Of a stretch of DNA of 64,000 nt, positions 1-64,000 are shown in pieces (position 1 is the stretch's first letter; every line of letters starts with the position of its first letter). The translations under genes were made by a program, and so were the position numbers. The notes under the pieces were generated by a model. The model saw only the letters and a list, made by a program, of their open reading frames with translations. It ran no database searches and was not told the origin of the DNA. The stretch is from Serripes groenlandicus (Eukaryota > Mollusca > Bivalvia > Cardiida > Cardiidae): NCBI GenBank assembly GCA_031761405.1, contig JASEVX010000011.1:32290140-32354139 (forward strand). The letters run 5' to 3'.

Positions 1-59
1 TGTTAATACATTTTTTATAAATGATACAATTGACAATAGCATTTCTTGTAAGTGTGTGA

Positions 60-385
60 AACTGGCAGAGCATCATTACACGCATTAAACATTCAAGAAA
101 AGCGAATGTCTTATTAAACAGTCGATATTCGCAAGATTTAATTATTTAATGTATAATTTGGCATTAGATATTCACATATTTTAAATCTAGAATTCAAATT
201 AAACGTTTTTCATTAGTAATGCAAAAACGAATGTCTAATTGATCAGTTCGACAACAAACATTCGATTAGATATTCGCAAATTACAAGATCTAATTTATAA
301 ATTCTACAAATGTCATTTTACATGCAACAAACAAATGTCTAATTGGTTAGTTAGACACAAGGCATTCGATTAAACATTCGTATAA
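60..385. repeat. Diverged ~110-bp tandem repeats
   Basis: About three copies of a unit with GAATGTCTAATTGATCAGTT and ACATTCGATTAGATATTCGC blocks, starting near 100, 225 and 333. AT-rich and non-coding. Confidence 0.6.
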
Positions 386-887
386 CCAGAATTCAACGTT
401 CCTACGAGAACTTCGGTGCGCGATAACCTAGCGAGCACAAATCATCATAAACTACCAGATACAGTATGTCTAATATTTATCTCAAATCATAGCTTATTTC
501 CATTTTTAGAAACATTTTTTTAAATATTTGCAAGATTATGCACAGAATACATAATAAAGAACAGTCAGACGTAAGCAACTTGCAGGTCTAATACTTTCTC
601 GATACATTTAAAATGAATCGGTAACTAGAATTTTACCTTGACATTTCGCCTGCCAAATCTGCAATTTGTGTATGCGATATAACCTTTGTTTACAAGTTAC
701 AAACTTGCCTAAATATAAAATAATTCAAGATGTTTTGTATTCATTCGCGGATGTTTCCCGGTGATGGAAATCTCTCATTATTAGCAATTTCGCCTTTTGC
801 CGCAATGGTTTTAAAAGTCGGCTGCTGCAAAGGCGTCAGAAAGGGTCTCTATGCGGAACATGGTTAAACTATGATATATGCCCACTT

Positions 888-955
888 GTGACAGAAGGGC
901 GGTTATTGTTTATCGGACATCGAGATGATAAATCATACTGACTAGGGTTTAATAT
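888..955 (-). repeat. Solo degenerate 50-bp minisatellite unit
   Basis: ACAGAAGGGCGGTTATTG ... CGGACATCGAGATGATAAAT ... ACTGACTAGGGTTTAATATA matches one unit plus both flanks of the copy B intron minisatellite. The preceding 770-870 segment (GGCGTCAGAAAGGGTCTC) matches the adjoining MITE end. It is either a remnant of an older paralogous locus or an independent copy of a compound element. Confidence 0.6.
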
Positions 956-1829
956 ATGAGTCATTATCACAATACGTCAATATTTCTTTCTTTTGCTTAT
1001 ATCATTTCAGAAAATGCCTTATGCCCTAAAATGTAAGATGTGTTCAATTGTTTATACAACGTTCTGGATTATGAAAATTAATTATATTCATATTTCTTAC
1101 AAATTCTTCACAAAAATGAATTTCAAATAGAGTCAATCGTAAAAAAACACTCTGTCTTTTGTCTTGTGGGGTATAATTAAATCTAAAATAGTGCAATATA
1201 GTTTGTGATTTCAAATATAAACTTTTGCTTAATTGATGAAATAAATATTAACAATGAATAAAAAGATAAACAAAATATTGAATTCATTGAATATAACCTC
1301 AATCTGATGTTCATGAATTTGATGGAAGCCAGTATTCAAACACTGTGAGGAAGTGAAAAGATATCCGACATTCAAAGTAAGTATTGCTAGAAAATATGTT
1401 CTAATGCGTTCTTTGTTGTAACGGCTTAAAAATTTCAGTCATTCCATAAATATACAGATGTTTTATTACTTTGGTTGTTCTTAAACTTTCCAGCATATGG
1501 GGAATCCCCTACACACCGTATGGGAGCGACACTGGATATTGGTACTAATTTCAGCGAGACGAGTGACAGTCGAAAGCGAACATCACCATTTGGTAAGTTT
1601 CTTGAAATAATTACATTTCTAAGAACCACACATGGACTAGCATGTATTTATTAATTTATAACGAGATCCGCGGAAAACCAAACCTAAAAGTGTTCCAGTA
1701 CAGTCTCATATTTGTTATATTGTAAACAATTACATCTAGTAGCGGCAACATATAGTGAGTGTCAACTTCATTCCCGTTGAAACAGTTTTATTTCAGCGTA
1801 ATACATGTCAATGTGAGTTGTTGTGATCG

Positions 1830-2690
1830 ACTTTTGTCCGTCGTTCGTCGTTTGTGCTTTGTCAACTTTTGTGTTGTTAACATTCTACAGGCTACATTGT
1901 GCATCCGATCTTCAGGAAGTTTGTCAGCATATATATATTCCTCTGTATCAAATCTTGAGCAAGTTCGAAACTGAGCAATTTGAGGTCAAAAACTACGTCA
2001 CTTTGTCAAATTGAAGGGAAATCTTGTTAACACTCTGGAGACCACAGTTTTAACTTGAGGATGTTGAAACTTGATCAGAAAGTTTGTTTGAATTATATGT
2101 AGGTCAAGTTCGAATATGGGTCATGTTGGATCGAACAGTAGGTCACTAGGCCAAATTGAAAGGATATATTGTTAATACTCTCGAGGCTGCATTTCTAACT
2201 TGATCATGTTGAAACTGTATCAGAATGTTTGACTTGAAATTACGTAGGCCAAGGTCGAATGTTGTTCATTTCTGTTCAAAAACTAGGTCATTATGCCAAA
2301 TGTATGGGAAATATTTTTTACACTGTAGAAGCCGCATGTTTCGCCTCAGCAGCTTAAATTTGTGTTAGATTGTTTGTCTGAATGATATCTAGGTCAAAAC
2401 TCTGGATGCTGCATTTTTAACATAAGCTTGTTGAAAGTTTATCAGAATGTTTGTAATGATGATATGTAGGCCAAGTTTTGAATATGTCATGTCTTTTTAA
2501 AAACTAGGTCTATAAGCCAAATTGAAGGGAAATCTTGTTAATACTGAAGAAGCAGCAATTTTTGCTCCAGCACATTAAAAGTTGGTTAAAATGTTTCTCT
2601 ATGTGATATCTAGTCCAAATTTGAATACGGGTCATATTGGGTTAAAAAGCACATTCTCAGGTGAACTTCTTCTTGGTTTTTATTCACATC
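1830..2690 (+). repeat. Dispersed repeat with ~145-bp internal tandem units
   Basis: Begins TTTTGTCCGTCGTTCGTCG and ends CATTCTCAGGTGAAC. Four or five diverged units carry GGTCACTAGGCCAAATTGAA, ATCTTGTTAACACTCTGGAG and GATCAGAAAGTTTG-type blocks; starts fall near 1990, 2143, 2284 and 2506. It is the same class as the repeats at 10610-11740 and 50490-51040. Confidence 0.7.
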
Positions 2691-4429
2691 AAAGACATAT
2701 TCTTAACACATTTGTTTTAACGTGTACGGCGGCTTAGTTGCAGTGTGTACGGCTGAGTGATATTCCCAATCTAGATGGCGTACGTCTTCTTAAAAAATTC
2801 TTGTTTCTTCTACACTTTTTTTCGGTGGTTTTTAGGCAATTGAAGTGATCTTATTTTGACTTTTTAGGAAGTAATGGTCGAAGTAAATTCAGACATATCG
2901 ACTGGATGTTATTATCAATCTTTCAGCTTTTTAAATGATATCTAAATAAGATACGTGAAAGTTATCTCAAACATACTGTTATATGTGTATATACTCCATT
3001 GATTAATGGCACGGTACAAATGTCAGTATACGTATTTGCAAACATGGTCAGATTTACATACAAATGACACGTCACTATTATACTCAAAGCTCTTTCATTT
3101 TAAAGTTATCTTAGAGCTATGCAGAGACCATGGTAGGAAAATTACAATTAAATTAGCAGATGAAAAGATACACATATCCAGAACAAATGAGGTTCCAAAA
3201 GACAGTACATGTTCGAAATACACCAACAGCCATAAAGCCATCATACCATCACTGAAAATACCATATACCACCGCTTAGAGGATGAAGGAGACACTAATTA
3301 CACAGAGGTTATTTTCTTCTACTAACACTGATGGGAGAACTTAAACACATGGGAAAGTCGAAAAATTCTTAAATGTCCATAGACTTGTCAACGATGAAAA
3401 GGTTTCCACTTGAGTTCATATTGCCTTTATGTTGTTTTCAGACTTGTTTTGCTGTAATTGACCAGTTCTACAATGCGGTACTTTTTAATCACATGAGTAG
3501 GCCTATACGTACTGGCAATACTAATAGCGACGTCGTTTCCACAGGTTTCACTTGTCCGAGCGATTCAGAAGTGAACATCGGTGTTATGAATGTCTCCTGA
3601 AAAAGTGCTTGGTATGATTGATACTGTCGCTGAATGAGATCTAAACCAACCAAAAAACTACAAAATATGTTTCGACAATTAAATATTAAAACTCAGCTCC
3701 AACATAGAAGTGCGAGTATGGGGGTATGATAATTTAACAACATCTGTCAAGAACCTGTTTTCTTCCAAGTTTAAAAGAAATTAGTCATGATATCTTGTTC
3801 GACAATGTGCTCACTTTAGTTTACTCTTTGACTTTGACTATCTCTGAGATGATCTCGATTTCTATTTTTCTTTTGCTAACACAACAAATGAACATAAATG
3901 ATGAATTTTAAACAAAATAATATGTATAATACGTAAGGACTACTTGTCTTCCTCTGAATAATACATTTTTCCTGAAAAGTTGTAGAAATATAGATCACCA
4001 GAAGGCAGCCCGGATGGATTACCGCACTGAAATGAATTTACACTATATACGTAAACTCTGTGATATGCATTTTTTAAGTGTAGATCAAGATTATTACTGA
4101 CAATGACGATGAAATGCGTCATATAGAAAGTTAGTAGTCTATGGATAAAAAGATTGAAGGCTGAGATTTACTAAAGACCGTTAATCTTGATGTACACGCA
4201 ACATTTACGTGCATGTCTATGATTATCCTTCAATCATCAAAAACGTGAACGTTCCATTAAGAAACCCACGTGTTGAAGTTAAACAATGGAATTTTCGTTT
4301 TATTTAGATGCAGTATGCCGTAAACTAACATACCAGTATGCCGCAAATATAGTTATCAACAATCTTTAATCCGCCTTCCCCTACGAAATAACTGTTTTAA
4401 AGAGTGTGACTTTGATTGTATTCAAAATC
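2691..4429. other. No recognisable gene or repeat
   Basis: AT-rich sequence with short open frames (longest 90 codons at 3006-3278) that have no domain, no signal peptide and no supporting splice pattern. Confidence 0.5.
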
Positions 4430-4870
4430 AAGTTACATCTATGTAAATAGTAGATAATGCTGAAGAAACACCGACAACAGAGATGTAGCAGTTGAGGTTA
4501 GAGGTACAGAGAAGGAAGAAGTTGAGATCAAAAGGAGAAAAAAGGAAGGTGAATGTTAAGTGACAAAGGAAGTAACAGTTAAGCCTAGAGGGACAGACAA
4601 TGTAGAATGCAACTAATGCAGATATTGAGAGTAGATGGAAAGAAAAAGAAAAGGTAGAAAGCAAAAAGGGAGAAAGAGTGTGAGACTAAAGCGACGGAGA
4701 AAGTAAAAGTTGAGCATAACAGGACAGCATAGAGGGACAAAGAAAGAAGAAACGGATAAAAACAGAGAGAAAGAAGGTGAAAGTGTGAAAGTAAAATGAC
4801 AGAGAAAGTAGAAGATTGAGTGTAGATGCACAGACAATATATATAATGACAGTATATAATGATTTAACCA
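4430..4870. repeat. Purine-rich degenerate tandem tract
   Basis: The plus strand is strongly A/G-biased, with recurring GACAGAGAAAG, AGTTGAG and AGAGGGACA motifs in loose units of tens of bases. The minus-strand open frames are Phe/Leu/Ser-rich only because of the pyrimidine bias. No gene. Confidence 0.65.
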
Positions 4871-5809
4871 CCCGTCAGAGCCCAAATTTCATTACAGATT
4901 TGCATAGATTGAGAATGATTAAATAAAACTCGTGCGCGGCAGCATGTGAAATTAAAATTGCCTAAAAGTATTTTAAGTTCTAAAATAGCCGTAATTACAA
5001 ACCGCGCTGTTAAAACAACAAGTAAATAAATAATTGAACTCCTAGAAAATAGTCATTTTCAGCTTTTAATTTAAGTTTTGCCAAGTAAATCTAAAACAAA
5101 CTCCTTCTAACTAGAAATAAAATCAAATTAAGAACCAAAGCACATTCAATTGGAACACGCATACACTTGTCAATGTAACAAACATTCTTAAACTGAACAA
5201 AAGAAAGAAGCTTAGCAAATGAGAACGTTACTGTTATCATATATATAGCGTCTGCAGTCATACACAGCCTAAAACAACACATATGGTTGTTTTTCTGTTT
5301 TTACTACTATGATTGCGTCACTTGCCTGCGATACACTAAGCCACAGGCAGTAAGAAAGTAGAAGTAGTCAACTCAGAATGACTTTTTTCCAGATTTTGTG
5401 ATAGACAGGGAGGATTTTTAGGCTGCAGCAAACGCATAGCTGGATATAATTCGAGAATTGAAATATTAACGTTGATGCTTTCTTAAAAGTGTTTCTTGTT
5501 TATAGAAGCAGAGACGAACATGTTATTGTCGAAGAACTGCCCACAGTCCAACTGAAAATGTTCTGGATATCGTTGTAAATTAATATAATGCGTCAGATGG
5601 CATTAGAATATTGTTGAGTTTTTAAGATATATAATTCAATTTGGAGATGGAAATAGTTGGCAATAGAATCAAATGTATAAAAGAAGTGACATGAACAAAA
5701 GAGAATGTTCCTTTGTTGCTACGAGAGAAGTCTTGCACAGGTGCGCGTTAACTGTGTGTGTATTTATGTAATCATAAACGACCATATTAGTCCTTTAATA
5801 GTTCCTTAG

Positions 5810-6010
5810 TATGTCTACTATGGATCTCAAAGCATAGATTATTTCCAATTTTAAAACAAAAATATGAAAATATTTTCAGACTCGTGCCAAGAATACAGAA
5901 TCAATTATATTCTACAATCACAACTGGCTGGATTTCTGCTTTCGCGAAAAATTGAAATCGCAAAAGGGTGACTAGGACTTTGACATTTTACCTGCCAGGT
6001 CTACTATCAT
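5810..6010. repeat. Dispersed duplicate pair (with 460-660)
   Basis: AGTATGTCTACTATG, CATAGATTATTTCCA and TTTGACATTTTACCTGCC match AGTATGTCTAATATT, CATAGCTTATTTCCA and TTGACATTTCGCCTGCC at 460-660, in order. It is an unclassified interspersed repeat. Confidence 0.5.
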
Positions 6011-6014
6011 ACCA

Positions 6015-6235
6015 AGTAATAGTCAATAGCCTATGTCGGTCCGATGTGTCCGATATCGGCTGGTTTATCGGGCCTATAACGGTTTTGCAAATCGGTCCAT
6101 ATTCGGCTATAAAGATGGCGCCGATATATATCCGATAATGAGCCGACAACAGACACAGCTAAATTTGCCGATATTTCGCTATGTATCTGATATCGGACCG
6201 ATATGGTTACGTGTGCTGGGCCGTCATTAAATCCT
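6015..6235. repeat. GC-richer CCGATATCGG-rich segment
   Basis: Clusters of CCGATATCGG, ATCGGTCC and GCCGATAT half-palindromes in an AT-rich surround. Short frames on both strands reflect the absence of TAA/TAG in these motifs. Probably an interspersed repeat. A similar GGCCGG-rich segment lies at 51405-51600. Confidence 0.45.
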
Positions 6236-8049
6236 ATGTTGTGGATACTCAAAGAACGGTCTCACTTATACGATTCGTTTAAGTACACACAACATAGTTT
6301 TGGGATGCGAAACACCCCCATTTCTTGAACTCTGAGTATTGGTAGTGCAAAAACGGGTTCGTCAAACCATGTTGTGCTAAGCTGTCACAACCCACAGTTC
6401 ACAAAGTAATTATATAGAATGTGCATGATTCAAGGAAACTAGTGAGTTTGAGATGGTCTCAAATTGTTCAACTTCCGAACAAGTTGTATGTCTAAAGCAT
6501 AATGAGATATTTACCAAAATTACACACAGCCCTGTTCAAACAACATTTTTAACTTCATTTAATGTTCTCAGACTTATAAATAAGATGCTAATTATATAAT
6601 TAGTTTTTGGTCTTGTATCTAAGGATACAATTTCAACACGAAACTCTATATTTCAACATGTTCGTGACGTTATAATTTCACCATTGCTTGCTTTAGTTGT
6701 ATTCAATTGGACATGCTGTGAGGGTTATATGATAGTCACACTAACATTCATTTTTGTATTGGTATTTTCTAAATAACGCCAGCTCATAATGATATTATAA
6801 TTGTAACAAGTTTGTTTTGTTTTATTTCGTTTGTTCTGCCATTGTGTACAATACTCCAGTAATATCGTTATTAAATTACAATTATATGACCCTGGGTAAT
6901 ACAGACTAAATGGCACTCTGACATGGCTGGGGGAGTTGAATCCGACAACATGCATCGAATCCCTCACACTATCAACTCAGTCTCTGTGCATTATTTCTTC
7001 ACTTCCGTTGACTACGAAGTAAATATCAAAGATTCATTTGTTAAGAATGATATGCTAATTGACCTCCTGATATTCTACGCACAAATGTCCTATTATCCGT
7101 CATAGATGATATGATTGTGAAATCTCTTAAGTGTAATTGTCAGTGATCTGACGTTGAATCAAATAATTGAGAAAATAAATAGGCAAAGGTATACTTAACA
7201 GTGGTCTCTGGAGATTTGCTTCAGGAAGAATATTTATTGGAGGGTCCCAAACATATAAATGGGAAAGACTAACCAGAAATGCTCTTTATTGTAAAGACTG
7301 AATTAATGCAATGTAATATTTCGGCACTCAGTACAATCTCAATGAGGATGAAATAGGGATTCTGGGCAGAAGCGTCCTGATGAACTTAAGATAAAGTAAA
7401 TAAATGAGAAATAAACCAGTTAAATGTACAAGTAGAATATTCCATACACTTGATGAAAAGCAACAATTTGCTTATTTCAGCTTTGAATGAGTCTCTCTTC
7501 CTGTCTATCACAAAAACTTAAAAGAACAAATAAGTTAACATTATGTTTTAAGATTGTTTTAAACATAAAGTGTGATATTAAGATTTAATAGTATTACTAT
7601 GTGTACATATCGACTTGATAGTATAGACAATCACACTGGTACCTACTTTCAAGTAAGAATTCTGAGTTCAGGCTTCTGCTGTCAATTAATTTTAGGCTGC
7701 ATTTTGTACATTCTATGTTAGATTCTTGCTGTTATTCAGCCTTTTAACCGTTAGTCAGATACTAGTCAGAAGTTTAGATAGTGTTTTGGTGCAAATTGAT
7801 CTTAACTGTCCAAATGTTACTTTTTCTGAATAAAACATTTCTCAGTTACCCTTGCTCACATATTGTCAAGTACTCTTAGGCCTTTGATTATATACTTATA
7901 GTTTGTATTGAGTGATGTCACTTAGATCAATAAATGACGGAGTCGAAATGAGCTTGTCATACTTAATATGAAATCCACGGAAATAAAAAGAAGTTGCGCC
8001 CATCTAGAGAAAAGATAATGGTAATTAGTCTGTATAGCAGATATATTTT
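6236..8049. other. No recognisable gene
   Basis: AT-rich with scattered short frames. Nothing recognised until the retrotransposon remnant begins at 8050. The stretch 4871-5809 is likewise featureless. Confidence 0.5.
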
Positions 8050-9245
8050 TTGAAAATAGAAGGCCTACACGGTAATATTCCGACGATTAATTGGGAATCA
8101 AGAGATCTCGTCGCGGCATGGAAGTCATTGTATACACATGTTCTTTTCATGTTTAGTGGTCCATTAAAAGGAATGTCTGATGCGGAAAAGAGTGCCTATC
8201 TGATGATTTGGGTTGGTGACCACGGAAGAGAGGTTTTTGGAACCTGGGAATTGAAAGGAGAGATCAGATTGTAAGAAATTTCACTGATTTTGTCGAGCCA
8301 AAATCGAATACAGTGTTTAATAGATACAAATCCCAATGTAGAATACAACAAGAGATTGAAACGTGTAACAATTACACAGTCGTGTTCTCAGAAATGTTGT
8401 CAATTCACGAAACAGAGCTGACATTCCAACAAGATACAGGGGCCAAATGCAATGTCTAAGCCAATAATGACTATGAAACTCAAAAGGTATATTACAAAAC
8501 CTGCAAAGAATGCAGATGTAGCCTTACGTTCATTTTCGGGACATAACATCGAGCCAGAAGGTAGTATTACTTTACCACTGAAGGTAAAAAACACTATACA
8601 TGTTGAAACTAGGTCAACTTCAATTAGCAGTGGATAGACAGCAGAAGAAATTGGACTGATAAAGGGAATATACCAGATAGAAACTGAATACAACGACTTG
8701 TTCGAAGGCTTAGGATGCATTCCAGGAGAGTCTAGCATCAAATTAGACGAGTCAGTTTTACCATTAGTGCACCCTCCCAGAAAAGTACCTATTTCTATAA
8801 AAGAATGTTTCAAACAACTGAAGAAAATGGCCTCAGAAATGCGAGTTTTAGCATTCTATGACAAAAATGAAGAACTTATTATAAATATAGATGCTAGTTC
8901 ATGTGGACTAGGTGCTGTTATAATTCAGAATGGAAGACCAGTGGCATATGCATCTAGAGCTTCAAATACCATACAAAAGAAATATGCACAAACAGAAAAA
9001 GAAACTCTAGCAATTGTGTACGGTTGCACTAAGTACCAATATTATTTTTAGGCAAGAAATTTCGTAGTTGAAAGTGATCATAAGTCATAAGAGTACATAT
9101 TTAAGAAATCACTGATAGATGCAACCCCGAAAGTTCAAGTATTTGCACTTTCATCATAGAAATAAGACATTACGGTAATACGCAAACCAGGAAAAACAAT
9201 GTTAATTTCTGATGCATTGTCTAGGTTATACTTACCAGAAACCAA
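8050..9245 (+). pseudogene. Decayed Ty3/gypsy-type LTR retrotransposon (gag-pol remnants)
   Basis: The first block (8050-8370) resembles a mollusc gag segment (INWESRDLVAAW, WVGDHGREVFGTW), broken by a stop at about 8272. Next comes a retroviral-type aspartic protease with the DTGA active-site motif at about 8430, frameshifted after it. Then the start of reverse transcriptase (8698-8830) joins directly to the RNase H region (8845-9048, NIDASSCGLGAV and YAQTEKETLAI), so the central polymerase with its catalytic motif is deleted. Remnants continue past stops to about 9240 (Ile-Ser-Asp-Ala-Leu-Ser-Arg-Leu). No integrase or paired LTRs are recognised. It is not functional. Confidence 0.8.
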
Positions 9246-10609
9246 AGACTTAATACTTATTCTGTCTGATCTTTTTCTATGAAGTTTTAAAGATATTTTA
9301 TTTATCTTAATTTATTAATAAATCCAACTATTAACATAAAAATTGTTGAATAATTTTATAATGAGTACTACTAATGCTAAATAATATAAAGTTATAGGGA
9401 CAAATCAACAGGTCTTTTTAGCTCGTCTGCTTTTTCTTCGAAAACAGTCGGGAAAGTGTGCTTCTTTTGGCTTCGTGTTCAACATTTTCAAATAAAACCT
9501 GTTACGTACGTTCCATGGAGCATTACGCATGTTTATACCAAGTAACAAAACACTGCTTTTGATAATTAATCAATCTTGCTTCCTTTATTTACTTAGACAA
9601 AATCAGACGAGCATTTACGTTCAATGCGGCACTCCTGTTTATTTCAGGAATACTGACAGATATAATGATAGTTGTGTGTGACACCTGAATGCATGGCTTC
9701 AGTCATTTGTCAATGCAAACTTAAAGATATCAGAATTGTATTTCTTCTAGACGATCCCTGTGTTTTTGGTAAGAATGGTTTCTATAACAAAGTTTAATGC
9801 AAACCAAAGTTTGTAGGATGCGTTCCGTTATCTGCCGTTCTTTCGTGTGGTCTTTTATCTCTGAGTGATTGAAAAAGCAAGGAAACTACTATTTACATTA
9901 CCATGCTTTAGGTTATGACTTTGTTTTCCTGATTTAAGCATTCCAATTGCATTCCGCTTGTTTGCATGGCTATTCATTTGCAGCTGACTAATAATGCATT
10001 CCATTATCAAACTTTACCAAAGAATACATATTTTAGTAAAAATATATTTAAGCAAGATCAACTATGTTACGATTTTTAAATACAAATGAAAATATAGGGC
10101 ACAAGCAATGTCTCGTCTTCTAGCAATGTTTTAATATGAAATAGTGTTTACTATGGTAGCGGTTGTACCATTTCCTACCTTCAGACACATCTTTAGTAGA
10201 CAACTGTTAAACACATTGTGACAAAAAGAGCAAACAATCAATTGCTCAACTCTTAATTATTACACTTTCTTTTATATAGATTTTCCCATTTTGTATTTGG
10301 ATGTTTTCAAAGTCGACTGGTGAAGAATATTGGTATGGGTAAGTTTAAAAGCCTTAGCAATATCCTAGTTTTATTTCAAAAATGTTTCTCAGTAGTAAAT
10401 AGCTAAAAGTAATTAGACATGCACATTTTATATCTTAAAACAGGTATTTATTGCAGTTATGAAATGTACCATGTTAAGTGTTTATTGTCAGTGGAAAGGC
10501 TACTTTTTTGAGTTAGCAAAATTATCCTCATGTTAAATCATATATAAGACAGTGGATATGTGCTTCTGTTTAGGATATGGGATCTCTTGTCCTGATAATG
10601 CAAGCCTCT
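9246..10609. other. No recognisable gene
   Basis: AT-rich sequence following the retrotransposon remnant, with no long frame. The stretch 11741-12955 also lacks genes apart from SINE fragments at about 11825-11940 and 12430-12560. Confidence 0.5.
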
Positions 10610-11740
10610 TTTTAGATCACCTGAGCCGAAGGCTCAGGTTAATCTATTCTGATCACTCTCTGTCCGTCGTCCGTCCCTCGTCCTTTGTTAACTTTTGGCT
10701 TCAATCATCATCTTCTCGTCAACCCCTAGACCAATTTCAACCACACTTCAAAGGAATGTTCCTTTGGTGGTCTTCGTTCAAATTTGTTCAAAGATTTTAT
10801 TTCCATGGAGAACTTTGTTATTTGCTGCGGCATCAGAAATGGGGCAAAATGTCCAAACTTTAAAATTCCTCTTCTCTGAATCTACTTGTCAGATTCCAAT
10901 ATATTTTGGTAGAAATAATTTTTGGGTGACCTTCTACATAAATTGTTCAAGCCATATTTATTGGTCACAAAATCATAGCAACCAGGCGTCATCACAAAAT
11001 GTGTAAATTGAACTTTGAGCTACAAATGACAACACCTTACATTCCACTGGATCAATTTAAATTTACTTCTCAGGAATGTTGCTTTCTGAGTCTTCTTTTA
11101 AAAGTGTTCAAAAGTGTTCAAAAGCTAACATTGTGTATACAACTTTAGTTGCTGCTTATTCAGAAAGTCAGAAAAAACTAATTTTAAAATCATTTTTCTC
11201 CAGAATCCGCTTGTTTGAATCCAATATAATTTGATAGTAATGTTACTTCAGAGACCCTCTACAAAAATCGTTCAAACCATATTGATTCGTCGAAAAACAG
11301 GGCAGCAAGGCGGCATCAGGAAGGGGCAAAATTACAAAATTTTATAATTCCATTGTTATTAAAGTTCTTTTTAGATTTCAAGATAATTTAGCAGAACATT
11401 TTATGTTCCTTTACTGACCCTTTACATAATTTATTCTGTTAAGATATATATGCTTTTTGGCATCAGAGAAGGGGTAATTGAACTTTTAGCTTCAAATGAC
11501 ATCTCCTAAACCATTGGACAAATAGCTATCAAACTTCACAGGAATGTTCTGTTGGTGGTCCTATTTCAAATTGTGCAAAGATTGACTACCTTATCATATA
11601 TGGCCTTTACTGTTAAGTTATTTATTAGCTAATCCTTGCAGATTCATTTGCACTCATTATCAAATTTTCCCAAATAGATGATATTAATTTTCTATCACTC
11701 AGGTGATTGATTTAGGGCCCTCTTATTTGTTTTACTATAC
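10610..11740 (+). repeat. Dispersed bivalve repeat with CACCTGAG/CTCAGGTG ends
   Basis: Starts GATCACCTGAGCCGAAGGCT and CTCTGTCCGTCGTCCGTCC, and ends CACTCAGGTGATTGATTTAG and GGGCCCTCTT. The interior is an imperfect repeat of about 200 bp with recurring GAATGTT, TTCAAA and TTCTCCAGAATCC blocks. Open frames at its start are short and not conserved. Elements of this form are widespread in bivalves; class unknown. Confidence 0.7.
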
Positions 11741-12955
11741 ATGGATATATATTTCCCTTGCTCGTTTGTATTGTGATTTATGCAGTTATCAACACTTGTT
11801 CTGTTATATAATTGTGTTTCCTAGAAAATTCACCAGTACTACTGATACAATTATCCTGACACAAGTGAGTCAGTCATAATGCTTAAAACACTCCTGAGTG
11901 TCAATGATTGAAAGCCATTACTTCAATTTTTGGAGTATTTGGAGCAAATTAACCTTCTATAGTAACATATGATGGGACTAGAGTAGATTCAGACTAGCAT
12001 GACATGTGCATGTGTGTGATTATATCCTGCCTCAGAACAATTATACTTAAAACGGTTCACTTAAGTGATAGTTTAATATCAGACGGGGATTATATTAATC
12101 TAGAATCTGTGGATCTAAGATATTTGATTTAATCTGAATAATTTCATCAGCTGATGTATTTACCATTTGATCCACATTTGGTTAGCTGTATCCTAATGCT
12201 GAAAACATCTGCGTCAAGAAAATAGGCTCCTTATGTACATAATGTTTTCACACATATTTATTTTAACTAAGATAGCTCCTTTACTCCAAAAAGCTTCTTA
12301 TATATTGACTGTAAGATACATGGCCTGACCCAAATGCACAGTCAGATACGGAAATATTGTTGATTTGTTTCAACGGCATACTTCAAAGTGTCAAGATATC
12401 TAACTTTATCAAGCTGATTTCAAAGCAGATGAGGCTAAACATTTGGAACCGGGCACAATCCCTAGTTACGGCGATCATGATTGAGTGCCAATGGAAAAGG
12501 CACATTTCCTAGCTAAATACTGGACAGTTCGCCATTGGATCATGAATAATTGACTAGCTCTCAACTTTATATTACCGAAAAAAATGTTGAAAATGTGTTA
12601 AACCACAATGAAACTGTCATGAAACGGGTATTTCAGTTACTTTCCTTGTTGGTCGTTATCATTCCGTTTCATAGAAAGCTTCTAAAACATCAAGATTGCC
12701 ATTAATTAATTAAATCTGTTATTATATCATCTTTTCCCGAGAGACACATTATCTAAGTACTTGGGTGTGATTTCGGAATATATAGTTGTTTATTTGCAAT
12801 AATAGTTTTATATGCATTTCCTGTATTTATAGTGTAGGCCTGTTTTGAAATATGCAATTTAATTAATCACTCAGACGCTCATTAAATTGTTTATAATATA
12901 GGCGCACAGGGATGAGGTCCGAAAGCATCGATTATTATAGCACGATCAGTATTGC

Positions 12956-13357
12956 TATATAAGCTCGGGTTTCTAGTAGATCAGTCAGTCTGTGTTCTGC
13001 AGTCAGCAAGAACACATCTCCAAGCCTCAATCGGCAACGTAAGATTTTGAGAAGTATTGGAGTGGTAACTAATAGAGTTCCCTCAGAGTTGCAGCTTCGG
13101 CTCCGAATTGAAGGGTTCTCTTCAACATACCACTGTCATCTCGGGTCGTATAGGCCAGTGAATGTATAAGTATTGGTTCAGTTGTACGGGACATACGGTT
13201 CCAGACGATACAGCGGTTGTACACTACCTGTTCCGTATCATTGAAGGTTTCAAACTGATACAGTTTGTATCAGCCATATATAGAACCAGACAGCTTGTTT
13301 TAGTTCAAACCCGTTCGTGTACTTCGTCACAGCAGTACACGTGACAAGACAAATAAA
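12956..13357 (+). promoter_or_regulatory. LTR-like or promoter-like segment
   Basis: TATATAAG at 12956-12963, a TCAGTC start-like motif at 12981-12986, and AATAAA at 13352-13357, with higher GC and no SINE similarity between them. The order TATA, start and polyadenylation signal within about 400 bp suits the R region of a solo LTR, or a short non-coding transcript. I could not define matching TG/CA ends or a target duplication. It abuts the outer edge of duplication arm A. Confidence 0.3.
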
Positions 13358-15170
13358 TCATTATGTATACATTAACCTGATTGCTAGATAAGTGACTTAC
13401 TGCAAACATGTATTTTTCAGGATCAAGCATGGTTTAAACACATGCAAATCTCAAAGGGTCTTCACTGTGCGTTAACATTTAGAAATGACATTGATGGAGA
13501 TTCTGACGAAACTCAAGAAATGTAACCCAATCTGTGAGATTGAAAAGGCTTTAATTGATGCTTAAACGGGTATGAAACTAAATATAAAACCGCCTGGCAT
13601 GGCTAAATAGGTATCAGTTACATCAGTTGAACAATGAACGTTCTTCCGAGAAAACCATCTCCCGTGCTTTTATAATAACTATAGATAGAGATAGAGATAT
13701 CGCCTTATCGTAGAATACACAGTGTGTTTTACTATGTTTTCAAATACTTAGTTTAAACGTAATTACTTTAACAGCGAAACAAACTTTAAGCTTTTAATGA
13801 TCACGCTTGATGTCTGCTTGGTTGTAACACAGCCAGTGCTCTCGTGTGGGAAGACCAGAACCCGTTTATTACGGGATACGAACCAGGGTACGTTGAAACA
13901 AGAGACCAACGCTCTACCACTGCACCACAGTCTTCTACGAGTTCAACTCCTTCTGAGATCAGTCAGCTTACAGTGGATACACATTTAACTACAGGGACCC
14001 GCAGATTGTTAAGAATCTCTCTCTAAGGTAGGTTATAATTGAGCACGGTTCAAATACCCGTATTCATGTAAATAAATTAAGTTCAGATTGGGTATAAGCG
14101 TATTCTAGGAAGAGTTTTCCGTGTTCACCAGCATAAAATGAGCCCGTCTATTTGAAAATGTACATGATGACATTACTGAACAGTGTAGGTTAAGATCAGG
14201 CTGTACATTTCCTTCGTCTTATTGGAATATACACGTGGTGACAGATGCTTTTAACACGCTTGTGTATGTAATTTGTTAACAGTGTATAAATGTATCAGAC
14301 AGTTTCACGTATTTATATGGATCTACGCTGTCTCAAAAGCCAATGTGTACATTTGTAGATGGACTGCTTCAGATATACTACATACATGATAATTAAAATA
14401 AAACAATAAGTCATGATGAATTAACTACGAGTATAACCCACTGGCTTTACGTGTTTATAGACCAGAACAGAACAGAACAGAACATATTACATTATAAAAA
14501 ACCGGACGTCTTTTAATTAATTAACCATGTATCGAAGACAGACGACTCTTTACGTTATAAGTATCACAAGACCGTAGAAAATCGAGCAATTACTCGAAAC
14601 TGGCGCATTCTGATTCTTTCAACAATTATTTCAACTCTGCATCAAAAGAAATTTCCAAAAAAACGACTCTAAAAATATCGTCACAGCTAAATTCTTATTC
14701 CTTTGCACACAACAAACATGTAAAACTTTAACAGACTTATATACAAAAAGTTATATTATTCAATAGAAATGAAAACATAGTGGCAGAGGGAGAACTTGCT
14801 CACTACATGTATAGGCTTTTTATGTTTCCACAATGCTTATAACTTCGTTTGCTGCAAAAACATCTGTATGCTGGATTGGGTCAATCAGATATCGTTTCAT
14901 AATTCATGGGTACAGAAAACACACTGATATTGTTTGTTTTATTGTATTTCTACATTTATTTTTTATAAATCAAAGATTAGAGACTTAAATGGACAGATAT
15001 AAAATTACATTTCTGTGTTCACGAGGTCGTTCTGTTGCCCCGTTTCTCCAACCTGTAAACAATAAACAGGCAGTCAATGTCTTTTCCTTCATGAATGAAA
15101 CACAATTTAATATAGCCCGACATTGTTGACCTGATCCTGACCGTCGTGCTAATATAAATTATATAAATAT

Positions 15171-15957
15171 AAAGACTTGTTAAGCTTTCGTATAACATGT
15201 TATTGCATTTTGATAATCTCGGATATATTAATTGGGTAACTTATATAAGAACACATTTGTACAGAAACGGTTTTGGGCAAGTTTGGGAAAGTCAATATGT
15301 GGAAAATGATAAACTTTTTATTTTTAATTATACCCAGCGCCTTAAGGACCAGTATATACAAGAATGGAGGACTGGGTGTTCTGACAATGCTAAATTAACA
15401 TCTTACTGTGGATATAAACAATTCTTTGGACAGGAGTCATATTTAAATATCATTGATGTTAGTAAATTTAGATCTTGTTTAGCACGATTTAGAAATGCAT
15501 CTCATTCGTTAATGATTGAAAAGGGTAGACATTATGGAATACCCAGAGAATATCGCTTTTGTGTCTATTGCGAATGCGTTATAGAAAATGAGTTGCATTT
15601 TCTTTTTCTCTGTCCATTATATAAAGACATACGAGATAAATTCATTGATCAGAAATTCCTTACTATCCCAAATGAAATGTCATTTTGCAATATCATGTCT
15701 AGTAAAAACGAAACTGTTATCCGTAATCTAGCTATGTACCTATGTTATGCTTTCCGAATAAGAGAAGTCTATATAAACGAACAAGAAAACTGACTAGCTA
15801 TTTCTTCAATGACATTACTTTAATTGTATGTACTTTTAGAAAAAATGATTGTCATTGGATATGTATACCTCTTACACATGTACCTATACTTGTATATTGT
15901 ATGTAATGAATATTTTTTGTGTATGGGCCGGTGGCCCTTTAATACAATAAAACTTGA
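15171..15957 (+). mobile_element. 5'-truncated LINE with C-terminal reverse transcriptase end
   Basis: The open frame extends upstream of the ATG at 15197 to the insertion point and ends at 15793 (about 206 codons). It has the zinc-binding tail typical of non-LTR retrotransposon proteins (FCVYCECVIENELHFLFLCP), then a short 3' UTR ending in GGCCGGTGGCCC and AATAAAACTTG. A 20-bp target-site duplication of the form AATATAAATTATAYAAATAT lies at 15151-15170 and 15958-15977. The matching place in arm C (about 54963-54982) shows the unoccupied site. The frame is undamaged, suggesting a fairly recent insertion, but most of the element is absent. Confidence 0.85.
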
Positions 15958-16902
15958 AATATAAATTATACAAATATTGCATGACTTCCAGTGTGACAAT
16001 TTGTACCTAATATGTTTACGAGTGAAAACATTTTTAGTTTTTCATGTAAACAAATGGTTCTATTATTTCGTGCTTTCATATACTGATGACAAAAAGAACA
16101 TTTGGAATCAGTAAGGAAGACTATGGAAAACATATACGCATAAAATAATAGTGATTGAACATAGATTAAAACAGAATGGCAACATTATTTTGACATATGT
16201 GTAGTTCCTTTAAATCTAATTATGTGTGTCATTAATGTCACAGTATGTTTTTTATAAAAAAGGTATAAAAGATAGAAGACGCCAGTGTCATCAATAAGTC
16301 ATACATGTATAAATTAAGAAGCTAATCCGAAGGTCTAAGGGAAGTCAATCGGAAAGGCTTAATCGGTATTCGAACAATACTGCAGTTGTCTCCCATTGGT
16401 CAAGGTTTTATAGAACTGCCGTTTCTTTTCAGAACAGCATGTTATATTTAATGAAAATATTGTTTTTACTTCATTGCTCGAAATAGAATAAGTTTCATCT
16501 TTTTAGCAGTTCGAGATACAAACATTTATTTAAATGAAGTAAAGAATTGTGCGCGGAAAGTACCATAACCCATTAGTTAAGGTTGGACATGTCTGATTTG
16601 AGATTTGATTGTTTGCATGCATCCATTAAGTACCATTTTCGAAAGGTGTCGGTCAATTCCTGCCCGCTATATCAAGATAATAACTTGACAATTACCTGAA
16701 TCTGACTTTTGTTCAATGAAACATTTTATCCAATTTTTAATCCCATACACTTTATTCAAATAATTATGTATCACATGTAGTTTATTTAACCTTTTCTATA
16801 TACATTGCTTTATAAATGCTTAGAATGTATAGATTGCAGCAACCTGTAACACATTCTGTTAATAAAGAAATTGACATTGAACATAAACGTGTTCTTTTAA
16901 TC

Positions 16903-17147
16903 GAGAGCCAAGCACCTGTAGCTACGTCGATAGTGGCGCGTGCTGTTACTCAAGGGGTTGTGAGTTCGAACCTTAGCTCAGCCAATATTATTTCCAATGG
17001 TTGACTAAAGTCACTGTGACAAGCTTCATCTATTTTCCACCAATATTGTGTGAAGCTTTGTAGTAATAGCCAGGATACACATGACTAGGTGAACAGGCCT
17101 TGATATGAAACATTGTTTAAAACGGCGTACAACCCCAATCAATCCAT
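16903..17147 (+). mobile_element. tRNA-headed SINE (family 1) downstream of copy A
   Basis: The tRNA-like head contains GATAGTGGCGCGTGCTGTTA and a B box, GAGTTCGAACC. The body ends AACGGCGTACAACCCCAATC. It lies at the corresponding position in all three arms. It is not a functional tRNA, since the acceptor and anticodon stems do not pair. Confidence 0.8.
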
Positions 17148-17287
17148 CGTGTGTCTTTTAATACATTTTATAACACAGTTAAAGAAAACATGTACGACAT
17201 AAAACCGGTAATATAAAAGTTGGTACAAAGGTCAGGATTAAGTTAATATTGCCAAGTTATACCTGATCTTTGACTGTTACCACGAGC

Positions 17288-20200
17288 TCAGCCCCACATT
17301 TTACGACAACATCTCCAGATTCTGGGATAGTACCACTTGGGGCATTTTCCAGCTACGTAGAAGTACTTCTTTGGGCAGCGCTTAGCACAAAAACAGGTCC
17401 TGCCCCCTGGTGTTGCTGAATTGAAGGAAATACTCTTCGTGAGATGAGATAATAAAAAGACAAATGCTTCTCGTATTTGGAAGAACAGGTGGCTTTCGAT
17501 AGTTCGAACATGTGGAAAGTATAATATGTCTTTTAATCCGAACCATTTCGTGTAACGGATTGGTTCATTGAAAACAGCGTAGCAATCAGAACTGCTGTTG
17601 CACTTTTTTTCGATAATTGTTTTACTACCTCGATTTTCATAATACACACATCATCATGAATGAATTAAAAATTCTTAATGAATGTAACATAAATTCAGTA
17701 GCGACATCTCAAAAACGTCGATAACTCAAATTATTTTGAGATTCTTTTCGACTTCGTCTCAGCAATAAGAACTGCTGATACATTGTTTTGACATGTAATA
17801 TCGAGTTCAATGATATATTTGAATTAGCACATGTTCATGTGATCGCAAAAGAGAAATATGTAACAATCATTTCAAGGCGGAACATCATGAGAAATGAAGA
17901 AATGCTCATCCAATTCAATCGTTCAGAAGCAGAAGTATAGCACATGTTGATTTATATATATATATACAATTGCGTGTGTATATGTGTGTATTTATAGATA
18001 TGCATATAAACTTGATTTTAAACTTATTTAATTTAAACTTAGTTCAGTACTATTTCTCAACTATTTCATTGTCTTAACCATTTCTGTATGTATATTTGTG
18101 AATATCAACCATTTCTGTTCTGTTATGTTCTGTTGATTAGTATAAATAGCTCTCATTTCCTAGAATTAACACAATCATTTCTGCAATTAAAATGTCCAAA
18201 GATTGTTTCCTAACGACCATTGCTGCGCTTACATTTATTTCAGTTACAAACAAAAAACACGATATATATATTAAGGATGTACTGATCTGATAAGTGGATA
18301 TTTTTATTATATTTAACTTTTGTCGTAACATTATTATTGTTAAAGTTGGATGTATGGATAATAAAAAAACAAACAAAAAGAATGCTATGTTGCTGTGCTT
18401 TATTTTATGCTAGATTCATTTATGAAAGCCTTATGATATGCCTTTTTTTGTTGCTATTTCAGGACATGAAAAATAAACGTTTTCATGCAAATTACCAATA
18501 ATTTCAAGATGATATGCTAATTGTTTGTCTTCTTGTGGTTTAAATCTCTTTCTGAAGATATTTTATCCATATCTTTGGACGTTCACGTGATATGTTGTAA
18601 TTAAACCTCAAAAATATACGCTATGTTGCCCTACTGAGAACCCATATATATCAGGTGTAAGAATGGACAAGTTCAAAACTTTTAAAAAGGAAAAAACATA
18701 ATTATAATATTTAACTATTTCTAATACTTCAGCAAATTTTTGCAATAACTATCATTTATCAATATTTAAAAAGGAAAGAATATGTCACAGAGCAAAATGT
18801 ACAGTTTTTCTTGTCTGAATTACCTCCCTTGTCTTAAAAGTGTTAAAATATGAATATATATTTATTTATCTTTCAAACATATCTTCAATTGTAACTGGAA
18901 GGCTGACGAAAAAATCAGCTCTTTAGCTGAAGCAAATTGAATCCACTATGTTTTAAATTTTGAAGCATTACAAAATGGCATTATGGCTAAACATGTTTTA
19001 ATTGACAACAAATAAGAATGATACATCCTTTATTTTTATTTTATCCACTTCTCAGTTCAGTACATCCTTAAATCCTAGTCAATATGATTTAATTGCTCGA
19101 TGTCCAGTAAACAGTCATTTCCTTTCTGTCACTATTTTTAATTGGTCGATGTCCAGTAAACAGTCATTTCCTTTCTGTCACTATTTTTAATTGGTCGATG
19201 TCCAGTAAACAGTCATTTCCTTTCTGTCACTATGATTTAATTGCTCGATGTCCAGTAAACAATCATTTCCTTTCTGCCACTATGATTTAATTGCTCGATG
19301 TCCAGTAAACAGTTATTTCCTTTCTGTCACTATGATTTAATTGCTCGATGTCCAGTAAACAGTCATTTCCTTTCTGTCACTATGATTTAATTGCTCGATG
19401 TCCAGTAAACAGTCATTTCCTTTCTGTCATTACTATGATTTAATTGCTCGATGTCCAGTAAACAGTCATTTCCTTTCTGTCACTATGATTTAATTGTTCG
19501 ATGTCCAGTAAACAGTCATTTCCTTTCTGTCACTATGATTTAATTGCTCGATGTCCAGTAAACAGTCATTTCATTTCTGTCACTAGTGAGCATATGTTAC
19601 AGTTTAACCCTTTCCCCACATATAGACGTGTTCTGACACCTGTATAGCATACGATAATGAGCAAGTTATCTTTTTGCTACAATTTGTTCAACTCATTTTT
19701 AATAATTCAACCCTTATATATTGATTTTCTCTAAGGTTTTGGCAAATACATTGTTAAGGATGTACTGAACTGAGGTTTTGAAATTAAAAACAATTTTTTT
19801 TTTTTTACTTTCTTATTAAATCCTCTTATTTTGTTGTCAATTAAAACCTGTTTAGTCATTATACCTTTTATAATTCATCAAAATTTAAAAAAAATGGATA
19901 AAATTTGCTTGAGATAAAAGGCCTATTTTTTTCATGAGCCTTCAATTTTTTCGTGAGACGCTGTCCAGTTGCCGTGTTTGATTAAGAATGAATGAATGTA
20001 TATTTTTTTATGGCGCATCGACAGCTAAGGTCATTTAGCGCGCAATTAAATTTAATTATTCATGATCCCTGGGTAAACAAACCAGTACTAGGCTAGAAAA
20101 TGTGCCTTGCCCAAGGGCACTCCACCATGACCGTAGTGCCGGTTTGATTAAGAAATAAAACTTGGAAAAAAGAATATATTAAAGTCCATGTATATAAATT

Positions 20201-21294
20201 TTAATCTAGAACTTGTATAGTATCATATTGTTTTGAAAAAAAGTAGAAAATATTGGAAAACGTTTTTGACATTTGAAGATATGTTTGAAAAATTAGTAAA
20301 TATATATTCATATTTTAACATTTTTTAGCCATTCAAAGAAGAAAAACTGAAAATATTGCCCAATGACATATACTTTTCTTATTAAAATCTGATAAATTAT
20401 AGTAATTTAAATAACTTAGAGAAGTTTCAGAAAAAGTTAAATATTACAAATATGTTTTTTCATTATTTCAAAGTTTTGAAATTGTCTATTCTTAAATCTG
20501 ACAAATATGGATTTTCATTAGTGTCAAATAGTGTCTATTCTTTAGCTTTAACTACAATGTATCGCATGAACTTTCAAAAATATGGATAAAATACCTTCAG
20601 AATGAGATTAAAACCACAAGAAGTTAAACAATTAGCATATCATCTTTCAAATATCGGCAATTTGCGTGAATTTTTTTTTTTCATGGGCTGAAATAGCAAA
20701 AAGCTCAGCATAAGGCTTTTATAAATTGATCTAGCAAAAAAAAAGCCCACTACCATACTTTTTTTTTTGTTTTTTTTAATTTAACATATATCCAACTTTC
20801 AAAAAACCAATATTACAACAAAAGTTAAATATTATGAAAAATCCACTTTTCAGTTCAGTACATCCTTAAAGTCATCTGCTGCAGGTTTGTTTTATACACA
20901 TGCGTATGAGGTGATTTGTTCATGTTTAAATACATATATTTATCAGTCAATAACATGTGTCTGTATTAAGATGACTTTAATCACTCGGCTATTTACGAAC
21001 ATAGATGACAAACTCGAGTGTTCACTTATGTCGAATAGTTCTGACTGTCTGTATTTATCCTGTCAAACAAAACGTTAAGTTTGACCTAGACACCTACATC
21101 TTCGATTTTTTGTTTGTTAACTCTCCAAAAAATAAACATAAAAGAACAGATATTTTATTTTCAACTTAAGCATAAACAGCTCATGGTTGATATTCCCAAA
21201 TATTCATACAGAATTGGTTAAAACAATGAAATAGTTGAGAAAAAGTAATTAATTAAGTTTAAATTCATATTTATATGCATATGTATATAAACAC

Positions 21295-21326
<32 letters not shown>

Positions 21327-22437
21327 GCAAATGTCTATATATATATTCATATACCCATGCACATACCTATATATACATATATTAATTTCAATATGAAATT
21401 AATTTGTTCAAGAAAGAAATTGGGACTGTTAACGCCCTACTATTAAGGATGCATTTTTTTTCAAGTTATCTCATCTCAAAAGCCTTCAGGAAAAAGGGCG
21501 CCAGTTTACATACATATTTTTACTTTCTGTGTCAAAGAGTTCTATGAACTTGTACATACTTGGACGCTGTGCGTAATAGCGCGGTATGAGTTGTTTTCTT
21601 AATGTTGCATAGAACAGACAAACTAATACACAATGGAATTCATCCTCCGAAATATTTAAATAACATAAGGTACAAACTCTTTGATTCCTTTCAATGTTTT
21701 CATGACGACTAAGTTTCAATTCTTAATTTATGGGATGTCAGCCTAAGCTTAAATAGAGTGTTTCTATAGTTTTGAAAAAAGAAAGAATGAACACTTATGA
21801 AATAAAGGGCAAAACACTTCGGCAGAATGAGAAATTAGTCATAACGAACAATGTTTCCTTTTGGCACAGTGTTTTCAAAAGTGGTCTGCTGCAGATGCAT
21901 AGGAAAGCGTCTCTATATGGGAAAGTATTAAATACCTAAACCTTCACCATCTGAAACTTACGGCTTATTACTTATCATTGAATCATTCGATTAGATTGAA
22001 CTTATTGATTAATCAATTCGAGTATGAGTTATAGAACATGTTATGCATTATCAAAGAATCGTATCGACTGACCTTGACCATATTACTATTTTCGCTATAC
22101 AGACGATAGTTAACATCTCTGAAGCCGACGACTTTTAACAAATAAATGGTAAAAGGAAATCTTTCTCAAGACAATTAATTATCCTTTTCCCAAAATGGTT
22201 CTGACACACTATATGTATCAAGGGACGTAGCTATATGTCCCTGATGTATCGAAGGAATACAAGAAACTTCTTTGGTGCTGCAATTATATTTAGACATTTA
22301 CAAAGCAGACGACTTTAAAAGTATCACAACAGATAAAGAAAAAATCAAAATTGAAGTACGTTACCTTCCGCATGTTCGATGAGAGCAGCGCCAAGCAGGC
22401 ACACAAGCAGCAAAACGGCAATGGCTTTGTTATTCAT
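17288..22437 (-). CDS. Cysteine-rich cationic secreted peptide, copy A (putative antimicrobial peptide)
   Basis: Two-exon gene. Exon 1 (22437 down to 22365, 73 nt) encodes Met-Asn-Asn-Lys, a Leu/Val-rich core and Ile-Glu-His-Ala-Glu, a classic signal peptide. It ends at a GTAA donor in phase 1. Exon 2 (17415 down to 17288, 128 nt) follows a polypyrimidine-CAG acceptor and ends in TGA. The split codon makes Ala25, giving an Ala-Glu-Ala cleavage motif and a 41-residue mature peptide; the precursor is 66 residues. Cysteines at 32, 34, 38, 49, 60 and 61 give C-X1-C-X3-C-X10-C-X10-CC. The mature part has no Asp or Glu, about 11 Lys/Arg and many Trp/Tyr/Phe; the terminal Gly could be an amidation donor. 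Copy A differs from C at four mature positions, three of which make A more basic (Arg for Met, Arg for His, Lys for Pro). The 4.9-kb intron is enlarged by transposons. I do not recognise the family; a secreted antimicrobial role is inferred from composition. Confidence 0.85.
18275..19067. mobile_element. TTAA-flanked non-autonomous DNA transposon in copy A intron (element 1)
   Basis: Bounded by TTAA at 18271-18274 and 19068-19071. The terminal inverted repeats of about 26-28 bp start GGATGTACTGATCTGA on the left and GGATGTACTGAACTGA on the right (reverse complement), both continuing with AAGTGGATA. The matching site in the copy B intron (ATATATTAAAACCCTAG on that strand) has a single TTAA and no insert. 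TTAA targets are typical of the piggyBac superfamily. No transposase frame is present. Confidence 0.85.
19077..19590 (+). repeat. 50-bp intronic minisatellite, copy A (10 units)
   Basis: Ten near-identical tandem units of 50 bp with the core TTGCTCGATGTCCAGTAAAC then AGTCATTTCCTTTCTGTCAC. It lies inside the intron of copy A, between a TTAA element and a remnant MITE. Confidence 0.93.
19758..20865. mobile_element. TTAA-flanked non-autonomous DNA transposon in copy A intron (element 2)
   Basis: Bounded by TTAA (19754-19757 and 20866-20869), with the same GGATGTACTGAACTGA inverted ends as the element at 18275-19067. The interior matches that element in inverted orientation (the AACCACAAGAAGTTAAACAA region against its reverse complement). 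It landed inside a remnant CCCTTTCCC-type MITE and carries a nested SINE. It has no coding capacity. Confidence 0.83.
19989..20141 (-). mobile_element. SINE fragment nested in TTAA element 2
   Basis: Flanked by a 13-bp direct repeat, GTTTGATTAAGAA (19976-19988 and 20142-20154), an exact target-site duplication. The interior (GGTAAACAAACCAGTA ... AAGGGCACTCCACCATGACC) matches the body of the tRNA-headed SINE at 37425-37625 on the opposite strand, but the tRNA-like head is missing. Confidence 0.75.
21276..21393. repeat. TA/CA microsatellite in copy A intron
   Basis: (TA)n followed by (CA)n and interrupted ATATAC runs. A shorter TATATATATA/GTGTGTAT tract is at about 17951-17995 in the same intron. 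Confidence 0.85.
21486..21719 (-). pseudogene. LINE C-terminal fragment in copy A intron
   Basis: Minus-strand frame with CTLCYLNISEDEFHCVLVC, the same zinc-binding tail class as the LINE at 15171-15957. No ATG starts it; a related reading continues upstream (21720-21760, Ser-His-Lys-Leu-Arg-Ile-Glu) in another frame, so there is a frameshift. It is not a host gene. Confidence 0.65.
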
Positions 22438-22481
22438 GTCGACCGGTGGTTTTACAATGAAAACTTCACCAACCAAGCTCA

Positions 22482-22489
22482 CTTATATA
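22482..22489 (-). promoter_or_regulatory. TATA box of copy A
   Basis: TATATAAG on the minus strand, with its 5' end 52 nt upstream of the ATG. The 5' leader between box and ATG is nearly identical in all three copies. A CCAAT motif (minus strand, 22586-22590) and the flanking AAATAAACCGCA-like block are also shared. Confidence 0.7.
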
Positions 22490-24657
22490 CTGGATTTTCA
22501 TCGTTATTATACGATATTTCGGCCATAAATTAGAAATACAAAAACGCACCATCGAGTGTATGCGGTTTATTTATGAACGATTTTGATTGGTCACATACAT
22601 GCACTGCAATGATTGATTGGTTAATTTGTGTCGTAATTGAACACATTGTATTCTTTTGTTTTATTGCATGATATTTCAATCTGTGTCTTTGTAAAATAAA
22701 TGTAAATATTTAAGTAAAATAGATAGTGAACGTCAGCTCGAAGACAGGCTGACCAGATACTGACGCAATGGTTGCTCTACTGCTACATGTAGCAACAATA
22801 AATCAGTTTCGTTTTCTTTATATAAAGATGCAGAAATAGAAAATGAGCTTGCCCACAGTAATTTGTATTATAAGTTGGAGTTTTATGCCGTTTTCAACAT
22901 TATTTCAGTTATATCTCGGCGACAGTTCACTCATTCATGATCCCTAGGTAAACAAACCAGTAGAAGGCTAGGAAATGTGCCTTGCCCAAGGGCACTCCAC
23001 TATGACCGTCGTGCTTCGACTGGGGATCGAACACAGGTCGCCCGGACCCAAATGCCAGACGCTAATCCACTTTGCCACGGCTGATTCTTCGTCTTATCAG
23101 AAACTTCTCATGCTGGTAAATGCGTCTTATAAGCTTGTGTAAGTAATATTTGCGCCAGTGCATTCAAACATATTGATCTAGATTAGCCCTGTTCACCCAA
23201 AAGAAAGCCAATGTATAACCTTTCCCAGGAACAGGTTCAATTATTAGAGTTAAATGATTGATGGGGAATTTATGTGGATCTCTATGAGTAAATTACATTT
23301 CGTTGGCGAATACAGTGCATATCTTTTCCGTAGTGTTCATATAATCACTCCTCATAGCTAACAAATTGCTTTCCCAAATAACCGGATAATGAATGGAATT
23401 TCGAACTCAAGAGTGCTGAATCAAAAGCACAAACTATCCGACAGAGTTCGATACATGTATGCATAGATGCCAACGACGTCCACGTGACACAATTTAACCG
23501 AGGAGATACTAATTTGCAAGTGTAAGACGATGATTTGTTTAGTTTGATATTTAAATTAGATATCTCAAGTGCTGCAGGTCGCAGGTTCGATTCCGGTCGA
23601 GTCATATCAGACTTTAAAAGTTATAGTAATGGCCGCGCTCCTTGCCGCTCGGAGTTGCGGCATAAGCATTACGACTGACTAACTGGTGTCAGGATAAATG
23701 GACCAGTATTACTGGTAACATATCCAGTAAACGCCGTGATATAACTGGAAAATTGTTGAAGCGGCGTTAAAACTCCAAATAATCATAAATAATCAAATAC
23801 ATTTCAGTTTTACGATGGCGTTACATGTAAGGGGTCGATTTACGCGTAAACTGTCACGTTCTCACTATCTACATGTCTTTTAATCGAAATGTAATCTGCG
23901 CGATTCGGTACCGGATACAGGTTCTACTGTCACGTTCGCACTATCGACATGAATGTAAGATTTGAAAGCGGCGTAAAACACCAAACAATCAATGAATCGA
24001 TAAGTTAGATTAAACTCATGTATTTTTACATTTATTGCGGATTAGTCCTTACAACTAACACGAATCAACGTCTCTGTCTGCTACCTTCGTAGTTACGCAC
24101 TGTGTAGGAAGATCTCAAGATTCAACTCACTTTGTCGGGAATCTAACCCGTGACCTTTGTATGACATTGGCTGACGATCTAGCTCTGGGTCCCTGTATCC
24201 AAGCAATATTAACCGTGTCGGTCTGTACCTGTACAATTAACGTCCTTATACGTAAAATAAGTAATTCGTCTCGAAATATGATTGATGTTTGTTATACAAT
24301 AACAGTTGTCAAACTCAACGGTGATGTCTCGGTTCAGACGCGATTGATTTATAACAATGAGCTTAGCGCTACTTCAAAATAATTAAAACTGCTAACGTAA
24401 TACGTAAAGTGAAAACAAAAAATGAAATGTGTGTATGTTTAACCTTGTGCAGCTTGTCGACGTATTTGAACGCATCTCTGCAGACTTTTAAAAACATTCT
24501 GACGCAAGTAGATTTTGTTCATTATAAGCAATTTCTCCTTTTGCCACACTATTTCTAAGAAATTTCGTCAACTGCAGATGCACCACACAGCGTCTGCTTG
24601 TGGGCAAATAGATTGTTATTATGATAAGAGGTGTAACAGTGCATTTGTGCGATATAT

Positions 24658-24903
24658 GAGCCGTTCCACGAGAAAATCAACCGTGTGGATTCTGCGTGAA
24701 GCATCGACCCGGATCAGCCTAAGTATGCCGCGCAGGCTAACCCGGACTGACACTGTTCGCCTCCTCTGGATTTTCTGCTTCAGGAATCATAACTCTATAC
24801 CTCTATCTCCCTCAGACGGAATTAGTCGGCCCGGACGCGCAGGCTGATCTGGTTCGATACATTACGCAGAGTCCATATTGTTGGTTTTCTTGTGGAACTG
24901 CTC
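24658..24903. mobile_element. GAGCCGTTCCA foldback element upstream of copy A
   Basis: Inverted arms of about 90 bp begin GAGCCGTTCCACGAGAAAA and end TTTTCTTGTGGAACTGCTC. Each arm contains CATCGACCCGGATCAGCCT-like sequence and CGCGCAGGCT. It has no coding capacity. Similar foldback MITEs are very abundant in clam genomes (established knowledge recalled in general terms). Confidence 0.75.
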
Positions 24904-25499
24904 AATTATGTTCCGACACAGCGAAACAATGATACCCAATTTGGCCAGATGCGGTTACTATATATTATTGAGTTATTTCCAATGTCCTTTCTACATCCCT
25001 GTCGCCTAGCGTTCACATATTTTGGACCATATTCACACATTCATTAAATTATAAAAAATGTTTATTCTATATTCACTCCAAAGAGACATGTCTTAAACAT
25101 AAATAATGAATTAGCCAATCAGAAAACGTGTTACTTCGAAATTTAGAATATAGACAACTAGATTTGGAATTCATTAAGCATGGCTGATCATGATTGTTGA
25201 ATTAGCGAATGCACAGTACAAGTTTTGTTCCGAAATTCAATAAATATTCGGCAAGAGTTCCTATTCAAATACTGAAGGTTTGATTTTAGTTTGTCCTATG
25301 GTAGTATAGAGTGATATCTTACGGAAAGTCGACATTGCTTTTTATGGCAACTAACATGCAATCTGTCTATGAATTCACTGGAGACGAAAACAGAACAATA
25401 TAATTTCAAATATCATCTATCAAAGTATTAAGTCTATTCTGTCTACTTAATGAATGATAATATAATCAAACATTAACCCTGTCCACGTTTTTTTTAAAT

Positions 25500-27783
25500 C
25501 TATTTGATATGTCTGAAATGTGTGTATTTACTTACTGCATATCCGTATGCAGGAGTATGGTATTTGATAGGTCTGAAATGAGTGCATTTAGCTACTGATT
25601 ATCCATATACAGTAGAATGATAAATGTGTGTATTTACTTACTGTTTATCCATATACAGTAGAATGACATTTGATAGGTCTGAAATGTGCGCATTTAGCTA
25701 CTGTTTATCCATATACCGGTGTATGGCATTTGAAAGGTCTGAAATGAGTGAATATGTGTTGCGTTAGGTCTGAAGCGCGTATATTTAGATACTGAGTATC
25801 CATTGATCGTAGTACGACATTTTATAGCTTGTGTAAACATGTATTTATGTGTGTATTTTGTTACTGAGTATCCGTATACAGGAGTATTTCTGAGGTCTGA
25901 AATTTGTGTATTTATGTACTGATTAACCAAATACCGGAGTATAGTATTTGACAGGTCTGAAATGTGTGCGTTTACTTACTGATTATCCATATTCCAGAGT
26001 ATGATAATTTATAGGTCTTAAATGTATGCAATAAGTTAATGGTTATCCATATACCGGAGTATGGTATTTCTGAGGTCTGAAATTTGTGCATTTAGGTACT
26101 GATTATCCAGTTCAGGATTTTGTTATTTCATAGGTCTGAAATGTGTGCATTTACTTACTGATTATCGATATTCCAGAGTATGGTTATTTATAGGTCTAAA
26201 TTTTTCTTACTAGTGATTAGTTATTGATTATCCAGTAACATTAGTTTGTTATTTCATAGGTCTGTAATGTGTTTATTTACTTACTGATTAACCATATACC
26301 GTAGTATAATATGTGATAGGTCTGGAATAGATGTATTGACTTACTGATTATCCATATACCGGATTATATTACTTAATAGGTCTGAAATGTGACTATTGAC
26401 TAACTGAGTATGCATATACCGTATTATGGTATTTAATAGGTCTGAAATGTGTCTATTGACTAACTGAGTATCTATATACCGGAGTGTAATATTTAATAGG
26501 TCTGAAATGTGTCTATTGACTTACTGAGTATCCATATACCGGAGTGTAATATTTAATAGGTCTGAAATGTGTCTATTGATTGACTGAGTATCTATATACC
26601 GGAGGGTAATATTTAATAGGTCTGAAATGTGTCTATTGACTTACTGAGTATCCATATACCGGAGTGTGGTATTAAATAGGTCTGAAATGTCTTCATGTAC
26701 TTAACGAGCATCCATATACCGGAGTGTGGTATTTAATAGGTTTGAAATGTGTCTATTGACATACTGATAATCCATATACCGGACTGTGATACTTAATAGG
26801 TCTGAAGTGAGTTTATTTGCTTAATGAGTATCCCTATACCGTAGTGTGTTATTTAATAGGTCTGAAATGTGACTATTAACTTACTGAGTATCCATATACC
26901 GGAGTGTGTTATTTTATAGGACTGTGGTACTTTTAATGATTTCGCATTTACCGGTTTATGGTATTTGATTAGGTCTGAAATGTATGTATTTACCTACTGA
27001 TTTCGCATTTGCCGGTTTATGATATGTGATAGGCCTGAAATGTATGTATTTACTTAATGATTTCGCATTTACCGGTTTATGGTTCGTGATAGGTCTAAAA
27101 TGTATGTATTTACTTAATGATTTCGCATTTACCGGTTTATGGTTCGTGATAGGTCTAAAATGTATGTATTTACTTAATGAGTTCGCATTTACCGGTTTAT
27201 GGTATTTGATTAGGTCTGAAATGTATGTATTTACCTACTGATTTCGCATTTGCCGGTTTATGATATGTGATAGGCCTGAAATGTATGTATTTACTTAATG
27301 ATTTCGCATTTACCGGTTTATGGTTCGTGATAGGTCTAAAATGTATGTATTTACTTAATGATTTCGCATTTACCGGTTTGTGGTATATGATAAGTCTGAA
27401 ATGTGTGTATTTACTCACTGATTTCGCATTTATCGGGTTATGGTATGTGATATGTCTGAAATATATGTATTTACTCACTGATTTTGCATTTACCGGTTTA
27501 TGGTATGTGATAGGTCTGAAATGTATGTATTTTCTTACTGATTTCGCATTTACAGGTTTATGGTATGTGCTAGGTCTAAAATGTATGTATATACTCTCTG
27601 ATTTCGCATTTACCGGTTTATTGTATGCGATAGGTCTGAAATGTATGTATTGACTGACTGATTTCGCATTTATCGGTTTATGGTTAGGGACAGGTCTGAA
27701 ATGTATGTATGTACTTACTGATTTCGCATTTACCGGTTTATGGTATTTGATATATCTGTAATGTGTGTATTTACTTACTGTTT
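25500..27783 (+). repeat. 60-bp minisatellite array, left palindrome edge
   Basis: About 38 tandem units of 60 bp with a core like CCATATACCGGAGTATGGTA followed by TTTGATAGGTCTGAAATG. Three zones are visible: diverged units (25.5-26.3 kb), a CTATTGACT-containing zone (26.3-26.9 kb) and a GATTTCGCATTTACCGG zone (26.9-27.78 kb). In the last zone a four-unit block is repeated 241 bp apart (26961 and 27202), a recent higher-order duplication. Because 60 is a multiple of three, open frames run through parts of the array on both strands; these are not genes. Confidence 0.93.
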
Positions 27784-28693
27784 GATTGTTTGGTGTTTTA
27801 CGACGCTTTCAACAATGTTTCAACAATGTTTCAACAATGTTTCAGTTTTATAACGGCGTTTCAAGAGTAAGTTACCAATACTACTGGTGCATTTATCCTG
27901 ACACGAGCCTTGCATTACTGTATTTTTTAAAATCTTCAAGTTGACAAACGCGTTTTTATTTGAAATTTTATTTGAATTGTTCGTTTTCCTCATAAAACAT
28001 ATTCTTCAACTACGGAAATTGTCGTCTGTTTCGAGTAAACTGTTAAATCCTGATTGATACAAAGGCAACGCGTTTTATAACACTTTCCCATATGCAACAC
28101 ATCTCAAACAGACGACTTTGAAAACATCTTGGACAAACTATAGACAATCTCTCTATAACCAACATTTGAAATCATTGTAACAGAAGGGAAATGAGTTCAA
28201 TTTAAGAAGTTCATCATCTTTCCCAACTGTTTTCAAAAGTCGTCTGCTGCAACGGCGTCAGAAATAGTCTTTATTCGGGAAAAAGGTTATGTCTGCATTC
28301 CGTTTTTTTTTTTTTGTAAGATGAAATTTTCGCAAACTCACTCAAATTTGATGTATTGTCCCTTGTTCGCGAGTTAACAAATTGCTGCAGACGATGTTGA
28401 AGATATATATCCAAAGTCTAGGAAAATGTCAATGAAATAAAGAAAATGTATGTTAAAGAGTCGAAAACAAAATGATAAAGAAAAAGGAGACAATATTCAT
28501 CATTAAACGGAATTCTACTTCCCTCATAATGTGTTAAAAGGTTGTTAAGCTCTTTAGATGTGTCATATTACATCTGCATTTCGGAAAAGGGGACATGACG
28601 AGTACACGTGTATTCAGTTACAGGTGTTTCATATCTCCCCTGAGTTCAAACGGAGGCTGGATTGATTCGCTTGTTCTACTGACATTAAATTAA

Positions 28694-28921
28694 CCCTTTC
28701 CCTCATATGACAATTCTGCAGCAGACGACTTTAAACGTATTTTGTCAAAAAATAGAAAATCTCTATAATTGAATGGATAACCTATGACTAAAAGTGGAAA
28801 ACATTGTGGCAAAAGGAGAAATTGCACGTTTTGTGCAATTTCTTCTTTTGTCACTACATGTATGTTTCCAAATAGCCGTCTGCTGCAGAGGCGTCAGAAA
28901 GCGTCTATATGAGGGAAAGGG
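28694..28921. mobile_element. Foldback MITE, CCCTTTCCC/TTAA family, complete
   Basis: TTAA at 28690-28693 and 28922-28925. The ends CCCTTTCCCTCAT and ATGAGGGAAAGGG are inverted, and both arms then carry CTGCAGCAGACGAC-type sequence. The centre is a palindrome, AAATTGCACGTTTTGTGCAA. The CCC start and TTAA target suggest a piggyBac-type MITE; this family name is inference. Confidence 0.85.
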
Positions 28922-29733
28922 TTAAATCGGAAAAACTATCACGAAACGCAGATGTATCCTTGTCGCCGATATGTCATACGCCCAATCCTCAAACAGCCAT
29001 TGTTTTGTAACCAGGCCAAGGACACATTATTTCCTGAGGCCAATTACATCGTTACACACAGTTTGCTCTAAAAACATCGAACACAAAATTGATTTATTTT
29101 ACAAAGTTGACAGTATAAAACTTAAATAGTATTGAAAAGAAAGCAATATTTTTGAAAATATATGTGGCCTTCAGAAAACACTTCATTTGAATTGTAAGCC
29201 TTAAATGCATTATTTGTTTTGTTTGGTCTGTTTCAATATGAACCTAATGATTAGATGTATCCACATTTTGTAAACTGATCCTATGCTCAGGATAAAAGCA
29301 CTCTAGCTGTTATGTTTGAACGGTGTCTAGTTTCCGCTTAGATTGTCGTGTTAGAAACTATTAGTTTGAGAGGTTTAAACGATAACAAAAACTCAGGTTT
29401 TACGTTAATTAAGACTTACGAATGTTTTATGTGTGGGGTTTTGTAAGGTCACCGTGTCATATTAAAATACTGCGTCAGTGCTAACAGAGCAATAGCGTGA
29501 TCTTTCTGGTGAAACGCTAACACCATGCAATACACATTGGCATATATCATTCAGGAAGTAAAACGATGCGCAATTACAATCTATAACTTGCTGCATCTTG
29601 ATTTCGTTTAAAACGGCAACCATTCGTACGTGAATATGATTGATTGATTGATTGATTGGTTGATTGGGGTTTAACGCAGTTTTTAACAAATTCTCAGTTA
29701 TATCACGACGGCCAGTTCACCTGCTCATGCTCA

Positions 29734-29806
29734 TGTACAGATTTTCTATTTTTTGACAACAAATGTTCAAAGTCGTCTGCTGCAGAATTGTCGTATGAGG
29801 GAAAGG
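29734..29806. mobile_element. Partial MITE end, CCCTTTCCC/TTAA family
   Basis: The right end only (GTCGTCTGCTGCAGAATTG ... ATGAGGGAAAGGGTTAA) follows directly on a SINE tail. Further degenerate relatives recognised by GCAGACGAC and AGAAATTGCTC blocks are at about 770-870, 28.08-28.29, 35.96-36.08, 38.57-38.79, 39.00-39.15, 46.08-46.29, 57.84-57.96, 59.05-59.19 and 62.50-62.62 kb. Confidence 0.6.
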
Positions 29807-30063
29807 GTTAACCAAGTTCAACTTGTACCTTTGCCAAAGAATGTGCGCATTTATAAATTGATGTAAGTTTTGGATAATAAAAGTCGGTACCTGACACAAC
29901 TGCCATGTATTTTTTTGATTGATTGGCGTTAACAAAAAATAAAATGAAAACAATGCGAGCCGTTCCTTGGAAAAGGGTCTTATGCCGCAGCTGATCAGGG
30001 TCTGCATTGAATAAAACTCTGCTGGCTGCGAACATTTTATCTTTATCATACAATCACAAGACC

Positions 30064-30322
30064 GAGCCCCGTTTGCTCAGTCGGTAGCGACGCGGGCTGT
30101 CAATCCAGTTGTTGTGAGTTCGAATCCCGGCTCGGCCAACTTTCTTTCCGAGGATTGACAAAAGTCAATGCGACATGCTTCATTCGTCTTCCACCAATGG
30201 GCTAAGTATATGTGGAAAAGCAGCCAGTTGCTTGTGAAGATTGTTGTGTGGAGTACTGGTGTGATATAACTGAGAAAATGTTAAAAACGGCGTTAAATCC
30301 CAATAAATCAATCAATCAATAA
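30064..30322 (+). mobile_element. tRNA-headed SINE (family 1) in palindrome spacer
   Basis: Well-preserved full copy: head GCTCAGTCGGTAGCGACGCG, B box GAGTTCGAATCCCGGCTC, tail AACGGCGTTAAATCCC followed by (AATC)n. It lies outside the duplicated arms. Confidence 0.85.
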
Positions 30323-30458
30323 AATCACAAGAACCATTTACGTATTCGGATTGGTTAACCCTGATCCCGCTACGTATAACATTAACTGTATTAAATTTAA
30401 CCTAAACATGTTTAAATTAACAAACAATTTTTAAAACACACATACTTTAGTTTCTTAA

Positions 30459-30679
30459 CCCTTTCCCTCATTAGACGCTTTCTGACGTCTCTGCAGCAGA
30501 CTGCTTTTTGTAAACATAGTGACAAAAGAAGAAATTGCTCAAAACGAGCAATTTCTTCTTTTGACACGATGTTTTCCACTTTTAGTCATAGGTTATCCAT
30601 TCAATTTAAGAGATTTTCTATTTTTTGATAAAATATGTTCAAAGTCGTCTGCTGCAGTATTGTCGTATGAGGGAAAGGG
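30459..30679. mobile_element. Foldback MITE, CCCTTTCCC/TTAA family, complete
   Basis: TTAA at 30455-30458 and 30680-30683, with inverted ends CCCTTTCCCTCAT and ATGAGGGAAAGGG. The central palindrome is GAAATTGCTCAAAACGAGCA. It is inverted relative to the copy at 28694-28921 and lies in the palindrome spacer. Confidence 0.85.
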
Positions 30680-31333
30680 TTAAAGGAAATAAAAGAAAAC
30701 ATGTTACCGATAGAATGATGATATTTAACTGTTTAATTTGTAATTAAATTTTACAATTAAAAATAAATTTGCTCACTCTATTTATAGTTTTTTATACACG
30801 ATTTTAAACAACATTTGCGTATCTTGCAATGCATTCAAACTCGGATTGGGTGCAATGCAGATCAAAAGTGGTATGTACTTCAGACTAATCTTAGTCTACA
30901 CTTATCGCTACTCATGTTTCAATGTGTACCAAAAATACTCAAGTCCGAAGAACCTTTTAAAACTCAAAAATGACGAAACAAGCTGTAGGAATTCTACGCG
31001 AACCGAGTTAGCTTGCGTGGCATGCTTAGGCTGATCCGGTCGATACTAAACGCAGAGTTCACAATGCTGGTTTTCTCGCGGAACGGCTCGTTTTTTACAA
31101 TTACTCAAATAAGTTTGAAGAACCTTTTAAAAACAATGACGATGATAAAAGCCGTAGGAATTCTGCTTGAAAAGGGCCAAGGTCTATCCGACATAAATAT
31201 ATCGATATACATATTTGATTTTATGTTAATGTGTATATAATTAAACATTAAAAACGGTATGTAACTGAATACGCATACAGTGAAAATAAGGGAGACACTG
31301 CGCACATTATCACCACTTTCTTCAATCTCCACT

Positions 31334-31445
31334 TGATTGATTGATTGATTGGGGTTTAACGCCGTTTTCAACAAATGTTCAGTCATATCACGGCGACCAG
31401 TTCACCTACTCATGCGTTTCCTGGTTTTCCCAAACCAGTAAACCA
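31334..31445 (-). mobile_element. SINE (family 1), 3' part only
   Basis: (GATT)n then GGGGTTTAACGCCGTTTTCA and CACGGCGACCAGTTCACC, the 3' half of the family on the minus strand. A similar 3' fragment is at 29638-29732. Confidence 0.75.
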
Positions 31446-32177
31446 CACAACATACCTTCCAAGCAAATGGCTGCTTTCCCACATATACTGTTAAACAGCC
31501 CATTGGTGAAAGACGAATATCTCCACTTGCATTAAGTATAGATCAAGTTGAAACTGCTGACATAATAAAAAAAGTGCATCTTTGCAAGTTTAAGCATCTC
31601 TATATGAATTTATGTTTTACATAAGTAATGCATTTTCAGACAAAATAAACAGTGAATATCAAGCTCAGTCTGCACATTATTGCAGCATGATCAAGATCTA
31701 CCAGTGTTGCATATCAATTAATCAATTGTGTCAATACTTTCTGATGCATTGTGGAGATTTTGATAAACATGAACAGATTAACACGTTTGTCTGAAACTTT
31801 TCTTAACAGATAACTGTTCTATGAACACTTTAAACGTGGAAACATATTGTTTACAATTTTAATGAGAGAGCAAAGGACAACCAATGAGAAATGCTGGCAT
31901 GATAATAATAATTCTTGTTATAGTAATGTTGTCCCTTTGTATCAAAGAGAAATGGCATGCAGCCATTACATATCTAATTATACGTGGAGCACCTTTTAAT
32001 GAAGGTACATAACCTGTATAAGCCATAACACACGTAGTAACACTTAGAGTTATCGTTCGGTATAGAAAGAACAAAACTATACCTGTACCACGGTCGGATG
32101 TTTACACAATGTGTCTTTAACAACCCGGGAAAAAGCATGCGCGCAAATGATGAAGGCTGTCGATTTTATCAAGGGCT

Positions 32178-32336
32178 GCCCTGTGTTCCATAGTAAACAC
32201 AACGTAAACCTACCTGTAATATGCATGTACTCCCGTCAAACAGGTTTGGTTTACCGACTAATGCACGGATTATCGACGAAACCTATATAGGTTTCGCAAA
32301 ACAGGTTTTGGGTTTGGTGACTATGGAACACAGGGC
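32178..32336. repeat. Foldback segment at right palindrome edge
   Basis: Exact 17-bp inverted repeats GCCCTGTGTTCCATAGT (32178-32194) and ACTATGGAACACAGGGC (32320-32336) enclose an 18-bp perfect palindrome, GAAACCTATATAGGTTTC (32278-32295). It lies about 130 bp before the 60-bp array of arm B. Between it and the array is a short 48-bp direct repeat (ATAAGAGACCTATAA). Confidence 0.8.
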
Positions 32337-32468
32337 TGGTAAGGATTTAACCAAAATTGGAATTTCTAAGGAAAGCACTTGTACACATGTAGTCCGTGTT
32401 AACGTTTCTGAAAACGTAATCATTGAAATAAGAGACCTATAACGTTCTAAAAACGTATTCATTGATAT

Positions 32469-34750
32469 AAGAGACCTATAAATAACCATACTCCGGTATA
32501 TGGTTAATCAGTAAGTAAATGCACACATTTCAGACCTGTAAAATACTATACTCCGGTATATGGTTAATCAGTAAGTAAATGCACACATTTCAGACCTGTC
32601 AAATACTATACTCCGGTATATGGTTAATCAGTAAGTAAATAAACACATTTCAGACCTATGAAATAACTAACTCCAGTACTTGAGCTCAGAAATAACATAC
32701 TCCGGTATATGGATAACCAGTAACTAATTAAACACATTTTAGACCTATAAATAACCATACTCTTGAATATGGATAATCAGTAAGTAAATGCACTCATTTA
32801 AGACCTATCAAATATCTTGAACCGGCAAATGGTTAATCAGTAAGTAAATAGACATATTTCAGACCTAACATAAACCATACTCCGGCAAATGAATGATCAG
32901 TATGTGAATACACGCATTTCAGATCTAACATATACCGTATTCCGGTAAATGGTTAATCGGTAGGTAAATAAACACATTTACGACCTATCAAATATCTTGA
33001 ACCGGTAAATGGTTAATCAGTAAGTAAATAGACACATTTCAGACCTAACATATACATGCACAATAATCCGGCAATTGAATGAACAGTATGTGTATACACG
33101 CATTTCAGACCTAACATATACCGTACTCCGGTAAATAGTTAATCGGTAAGTAAATACACACATTTCAGACCTATAAAATACCATACTCCAGTAAACGGTT
33201 AATCATTGATTAAATACACACATTTCAGACCTAGCAAATACCATAAACCGGAAAATGGTTAATAAGTGATTAAATACACACATTTCAGACCTATCAAATG
33301 CCATTAACCGGTAAATGGTTAATCAGTTAATAAATACACACATTTCAGACCTATCAAATACCATTTCTCCGGTAAACATTTAATCGGTGAATACATACAC
33401 ACATTTCAGAACTATCAAATACCATAAAACGGTAAATGGTTAATCAGTGAGTAGATACACACATTTCAGACCTATCAAATACCAAAAAACCTGTAAATGG
33501 TTTATCAGTGAGTAAATACACACATTTCAGACATATTGAATACCACACTCCGGTAAATGCGAAATCAGAAAGTAAATAAACACATTCGCAATTGGATACT
33601 CATTAAGCAAATATACATAGTTCAGACCTATCAAATACCATACTCCGGTAAATGGATAATCCGTAAGTAAATAAAAACATTTCAGATCTATCAAATACCA
33701 TACTCCGGTAAATACGAAATAAATAAATAAATAAACACAAACTAGACATATCAAATACCATAAACCGGTAAATGGTTAATCAGTAAGTAAATAGCCATAT
33801 TTCAGACCTATCAAATAACATTACCGGTATATGGATAATCAGTATCTACATATACACGTTTCGGACATATAACATACCATATTCACTCATTTCAAACTTA
33901 TTAAATACCATATTCCTGTAGATGGATATTCGGTAACTAAATACACTTATTTCAGACCTAGTAAATGCCATATTCCTGTATATGGATAAACAGTAGCTAA
34001 ATGCACACATTTCAGACCTATCATTTACCATTCTACTGTATACGGATAAACAGTAAGTAAATACACACAATTCAGAACTATCAAATGCCATACTCTTGTC
34101 AATTGATAATCAGTAGCTAAATGCACACATTTGAGACCTATCAAATACCATACTACTGTATATGGATAATCAGTAGCTAAATGCACACATTTCAGACCTA
34201 TCAAATACCATACTCCGGTATATGGATAATCAGTGAGTAGATACACACAATTCAGACCTATCAAATACCATACTACTGTATATGGATAATCAGTAGCTAA
34301 ATGCACACATTTCAGACCTATCAAATACCATACTACTGTATATGGATAACTAGTGAGTAGATACACACAATTCAGACCTATCAAATACCATTCTACGGCA
34401 TATGGATAATCAGTAAGTAAATACACACAATTCAGAACTATCAAATGCCATACTCTTGTCAATGGATAATCAGTAGCTAAATGCACTCATTTTAGGCCTA
34501 TCCAATACCATGCTACTGTATATGGATAATCAGTAAGTAAATACATACAATTCAGACCTATCAAATGCCATACTCTTGTCTATGGATAATGAGTAGCTAA
34601 ATGCACACATTTCAGACCTATCAAATACCATACTGTGGTATATGGATAAACAGTAGCTAAATGCACACCATTTTGACCTATCAAATTCCATACACCTGCA
34701 TACGGGTAATCCGTTAGTAAATACACACATTTAAGCCCTTTCAAATATAT
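32469..34750 (-). repeat. 60-bp minisatellite array, right palindrome edge
   Basis: Reverse-complement counterpart of the array at 25500-27783, about 38 units and of almost equal length. Around 34.14-34.50 kb the units alternate between two variants (ACACACATTTCAGACC with AGCTAAAT, and ACACACAATTCAGACC), giving a 120-bp dimeric pattern. Array homogenisation has therefore proceeded separately in the two arms. Confidence 0.92.
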
Positions 34751-35246
34751 TTTTAAAAATTCGTGGAGAGGGTTAATGTGTGATTATATTATCATTCATT
34801 AGGTAGACAGAATAGACTTAATACTTTGATAAATGATATTCGAAATTATATTGTTCTGTTTTCGACTCCAGTGAATGCATAGACAGATTGCATGTTAGTT
34901 GCCATAAAAAGCATTGTCGACTTTCCGTAAGATATCACTCTATAATACCATAGGACAAACTAAAATCAAACCTTCAGTCTTAGAATAGGAACTCTTGCAG
35001 AATATTTATTGAATTTCGGAATAAAACACGCACTACGCATTCGCTAATTCAACACTCATAATTAGCCAGTCTTAATGAATTCCAAATCTAGTTATTTCTA
35101 CTTTCGAAGTAACACGCTTCCTGATTGGCTAATTCATAATATATTTGAAGTCATGTCTCTTTGGTGTGATTATAGATTAAAAAAATATATATTTTGCTGA
35201 ATATGAGAGCTCAACATTGGTTATGATAAGAATGTTTTTCATTCAC

Positions 35247-35487
35247 TGATTGGGGTTCAACGCTGTTTTCATAATGTTTGTCCGTCATATCACGGTGGTC
35301 AGTTTAGCTTTCCACGTCTTTCCTGACTTTCTTACACCAGTAGGTCTAAATCACATAACAGTATTTGATAGAAAATGACTGATTTGTCACTTAGACAGTT
35401 GACCCGTTGGTAGATGACGAGCTTGAATTCGAACACTCAAAACCCTTGGATTGACAGCCCACGTCGCTACTGGTGCTAGGCGACAGG
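35247..35487 (-). mobile_element. SINE (family 1) at arm B edge
   Basis: GATTGGGGTTCAACGCTGTT ... TTGACAGCCCACGTCGCTAC. It is the mirror counterpart of the copy at 62959-63178 in arm C. I did not find it at the equivalent place in arm A (about 25.0 kb), where only CCCTGTCGCCTAGCG remains next to the flank. Confidence 0.75.
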
Positions 35488-35595
35488 GATGTAGAAAGGA
35501 CATTGGAAATAAGTCAATAAAGTATGGATGTAATTATATAGTAACCGCATCTTGCCAAATTGGGTATCATTGTTTCGCTGTGAGGGAACATAATT

Positions 35596-35856
35596 GAGCC
35601 GTTCCACGGGAAAACCAACATTATGGACTCTGCGTAATGTATCGATCCAGATCAGCCTGCGCAGTCCGCGAATGATAATCCGGGCCGACGTTCTGCGTCT
35701 CAGGGGGATAGAGGTATAGAGTAATGATTCCTGAAAAAGAAAATCCACAGGAGGCGAACAGTGTCTGTCAAGGTTAGCCTGCGCGGCATGCTTAGGCTGA
35801 CCCGGGTCGATGCTTTACGAAGAATCCACACTGTTGGTTTTCTTGTGGAACGGCTC
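35596..35856. mobile_element. GAGCCGTTCCA foldback element upstream of copy B
   Basis: Mirror-placed counterpart of 24658-24903. Both arms are intact (GAGCCGTTCCACGGGAAAA and TTTTCTTGTGGAACGGCTC). It was therefore present before the arms duplicated. Confidence 0.77.
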
Positions 35857-37424
35857 ATATATCACATAGAGGCATATTGGCCTCATGAGGGCTACACTTC
35901 TACACCTGTTATCATAATAACAATATATTTGCTCACAAGCAGACGCTGAGTGGTGCATATGCAGTTGACGATATTTCTTAGAAATAATGTGGCAAAAGAA
36001 GAAATTGCTTAGATTAAGCAAAAACTACTTTTGTCAGAATGTTTTAAAAACTATCCAGAGATGCGTTCAAATACGTCTGCAAGCGGTAAAATGTTAAATA
36101 TACACACATTTTTTTCACTTTACGTGAGCAGATTTAATTATTTTGAAATAGCTCTAAGCTCATTGTTATAAATCAATCGCGTATGAACCATGACAGCATT
36201 GGGGAGTTTGACAAATATTATTGTATAACAAACATCAATCATATTTCGAGACGAATTAGTTATTTTACGTATAAGGACGTTAATTGTACAGGTACGAACC
36301 GATACGGTTACTATCGCTTGGAGACAGGCACTCAGGCACTCAGAGCTAGATCGTCAGCCAATGTCATACACAGGTCACGGGTTCGATTCCCGACAAAGTG
36401 AATTGAATCTTGTTGATTCTTGAGATCTTCCTTTCACAGTGGTTGACTACGAGGGTAGCAGACAGAGACATTGAGTCGTGTTAGTTGTACGAATTGATCC
36501 ACAATAAATGTTTAAATACATTAGTTTAATCTTACTTATCTATTGCTGTTTTACGTCGCTTTCAAATTTTACATACATCGTGACAGTAGACCTTAAATGT
36601 TGTATGCGTAAATCGACCCGTTAGATGAAACGCCATCGTAATACTGAAATGTATTTAATTGTTTATGATTAACTTTAACATAAGTTCAGTTATATCACAG
36701 CGTTTCCTGAGTAATTTTATCCATTTATCCTGACACCAGCCAGTCAGTCGTAATGATAATCCAACAACCCTGAGCGCCAAGAAGTGCAGCCATTATTATA
36801 ACTTTTAAAATTGTTGATATGTCTCGGCTGGCGATCGAACCCGCGACCTGCCGCACTTGAGGAATCTAACTGATTATCAAACTAAACAAATTATCGTCTT
36901 ACACAACAAATTAGTATCTCCTCGGTTTAATTGTGTCACGTGGACGTCGTGGACATCGATGAATACATGTATCGAACTCTGGCGGATAATTTGGGCTTTT
37001 GATTCAGCGCTCTTGTGTTCAAATTTTCATTCATTGTCCAAGGAAGTTATTTTGGAAAGCAATTTGTTAGCTATGAAGAATGATTAGATGAAAACTGCGG
37101 AAAAGATATACACTGTATTCGCCAACGAAATGTAATTTACTCGTATAAATCCACATGAATTCCCCATCAATCATTTAACTCTAATAATGGAACCTGCCTG
37201 TGGGGAAGGTTATAAATTAGAATTTTAGTGTGAACAGGGCTAATCTAGAACAGTGTGTTTGGATGCACTGGTTCTTCTGATTCTGGATCTGCATCGACAC
37301 GGTCTGACCAATATATATACACTGTTCAATCTGACCAATATATATACACTGTTCAAATATTACTTACACAAGCTTATGAGAAGCATTTACCAGCATAAGC
37401 AGTTTATGATAAGACGAAGAATCA

Positions 37425-37625
37425 GCCGTGGCAAAGTGGTTTAGCGTCTGGCATTTGGATCCAGACGACCTGGTTCGATCCTAAGTCGAGGCGCTACGGT
37501 CATAGTAGAGTGCCCATGGGCAGAGGACATTTCCTAGGCTTGTATTGGTTTGTTTACACAGGGATCATGTATAAGTGTACCGTCGCCGAGATATAAACGG
37601 CATAAAACTCAAACTTAACAAACAA
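37425..37625 (+). mobile_element. tRNA-headed SINE (family 4) upstream of copy B
   Basis: The head CCGTGGCAAAGTGGTTTAGC and the B box GGTTCGATCC give a tRNA-like 5' end, and the body contains GTTTGTTTACACAGGGATCA. Counterparts are at 22905-23095 (-, arm A) and 61045-61250 (-, arm C). A further fragment is at about 12430-12560 (+). Confidence 0.78.
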
Positions 37626-38028
37626 AAAACTGTGGGCAAACTATTTTTCTATTGCTGCATCTTTATATAAGGAAAACAAAACTGATTTATTGTTGCTACA
37701 TGTAGCAGTAGATCAACCATTGTGTCAGTATCTGGCCAGCCTGTCTCCGATCTGACGTTCACTAACTATTTGACTTAAATATTTACATCTCTTTTACAAA
37801 GACACAGATTGAAATATTTTGCAGAATAACATTTGTTCAAATACAACACAAATTAAACAAGAGAATAAAATGTGTTCAATTACAACACAAATTAACCAAT
37901 CAATCATCGCAGTGCACGTCTGGGACCAATCAAAATCGATCATAAATAAACCGCATACTCACGATGGTGCGTGTTTGTACTCTTGTAATTTATGGCCGAA
38001 ATATCGTATAATAAAAATGAAAATCCAG

Positions 38029-38036
38029 TATATAAG
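38029..38036 (+). promoter_or_regulatory. TATA box of copy B
   Basis: TATATAAG, 52 nt before the ATG. A pyrimidine-CA start-like site (TTTTCATTG) lies about 30 nt downstream, which would give a 5' UTR of roughly 20 nt. CCAAT is at 37926-37930, about 100 nt upstream of the box. No confident NF-kB-type site was seen in the proximal 200 nt. Confidence 0.72.
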
Positions 38037-38080
38037 GGAGCTTGGTTGGTGAAGTTTTCATTGTGAAACCACCGGTCGAC

Positions 38081-40137
38081 ATGAATAACAAAGCCATTGC
38101 CGTTTTGCTGCTCGTGTGCCTGCTTGGCGCTGCTTTCATCGAACAGGCGGAAGGTAAAGTACTTTAATTTTGAATTAAACTTTTCAATTTTATCTGTTAT
38201 AATACTTTCAGAGGCGTTTGCTTTTTAACTGTCTTAAAAAACTTTACTTCACAAAAGAAATTGCTTGTATTCCTTCAATATATATAATTTGTCGGAACCA
38301 TTTTGGGAAATGTATAATTAATTGCCTTGAGAAAGTTTTCCTTTTACCATTTATTTTTCAAAAGTCGTCGGCTGCAGAGATGTTAACTATCGTCTGTATA
38401 GCGAAAATAGTCATATTGTTAAGGTCAGAACAGACCATTCTTTGATAATGCAGAACATGTTCAACAACTCATAATCGAATTGATAAATCAATAAGTTCAA
38501 TCTAATCGAATGATTCAATGAGGAGTAATAAGTCGCGAGTTTCAGATGGTGAAGGTTTAGGTATTTAATACTTGCCCATAAATAGACGCTTTTCTATGCA
38601 TCTGTAGCAGACCACTTTTGAAAACACTGTTCCAAAAGGAAACATTGTTCGAAATGACTAATATCTCAGTCTGCCGAAGTGTTTTCCCCTATATTTCATA
38701 AGTGTTCTTTCTTTTTTAAACAGTTAACATATTTGTTTTTCAAGTCGTCTGTCGCAGATTTGTTTTTATGTGGAAAGGTGTCAAGGTCCAACTAAACGTT
38801 TTGTTTGACAGGATAAATACAGACAGTCAGAACTATTCGACTTAAGCGTACAATCGTGTTTGTCATCTATGTTCGTAAATAGCCGAGTGATTAAAGTCAT
38901 CTTAATACAGACACATGTTATTGACTGATAAATATATGTATTTAAACATGAACAAATAACCTCATACGCATGTGTATAAAACAAACCTGCAGCAGACGAC
39001 TTTGAAAACATATTGGCAAAATATAAAACATCTCCATATATAAGGGTTGAATTATTAAATAGAGTTGAACAGATTGTAGCAAAAAGAGAAATTACTCATT
39101 AACGTAGGCTGTACAGGCGTCAGAAAGCGTCTATAGGTGGAAAAGGGTTAAGCTGTAACTTAAGCTCACTAGTGACAGAACGGAAATGACTGTTTACTGG
39201 ACATCGAGCAATTAAATCATAGTAACAGAAAGAAAATGACTGTCTACTGGACATCGAGCAATTACATCATAGTGACAGAAAGGAAATGACCGTTTACTGG
39301 ACATCGAGCAATTAAATCATAGTGACTAGGGTTTTAATATATATCGTGTTTTTTGTAACTGAAATACATCAATGGTCGTAAGGAAACAATTTTTTGACAG
39401 TTTAATTGCAGAAATAATTATTTTAATTTTAGGAAATGAGTACTGTTCATCCTATCCTTAAAATACTTTGTTTCTTTAAGATCGGATACTTGATTAGCAT
39501 TACTTCATTTCTCATGATGTTCCGTCTTTAACTGATTGTAACATATTTCTCTTTTGCGATCACTTGAACATGTGCTATTTCGAATATATCCTTGAACTCG
39601 ATATTCCCTTTAAAGACAATGTATCAGCAGTTCTTATTGCTCAGACGAAGTCGAAAAAAACGTCAAAATAACTCGAGTTATCAACGTTTTCGAGATGTCG
39701 CTACTGCAGTTATATTACATTCATTAAGGATTTTTGTTTATTTCCTAATTCATTTATGATGATATGTGTATTTTGAAAATCGTGATAGTAATACAATTAT
39801 CAAGAAAACAGTGCAACAGCAGTTCCGAATGCTTCGCTGTTTTCAATGAACGAATCGAATCCGTTACAAGAAATTGTTCGGGTTAAACGACATATTATAC
39901 TTTTCACATGTCTGAATGATCGCGAATCACCTGTAACTGTTCTTCCAAATACGAGAAGCATCTGTCTGTTTAGTATATCAACTCACGAAGAGTATTTCTT
40001 TCAATTCAGCAACACCAGGGGGCATGACCTGTTTCTGTGCTAAGCACTGTCCACCGAAGTACTTCTACATAGCTGGAAAATGCCCCAAGTGGTACTATCC
40101 CAGAATCTGGAGGTGTTGTCGTAGAATGTGGGGCTGA
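38081..40137 (+). CDS. Cysteine-rich cationic secreted peptide, copy B (putative antimicrobial peptide)
   Basis: Exon 1 is 38081-38153, starting at the only ATG after the TATA box, and encodes a 24-residue signal peptide beginning MNNKAIAVLLLVCLLGAA. The donor GTAAAG lies at 38154 (phase 1). Exon 2 is 40010-40137 after a TTCAATTCAG acceptor, with TGA at 40135-40137. The precursor is 66 residues, with an Ala-Glu-Ala site just before the mature Thr-Pro-Gly-Gly. The six-cysteine framework is as in copies A and C, and the C-terminal block CPKWYYPRIWRCC is invariant. The mature peptide differs from copy C by one residue (Ile for Val in the segment before the fourth Cys). The 1.86-kb intron is the shortest of the three and lacks the TTAA elements of copy A, so it shows the less invaded state. 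It is divergent from A and convergent with C. Coding is supported by conserved splice sites, frame and start across three copies; function is inferred. Confidence 0.87.
39172..39336 (-). repeat. 50-bp intronic minisatellite, copy B (3 units)
   Basis: Three units of the same minisatellite on the opposite strand (core GTTTACTGGACATCGAGCAA), in the homologous intron position of copy B. It is flanked by CACTAGTGACAG on one side and ACTAGGGTTTTAATA on the other. Confidence 0.92.
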
Positions 40138-40280
40138 GCTCGTGGTTACAGTCAAAGATCAGGTATAACTTGGCGATATTAACCTGATCCTGACCTTTGT
40201 ACCGTCATTTATATTACCGGTTTCATGTCGTACATGTTTTCTTTAACTATGTTATAAAATGTATAAAAAGGCACACGATG

Positions 40281-40520
40281 GATTGATTGGGGCTGTACGC
40301 CGTTTTCAACAATGTTTCATATCAAGGCCAGTTCACCTACTCATGTGTGTCCTGGCTATCTCACACCAGTGCTCCACACTACATTGGTGTAAGACAAATG
40401 AAGCTTGTCACAGTAACTTTAATCAACCATTGGAAATAATATTGACCGGGCTTCGAACTCACAACCCCATTGATTGACAGCCCGCGCCGCCACCGACGGA
40501 GCTACAGGGGCTTGGCTCAC
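40281..40520 (-). mobile_element. tRNA-headed SINE (family 1) downstream of copy B
   Basis: Counterpart of the SINE at 16903-17147, on the minus strand. The tail GATTGATTGGGGCTGTACG is at the left and the B box GGGCTTCGAACTCACAACC region at about 40445. It starts about 140 nt after the stop codon, so it may lie in the 3' UTR; the first AATAAA on the plus strand downstream is at 40563-40568. Confidence 0.8.
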
Positions 40521-42100
40521 GATTAAAAGAATACATTATTGTTCAATGTCAATTTCTTTATTAATAAAATGTGTTATAGGTTGCTGCAATCTTTACATTC
40601 TAAGAATTGATAAGCAATGCATATAGAATAGGTTAAATAAACTACATGTGATACATGATTCTTTGAATCAAGTGTCTGGGATTAAAGATGCCGAGTCAAA
40701 CATGGGAGCAGAAACATTTACTTCATACTAATATGTTTCATTAAACAAAAGTCAGGATAAAGTTATTGTAAAGTGATAATCTTGTTAAAGCGCGTAGGTA
40801 TTGAGCGACACCATTCGAAACATCTTCAACATTGACTACAGAGTACTCTCTGAGCCGTTACCTAAAGGAAGCAATTCAATTTCAATACATTACCCTTGTA
40901 GCATAATGGGTTATGGTACTTTCCGAGCGCATTTCTATAATTCATTTATATCAATATTAGTACCCCAAACTTCTAAACAGACGAAACTTATTTATTTGAG
41001 AAATGAAGAACAAATACATTTTCAATAAATTCAAAATGCAGTTATGAGAACAGCGAAAAAACATGACAAATGGGAGACAACTGTAGTATTTTGCAAATTC
41101 CGATCAAGCCTTTCAGATTTACTTCCCTTTGACCTTCGGATTAGCATTTGAAGAATGCTTATACGTGTATTAGTTTGAACATATTTATATTACTTGATTG
41201 CGAAACAAGCTTTCAGCTTATATTAATTACGCTCGATGTCTGTTTCCTGGATACTTAACTAGTACTAGCGCCGTTTGTGCGAAAAAGCCCAAAAGCAGAA
41301 CACGCTCATCATGGGACTTTGGTACAAGAGGCCGACGCTCTGAACCACGGTCTTCCACATTTTATGAAATTCATATTGTGAAATTAATGACACACATAAT
41401 TAGCTTTAAAGGAACTACATATATGTCAACATAATTTTGCCTATCTGTTTTAATCTATGTTTAATCCAATTACTTTTGTTCGCATATATTTTCCATAATT
41501 CGCCTTACTGATTCCGAATTCTCTTTATAGCATCAGTAAATCAAAGCACAAATTAACATAACTATTTGTTTACATGAAAAAACTAAATATACTTTCGTTC
41601 GTAAACATATTGGGTACATATTGTCAAACAATATCGGGCTATATTAAATTGTGTTTCATGCATGACGGAAAATACATTGAATGCCTGACCATTTTCATTA
41701 CAGGTTGGAGAAACAAGGCAACAGAACGACCTCTTTAAACACAGAAATGTAATTTTATATCTGTCCATTCAAGTATGTAAGCTTTGATGTCAACAAATAA
41801 ACGTAGAAATACAACAAAACAAACGATATCCGTGTGTTTTCTGTACCCATGAATTATGATACGATATCTGATTAACCCATTCCAACATACAGATGTATTT
41901 GAAGCAAACGAATTTTATAAGCATTGTAGTAAAAATAAAATGCTTATACAAGTAGTGAGCAAGTTCTCCGTTTGCCAACTTGTTTGCATTTCTATTGGAT
42001 AATATCTTGTTTTGTAAATACAAATGTCTGCTAATGTATTTAATGTGGCAGAGAAATAGTAATTTAGCTGAGACGATATATTCAGAGTCGTCTTCCTTAA

Positions 42101-42320
42101 CCCTTTCCATACGACAATTCTGCAGCAGACGACTTTGAACATATTTTGTCAGAAAATGGAAAATCTCTATAATTGAATGGATAACCTATGACTAAAAGTG
42201 GAAAACATTGTGTCAAAAGGAGAAATTGCTCGTTTTGAGCAATTTATTCTTTTGTCACTATGTTTTTTAAAAAGCCGCCTGCTTCAGAGGCGTCAGAAAG
42301 CGTCTATTTGAGGGAAAGGG
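42101..42320. mobile_element. Foldback MITE, CCCTTTCCC/TTAA family, complete
   Basis: TTAA at 42097-42100 and 42321-42324. Its left end has a small deletion (CCCTTTCCATACGAC). The tandem-duplication breakpoint lies inside it, near 42180. Confidence 0.83.
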
Positions 42321-42791
42321 TTAAAATTAAACGGTTTTATGAAATCGATGCAATGGTAATTAGATGCAGTTAAAGTAATTTGTTGCCAGAATCAGAATCC
42401 GCCAGTTTCGAGTAATTGTTCGATTTGCTACGCAGTACAGTGTTTTCAAGAAGTCGAGTCTTGGGGAAATTGTTTATTTATTTAAATACGCCCGTTTTTT
42501 CATAATATGATATAAAATCGTTAAGCCAATCTAATTTTAATTCATCATAATTTGTTGTTTTTGATTCAATTATCATGTATGTAGTATATCTGAGCCTGTG
42601 TATACATAAATGTATAATATGGCTTTTTAAAACAGCGTAGAACCAAATAAAACCGTGAAACTGTTTGATCAATATCTCAACTGTTCAAAGATTACTAACG
42701 CAAGCTTGTTAAAAACATTTGTCACCTTATACGTGTATCGTTCCAATGAGACGGGGTAAATGTACAGTCTGATCTGAACCCTACACTGTTT

Positions 42792-42928
42792 GAATTACAA
42801 ATATAGCATGGATATTGTATACGTAACTAACATAATTTGTTGTAACAAATGTTATGTATTGTGGGCCGGAGGCCTTTATTTACAAAATAAAACTTTGTAT
42901 TTTGTATCTTGTATCTTGTATCTTGTTT
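42792..42928 (+). mobile_element. LINE 3' tail insertion, 137 bp
   Basis: Present in the first but not the second copy of the 42.18-45.59 kb tandem duplication. It carries GGGCCGGAGGCC, AAAATAAAAC and a (TTGTATC)n tail, like the 3' end of the LINE at 15.9 kb. GTTT lies at 42788-42791 and again at 42925-42928, while the uninserted copy at about 44575 reads CACTGTTTAAAG. Confidence 0.7.
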
Positions 42929-43186
42929 AAAGATTACTTACGTAAGCTTGTTAAACACATGTGTAACCTTGTGTATCTTCCAATGAGACGGAGTAAATGT
43001 ACAATCTGATCTGAACCCTACACTGTTTAGTCATGTTAATGTGTATATTTTCAAATAGACGGGCTCAGATTATGCTGGTGGACGCGGAACACCCTTCCTA
43101 GAATAAGTTTATACCCATCTTTAGCTTAAAATCTATTTAAATGAATTTCGATTTTTGAACCGTGTTCAGCTAATGGGTTGTTTGGT

Positions 43187-43435
43187 GCTTTACGCCGCTT
43201 TCAACAATTGTTCAGTTATATCACGGCGTTTCCTTGGTTAGTTACCAGTACACCTGGTCCATTTATCCTAACACCAGACAGTCAGTCTTAATGTTAACCC
43301 TCAACCCTGAGCGCAAAGGAGGGCAGCCATTACTACCATTCAAAGTATTTGGTATGACCTGACTGGTGATCGAACAACGAGTATACAACACTACTACACC
43401 ACCGAGACTGTCCGTGCTCAGTTAAAATCTAGTTA
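43187..43435 (-). mobile_element. SINE (family 3)
   Basis: The tail TTGTTTGGTGCTTTACGCCG reads into TATATCACGGCGTTTCCTTG, and the head region has GGTGATCGAACAACGAG. The tandem duplicate is at about 44815-45065. Others are at 23560-23785 (+), 36655-36870 (-) and 61840-62045 (+), which correspond between arms, plus 11825-11940 (-), 27784-27905 (-), 49455-49655 (+), 53380-53615 (+) and 53710-53850 (+). Confidence 0.75.
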
Positions 43436-43479
43436 AACTGTAACCTACTAGCCACAGAAGTACGTGAGTTCGTGGAAGA

Positions 43480-43600
43480 CAGTGGTGCAGTGGTAGAGCG
43501 TCGGGCTATCGTATCAAAGGTCCCGGGTTCGAATCATGCGATGAGCGAGTTCTGCCTTAGAGATTTCCCCACACAAATGGTGCGAGTACTGGTTATGTTT
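43480..43600 (+). mobile_element. tRNA-headed SINE (family 2)
   Basis: The head has A box TGGTGCAGTGGTAGAGCGTC and B box GGGTTCGAATC, followed by GAGCGAGTTCTGCCTTAGAG. The tandem duplicate is at about 45112-45235. Counterparts are at about 53190-53315 (minus, arm C) and 13830-13945 (minus, arm A); another pair is at 41268-41360 (minus) and 55265-55385 (plus). Confidence 0.8.
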
Positions 43601-43954
43601 AAAATGAAGCAGATATCGAGCGTGAAAATTATAAGCTGAAACCTTGTTTTGTAATACCTTTAAAATAAATACATTTAAACTAAGTAGTTGAAAACATAAT
43701 AAAACACACTGTGTATAAAACGTTAAGGTGATAGTTCTCTATCTTTAATTGTTATATATGGTTTTCTCGGAAGAACGTGCCATTCCTCAGCTGATGTTAC
43801 TGATACCAATTTAGCCATGCCATGCGGAACGGGATTTAGTGTCATACCCGTTTAGGCATCAATTAAAGGTGTTTCAATATCACAGATTTGGTTACATTTC
43901 TAAAGTTTCATCAGAAGCTCCATCAATCGCTTTTCTGAATGTTATCGCACATTG

Positions 43955-44094
43955 ATAACCTATGACTAAAAGTGGAAAACATTGTGTCAAAAGGAGAAAT
44001 TGCTCGTTTTGAGCAATTTATTCTTTTGTCACTATGTTTTTTAAAAAGCCGTCTGCTTCAGAGGCGTCAGAAAGCGTCTATTTGAGGGAAAGGG
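43955..44094. mobile_element. Half MITE at tandem-duplication junction
   Basis: Only the right half of the element at 42101-42320 is present, ending GAGGGAAAGGG-TTAA at 44095-44098. It begins exactly at the junction of the tandem duplication. Confidence 0.8.
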
Positions 44095-45869
44095 TTAAAC
44101 TTAAACGGTTTTATGAAATCGATGCAATGGTAATTAGATGCAATTAAAATAATTTGTTGCCAGAATCAGAATCCGCCAGTTTCGAGTAATTGTTCGATTT
44201 GCTACGCAGTACGGTGTTTTCAAGAGGTCGAGTCTTGGGGAAATTGTTTATTTATTTAAATACGCCCGTTTTTTCATAATATGATATAAAATCGTTAAGC
44301 CACTGGCTTCTACTCCTAATTTTAATTCATCATAATTTGTTGTTTTTTATTCAATTATCATGTATGTAGTATATCTGAGCCTGTGTATACATAAATGTAT
44401 AATATGGCTTTTTAAAACAGCGTAGATCCAAATAAAACCATGAAACTGTTTGATCAATATCTCAACTGTTCAAAGATTACTAACGCAAGCTTGTTAAAAA
44501 CATTTGTCACCTTATACGTGTAGCGTTCCAATAAGACGGGGTAAATGTACAGTCTGATCTGAACCCTACACTGTTTAAAGATTACTTACGTAAGCTTGTT
44601 AAACACATTTGTAACCTTGTGTATCTTCCAATGAGACGCGGGTCTGATCTGAACCCTACACTGTTTAGTCATGTTAATGTGTATATTTTCAAATAGACGG
44701 ACTCAGATAATGCTGGTGGACGCGGAACACCCTCCCTAGAATACGTTTATACCCATCTTAAGCTTAACATCTATTTAAAAGAATTCCGATTTTTGAACCG
44801 TGTTCAGCTAATGGGTTGTTTGGTGCTTTACGCCGCTTTCAACAATTGTTCAGTTATATCACGGCGTTTCCTTGGTTAGTTACCAGTACACCTGGTCCAT
44901 TTATCCTAACACCAGACAGTCAGTATTAATGTTAACCCTCAACCCTGAGCGCAAAGGAGGGCAGCCATTACTACCATTCAAAGTATTTGGTATGACCTGA
45001 CTGGTGATCGAACAACGAGTATACAACACTACTACACCACCGAGGCTGTCCGTGCTCAGTTAAAATCTAGTTAAACTGTATCCTACTAGCCACAGAAGTA
45101 CGTGAGTTCGTGGAAGACAGTGGTGCAGTGGTAGAGCGTCGGGCTATCGTATCAAAGGTCCCGGGTTCGAATCATGCGATGAGCGAGTTCTGCCTTAGAG
45201 ATTTCCCCACACAAATGGTGCGAGTACTGGTTATGTTTAAAATGAAGCAGATATCGAGCGTGAAAATTATAAGCTGAAACCTTGTTTTGTAATACCTTTA
45301 AAATAAATACGTTTAAACTAAGTAGTTGAAAACATAATAAAACACACTGTGTATAAAACGTTAATGTGATAGTTCTCTATCTTTAATTGTTATATATGGT
45401 TTTCTCGGAAGAACGTGCCATTCCTCAGCTGATGTTACTGATACCAATTTAGCCATGCCATGCGGAACGGGATGTAGTGTCATACCCGTTTAGGCATCAA
45501 TTAAAGGTGTTTCAATATCACAGATTTGGTTACATTTCTAAAGTTTCATCAGAAGCTCCATCAATCGCTTTTCTGAATGTTATCGCACAGTGAAGACCCT
45601 TTTGAGATGTGCACGTGGGAAGGTACTTAATTGGAACAAATTATGTGAAGTATTGATGCTCTAGAAAGTCAACGCACACATGATTAGGTGGGTTGATCGC
45701 AGAGATGTAAATTACAAACTGCTGTAAATGCGTTAAGGAAGGCCGAGCAGGACTCAAATTTGCGGTACCCGGAGTGATAGGCTTTGTCGTTACTGATTGA
45801 GGCAATCTCATTAAAACCAGATCTTAACTTATAGAGTATTCCGGTTGTATTTGAATAAACAAAGGAACA

Positions 45870-47750
45870 ATGGCGTCCGTAGAATATTCGTCCGTAGAAC
45901 AGGCGAATCTTCTACTAACGCCAAAAAAAGTTTATTTATTTAACGACAAGTGTTTTATGTGTGGTTTTTCGTTCAGGGAAATATTTTTAACGAGTTCAGG
46001 TAGAAAAAAAGAAAACAATACTGTTTCATATGAAATTAAAACTTTCAAAAGAACGTATCTTTGTAATTAACAAAGTGTTGCAACACAGAGAAATGACAAC
46101 TGTCAGCACATTTTTCCAGCACATTAACTTTTGAAAACATTGTGACAAAAGAAGAAATTGCTCATAATAAATAATTTCTCTTTTCGCCACATTGTTTTCA
46201 ATTCCAGTCAACAATTATGCTTTCATTTACATAGATTTGTTAACCAAGTTGTTTTAAGTAGTCTGCTGCAGCTTTCTTGTAAGTGGTAATATTTAGTGAA
46301 TTTAATTAACTTGTCCTGTAGGGTAACTCAAACTTCATGAAAATTGGAAATCAAATGTGAAAATCAATCCCTAGAAATTTGATCAATGCTGACTTTCAAG
46401 AGCATGTAGTCTTCCTGAAATATTATCATTCAAAACAAATATATGCACACGTGACTAGATAGATCCAGGACAACAGTCATCAAATTGTATAGCTTCATGA
46501 TAATCAAAGCTGATTATTTATTTGGGTAATTAGAAAACAACTGGTTATCATTTGCACAGGTTGACAATAAGAAAGCAGCTTGGCTGAAGCAGATATAACA
46601 AATTACTCATTTTAAAATATACATAAATAATATAAGTACTCACCGATGTGTTAACTTATTGTTTGTGATACATTTGATTATGCATGACAAACTTCAAGTT
46701 CCTGTTTATAATGAGAAAGAATGTGTTTGACAGATAAATATAAATTAAAGTGAAACAAATGTCTAAAACAAAACATATTTCTATCAGAATGTATTTCTCA
46801 TTTAAGGTTACTGTTCACTACCCCAGTGGAACAAAGTCCTCATGTATCTTGCCAGAGCATCAGAAAAGGATTTGCAAGACTTTGGTGACAGGCACAAATT
46901 GTGAAAAGGTCATACTGGATGTGCTAGCCCAAGAAAATCCCTTAAACGTTATCAAATGTGCTGCCAATATTATTAAATGTGAATGCAAAACCCTATGCAA
47001 AAGATATTCAGCTTCTATTTTTAGACAGACAGATTATGAAAGTATTTTTTCATTTTCCTGGATGAACCTTTACAATGAGCTTGACACAAAATGTCCGGGA
47101 CTAAATATGATTCTTGAATCAATTATAAGTGATAACCATTTCAACACATGATGGTTATGGCATCCATTGGACTACATAGCAGGTGCCAGGAAATGTCTAC
47201 AGCACATTACCTGATGAGCTTTGTGATGGCTAATGGTGGCTGTACACAGAAGGTATGTCGAAATTATTCTTACGAGGTTTCATATAATAAATTGGATCTC
47301 AAAGAGAAAAAATAGCATACAGAAAATAATAGTGTGAATATAATGTATGGGTGACTCAATTCATCAATATAAGAGTATTCTGCATTCTAAATTTGTTTCA
47401 GTCTGTCCTGTTTACAACAAATTGAAGTCTGCAACAGACACATTAGAAAATATTTGGGGCTAAAATATGGAAAATCAGTAATCCTGAGTAAGAATATCAA
47501 TTATAAACTACTAATTTTAATGTATGTGTTTAAAATTTGTAAATTTACAGACACTTGAGAGATTATCAAAACTTGGATTAAGCGTGCGACCAGAGACTGT
47601 CCACAGAAAGCTAACATCTTGGAATGGAATGCTTGATGCTGAAATAATTCAACTGAAAGGCGAGTGGTCAAATGGCGGCCACAAAAAATACCAGCTTATT
47701 GGTGACAACTGGGATAAGGATGTTCTATTATCCTACAGCACCTGCTTATG
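45870..47750 (+). pseudogene. Broken multi-exon gene fragment of an expanded invertebrate family
   Basis: Exon-like pieces are 45870 to about 46000 (MASVEYSSVEQANLLL ... CFMCGFSF, then CAG|GTAGAA), about 46806-47252 after a TTTAAG acceptor and before AAG|GTATGT, and 47551-47747 after TTTACAG (LSKLGLSVRPETV ... YQLIGDNWDKDV). The last junction is phase 0 and in frame. A frameshift lies near 47145, where one frame ends in His-Phe-Asn-Thr-stop and the next continues MVMASIGLHSRC, and the frame stops soon after the GDNWDKD motif. The layout (CxxC N-terminus, a leucine-rich middle, a GDNxD motif) resembles multicopy uncharacterised proteins I recall from bivalves and cnidarians. Family assignment is from memory and uncertain; function is unknown. 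Confidence 0.4.
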
Positions 47751-48540
47751 ATTATTTAAATGAGTTGGGTCAATTAAATTATACGACCATATATGACCTG
47801 TCGTCAGATCCAATATACGTACATCAAAGTTTTTTGGTCTGATTTTAATGAGATTGTGACTGAGGTATCAAACATTGACAAGTTACGACTGAAATATCTG
47901 ATATGCGATCCCACACACCGAAACAGCAATTAACATGTGAATCCATTTCTAATCCCTTCATAGTACTTCGTCTTACCCACTTGGAGGTCGAAAACGCAAC
48001 TCATGTAAAGGTCCCGTTCGGTTTTCAGGGAAGTACATGGAAAAGTAAAAAAAAGTCGCGTGACAAATGCAGTGACGCATTTACTTGGGAGACAGTGTGA
48101 CGAATAATTCATGGTAAACAAAGAAATCGCGCGACAAATGCAGTGGCGGATTTACCGGGGGTGGGCCGCAGATGTCACACAATTCGTTGGATTGCGTCAG
48201 AAAGCATCTGTAAAATGGAAAGGGTCATGTGGTAAGATATTTAAATAAAGTTTAACACGCTCATTAGCTAGATCTCTTCCATAGTCTAGTCACACGCTTT
48301 CACATTCGCAAAAAAATGCTTTTCATATCGGAATTTGAAATGTAAATTCATTTGTATCTTCAAGGACGACTGTGGATATTGTCCCTATGTTACAAACAAC
48401 TTTTGACACTTGCACAACGGATGATTGAAAACATTGGGGGTTTGTACGAGACATTTTCCTGTTAAGACATATGAAAAATGATATGATATGAATAGTTAAC
48501 AATACCTTGTTAAGTTCTTTGAACCCTTTTCCCACTTGCT

Positions 48541-48658
48541 TTATCACAGCAGAACTCCACTCAACAGTCTTTCCAACTAAACACGATGGGATTCGAACTC
48601 ACAACCCTTGATACTTAACCCGCGTCGCTGCAAACTGAGTTGCCGAGGTTCGGCTGAC
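48541..48658 (-). mobile_element. SINE (family 1), 5' half
   Basis: GGGATTCGAACTCACAACCC and ACCCGCGTCGCTGCAAACTG form a tRNA-like head on the minus strand. The 3' half is missing. Confidence 0.65.
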
Positions 48659-50489
48659 ACTTATATCCCGTTCACACAGCTCTGCGACATTACGAAGACC
48701 ATGCCGATCACCACGATCATCCACAATCTAAAAAGGTTATCAAATCGGGGTACTATCGCTGCCAGACCAATGCCGACTAAGCGGTCGTTTCTACTACATG
48801 TACACTACGACATACATGGCCATACTGAGTTGTAAGATCTAGAAGACTGTAGGAGGATTTCGTTACGCTGATGCTGATTATATTACTGTTCTAGTACGAT
48901 TTCTGGCGACGTCTATATAAAGTTAAGCATTTCTTCAGTTATTTACCAACTTCGACGATGAACGGACCTGATGATGATTAAATGTAACTGGCTCTGCCCT
49001 AACACGAACAGATGCTGGTTGAAATCCAGATTTAATAGGTAATAGTTTCCAGCCAATATAGTTGCCGACATTGCTGTGTTTTTAATACGACCAAAGATCT
49101 CATCTTTATGCTACCACGCTGCTTGTACGATGTATGCATTAACTACGTTCTTAATAAGACTTTGTCCCGCTTTTTTTGGCCACAACTCGGCTACGCTTAT
49201 TTTTGTAAAAGCTGGTGAAGTGGTAATATAAGCAAGACAAACATACTACTTCAAAGGAAGATCCGATCGTGCGAAGAGGTACAATCTGGATTTTGTGAAC
49301 AATGTAGACCCAGATCAGTGCTTACACACTTACACTATCATGAAACTGAAGTAGAATATATACAACGGGAAAAGAATGAACGCTCCTGTATAATCACCGA
49401 GTTATGCAAAGTTGTGCTTTCACATTATTTCTTAGATTAATGAACCGCTTGGGTGATATTGTAGTAGAGCGTCCGAATCGTGTGGGGGTGGTCACATGTT
49501 CGCTCCCTGGCCGGGTCAAGCAAAATACTTAAACAATTACAATAATGACTTCACCTCATTGGTGCTCAGCATTACGACTGACTCGCTGGTCTCAGGATAA
49601 GAGGACTTGTAGTGATGGTAGCGCCGTGATATAACTGAACGGTGTAACCTACGAAACAAACTAACGCAGATTTTACAGTATTTCTCTCATTTTCTTTTTG
49701 TTCCTGTGTCTACAAAATACATCGCTGACAAAAAGAAAATTACTTAAGGCCCTAACACAATGGCATGATATATTAGCTAGCTCGCGTACTATATTATCAG
49801 GTCTGCAATGAACCAACAATGACGTCGAGATTGGACACATCCCCTTATATATCGATATCGTATATAAAGTACATTAGTAAATATTCAATGTTTATACAAT
49901 TCGTAAACTCTCCAGCGGTCCAGTACAGCTTGATGTTAGGAATCAATACATAAAAAAATGTAGCAAACTTCATTCAGAATTGAAAAGTTTAACTGGTTGG
50001 TCCACAAAAAGGTTGTCTCTGTACCCTTTTGGCTTCTAGACCATGTCCAAAGGCATGCCGCCATTATTATTGTATGCCTGATCCGATCTATAATGTAATA
50101 GTAGGGGCAGGTTACTCCAGACTGTATATAAGGTGCATCTCTTCAATGACCTAAATTGGCGAAAAGGGATGAGATTATGATCCAGTTTTCTTTGAACGTA
50201 TACTTCGTACAATGAGAGTGGCAAACTTGATTATAGCTTTTTAGAGGCCCGGAAACAATCAAACCGAACTTACATAAACAAAAAAAAGTACGGGAATAAT
50301 CAAAGCACTGAAAGTCCTGCTGGCCTTGTGGCTGCAGGAAGGTTGGAGAAGTAGGGAACATGTGAAAGGAAATGACATTTACAGCTTATGTTTATGTATG
50401 TATTGTTAAGAAGTTGAAGGATCAAATCCAAAATAGTAAATATTAAGAAACTGCTAATTTGAAAACAGGAGGACCTTGTTGGCACTATA

Positions 50490-51040
50490 TTGCTCACCTG
50501 AGTGCAAGAGCTCACAAGTATACACAGTTAAGACATGAAAAATCAAATGAAAATTTGACAGCAGGTTAAGGCAGAATATTTTGAAGTTTCTGCCTTATTA
50601 CTTATTATATTGAGAAATAGGCCAATGTTGACAAGATTTTCCTTCAATTTGGCCTAGTGACCTGGTTTTGAACAGACATGACCAATATTCAAACTTGGCC
50701 TAAGTATCAGCCAGACGAACATTATGAAACAGTTTCAACATGCTCAAGTTAGAAACACAGCACCCAGAGTGTTAACAAGATGACCCTTCAATTTAGCGTA
50801 GTGACCTAGTCGCTGACCCAATATGACCACTAGTCTAACTTCACCTAATTATCATTCAGACAAAATTTCAAGCTGCTGAAGCAAAAAATACGGCCCCTGG
50901 ATTGTTAACAAAGTTTCCCTTTAATTTGGTCTAGTGACCTAGCTTTTGACCCGGCATGACTCATATTCGAACTTGGCCATAGAAATCATTAAGATCAACA
51001 TTATGACTAATTTTAAACTGCTAGAGCAGAAAATGCGGGT
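50490..51040 (-). repeat. Dispersed repeat with ~145-bp internal units, minus strand
   Basis: Reads in reverse: TTGCTCACCTGAGTGCAAG at the end, with three to four units containing CAATTTGGCCTAGTGACCT. It is related to 1830-2690 and lies in the B-C spacer. Confidence 0.68.
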
Positions 51041-51404
51041 TGTACAACAGACAAACATTCGTACGATAATGCCGTTGATACCTCAATACCCGCACAGTGC
51101 AATCGCGTCGCCCGGTTGAGGGAGAAGCTGTCGTTTTCACTCTACCGCTATAAATTAGTTATTTGTGCATTGGTTGCTGAAGAAGAGAGGCATGGTCTCA
51201 TTCACTTCACTGCCACTCTCCCTCTCTTGTGGGTTCTGCACTCTCCTTCTCCTTCAGTCATCCCATCTTAGCTAGGGCATCTTGTAGTACTGTTATTCTG
51301 ACACTTTTGTGATGAACTGTGTGTTAACTTGTTACCTTCTGTGAAAAGCGCGACTGGATGATCTGATGAATGATGCGATGAGCCGGCTTTCATAACCGGC
51401 GAGC

Positions 51405-51600
51405 CACAGTGAGTGGTCGGCCAGACGCCGGCCTGTGCCCGGTCAATCTCTGCCCAATTTTCTGCCGAGCTCTGAGCGGCGTCTGGATTGTCTGGGTAGT
51501 CCAAAGTTTGGCCCGGCGCTCGCCCGATATGTGTGATGCCCGGCCGGACATCGTCCAAGCATCATCCGATTACTGTGCGATAAGGTTTTAGGTCCGAGAT
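51405..51600. repeat. GC-rich GGCCGG/CCCGG segment
   Basis: GGTCGGCCAGACGCCGGCC, GGCCCGGCGCTCGCCCG and GCCCGGCCGGACATCG stand out from the AT-rich background. Frames on both strands carry no recognisable domain. Confidence 0.4.
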
Positions 51601-52239
51601 AAAAGTAACTCGATGCCCGCGAGGAGTCCCGAAGGATTCCGGCCGAAACGCCTAGAAATCCGCCGCAACCTATCGCATGGTAATTGTGACTTGGGTTACG
51701 TGATACTAGTTAGACAACATTTTTAATACATAAATATGCTTTTGAAACCAATATTAATCTGCAGAAGAAGACTTTTGAAAACGTAAAGGTTGATATATAT
51801 ATCTCTATGTGCAGACAAAATGCACATTCCTGTAAGCATTTTCTTAGCCATTGATAATCTTCAGTTGGACTTCACGAGGACAATAGTTGAAAATCTTTCT
51901 TCGAACTCGCAACTTGACACCAAAAAATTTGATCGCTATACAACGAATTGTGTGGACATTCGGATCGCTTGACTTCCTTCATCAAGTCATCAATCTTTGA
52001 CTGCTCGGTAAGATAAGGGTGATACACCACCACATTCATTCCTCCAGCACTCGATTTACACCTGGAGTGCATCGTCCGATGGCAGGTCTTCCCTTATAAA
52101 GTTTACCGACTCGTCGTTAGATCTATATTAGCTGGCTGGAACAGTTTAATTAAATAAATAAATTGCATCGACGTGTGATGGTTTTCTTTGGATAAAAAAA
52201 AAGAAGCAAACTAAATAAATAGTGGAGCTGGGAACGTCA

Positions 52240-52465
52240 GGGGCGGGGCCCTACGTGCCCCCGCTAAATCCGCCACTGCATTTGTCACGCGACTAATTTG
52301 TTTGCCATTAATGTTTTCGTCTCCAGGACCCTACGGCCCACCCCCGCGTAAGTCCGCCACTGCATTTGTCAAAAGACCTCTTTGCTTACCATTAATTAAT
52401 CGTCGCACGGCTCTACGGCCCACACCCCCGGTAAATCCTCCACTGCATTTGTTACGCGACTTTTT
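52240..52465 (-). repeat. ~85-bp tandem repeat, 3 units
   Basis: CCGCCACTGCATTTGTCACG-like starts recur at about 52270, 52352 and 52437, each preceded by CCTACGGCCCACCCCCG-like sequence. One matching unit on the other strand is at about 48100-48170, where arm B ends. Confidence 0.8.
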
Positions 52466-55400
52466 GGTACTTTTCCATGTACTCACCTGAAAACAGAATG
52501 GAACATCTACATAAAACTAATTCGTGGGAAAAGGTTCAAGGTTGATGTTTCGGTCTACCGGATCGTATATCAGAATTATTTCAGTCGTAGACGTACCCAT
52601 AGTTAGCTTGTCAATGCTTGATACCTCAGTCAGTAACGACAAAGGCTATCACTCCGGGTACCGCGAGTTCGAGTCCTGATCGGCCATCCTTACCCCATTT
52701 ACAGCAGTTTGTAATTTACTTCTCGTCGATCAGCCCACCTAACCATGTGTTCGTTGACCTTTTCGAGCACCAATACTGCACATAAATTGTTCCAACTAAG
52801 TACCTTCCCACGTGCACCTATCAAAAGGGTCTTCATTGTGCGAAAACATTTAGAAAAGCGATTGATGAATCTTCTGATGAAACAATAGAAATGTAACCCA
52901 ACCTGTGATATTGAATTACCTTTAATTGATGCCAAAACGGGATGGAAACTAAATTCCATTCCGCCTGGCATGGCTAAATTGGTATCAATAACATCAGCTG
53001 AGGAATGGAACGTTCTTCAGAGAAAACGATCTATAACAATTTAAGATAGAGAGCTATCACCTTAACGTATCATACACAGTTTATGTTACTATGTTTTCAA
53101 CTTCATGTACTTAGTTTAAACGTATTTATTTTACAGGGATTGCGAAACAAGGTTTAAGCCTATAATGTTCACGCTTCATTATAAACATAACCAGTACTGG
53201 CGCCATTTATGTGGGAGATTCCCTAAGGCAGAACTCGCTCATCACGGGAATCGAATCCGGGACCTTTGGTACGATAGACCGACGCTCTACCACTGCACCA
53301 CTGTCTTCCACGAACTCGGGTACTTCAATGGCCAGTCAGCTAACAATGGATACAGGTAGGTTTTAACTGAGCACGTACAGCCTCGTTTGTGTTGCGGAAT
53401 AACATGGTATACTCGTTGTTCGATCCCAAGTCAGGTCATACCAAAGACTTTAAACATTGTAGTAATGGCTGCCCTCTTGCGCGCTCAATGTCGCGGGTTA
53501 GCATTTCGACTGACTTGCTAGTGTAAGCACAAATGGACCAGTAGTATTGGTAACTTACCCAGGAAACGCCGTGATATAACTGAAACACATGTTGAAAACG
53601 GCGTAACACATCTGCGTAATGTATCGACCAGATCAGCCTGCGCTGTTCGCGCAGACTGATCCGGCCGACACATTCCGTCTAAGGGGGGATAGATAGAGAA
53701 GAGATTCGCTTAGGGTTGCGAGTTAGCATAACGACTCACTGGCTGGTGTCAGGGTAAATGTACCAGTAGAACCGGTATCTTACCAAGGAAACGCCGTGAT
53801 ATAACTGAACAATTGTTGAAAGCGGCGTTAATCACCAAACAATCCATTAGCTGAACACGGTTCAAAAGTCGGAATTCATGTATATAGATTTAAAGCTAAA
53901 GATAGGTATAAACGTTTTTTAGGAAGGGTGTTCCACGTCCACCAGTATAATCTGAGTCCGTCTATTTGAAAATATACACATTAACATGACTAAACAGTGT
54001 AGGGTTCATATCAGATTGTACATTTACTCCGTCTCATTAGAACGATACACGTACAAGATGACAAATGTTTTTTTAACAAGCTTGCTTAAGTAATCCTTGA
54101 ACAGTGTAGATATTGAGCAGATAGTTTCACAGAATTTTTTGGATATACGCTGTTTTCAAAGGCCAATTTGTACATTTGTGTATGCACAGGCTCAGATATA
54201 CTACATACATGATAATGAAATAAAACAAAAGTATGATGAATTAACATTAGGAGTAGAAGCTATTGGCTGTACAATTTTATATTATATTATGAAAAAACGG
54301 GCGTATTTAAATAAATTAACAATTTCCCCAAAACTGGACCTCTTGAAAACACCGTACTGCGTAGCTAAGCGAACAATTACTCGAAACTGGCGGATTCTGA
54401 TTCTTGCAACAATTATTTCAACTCTGCATCTAATTACCATTGCATCGATTTCATAAAACTGTTTACGAAATGTCCAAAGAAGACTACTCTAAATATAACA
54501 GCTAATTTCTTATTCCTTTGCCACATTAAATACTTTAACAGACATTCATATTTACAAAAAGTTATATTATTCGATAGAAATGAAAACATAGTGCCAACGA
54601 GAGAACTTGCTCACTGCTTGTTTAAGCATTTTATCTTTCTACAATGCTTATACAATTCGTTTGCTTCAAATACATCTGTATGTTGGAATGGGTTAATCAT
54701 ATATCGTAGTATAATTCATGGGTACAGAAAACACACGGATATTGTTTGTTTTATCGTATTTCTACGTTTAATTTTTTTAAATCAAAGATTGGAGACTTGA
54801 ATGGACAGATACAAAATTATATTTCTGTGTTCACGAGGTCGTTCTGTTGCCTTGTTTCTCTAACCTGTAATAAAATAATCAGGCATTCAGTATCTTTTCC
54901 GTCATGTATGAAACACAATTTGATATAGCCCGGCATTGTTGACCTGATCCTGACCTTCGTGCTAATATAAATTATACAATTATCGCATGACTTCCAGTGT
55001 GACAATATATACCCAATATGTTTACGAATGAAAATATATTTAGTTTTCTCATCTAAACATAAAGTTCGGTTAATTTGTGCTTTGATTTACTGATGCTATA
55101 AAGAGAATTTGGAATCAGTAAGGCGAACTATTGAAAATATATGAGCAAAAAAGTAATTGAATTGAATATAGATTAAAACTGATTGGCAAAATTATGTTGA
55201 CATATATGTAGTTCCTTTAAATCTAATTATGTGAGTCATTAATTTCACAATATGTATTTTATAAAATGTGGAAGACAGTGATTCAGAGCGTCGGCCTCTT
55301 GTACCAAAGGTTACAGGTTCGAATCCCGTGATGAGCGGGTTCTGCCTTTGGGATTTTTCCACACAAACGGCGCTAGTACTGGTACATGTAAGTATCCAAG

Positions 55401-56126
55401 AAGCAGACAACGATCCTAATTAATATAAGCTTAAAGCTTGTTTCGCAATGGATGTAAGATAAATAAGTTTAAACTAATACACGTATAAGCATTCTTCAGA
55501 AGGTAATCCGAAGATCAAAGGGAAGTTAATCTGAAAGGCTTGATCGGAATTTGCACAATACTACAATTGTCTCGCAAGAATCGCTGTTTTTTCATAACTG
55601 CATTTTGAATTTAATGAAAATGTATTTGTTCTTCATTTCTCGAATGAAAATAAGTTTCGTCTGTTTAGAAGTCTGAGGTACTAATATTGATATAAATGAA
55701 GTATAGAAATGCGCTCGGAAAGTACCATAACCCATTATGCTACAAGGGTAATGTATTGAAATTGAATTGCTTCCTTTAGGTAACGGCTCAGAGAGTACTC
55801 TGTAGTCAATGTTGAAGATGTTTCGAATGGTGTCGCTCAATACCTGCACGCTTTAACAAGATTATCACTTTACAATAACTTTATCCTGACTTTTGTTTAA
55901 TGAAACATATTAGTATGAAGTAAATGTTTCTGCTCCCATGTTTGACTCGGCATCTTTAATCCCAGACACTTGATTCAAAGAATTATGTATCACATGTAGT
56001 TGATTTAATATATTCTATATCCATTGCTTTATCAATTCTTAGAATGTATAGATTGCAACAACATGTAACACATATGAGCAAAAAGAAATTGATATTGAAC
56101 ATTAATGTGTTCTTTCAATCGAGAGC

Positions 56127-56372
56127 CAAGCCCCGGTAGCTCCGTCGGTAGCGGCGCGGGCTGTCAATCAAAGGGTTGTGAGTTCGAACCTGAGGTCAAC
56201 CAATATTCTTTCCAATGGTTGACTAAAGTCACTTTGACAAGCTTCATTTGTCTTCCACGAATGTTGTGTGGAGCACTGGTTTGAGAAAGTCGAGACACAC
56301 ATGAGTAGGTGAACTGGCATTGATATGAAACATTGTTGAAAACGGATTACAGCCCCAATCAATACACCGTGT
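56127..56372 (+). mobile_element. tRNA-headed SINE (family 1) downstream of copy C
   Basis: Counterpart of the SINEs after copies A and B. The head AGCTCCGTCGGTAGCGGCGC is the best preserved of the three. The tail is GATTACAGCCCCAATCAAT. Confidence 0.8.
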
Positions 56373-56507
56373 GTCTTTGTATGCATTGTATAACACAGTT
56401 AAAGAAAACATGTACGACATGAAACCGGTAATATAAATGTTGGTACAAAGGTCAGGATCAGGTTAATATCGCCAAGTTGTACCTGATCTTTGACTGTAAC
56501 CACGAGC

Positions 56508-59500
56508 TCAGCCCCACATTCTACGACAACATCTCCAGATTCTGGGATAGTACCACTTGGGGCATTTTCCAGCTACGTAGAAGTACTTCGGTGGGCAGTG
56601 CTTAGCACAGAAACAGGTCATGCCCCCTGGGGTTGCTGAATTGAAAGAAATATTCTTCGTGAGATGATATAATAAAAAGACAGATGCTTCTCGTATTTGG
56701 AAGAACAAGTGACTTGCGATCATTCGAACATGTGACAAGTATAATATGTCGTTAACATTTTCGTGTAACGGATTGGTTCATTGAAAACAGCGAAGCAATT
56801 AGAACTGCTGTTTCACTGTTTTCTTGATAATTGTATTACTAGCTCTATTGTCATAATACACACATCATCATAAATGAATTACGAAACAAAGTGAATCCTA
56901 AAGGAATGTAACATTACTGCAGTAGCGAAATCTCGAAAACGTCGATAGCTCGAATTATTTTGACGTTTCTTTCAACTTCGTCTGAGCAATAAAAACTGCT
57001 GATACATTGTTTTCAAAGGAAATATTGAGTTCATTGATATATTCGAAAAAGCAAATTTTCCATTGATCGCAAAAGAGAAAGATGTTACAATTATTTAAAG
57101 CGACTGAACTCCAGATACCCAACTGTCAAAAAAAAAATATAATTTCCAATTTTAAGAAAATAAGTGTTATTTTTGTATTTGGGGCATCAACATGTGTGAT
57201 AACTGACATATTGCATACCCCTATAATCGGTGAGATTTTCTTGTTTTCGATACTTTTTCCATCGCAAAGACTACCCTGTCAGTAACGGGGTAAGTTTATC
57301 AATAGCTTTCGATGCTTTTAATCTCATTCATCACGTGATTTGAAAAGTCGTCACGTGAATTGAAGAGTCGTCACATGACCGATAGGACGCATACGCATTA
57401 AATTAAACATTTTTTACTATGAAGGTTTTATGCAAAATCACGAGGAGCTCATGCAATCACAAACAAATCTCTATGATTACTGTCGTTCGACTCCGCCAAA
57501 CGTGTAAATTGTGAATAACTGTACACGCCTGTCAGAGTGAACCGTTATATAGTTATATCACGTGATCGCTGCAAGGTGCTCGTCTGAAGCATTCCGTGTT
57601 GTTGCTTTTTTTTTTTTTTTTACATTGATTTAATTGCTCGATGTCCAGTAAACAGTCATTTCTTTTCTGTCACTATGATTTAATTTCTCGATGTCCAGTA
57701 AACAGTCATTTCCTTTCTGTCACTATGATTTAATTGTTCGATGTCCAGTAAATATTCATTTCCTTTCTGCACTATGATTTAATTGCTCGATGGCTAGTTA
57801 ACAGTCAATTCCTTTCTGTCACTAGTGAGCATATGTTACAGCTTAACCCTTTTCCACATAAAGACGCTTGGTGACGGCTGTACTGCAGACGACTTTGGAA
57901 AGGATTGTGGCAGAATGAGAAATTGCTCATGATGAGCAATTTCTCTTTCGCAAAAATATTTCTAACTCTATTTAATAATCAAATATAAGGAGATTTTGTG
58001 GGTGTTTGCTTCTTTGTTGCACTGTTTTCTCAATAATTGTATTACTAGCTCGATTGTCATAATACACATATCTTTAGGAATGAATTACGAAACAAACTGA
58101 ATCCTAAATGAACGTACAGTAATATAACTGAAGTAGCAATAACTCGAAAACGTCGATAACTCGAATTATTTTGACGTCCCTTTCGAGATTTTCTGAGCAA
58201 GAAGAACTGCTGATACATTTTTCTTAAAGGAAATATCGAGTACAATGATATATTCGAATTAGCACATGTTCGATTGATCGCAAAAGAGAAATATGTAACA
58301 ATTATTTAAAGACGGAACATAATGAGAGATGAAGAAATGCTCATTAGGTATCCAATGTTTTGGAAACAGAAGTATTATAAGGATATGTTAATAGTACAAA
58401 TAGCACTAATTTCCTAGAATTAACATAATTATTTCTGCAATTTAAATATCCAAATATTGTTCCCTAATGACCATTACTGCTCTTACATTTATTTCAGTTA
58501 CAGAAAAACACGATGAACCCTAGTCACGATGATTTAATTGCTTGATGTCCAGTAAACAGTCACTTCCTTTCTGTCACTATGATTTAATTGCTCGATGCCC
58601 AGTAAACAGTCATTTCCTTTCTGTCACTATGATTTAATTGTTCAATGTCCAGTAAACAGTCATTTCATTTCTGTCACTATGATTTAATTGCTTGATGTCC
58701 AGTAAACAGTCACTTCCTTTCTGTCACTATGATTTAATTGCTCGATGTCCAGTAAACAGTCATTTCCTTTCTGTCACTATGATTTAATTGCTCGATGTCC
58801 AGTAAACAGTCAATTCCTTTCTGTCACTATGATTTAATTGCTCGATGTCTAGTAAACAGTCATTTCCTTTCTGTCACTATAATCTAATTGCTCGATGTCC
58901 AGTAAACAGTCATTTCCTTTCTGTCACTATGATTTAATTGCTCGATGTCCAGTAAACAGTCATTTCCTTTCTGTCACTATGATATAATTGCTCGATGTCC
59001 AGTAAACAGTCATTTCCTTTCTGTCACGTGACTAGTGAGCATATGTTGAAGTTTAACCCTTTCCCACATATAGACGCTTTCTGACGCCTGTACAGCAGAC
59101 GATAATGAGCAAGTTATCTTTTTGCTACAATGTGTTCGACTCTATTTAATGATTCAACCTTTATATATGGAGATTTTTTATATTTTGCCAATAGGTTTTT
59201 GCATTGAAGAAAGTGGTCATGATTTTTCGATCATGACCGCTGTCAAGGAGTGATCATGACCGTAGATAAGGACGTGCGAAAATTCTTCAAAATTAACATG
59301 CTAGGGACTACTTTTGTTATGTAAACAAACATAGCTGACCTAAATATCATTGTTAAACCTCACGGGACTTTGTAATGTTAAATTCTCATATATTGATCAT
59401 GGACAATTCTTACTGTCTCATGCTAACAGTACGTTTTTTGACATGAAAACAGTCTAAAACGCGCGTCTAAAATGTTGGTTATGCACGTGCATGACGTCAT

Positions 59501-60623
59501 TTAAAAAAATTACGTCACCGTTATAATTCAAACGGCATTTCCACAAAAATTACTACTTATGTAAACAAACAGTTTGTTTCTAATTCGGAAGCAGATTTAT
59601 CAATTCTAGATAATAAAAAAAACCTCCACAAGGTAAAGCAAATAGTTTACAATATGAAAGTATGCAATAAAAAGGTTATTGACCCTGTACTGTGAAATCA
59701 TCGTTGGACCTCGTTCTTTGGCGAACGTAGCCTCGCAAGCTCGGCAACGTCAACCAAAGAACTCGGTCCAACGATGATTTCACAGTACAGGGTCAATAAC
59801 CTATAGTATGAGGTGATTTGTTCATGTTTAAATACATATATGTATCAGTCAATAACATGTGTCTGTATTAAGATGACTTTAATCACTCGGCTATTTACGA
59901 ACATAGATGACAAACGCGATTGTTCACTTAAGACGAATCGTTCTGACTGTCTGTATTTATCCTGTCAAACATAACGTTAAGTTAGACCTTGACACCTTTC
60001 CACATACAACAAATCTGCGAAAACACTTCGCCAGAATGAGAAATCTAGTCATTACGAACAATGTTTCCTTTTGGCACAGTGTTTTCAAAAGTGTTCTGCT
60101 GCAGATGCATAGAAAAGCGTTTCTATATGGGAAAAGTATTAAATACCTAAACCTTCACCATCTGAAACTTACGGCTTATTACTCATCATTGAATCATTTG
60201 TCTAGGTTGAACTTATTGTATACTCAATTCGATTATGTGTTATAGAACATGTTATGCATTATCAAAGAATCGTCTGTACTGACCTTAGCAATATTACTAT
60301 TTTCGCTATACAGACGATAGTTAACATCTCTGCAGCCGACGACTTTTGAAAATAAATGGTAAAAGGAAAACTTTCTCAATGCAATTAATTATCCTTTTCC
60401 CAAGATGATTCCGACAAAATATATATATTGAAGGAATACAATTATTTTCTTTGGTGAAGTAATGTTTTTTAAGACAGTTACAAACCAATCGCCTCTGAAA
60501 GTATTATAACAGACAAAATTGAAAAATAATTCAAACTGAAAGTACGTTACCTGCCGCCTGTTCGATGAGAGCAGCGCCAAGCAGGCACACGAGCAGCAAA
60601 ACGGCAATGGCTTTGTTATTCAT
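56508..60623 (-). CDS. Cysteine-rich cationic secreted peptide, copy C (putative antimicrobial peptide)
   Basis: Exon 1 runs from 60623 down to 60551 (73 nt, signal peptide). It ends Ile-Glu-Gln-Ala-Ala before the split codon, so the cleavage site reads Ala-Ala-Ala here. A GTAACG donor follows. Exon 2 runs from 56635 down to 56508 (128 nt) after a CAATTCAG acceptor. The precursor is 66 residues with the same C-X1-C-X3-C-X10-C-X10-CC framework, no acidic mature residue and a Met-Trp-Gly end. The 3.9-kb intron carries two blocks of the 50-bp minisatellite, a partial duplication of intron sequence near exon 2 and a 0.6-kb hairpin element. The order of cysteines (CXC at the start, CC at the end) resembles beta-defensin-fold peptides such as the APETx/BDS class, but the spacing differs and homology cannot be claimed from this alone. 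Confidence 0.86.
56810..58310 (-). repeat. Intron-internal duplication in copy C
   Basis: The segment at about 56.81-57.09 kb (ATTGTATTACTAGCTC ... GCAAAAGAGAAA) recurs diverged at about 58.02-58.31 kb. Between them lie a C-specific insert (about 57.09-57.60 kb, ending in a T run), minisatellite block 1 and a remnant MITE. This explains why copy C has two minisatellite blocks. Confidence 0.7.
57626..57826 (+). repeat. 50-bp intronic minisatellite, copy C, block 1 (4 units)
   Basis: Four units of the same 50-bp repeat, preceded by a run of 17-18 T. The last unit is diverged (CGATGGCTAGTTAACAG). Confidence 0.9.
58520..59030 (+). repeat. 50-bp intronic minisatellite, copy C, block 2 (10 units)
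   Basis: Ten units, separated from block 1 by about 0.7 kb that repeats the intron sequence nearest exon 2. It is followed by GTGACTAGTGAGCATATG and a remnant MITE, the same flank order as in copy A. Confidence 0.92.
59191..59804. mobile_element. Copy C intron insertion with long hairpin
   Basis: Absent from the copy A and B introns, where the flanking ATTTTGCCAAT and TATGAGGT sequences lie only a few dozen bases apart. It is bounded by ATAGGTT on the left and AACCTAT on the right. The left part has a small hairpin (GGTCATGAT ... ATCATGACC). The middle has TGACGTCA at 59492-59499 with TTACGTCA nearby. The right end is a 48-bp near-perfect inverted repeat. It has no coding frame and is probably a non-autonomous DNA element. 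Confidence 0.7.
59674..59801. repeat. 48-bp inverted repeat (hairpin)
   Basis: The left arm 59674-59721 and right arm 59754-59801 are reverse complements with only two mismatches near the loop (ACCTCGTT against ACCGAGTT). The loop is 32 nt. The outer ends are GGTTATTGACCCTG and CAGGGTCAATAACC. Confidence 0.92.
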
Positions 60624-60667
60624 GTCGACCGGTGGTTTTACAATGAAAACTTTACCAACCCAGCTCC

Positions 60668-60675
60668 CTTATATA
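60668..60675 (-). promoter_or_regulatory. TATA box of copy C
   Basis: TATATAAG on the minus strand, again exactly 52 nt before the ATG. The CCAAT motif is at 60772-60776 on the minus strand. Identical spacing in three diverged copies argues that the core promoter is under constraint. Confidence 0.7.
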
Positions 60676-61304
60676 CTGGATTTCCATCGTTATTATACGA
60701 TATTTCGGCCATAAATTAGAAATACGACCACGCACCATCGTGAGTCTGCGGTTTATTTATGAAAAATGTTGATTGGTCCCAGACGTGCACTGCGATGATT
60801 GATTACTTAATTTTTGGTTGTAATTGAACAATTGTATTATTTTGTTTTATTGAAAATTATTTCAATCTGTGTCTTTGTAAAAGAAATAAAAATATTTAAG
60901 TCAAATAGATAGTGAACGTCAGATCGGAGACAGGCTGGCCAGATACTGACGCAATGGTTGTTCTACAGCTACATGTAGCAACAATAAATCAGTTTCGTTT
61001 TCCTTATATAAAGATGCACCAATAGAAAATGATCTTACACACACGCCGTTTTCAACATTATTTCAATTATATCTCGGCGACGGTTCACTCATTTATGATC
61101 CCTGGGTAAACAAACCAGTATTAGGGTAGGAAATGTACCTTGTCCAAGAGCACTCAACCAGGACCATAGCGTAAGACTTGGGATCGAACCCAGGTCGTCC
61201 GTATCCAAATGTCAGACGCTAAACCACTTGGCTACGGCTGATTCGTCGTCTCATCAGAAACTTCTAATGCTGGTAAATGCATCTCATAAGCTTGTGTAAG
61301 TAAT

Positions 61305-61385
61305 ATTTGAACAGTGTATATCTATTAGTCAGATTGAACAGTGTATATCTATTGGTCAGATTGAACAGTGTATATCTATTGGTCA
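61305..61385 (+). repeat. 30-bp tandem repeat, 3 copies, upstream of copy C
   Basis: TTGAACAGTGTATATCTATT plus GGTCAGA in three copies. Arm B has two copies on the other strand (37306-37355). Arm A lacks the motif at the matching place (about 23.15-23.18 kb). Confidence 0.85.
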
Positions 61386-62731
61386 GACCGTGTCGATGAA
61401 GACCCAGAACCAGAAGAGCCAGTGCATCCAAACTGACTGATCTAGATTAGCCCTGTTCACACTTAAAAGCTAATTTATAACCTTTTCCATGGACAGGTTC
61501 AAATATTAGGGTTAAATGATTGATGGGGAACTATGAGTAAATTACATTTCATTGGTGAATACAACACCGGGCGAATACAGTGCATATCTTTTCCGTAGTT
61601 TTCATCTAATCACTCTTCATAATTAACTAATTGCTTTCCAAAATAACTTCCTCGGACAATGTATGCAATTTTGAACTCAAGAGCACTGAATCAAAAGCCC
61701 AAATTATTCGAGTTCGATACATGTATTCATCGATGGCCACGACGTCCACGTGACACAATTAAACCGAGGAGATACTAATTTGCTAGTGTAAGACGATGAT
61801 TTGTTTAGTTTGATAATCAGTTAGATTCCTCGAGTGCGGCAGGTCGCGGGTTCGATCCCCAGCCGAGTCATAGCAAACACTTTAAAAGTTATAGTAATGG
61901 CTGCACTCCTTGGCGCTCAGTGTTGTTGGATTATCATTACGACTGACTGACTGGCTGGTGTCAGGATTATTACTGGTAATTTACCCATGAAACGCTGTGA
62001 TATAACTGAACTTATGTCAAAGCGGCGTAAAACCCCAAACGATCAATCAATAGATAAGTTAGATTAAACTCATGTGTTTTTACATTTATTGTGGATAAAT
62101 CCTTACAACTAACACGAATCAACGTCTCTGTCTGCTACCTTCGAAGTTACGCACTGTGTATATCTTAAGATTCAATAAGATTCAATTCACTTTGTCGGGA
62201 ATCGAACCCGTGACCTATGTATGACATTGACTGACGATCTAGCTCTGAGTGCCTGTCTCCAAGCGATAGTAACCGTGTCGGTCCGTACCTGTACAATTAA
62301 CGTCCTTATTCGTAAAATAACTAATTCGTCTTCAAATATGATGGATGTGTGTTATACAATAAAATTTGTCAAACTCCCCAATGATGTCTTGGTTCATACG
62401 CGATTGATTTATAACAATGAGCTTAGAGCTATATTTCAAAATAATTAAAACTGCTCACGTAAAGTGAAAAAAATGTGTGTATGTTTAAAATGTTACCGCT
62501 TGTAGACGTATTTGAACGCATCTCTGCAAACTTTTTAAAACATTCTGAGGAAAGTATATTTTGCTCAATATAAGCAATTTCTCCTTTTGCCACATTATTC
62601 CTAAGAATCATCGTCAACTGCATATGCACCACACAGCGTCTGCGTCTACTTGTGGGCAAATATATTGTTATTATGATAAGAGGTGTAGAGGTGTAGGCCT
62701 CGTGAGGCCAATATGCCTCTTTGTGATACAT

Positions 62732-62885
62732 GAGCCGTTCCATGAGAAAATCAACATTGTGGATTCTCCGTAAAGCATCGACCCGGGTTAGCTTAGGAAT
62801 GCCGCGTAGGCTAACCTGTACAGACACTGTTCGCCTCCTGAAGATTGTATACCTCTATCCCCCTGAGACGGAGAGTGTCAGCCTA
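62732..62885. mobile_element. GAGCCGTTCCA foldback element upstream of copy C, one arm deleted
   Basis: The left arm and centre match the copies in arms A and B, but sequence jumps at about 62885 from GAGACGGAGAGTGTC to AATGCGGTTACTATA, so most of the second arm is missing. Other fragments of this family are at about 31.00-31.09 and 53.61-53.70 kb. Confidence 0.7.
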
Positions 62886-62958
62886 ATGCGGTTACTATAT
62901 TATTACATCCGTACTTTATTGACTTATTTCCAATGTCCTTTCTACATCCTTGTCGCCT

Positions 62959-63178
62959 AGTACCGATAGCGACGTGGGCTGTCAATCCAAGTGTTGTGAG
63001 TGTTCGAATCCAAGCTTGTCTTCTACCAACGGGTCAACTGTCTAAGTGACAAATCAGTCATTTGCTATCAAATACTGGTATGTGAAGTAGACCTACTGGT
63101 GTAAGAAAGTCTAAACTGACCGCCGTGATATGACGGCAAACATTATGAAAACGGCGTTAAACCCCAATCAATGAATAA
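62959..63178 (+). mobile_element. SINE (family 1) at arm C edge
   Basis: The head TACCGATAGCGACGTGGGC, the B-box region GTGTTCGAATCC and the tail AACGGCGTTAAACCCC are all present. It is shared with arm B and apparently absent or deleted in arm A. Confidence 0.75.
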
Positions 63179-63672
63179 AAACTTTCTTATCATAAGCGAT
63201 GTTGAGCTCTCATATTTTGGATCATATTCACAAATTCAGCAAAAAAACATTATTGATTATTCTATATTCACACCAAACAGACATAACTTATGAATTAGCC
63301 AATCAGAAAACGTGTTACTTCGAAATCTAGAATAGAAACAACTAGATTTGGAATTCATTATGAATGACTGATTATTATTGTTGAATTAGCGAATACACAG
63401 TACAAGTTTTTTTCCGAAATTAAATAAATATTCTGCAAGAGTTAATTTTCTAATACTGAAGGTTTGATTTTAATTTGTCCTATGGTATTATAGAGTTATA
63501 TCTTACGGAAAGTCGACAATGCTATTTATGGCAACTTACATGCAATCGGTCTGTGAATTCACTGGAGACGAAAACAGAACAATATAATCTCAACTATCAT
63601 CTACCAAAGTGTTAAGTCTATTCTGTCTTACGAATAATAATATAATAACACATTAACCCTTGGCACGGATTT

Positions 63673-63736
63673 GTTACAGTCTATTTGATGGGTCTTAAAT
63701 GTGTGCATTAGGTACTTGTTATCCATATACATATCC
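63673..63736 (+). repeat. Residual single 60-bp unit in arm C
   Basis: One unit (GGTCTTAAATGTGTGCAT ... TTATCCATATACATA) directly follows the same flank (ATTAACCCTTGGCACGG) that precedes the array in arm A. The array has therefore collapsed, never expanded, or been cut by the arm boundary here. Confidence 0.65.
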
Positions 63737-64000
63737 AATACAGGCAAACATGCAAACTTCTTTCTAATGCAGGTTGCATACTGCTTAAATATATGTCATT
63801 AATCGTTGATTGTGCTCAACAGTTTTATATATTACTCACATACTACATGTATAAGCTTCAGATCACCTAAATAAGATGATTTTGAGGTAATATATGTAGG
63901 TGATTGACAGTATGAATTTGGATTGAAGATTAAGATATGTCTTCCAACAATTGTTAATTTCACACTCTCCTAAACTGCTTAAAGTTAAAGGTTAAATTTT

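Follow-up and report, generated by a model that had tools for sequence, protein, structure and literature searches.

Do the small six-cysteine peptide genes in the window (the whole 64,000-nucleotide stretch of DNA analysed here) form a new family, or are they relatives of known host-defence peptides? We suggest, with a probability of about 60% and judging from sequence, that they belong to a clustered and so far undescribed family of invertebrate host-defence peptides, defensin-like and of the trans-defensin type.

Three genes with a common plan

The first-pass annotation had described three two-exon genes with exons of 73 and 128 nt, a phase-1 intron and the framework C-X1-C-X3-C-X10-C-X10-CC, and this plan was reproduced for all three window copies, here called genes A, B and C. 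Their spliced frames are open and encode 66 amino acids each. A six-frame search of the window for C-X1-C-X3-C followed by two long gaps of 8–12 residues and a final CC matched at genes A, B and C only, and scanning it for tRNAs and Rfam families gave no match. Each gene lies in a duplicated unit, as seen among the self-blastn matches listed, with the unit of gene B inverted relative to those of A and C (inverted repeats). The features are as follows.

13439..27783, minus strand: duplicated unit with gene A (approximate limits)
17288..17415, minus strand: gene A exon 2 (128 nt), encoding the mature six-cysteine peptide up to the stop codon
17416..22364, minus strand: gene A intron, phase 1, GT-AG
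22365..22437, minus strand: gene A exon 1 (73 nt), encoding the signal peptide from the ATG on; phase-1 donor GTAACG
22482..22489, minus strand: gene A TATA box, TATATAAG, 52 nt upstream of the ATG
32472..45617, plus strand: duplicated unit with gene B (approximate limits)
38029..38036, plus strand: gene B TATA box, TATATAAG
38081..38153, plus strand: gene B exon 1 (73 nt), encoding the signal peptide; donor GTAAAG
38154..40009, plus strand: gene B intron, phase 1, GT-AG
40010..40137, plus strand: gene B exon 2 (128 nt), encoding the mature peptide up to the stop codon
52624..63731, minus strand: duplicated unit with gene C (approximate limits)
56508..56635, minus strand: gene C exon 2 (128 nt), encoding the mature peptide up to the stop codon
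56636..60550, minus strand: gene C intron, phase 1, GT-AG
60551..60623, minus strand: gene C exon 1 (73 nt), encoding the signal peptide; donor GTAACG
60668..60675, minus strand: gene C TATA box, TATATAAG

The promoters of A, B and C have a TATA box and a CCAAT box in common. Scanning with consensus strings revealed no NF-kB, AP-1 or STAT sites in the 600 bases upstream of the three genes, and C/EBP, GATA and IRF matches were scattered, with no single position common to all three.

The coding parts of A–C have changed less than neutral expectation, so they are not chance open frames. Pairwise differences in the alignable flanks are 14.0, 14.1 and 10.0%; simulation of neutral change at these rates gave means of 14 to 20 amino-acid differences, against 3, 7 and 6 seen (P = 0.0001, P = 0.00045 and 0 of 20,000 runs, respectively). 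The dN/dS ratio of the coding parts, estimated from few changes, is 0.26 to 0.63. Synonymous divergence also falls below that of the flanks, and gene conversion may thus have reduced exon divergence.

A larger family on one contig

The description of the locus as a three-copy cluster holds for the window but not for the genome, in which 12 exon-2 copies were found across 1.76 Gb, all on one contig and 10 of them inside 266 kb. Seven genes are intact (A–F and H): the window's three and four more beyond it. This cluster, in which some copies are nearly identical, others are diverging and several have decayed, would have arisen by local duplication, and such clusters are usual for immune effector genes. 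Two pairs that include H (E–H and F–H) have dN > dS in the mature part, from changes too few for a claim of positive selection. The observed-to-expected CpG ratio of 0.905 argues against a vertebrate genome.

A predicted secreted, acid-free cationic peptide

Intact precursors begin with 25 residues that resemble a signal peptide and close with an A-x-A cleavage motif (residues 23–25); the remaining 41 to 42 residues form the predicted mature part. All seven keep the six cysteines, end in glycine and have no Asp or Glu in the predicted mature part, which contains 8 to 11 Lys and Arg residues (assuming cleavage after A-x-A) and 7 to 9 aromatics; the signal peptide and acid-free cationic mature part first proposed from the window sequence were thus found. 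Each precursor holds a single peptide, with no propiece and no hydrophobic N-terminal domain. The peptide would be secreted directly, with no propiece step, and its terminal glycine would be lost to leave a C-terminal amide, as the glycine predicts. Charge and composition point to a host-defence or antimicrobial role.

The predicted amide would also suit a non-immune regulatory or effector peptide, such as an amidated hormone, a mucus or adhesive component or a venom-like peptide, and C-terminal amides are common in neuropeptides. We consider such a role improbable, as the abundance of Lys and Arg with no acidic residue and the clustering of copies with decayed members among them fit an immune effector better, and the precursor contains one peptide only.

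A layout close to that of alpha-defensins

The window framework had been called unrecognised, yet a single gap step separates it from the mammalian alpha-defensin consensus, C-X1-C-X3-4-C-X9-C-X6-10-CC, given in PMC515299. Intact copies A–F depart from this consensus in having X10 instead of X9, and their paralogue H, outside the window, falls inside it with C-X1-C-X4-C-X9-C-X10-CC (gaps 1, 4, 9, 10), the one intact gene of seven to do so. Exon 2 of a broken copy, L007, fits as well (1, 3, 9, 10). Only 7 of 2925 gap sets of equal length come within one step of the consensus. Alpha-defensins further have an invariant glycine two residues before Cys4 (PMC9872612), and a glycine stands there in all seven intact genes; the broken copies L011 and L012 have Arg at this position.

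The family resembles alpha-defensins such as the HNPs and cryptdins in its C-X1-C start, its terminal CC and the glycine at Cys4-2, and also in that its peptides are small, cationic and preceded by a signal segment. The differences are several. Alpha-defensin precursors carry an anionic propiece, which the family lacks, and the Arg–Glu salt bridge is absent: every one of the seven intact genes has Ala at Cys2+1 and a mature peptide free of Glu. Other differences are the C-terminal glycine and a Cys4–Cys5 loop of 10 residues, the upper limit of the consensus. Moreover, alpha-defensins are mammalian, whereas the CpG content here argues against a vertebrate source. Compared with Crp4 variants alone, the family profile gave a weak match (2.9%).

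Framework matches can mislead, since the first four cysteines also fit resistin-like (RELM) proteins. The RELM motif, quoted from PMC7251035, is C-X11-C-X8-C-X-C-X3-C-X10-C-X-C-X-C-X9-CC-X3-6, and it shares with the family both C-X-C-X3-C-X10-C and a CC near the C terminus with a short tail. A shortened RELM head domain is nevertheless a very improbable origin and was set aside: RELM proteins are larger and have ten cysteines against six here, and alignment by hhalign to two RELM heads from the PDB stayed near shuffle level (39 of 150 shuffles as high). The four missing cysteines presumably include, from the resistin structure, the partners of four of the remaining six. As a negative control, beta-defensins compared with RELM gave 150 of 150 shuffles as high.

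Possible similarity to beta-defensins beyond the cysteines

Comparison with beta-defensins, which the first-pass annotation had suggested, proved a good lead. A profile of ten of the 12 exon-2 copies (L010 and L012 were excluded as broken) was aligned by hhalign to five beta-defensin pieces. These were chosen from among the matches listed with an alignment, leaving aside rows other than defensins, a variant of gallinacin-2 and P9R, which is a designed peptide. The probability was 76% and the score 24.1, with five of the six cysteines aligned, and none of 300 column shuffles with the cysteines held fixed scored as high. One of the pieces, spheniscin, had been added to the set after its own pairwise match, in a run that used 6 of the 12 copies; leaving it out, 4 of 300 shuffles reached the score. 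Mouse alpha-defensin Crp4, against the identical beta-defensin set, was matched by 27 of 300 shuffles.

The aligned part covers the Cys2–Cys6 region, with G-x-C and the CC-R tail shared with vertebrate beta-defensins. The spacing is different: the Cys1–Cys2 gap is 1 here versus 4–8, the Cys4–Cys5 gap 10 versus 4–7, and the family lies six gap steps off the beta-defensin framework, C-X4-8-C-X3-5-C-X9-13-C-X4-7-CC. Pfam Defensin_beta matched one of ten members, below the cut-off (E 0.16). A whole-genome Defensin_beta search did not have the family among its matches and returned three marginal ones elsewhere (E 0.49–0.88), none with a CC-ended peptide; the same search matched 3 of 14 control genomes, prokaryotes among them, below the cut-off. 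Gene structure adds a further likeness. According to PMC7203481, beta- and big-defensin genes have in common a phase-1 intron just 5′ of the cysteine region, and the family likewise has one at the start of its cysteine-coding region, as in trans-defensin genes.

Big defensins share this intron and the final CC but have a hydrophobic N-terminal domain, which the family lacks, and different cysteine gaps. Short, non-canonical big defensins of Ruditapes and Dreissena, according to PMC7203481, also lack the N-terminal domain, and the Ruditapes form keeps the phase-1 intron. The hhalign comparison of the family with big-defensin domains showed no similarity (92 of 150 shuffles scored at least as well); beta- versus big-defensins was also null (45 of 150), and the big-defensin profile test is thus without power. 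In Pfam, Defensin_big matched none of the precursors of genes A, B and C. Searching the genome for Defensin_big gave a single match, L020, at 21.3 bits (cut-off 25), which has C-X6-C-X3-C as in big defensins, then one cysteine after 25 residues and no CC. This match is probably due to chance; one of 14 control genomes, prokaryotes among them, also had a Defensin_big match below the cut-off.

Homology searches and an independent origin

No significant homologue was found in the protein collection with the exact three-row alignment of A–C as query, or in the PDB with the mature peptides among the queries (the best was a plant defensin, E 1.1). Pfam and NCBIfam scans gave no significant family match, and in Pfam the peptides had no match to the mollusc defensin, mytilin, myticin or macin families. 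None of six peptide pieces was found in the literature searched. As a check of sensitivity, cryptdin-4 recovered human neutrophil defensin chains at E 0.07 to 3.9 only, so blank searches say little against defensin membership. Two AlphaFold2 models, with pLDDT values of 57.4 and 61.7, were of poor quality and showed no defensin fold. The claim of a new, cationic, secreted-type family with a host-defence look is supported as to homologues and needs qualifying as to the framework, which is near that of alpha-defensins; antimicrobial function and expression are predictions.

An independent origin would also accommodate the lack of significant homologues, the lack of an above-cut-off Defensin_big match in the same genome and the local duplication of the copies. 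The genes would then encode a cationic six-cysteine antimicrobial family with a fold of its own, whose defensin-like cysteine layout, glycine and CC end are convergent. We regard this as unlikely, although less so than a non-immune role: the similarity to beta-defensins appears to extend beyond the cysteines (the shuffle tests above), and beta- and big-defensin genes share the phase-1 intron that precedes the cysteine region.

Proposed mode of action and evolution

Under the defensin-like reading that we prefer, the six cysteines would form three disulfides in the topology of alpha-defensins (1-6/2-4/3-5) or beta-defensins (1-5/2-4/3-6), and the folded, cationic, Trp/Tyr-rich peptide would bind and then permeabilise microbial envelopes. 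PMC7203481 and PMC515299 describe alpha-defensins from some mammals only and derive mammalian defensins from a beta-defensin-like ancestor. More tentatively, and with less confidence than in the defensin-like assignment itself, an invertebrate may have gained the alpha-defensin spacing independently, from a short beta-defensin-like gene; the peptides would then be true trans-defensins that lack the N-terminal domain of big defensins, with closely related paralogues switching between X3/X10 and X4/X9, the latter being the spacing used by mammalian alpha-defensins. An invertebrate family that combines a near-alpha-defensin layout with the key glycine and the intron of beta- and big-defensin genes would mean that the layout can arise outside mammals, and its paralogues would be a set for studying the step between two cysteine spacings. 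The family would also supply cationic peptides, rich in Trp and Tyr and predicted to be amidated, that can be put to the test.

Other six-cysteine, amidated antimicrobial peptides of marine invertebrates are the ascidian St-CRPs and turgencins (PMC13208793). The St-CRPs have the alpha-defensin disulfide order, yet differ from the family in being 18–19 residues long and neutral in charge, with a CC-C-C-CC layout; the disulfide order of turgencins is 1-6/2-5/3-4.

Three constrained two-exon genes

The first-pass annotation had proposed three two-exon genes for a six-cysteine cationic peptide, and exon lengths, splice sites and open frames confirmed all three at the following positions:

22437-22365 (exon 1) and 17415-17288 (exon 2), minus strand: gene A, intron 4949 nt from coordinates
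38081-38153 (exon 1) and 40010-40137 (exon 2), plus strand: gene B, intron 1856 nt from coordinates
60623-60551 (exon 1) and 56635-56508 (exon 2), minus strand: gene C, intron 3915 nt from coordinates

Each gene has a 73-nt exon 1, a phase-1 GT-AG intron and a 128-nt exon 2 with a terminal stop; the joined exons encode a 66-residue precursor, and a TATATAAG box lies 52 nt upstream of the ATG. The cysteine framework is C-X1-C-X3-C-X10-C-X10-CC, which a six-frame search of the window (long gaps 8–12) matched at three places only, namely in A, B and C.

Alignable flanks and introns diverge by 14.0% (A–B), 14.1% (A–C) and 10.0% (B–C), and the coding parts (201 nt) differ at 12, 10 and 6 sites, respectively, with no indels. 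Conservation at the level of exon 1 was seen in 14 of 558 overlapping flank windows, and at the level of exon 2 in 23 of 470, of which 13 were also gap-free. A neutral simulation in which the coding sequence was mutated at the flank rate (20,000 runs) gave higher mean numbers of amino-acid differences than observed: 14.4 versus 3 for B–C (P 0.0001), 19.6 versus 7 for B–A (P 0.00045) and 19.6 versus 6 for C–A (0 of 20,000 runs as low). The coding parts are under constraint; gene conversion could be an extra contributor to exon conservation among A–C.

A clustered family on one contig

A search of the 1.76-Gb assembly with the mature peptide (E ≤ 0.001) yielded 12 matches, every one on the contig of the window (C113). 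Ten of them lie within 266 kb (32.08–32.35 Mb), the others at 37.35 and 37.43 Mb. Both exons and both splice sites are intact in seven genes: A, B, C and the paralogues D (just outside the window on the left), E, F and H.

L009 786-4514 (C113, 32.08 Mb): gene H, intact paralogue, cysteine gaps 1,4,9,10

The remaining five copies (L007, L008, L010, L011 and L012) are not intact. In L007, exon 1 is shorter by two bases and the frame is lost; L011 and L012 have a GA donor instead of GT, L012 with an internal stop too; L010 has Tyr in place of Cys3, and its exon 1 was not found within about 10 kb upstream. Exon 2 of L008 is intact, with no exon 1 found within about 14.5 kb upstream. The family is clustered, with births and deaths of copies. 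CpG observed/expected is 0.905 in the window, whereas vertebrate genomes are strongly depleted of CpG; the DNA therefore most likely comes from an invertebrate.

Predicted peptide

All seven intact genes encode Ala at positions −3 and −1 relative to the presumed cleavage site. In each, the predicted mature part has six cysteines, Gly at Cys4−2, a final Gly, 8 to 11 Lys plus Arg and 7 to 9 aromatics, and contains neither Asp nor Glu. Cysteine gaps are 1,3,10,10 in six of the seven, H being the other, and mature A–C have isoelectric points of 9.6 to 9.9. A final Gly predicts C-terminal amidation. Judged from sequence, the product, if expressed, would most likely be a secreted, amidated, cationic peptide with three disulfides of presumed order, which would attach to microbial envelopes and then disrupt them, probably killing the microbe. 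The fold is likewise putative, AlphaFold2 models of the peptides being of a quality below use.

Comparison with defensins

The excerpt of PMC515299 gives the motifs C-X1-C-X3-4-C-X9-C-X6-10-CC for alpha-defensins and C-X4-8-C-X3-5-C-X9-13-C-X4-7-CC for beta-defensins. The A–C framework lies one gap step from the former and six from the latter, and H alone of the seven intact members fits the alpha-defensin consensus. Seven of the 2925 splits of the 24 loop residues differ from the alpha motif by at most one step, a closeness that is suggestive only because the comparison was chosen after the pattern was seen. A resistin-like motif (PMC7251035, in excerpt), found in the same way, partially matches the framework and shows the risk of such after-the-fact comparison. 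Mammalian alpha-defensins have nine invariant residues, among them six Cys, one Gly and an Arg-Glu salt bridge (PMC9872612, in excerpt); the family has the six Cys and the Gly but lacks the salt bridge.

Beyond the cysteines, PDB and Pfam searches of the family peptides gave no significant match, the nearest being a plant defensin (E 1.1) and, for L007 alone, Defensin_beta (E 0.16), under the model's cut-off and extending to the profile end. Run against the whole genome, the Defensin_beta model did not return the family among its matches; three marginal matches lay elsewhere, all without a CC-ended peptide. Profile–profile comparison of ten exon-2 copies (L010 and L012 left out as broken) with five beta-defensin pieces gave 76% probability and a score of 24.1, with Cys2 to Cys6 aligned; the score was reached by 0 of 300 cysteine-fixed and 0 of 300 full column shuffles, and by 4 of 300 shuffles when spheniscin was removed from the pieces. 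For cryptdin-4 against the same pieces, 27 of 300 shuffles scored as high, and the family against cryptdin-4 variants alone gave 2.9%. Pairwise scores of six members, with P from cysteine-fixed shuffles, pointed to spheniscin in all six (P 0.0025 to 0.022); P was 0.02 to 0.57 for cryptdin-4 and 0.08 to 0.84, none significant, for the AvBD2 and AvBD3 pieces. By comparison, cryptdin-4 against the three avian pieces gave P 0.29, 0.012 and 0.021. No clear signal linked the family to resistin heads (39 of 150 shuffles as high) or big-defensin domains (92 of 150), the beta- versus big-defensin control having failed too.

According to the excerpt of PMC7203481, big-defensin and vertebrate beta-defensin genes share a phase-1 intron at the 5′ boundary of the region that encodes the cysteines, a feature that serves as an argument for common descent; in two bivalves, Ruditapes and Dreissena, short forms lack the N-terminal domain, the intron being kept in Ruditapes. 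The genes described here follow this plan. Defensin_big matched nothing above cut-off in the same genome, in an exon-by-exon search that could miss a gene, so there is no sign of a parent gene. One stretch scored 21.3 bits (cut-off 25) and is chance or a decayed exon:

L020 1498-1668 (contig C852): 57-aa open stretch, C-X6-C-X3-C, no CC

A description of the family was not found among titles and abstract beginnings on bivalve six-cysteine families, alpha-defensin-like invertebrate peptides and trans-defensin genes, nor did six peptide fragments and framework spellings match at that level, most subscription journals being outside the coverage.

Duplicated units and repeats

Among the matches listed in a self-comparison of the window, A, B and C each lie inside a duplicated unit of ~11 to 14 kb in alternately inverted orientation, the limits being approximate because they were read from those matches. 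Repeats and mobile-element remnants are as follows:

25501-27783 and 32472-34748: diverged 60-bp tandem repeat in two large arrays of inverted orientation
19070-19745, 57529-57875 and 58433-59191: 50-bp tandem repeat in the gene A and C introns
about 39033-39348: shorter stretch of the 50-bp repeat in gene B
28772-28863, 30485-30576, 42176-42267, 43950-44041 and 46108-46199: MITE-like short palindromic elements of the GAAGAAATTGC...GCAATTTCTTC type
8638-9051: retroelement fragment bearing RNase H domains of reverse transcriptase (Pfam RT_RNaseH_2, E 1.9e-21)
15173-15793: 206-aa open frame

The 60-bp arrays sit at those edges of the A and B units that face each other, and may have aided inverted duplication. 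Between copies, parts of the 50-bp repeat are up to about 95% similar. The 206-aa frame, with no match in a Pfam scan and 18 relatives at ≤66% identity, none informatively named, looks like the terminal part of a polyprotein from a retroelement.
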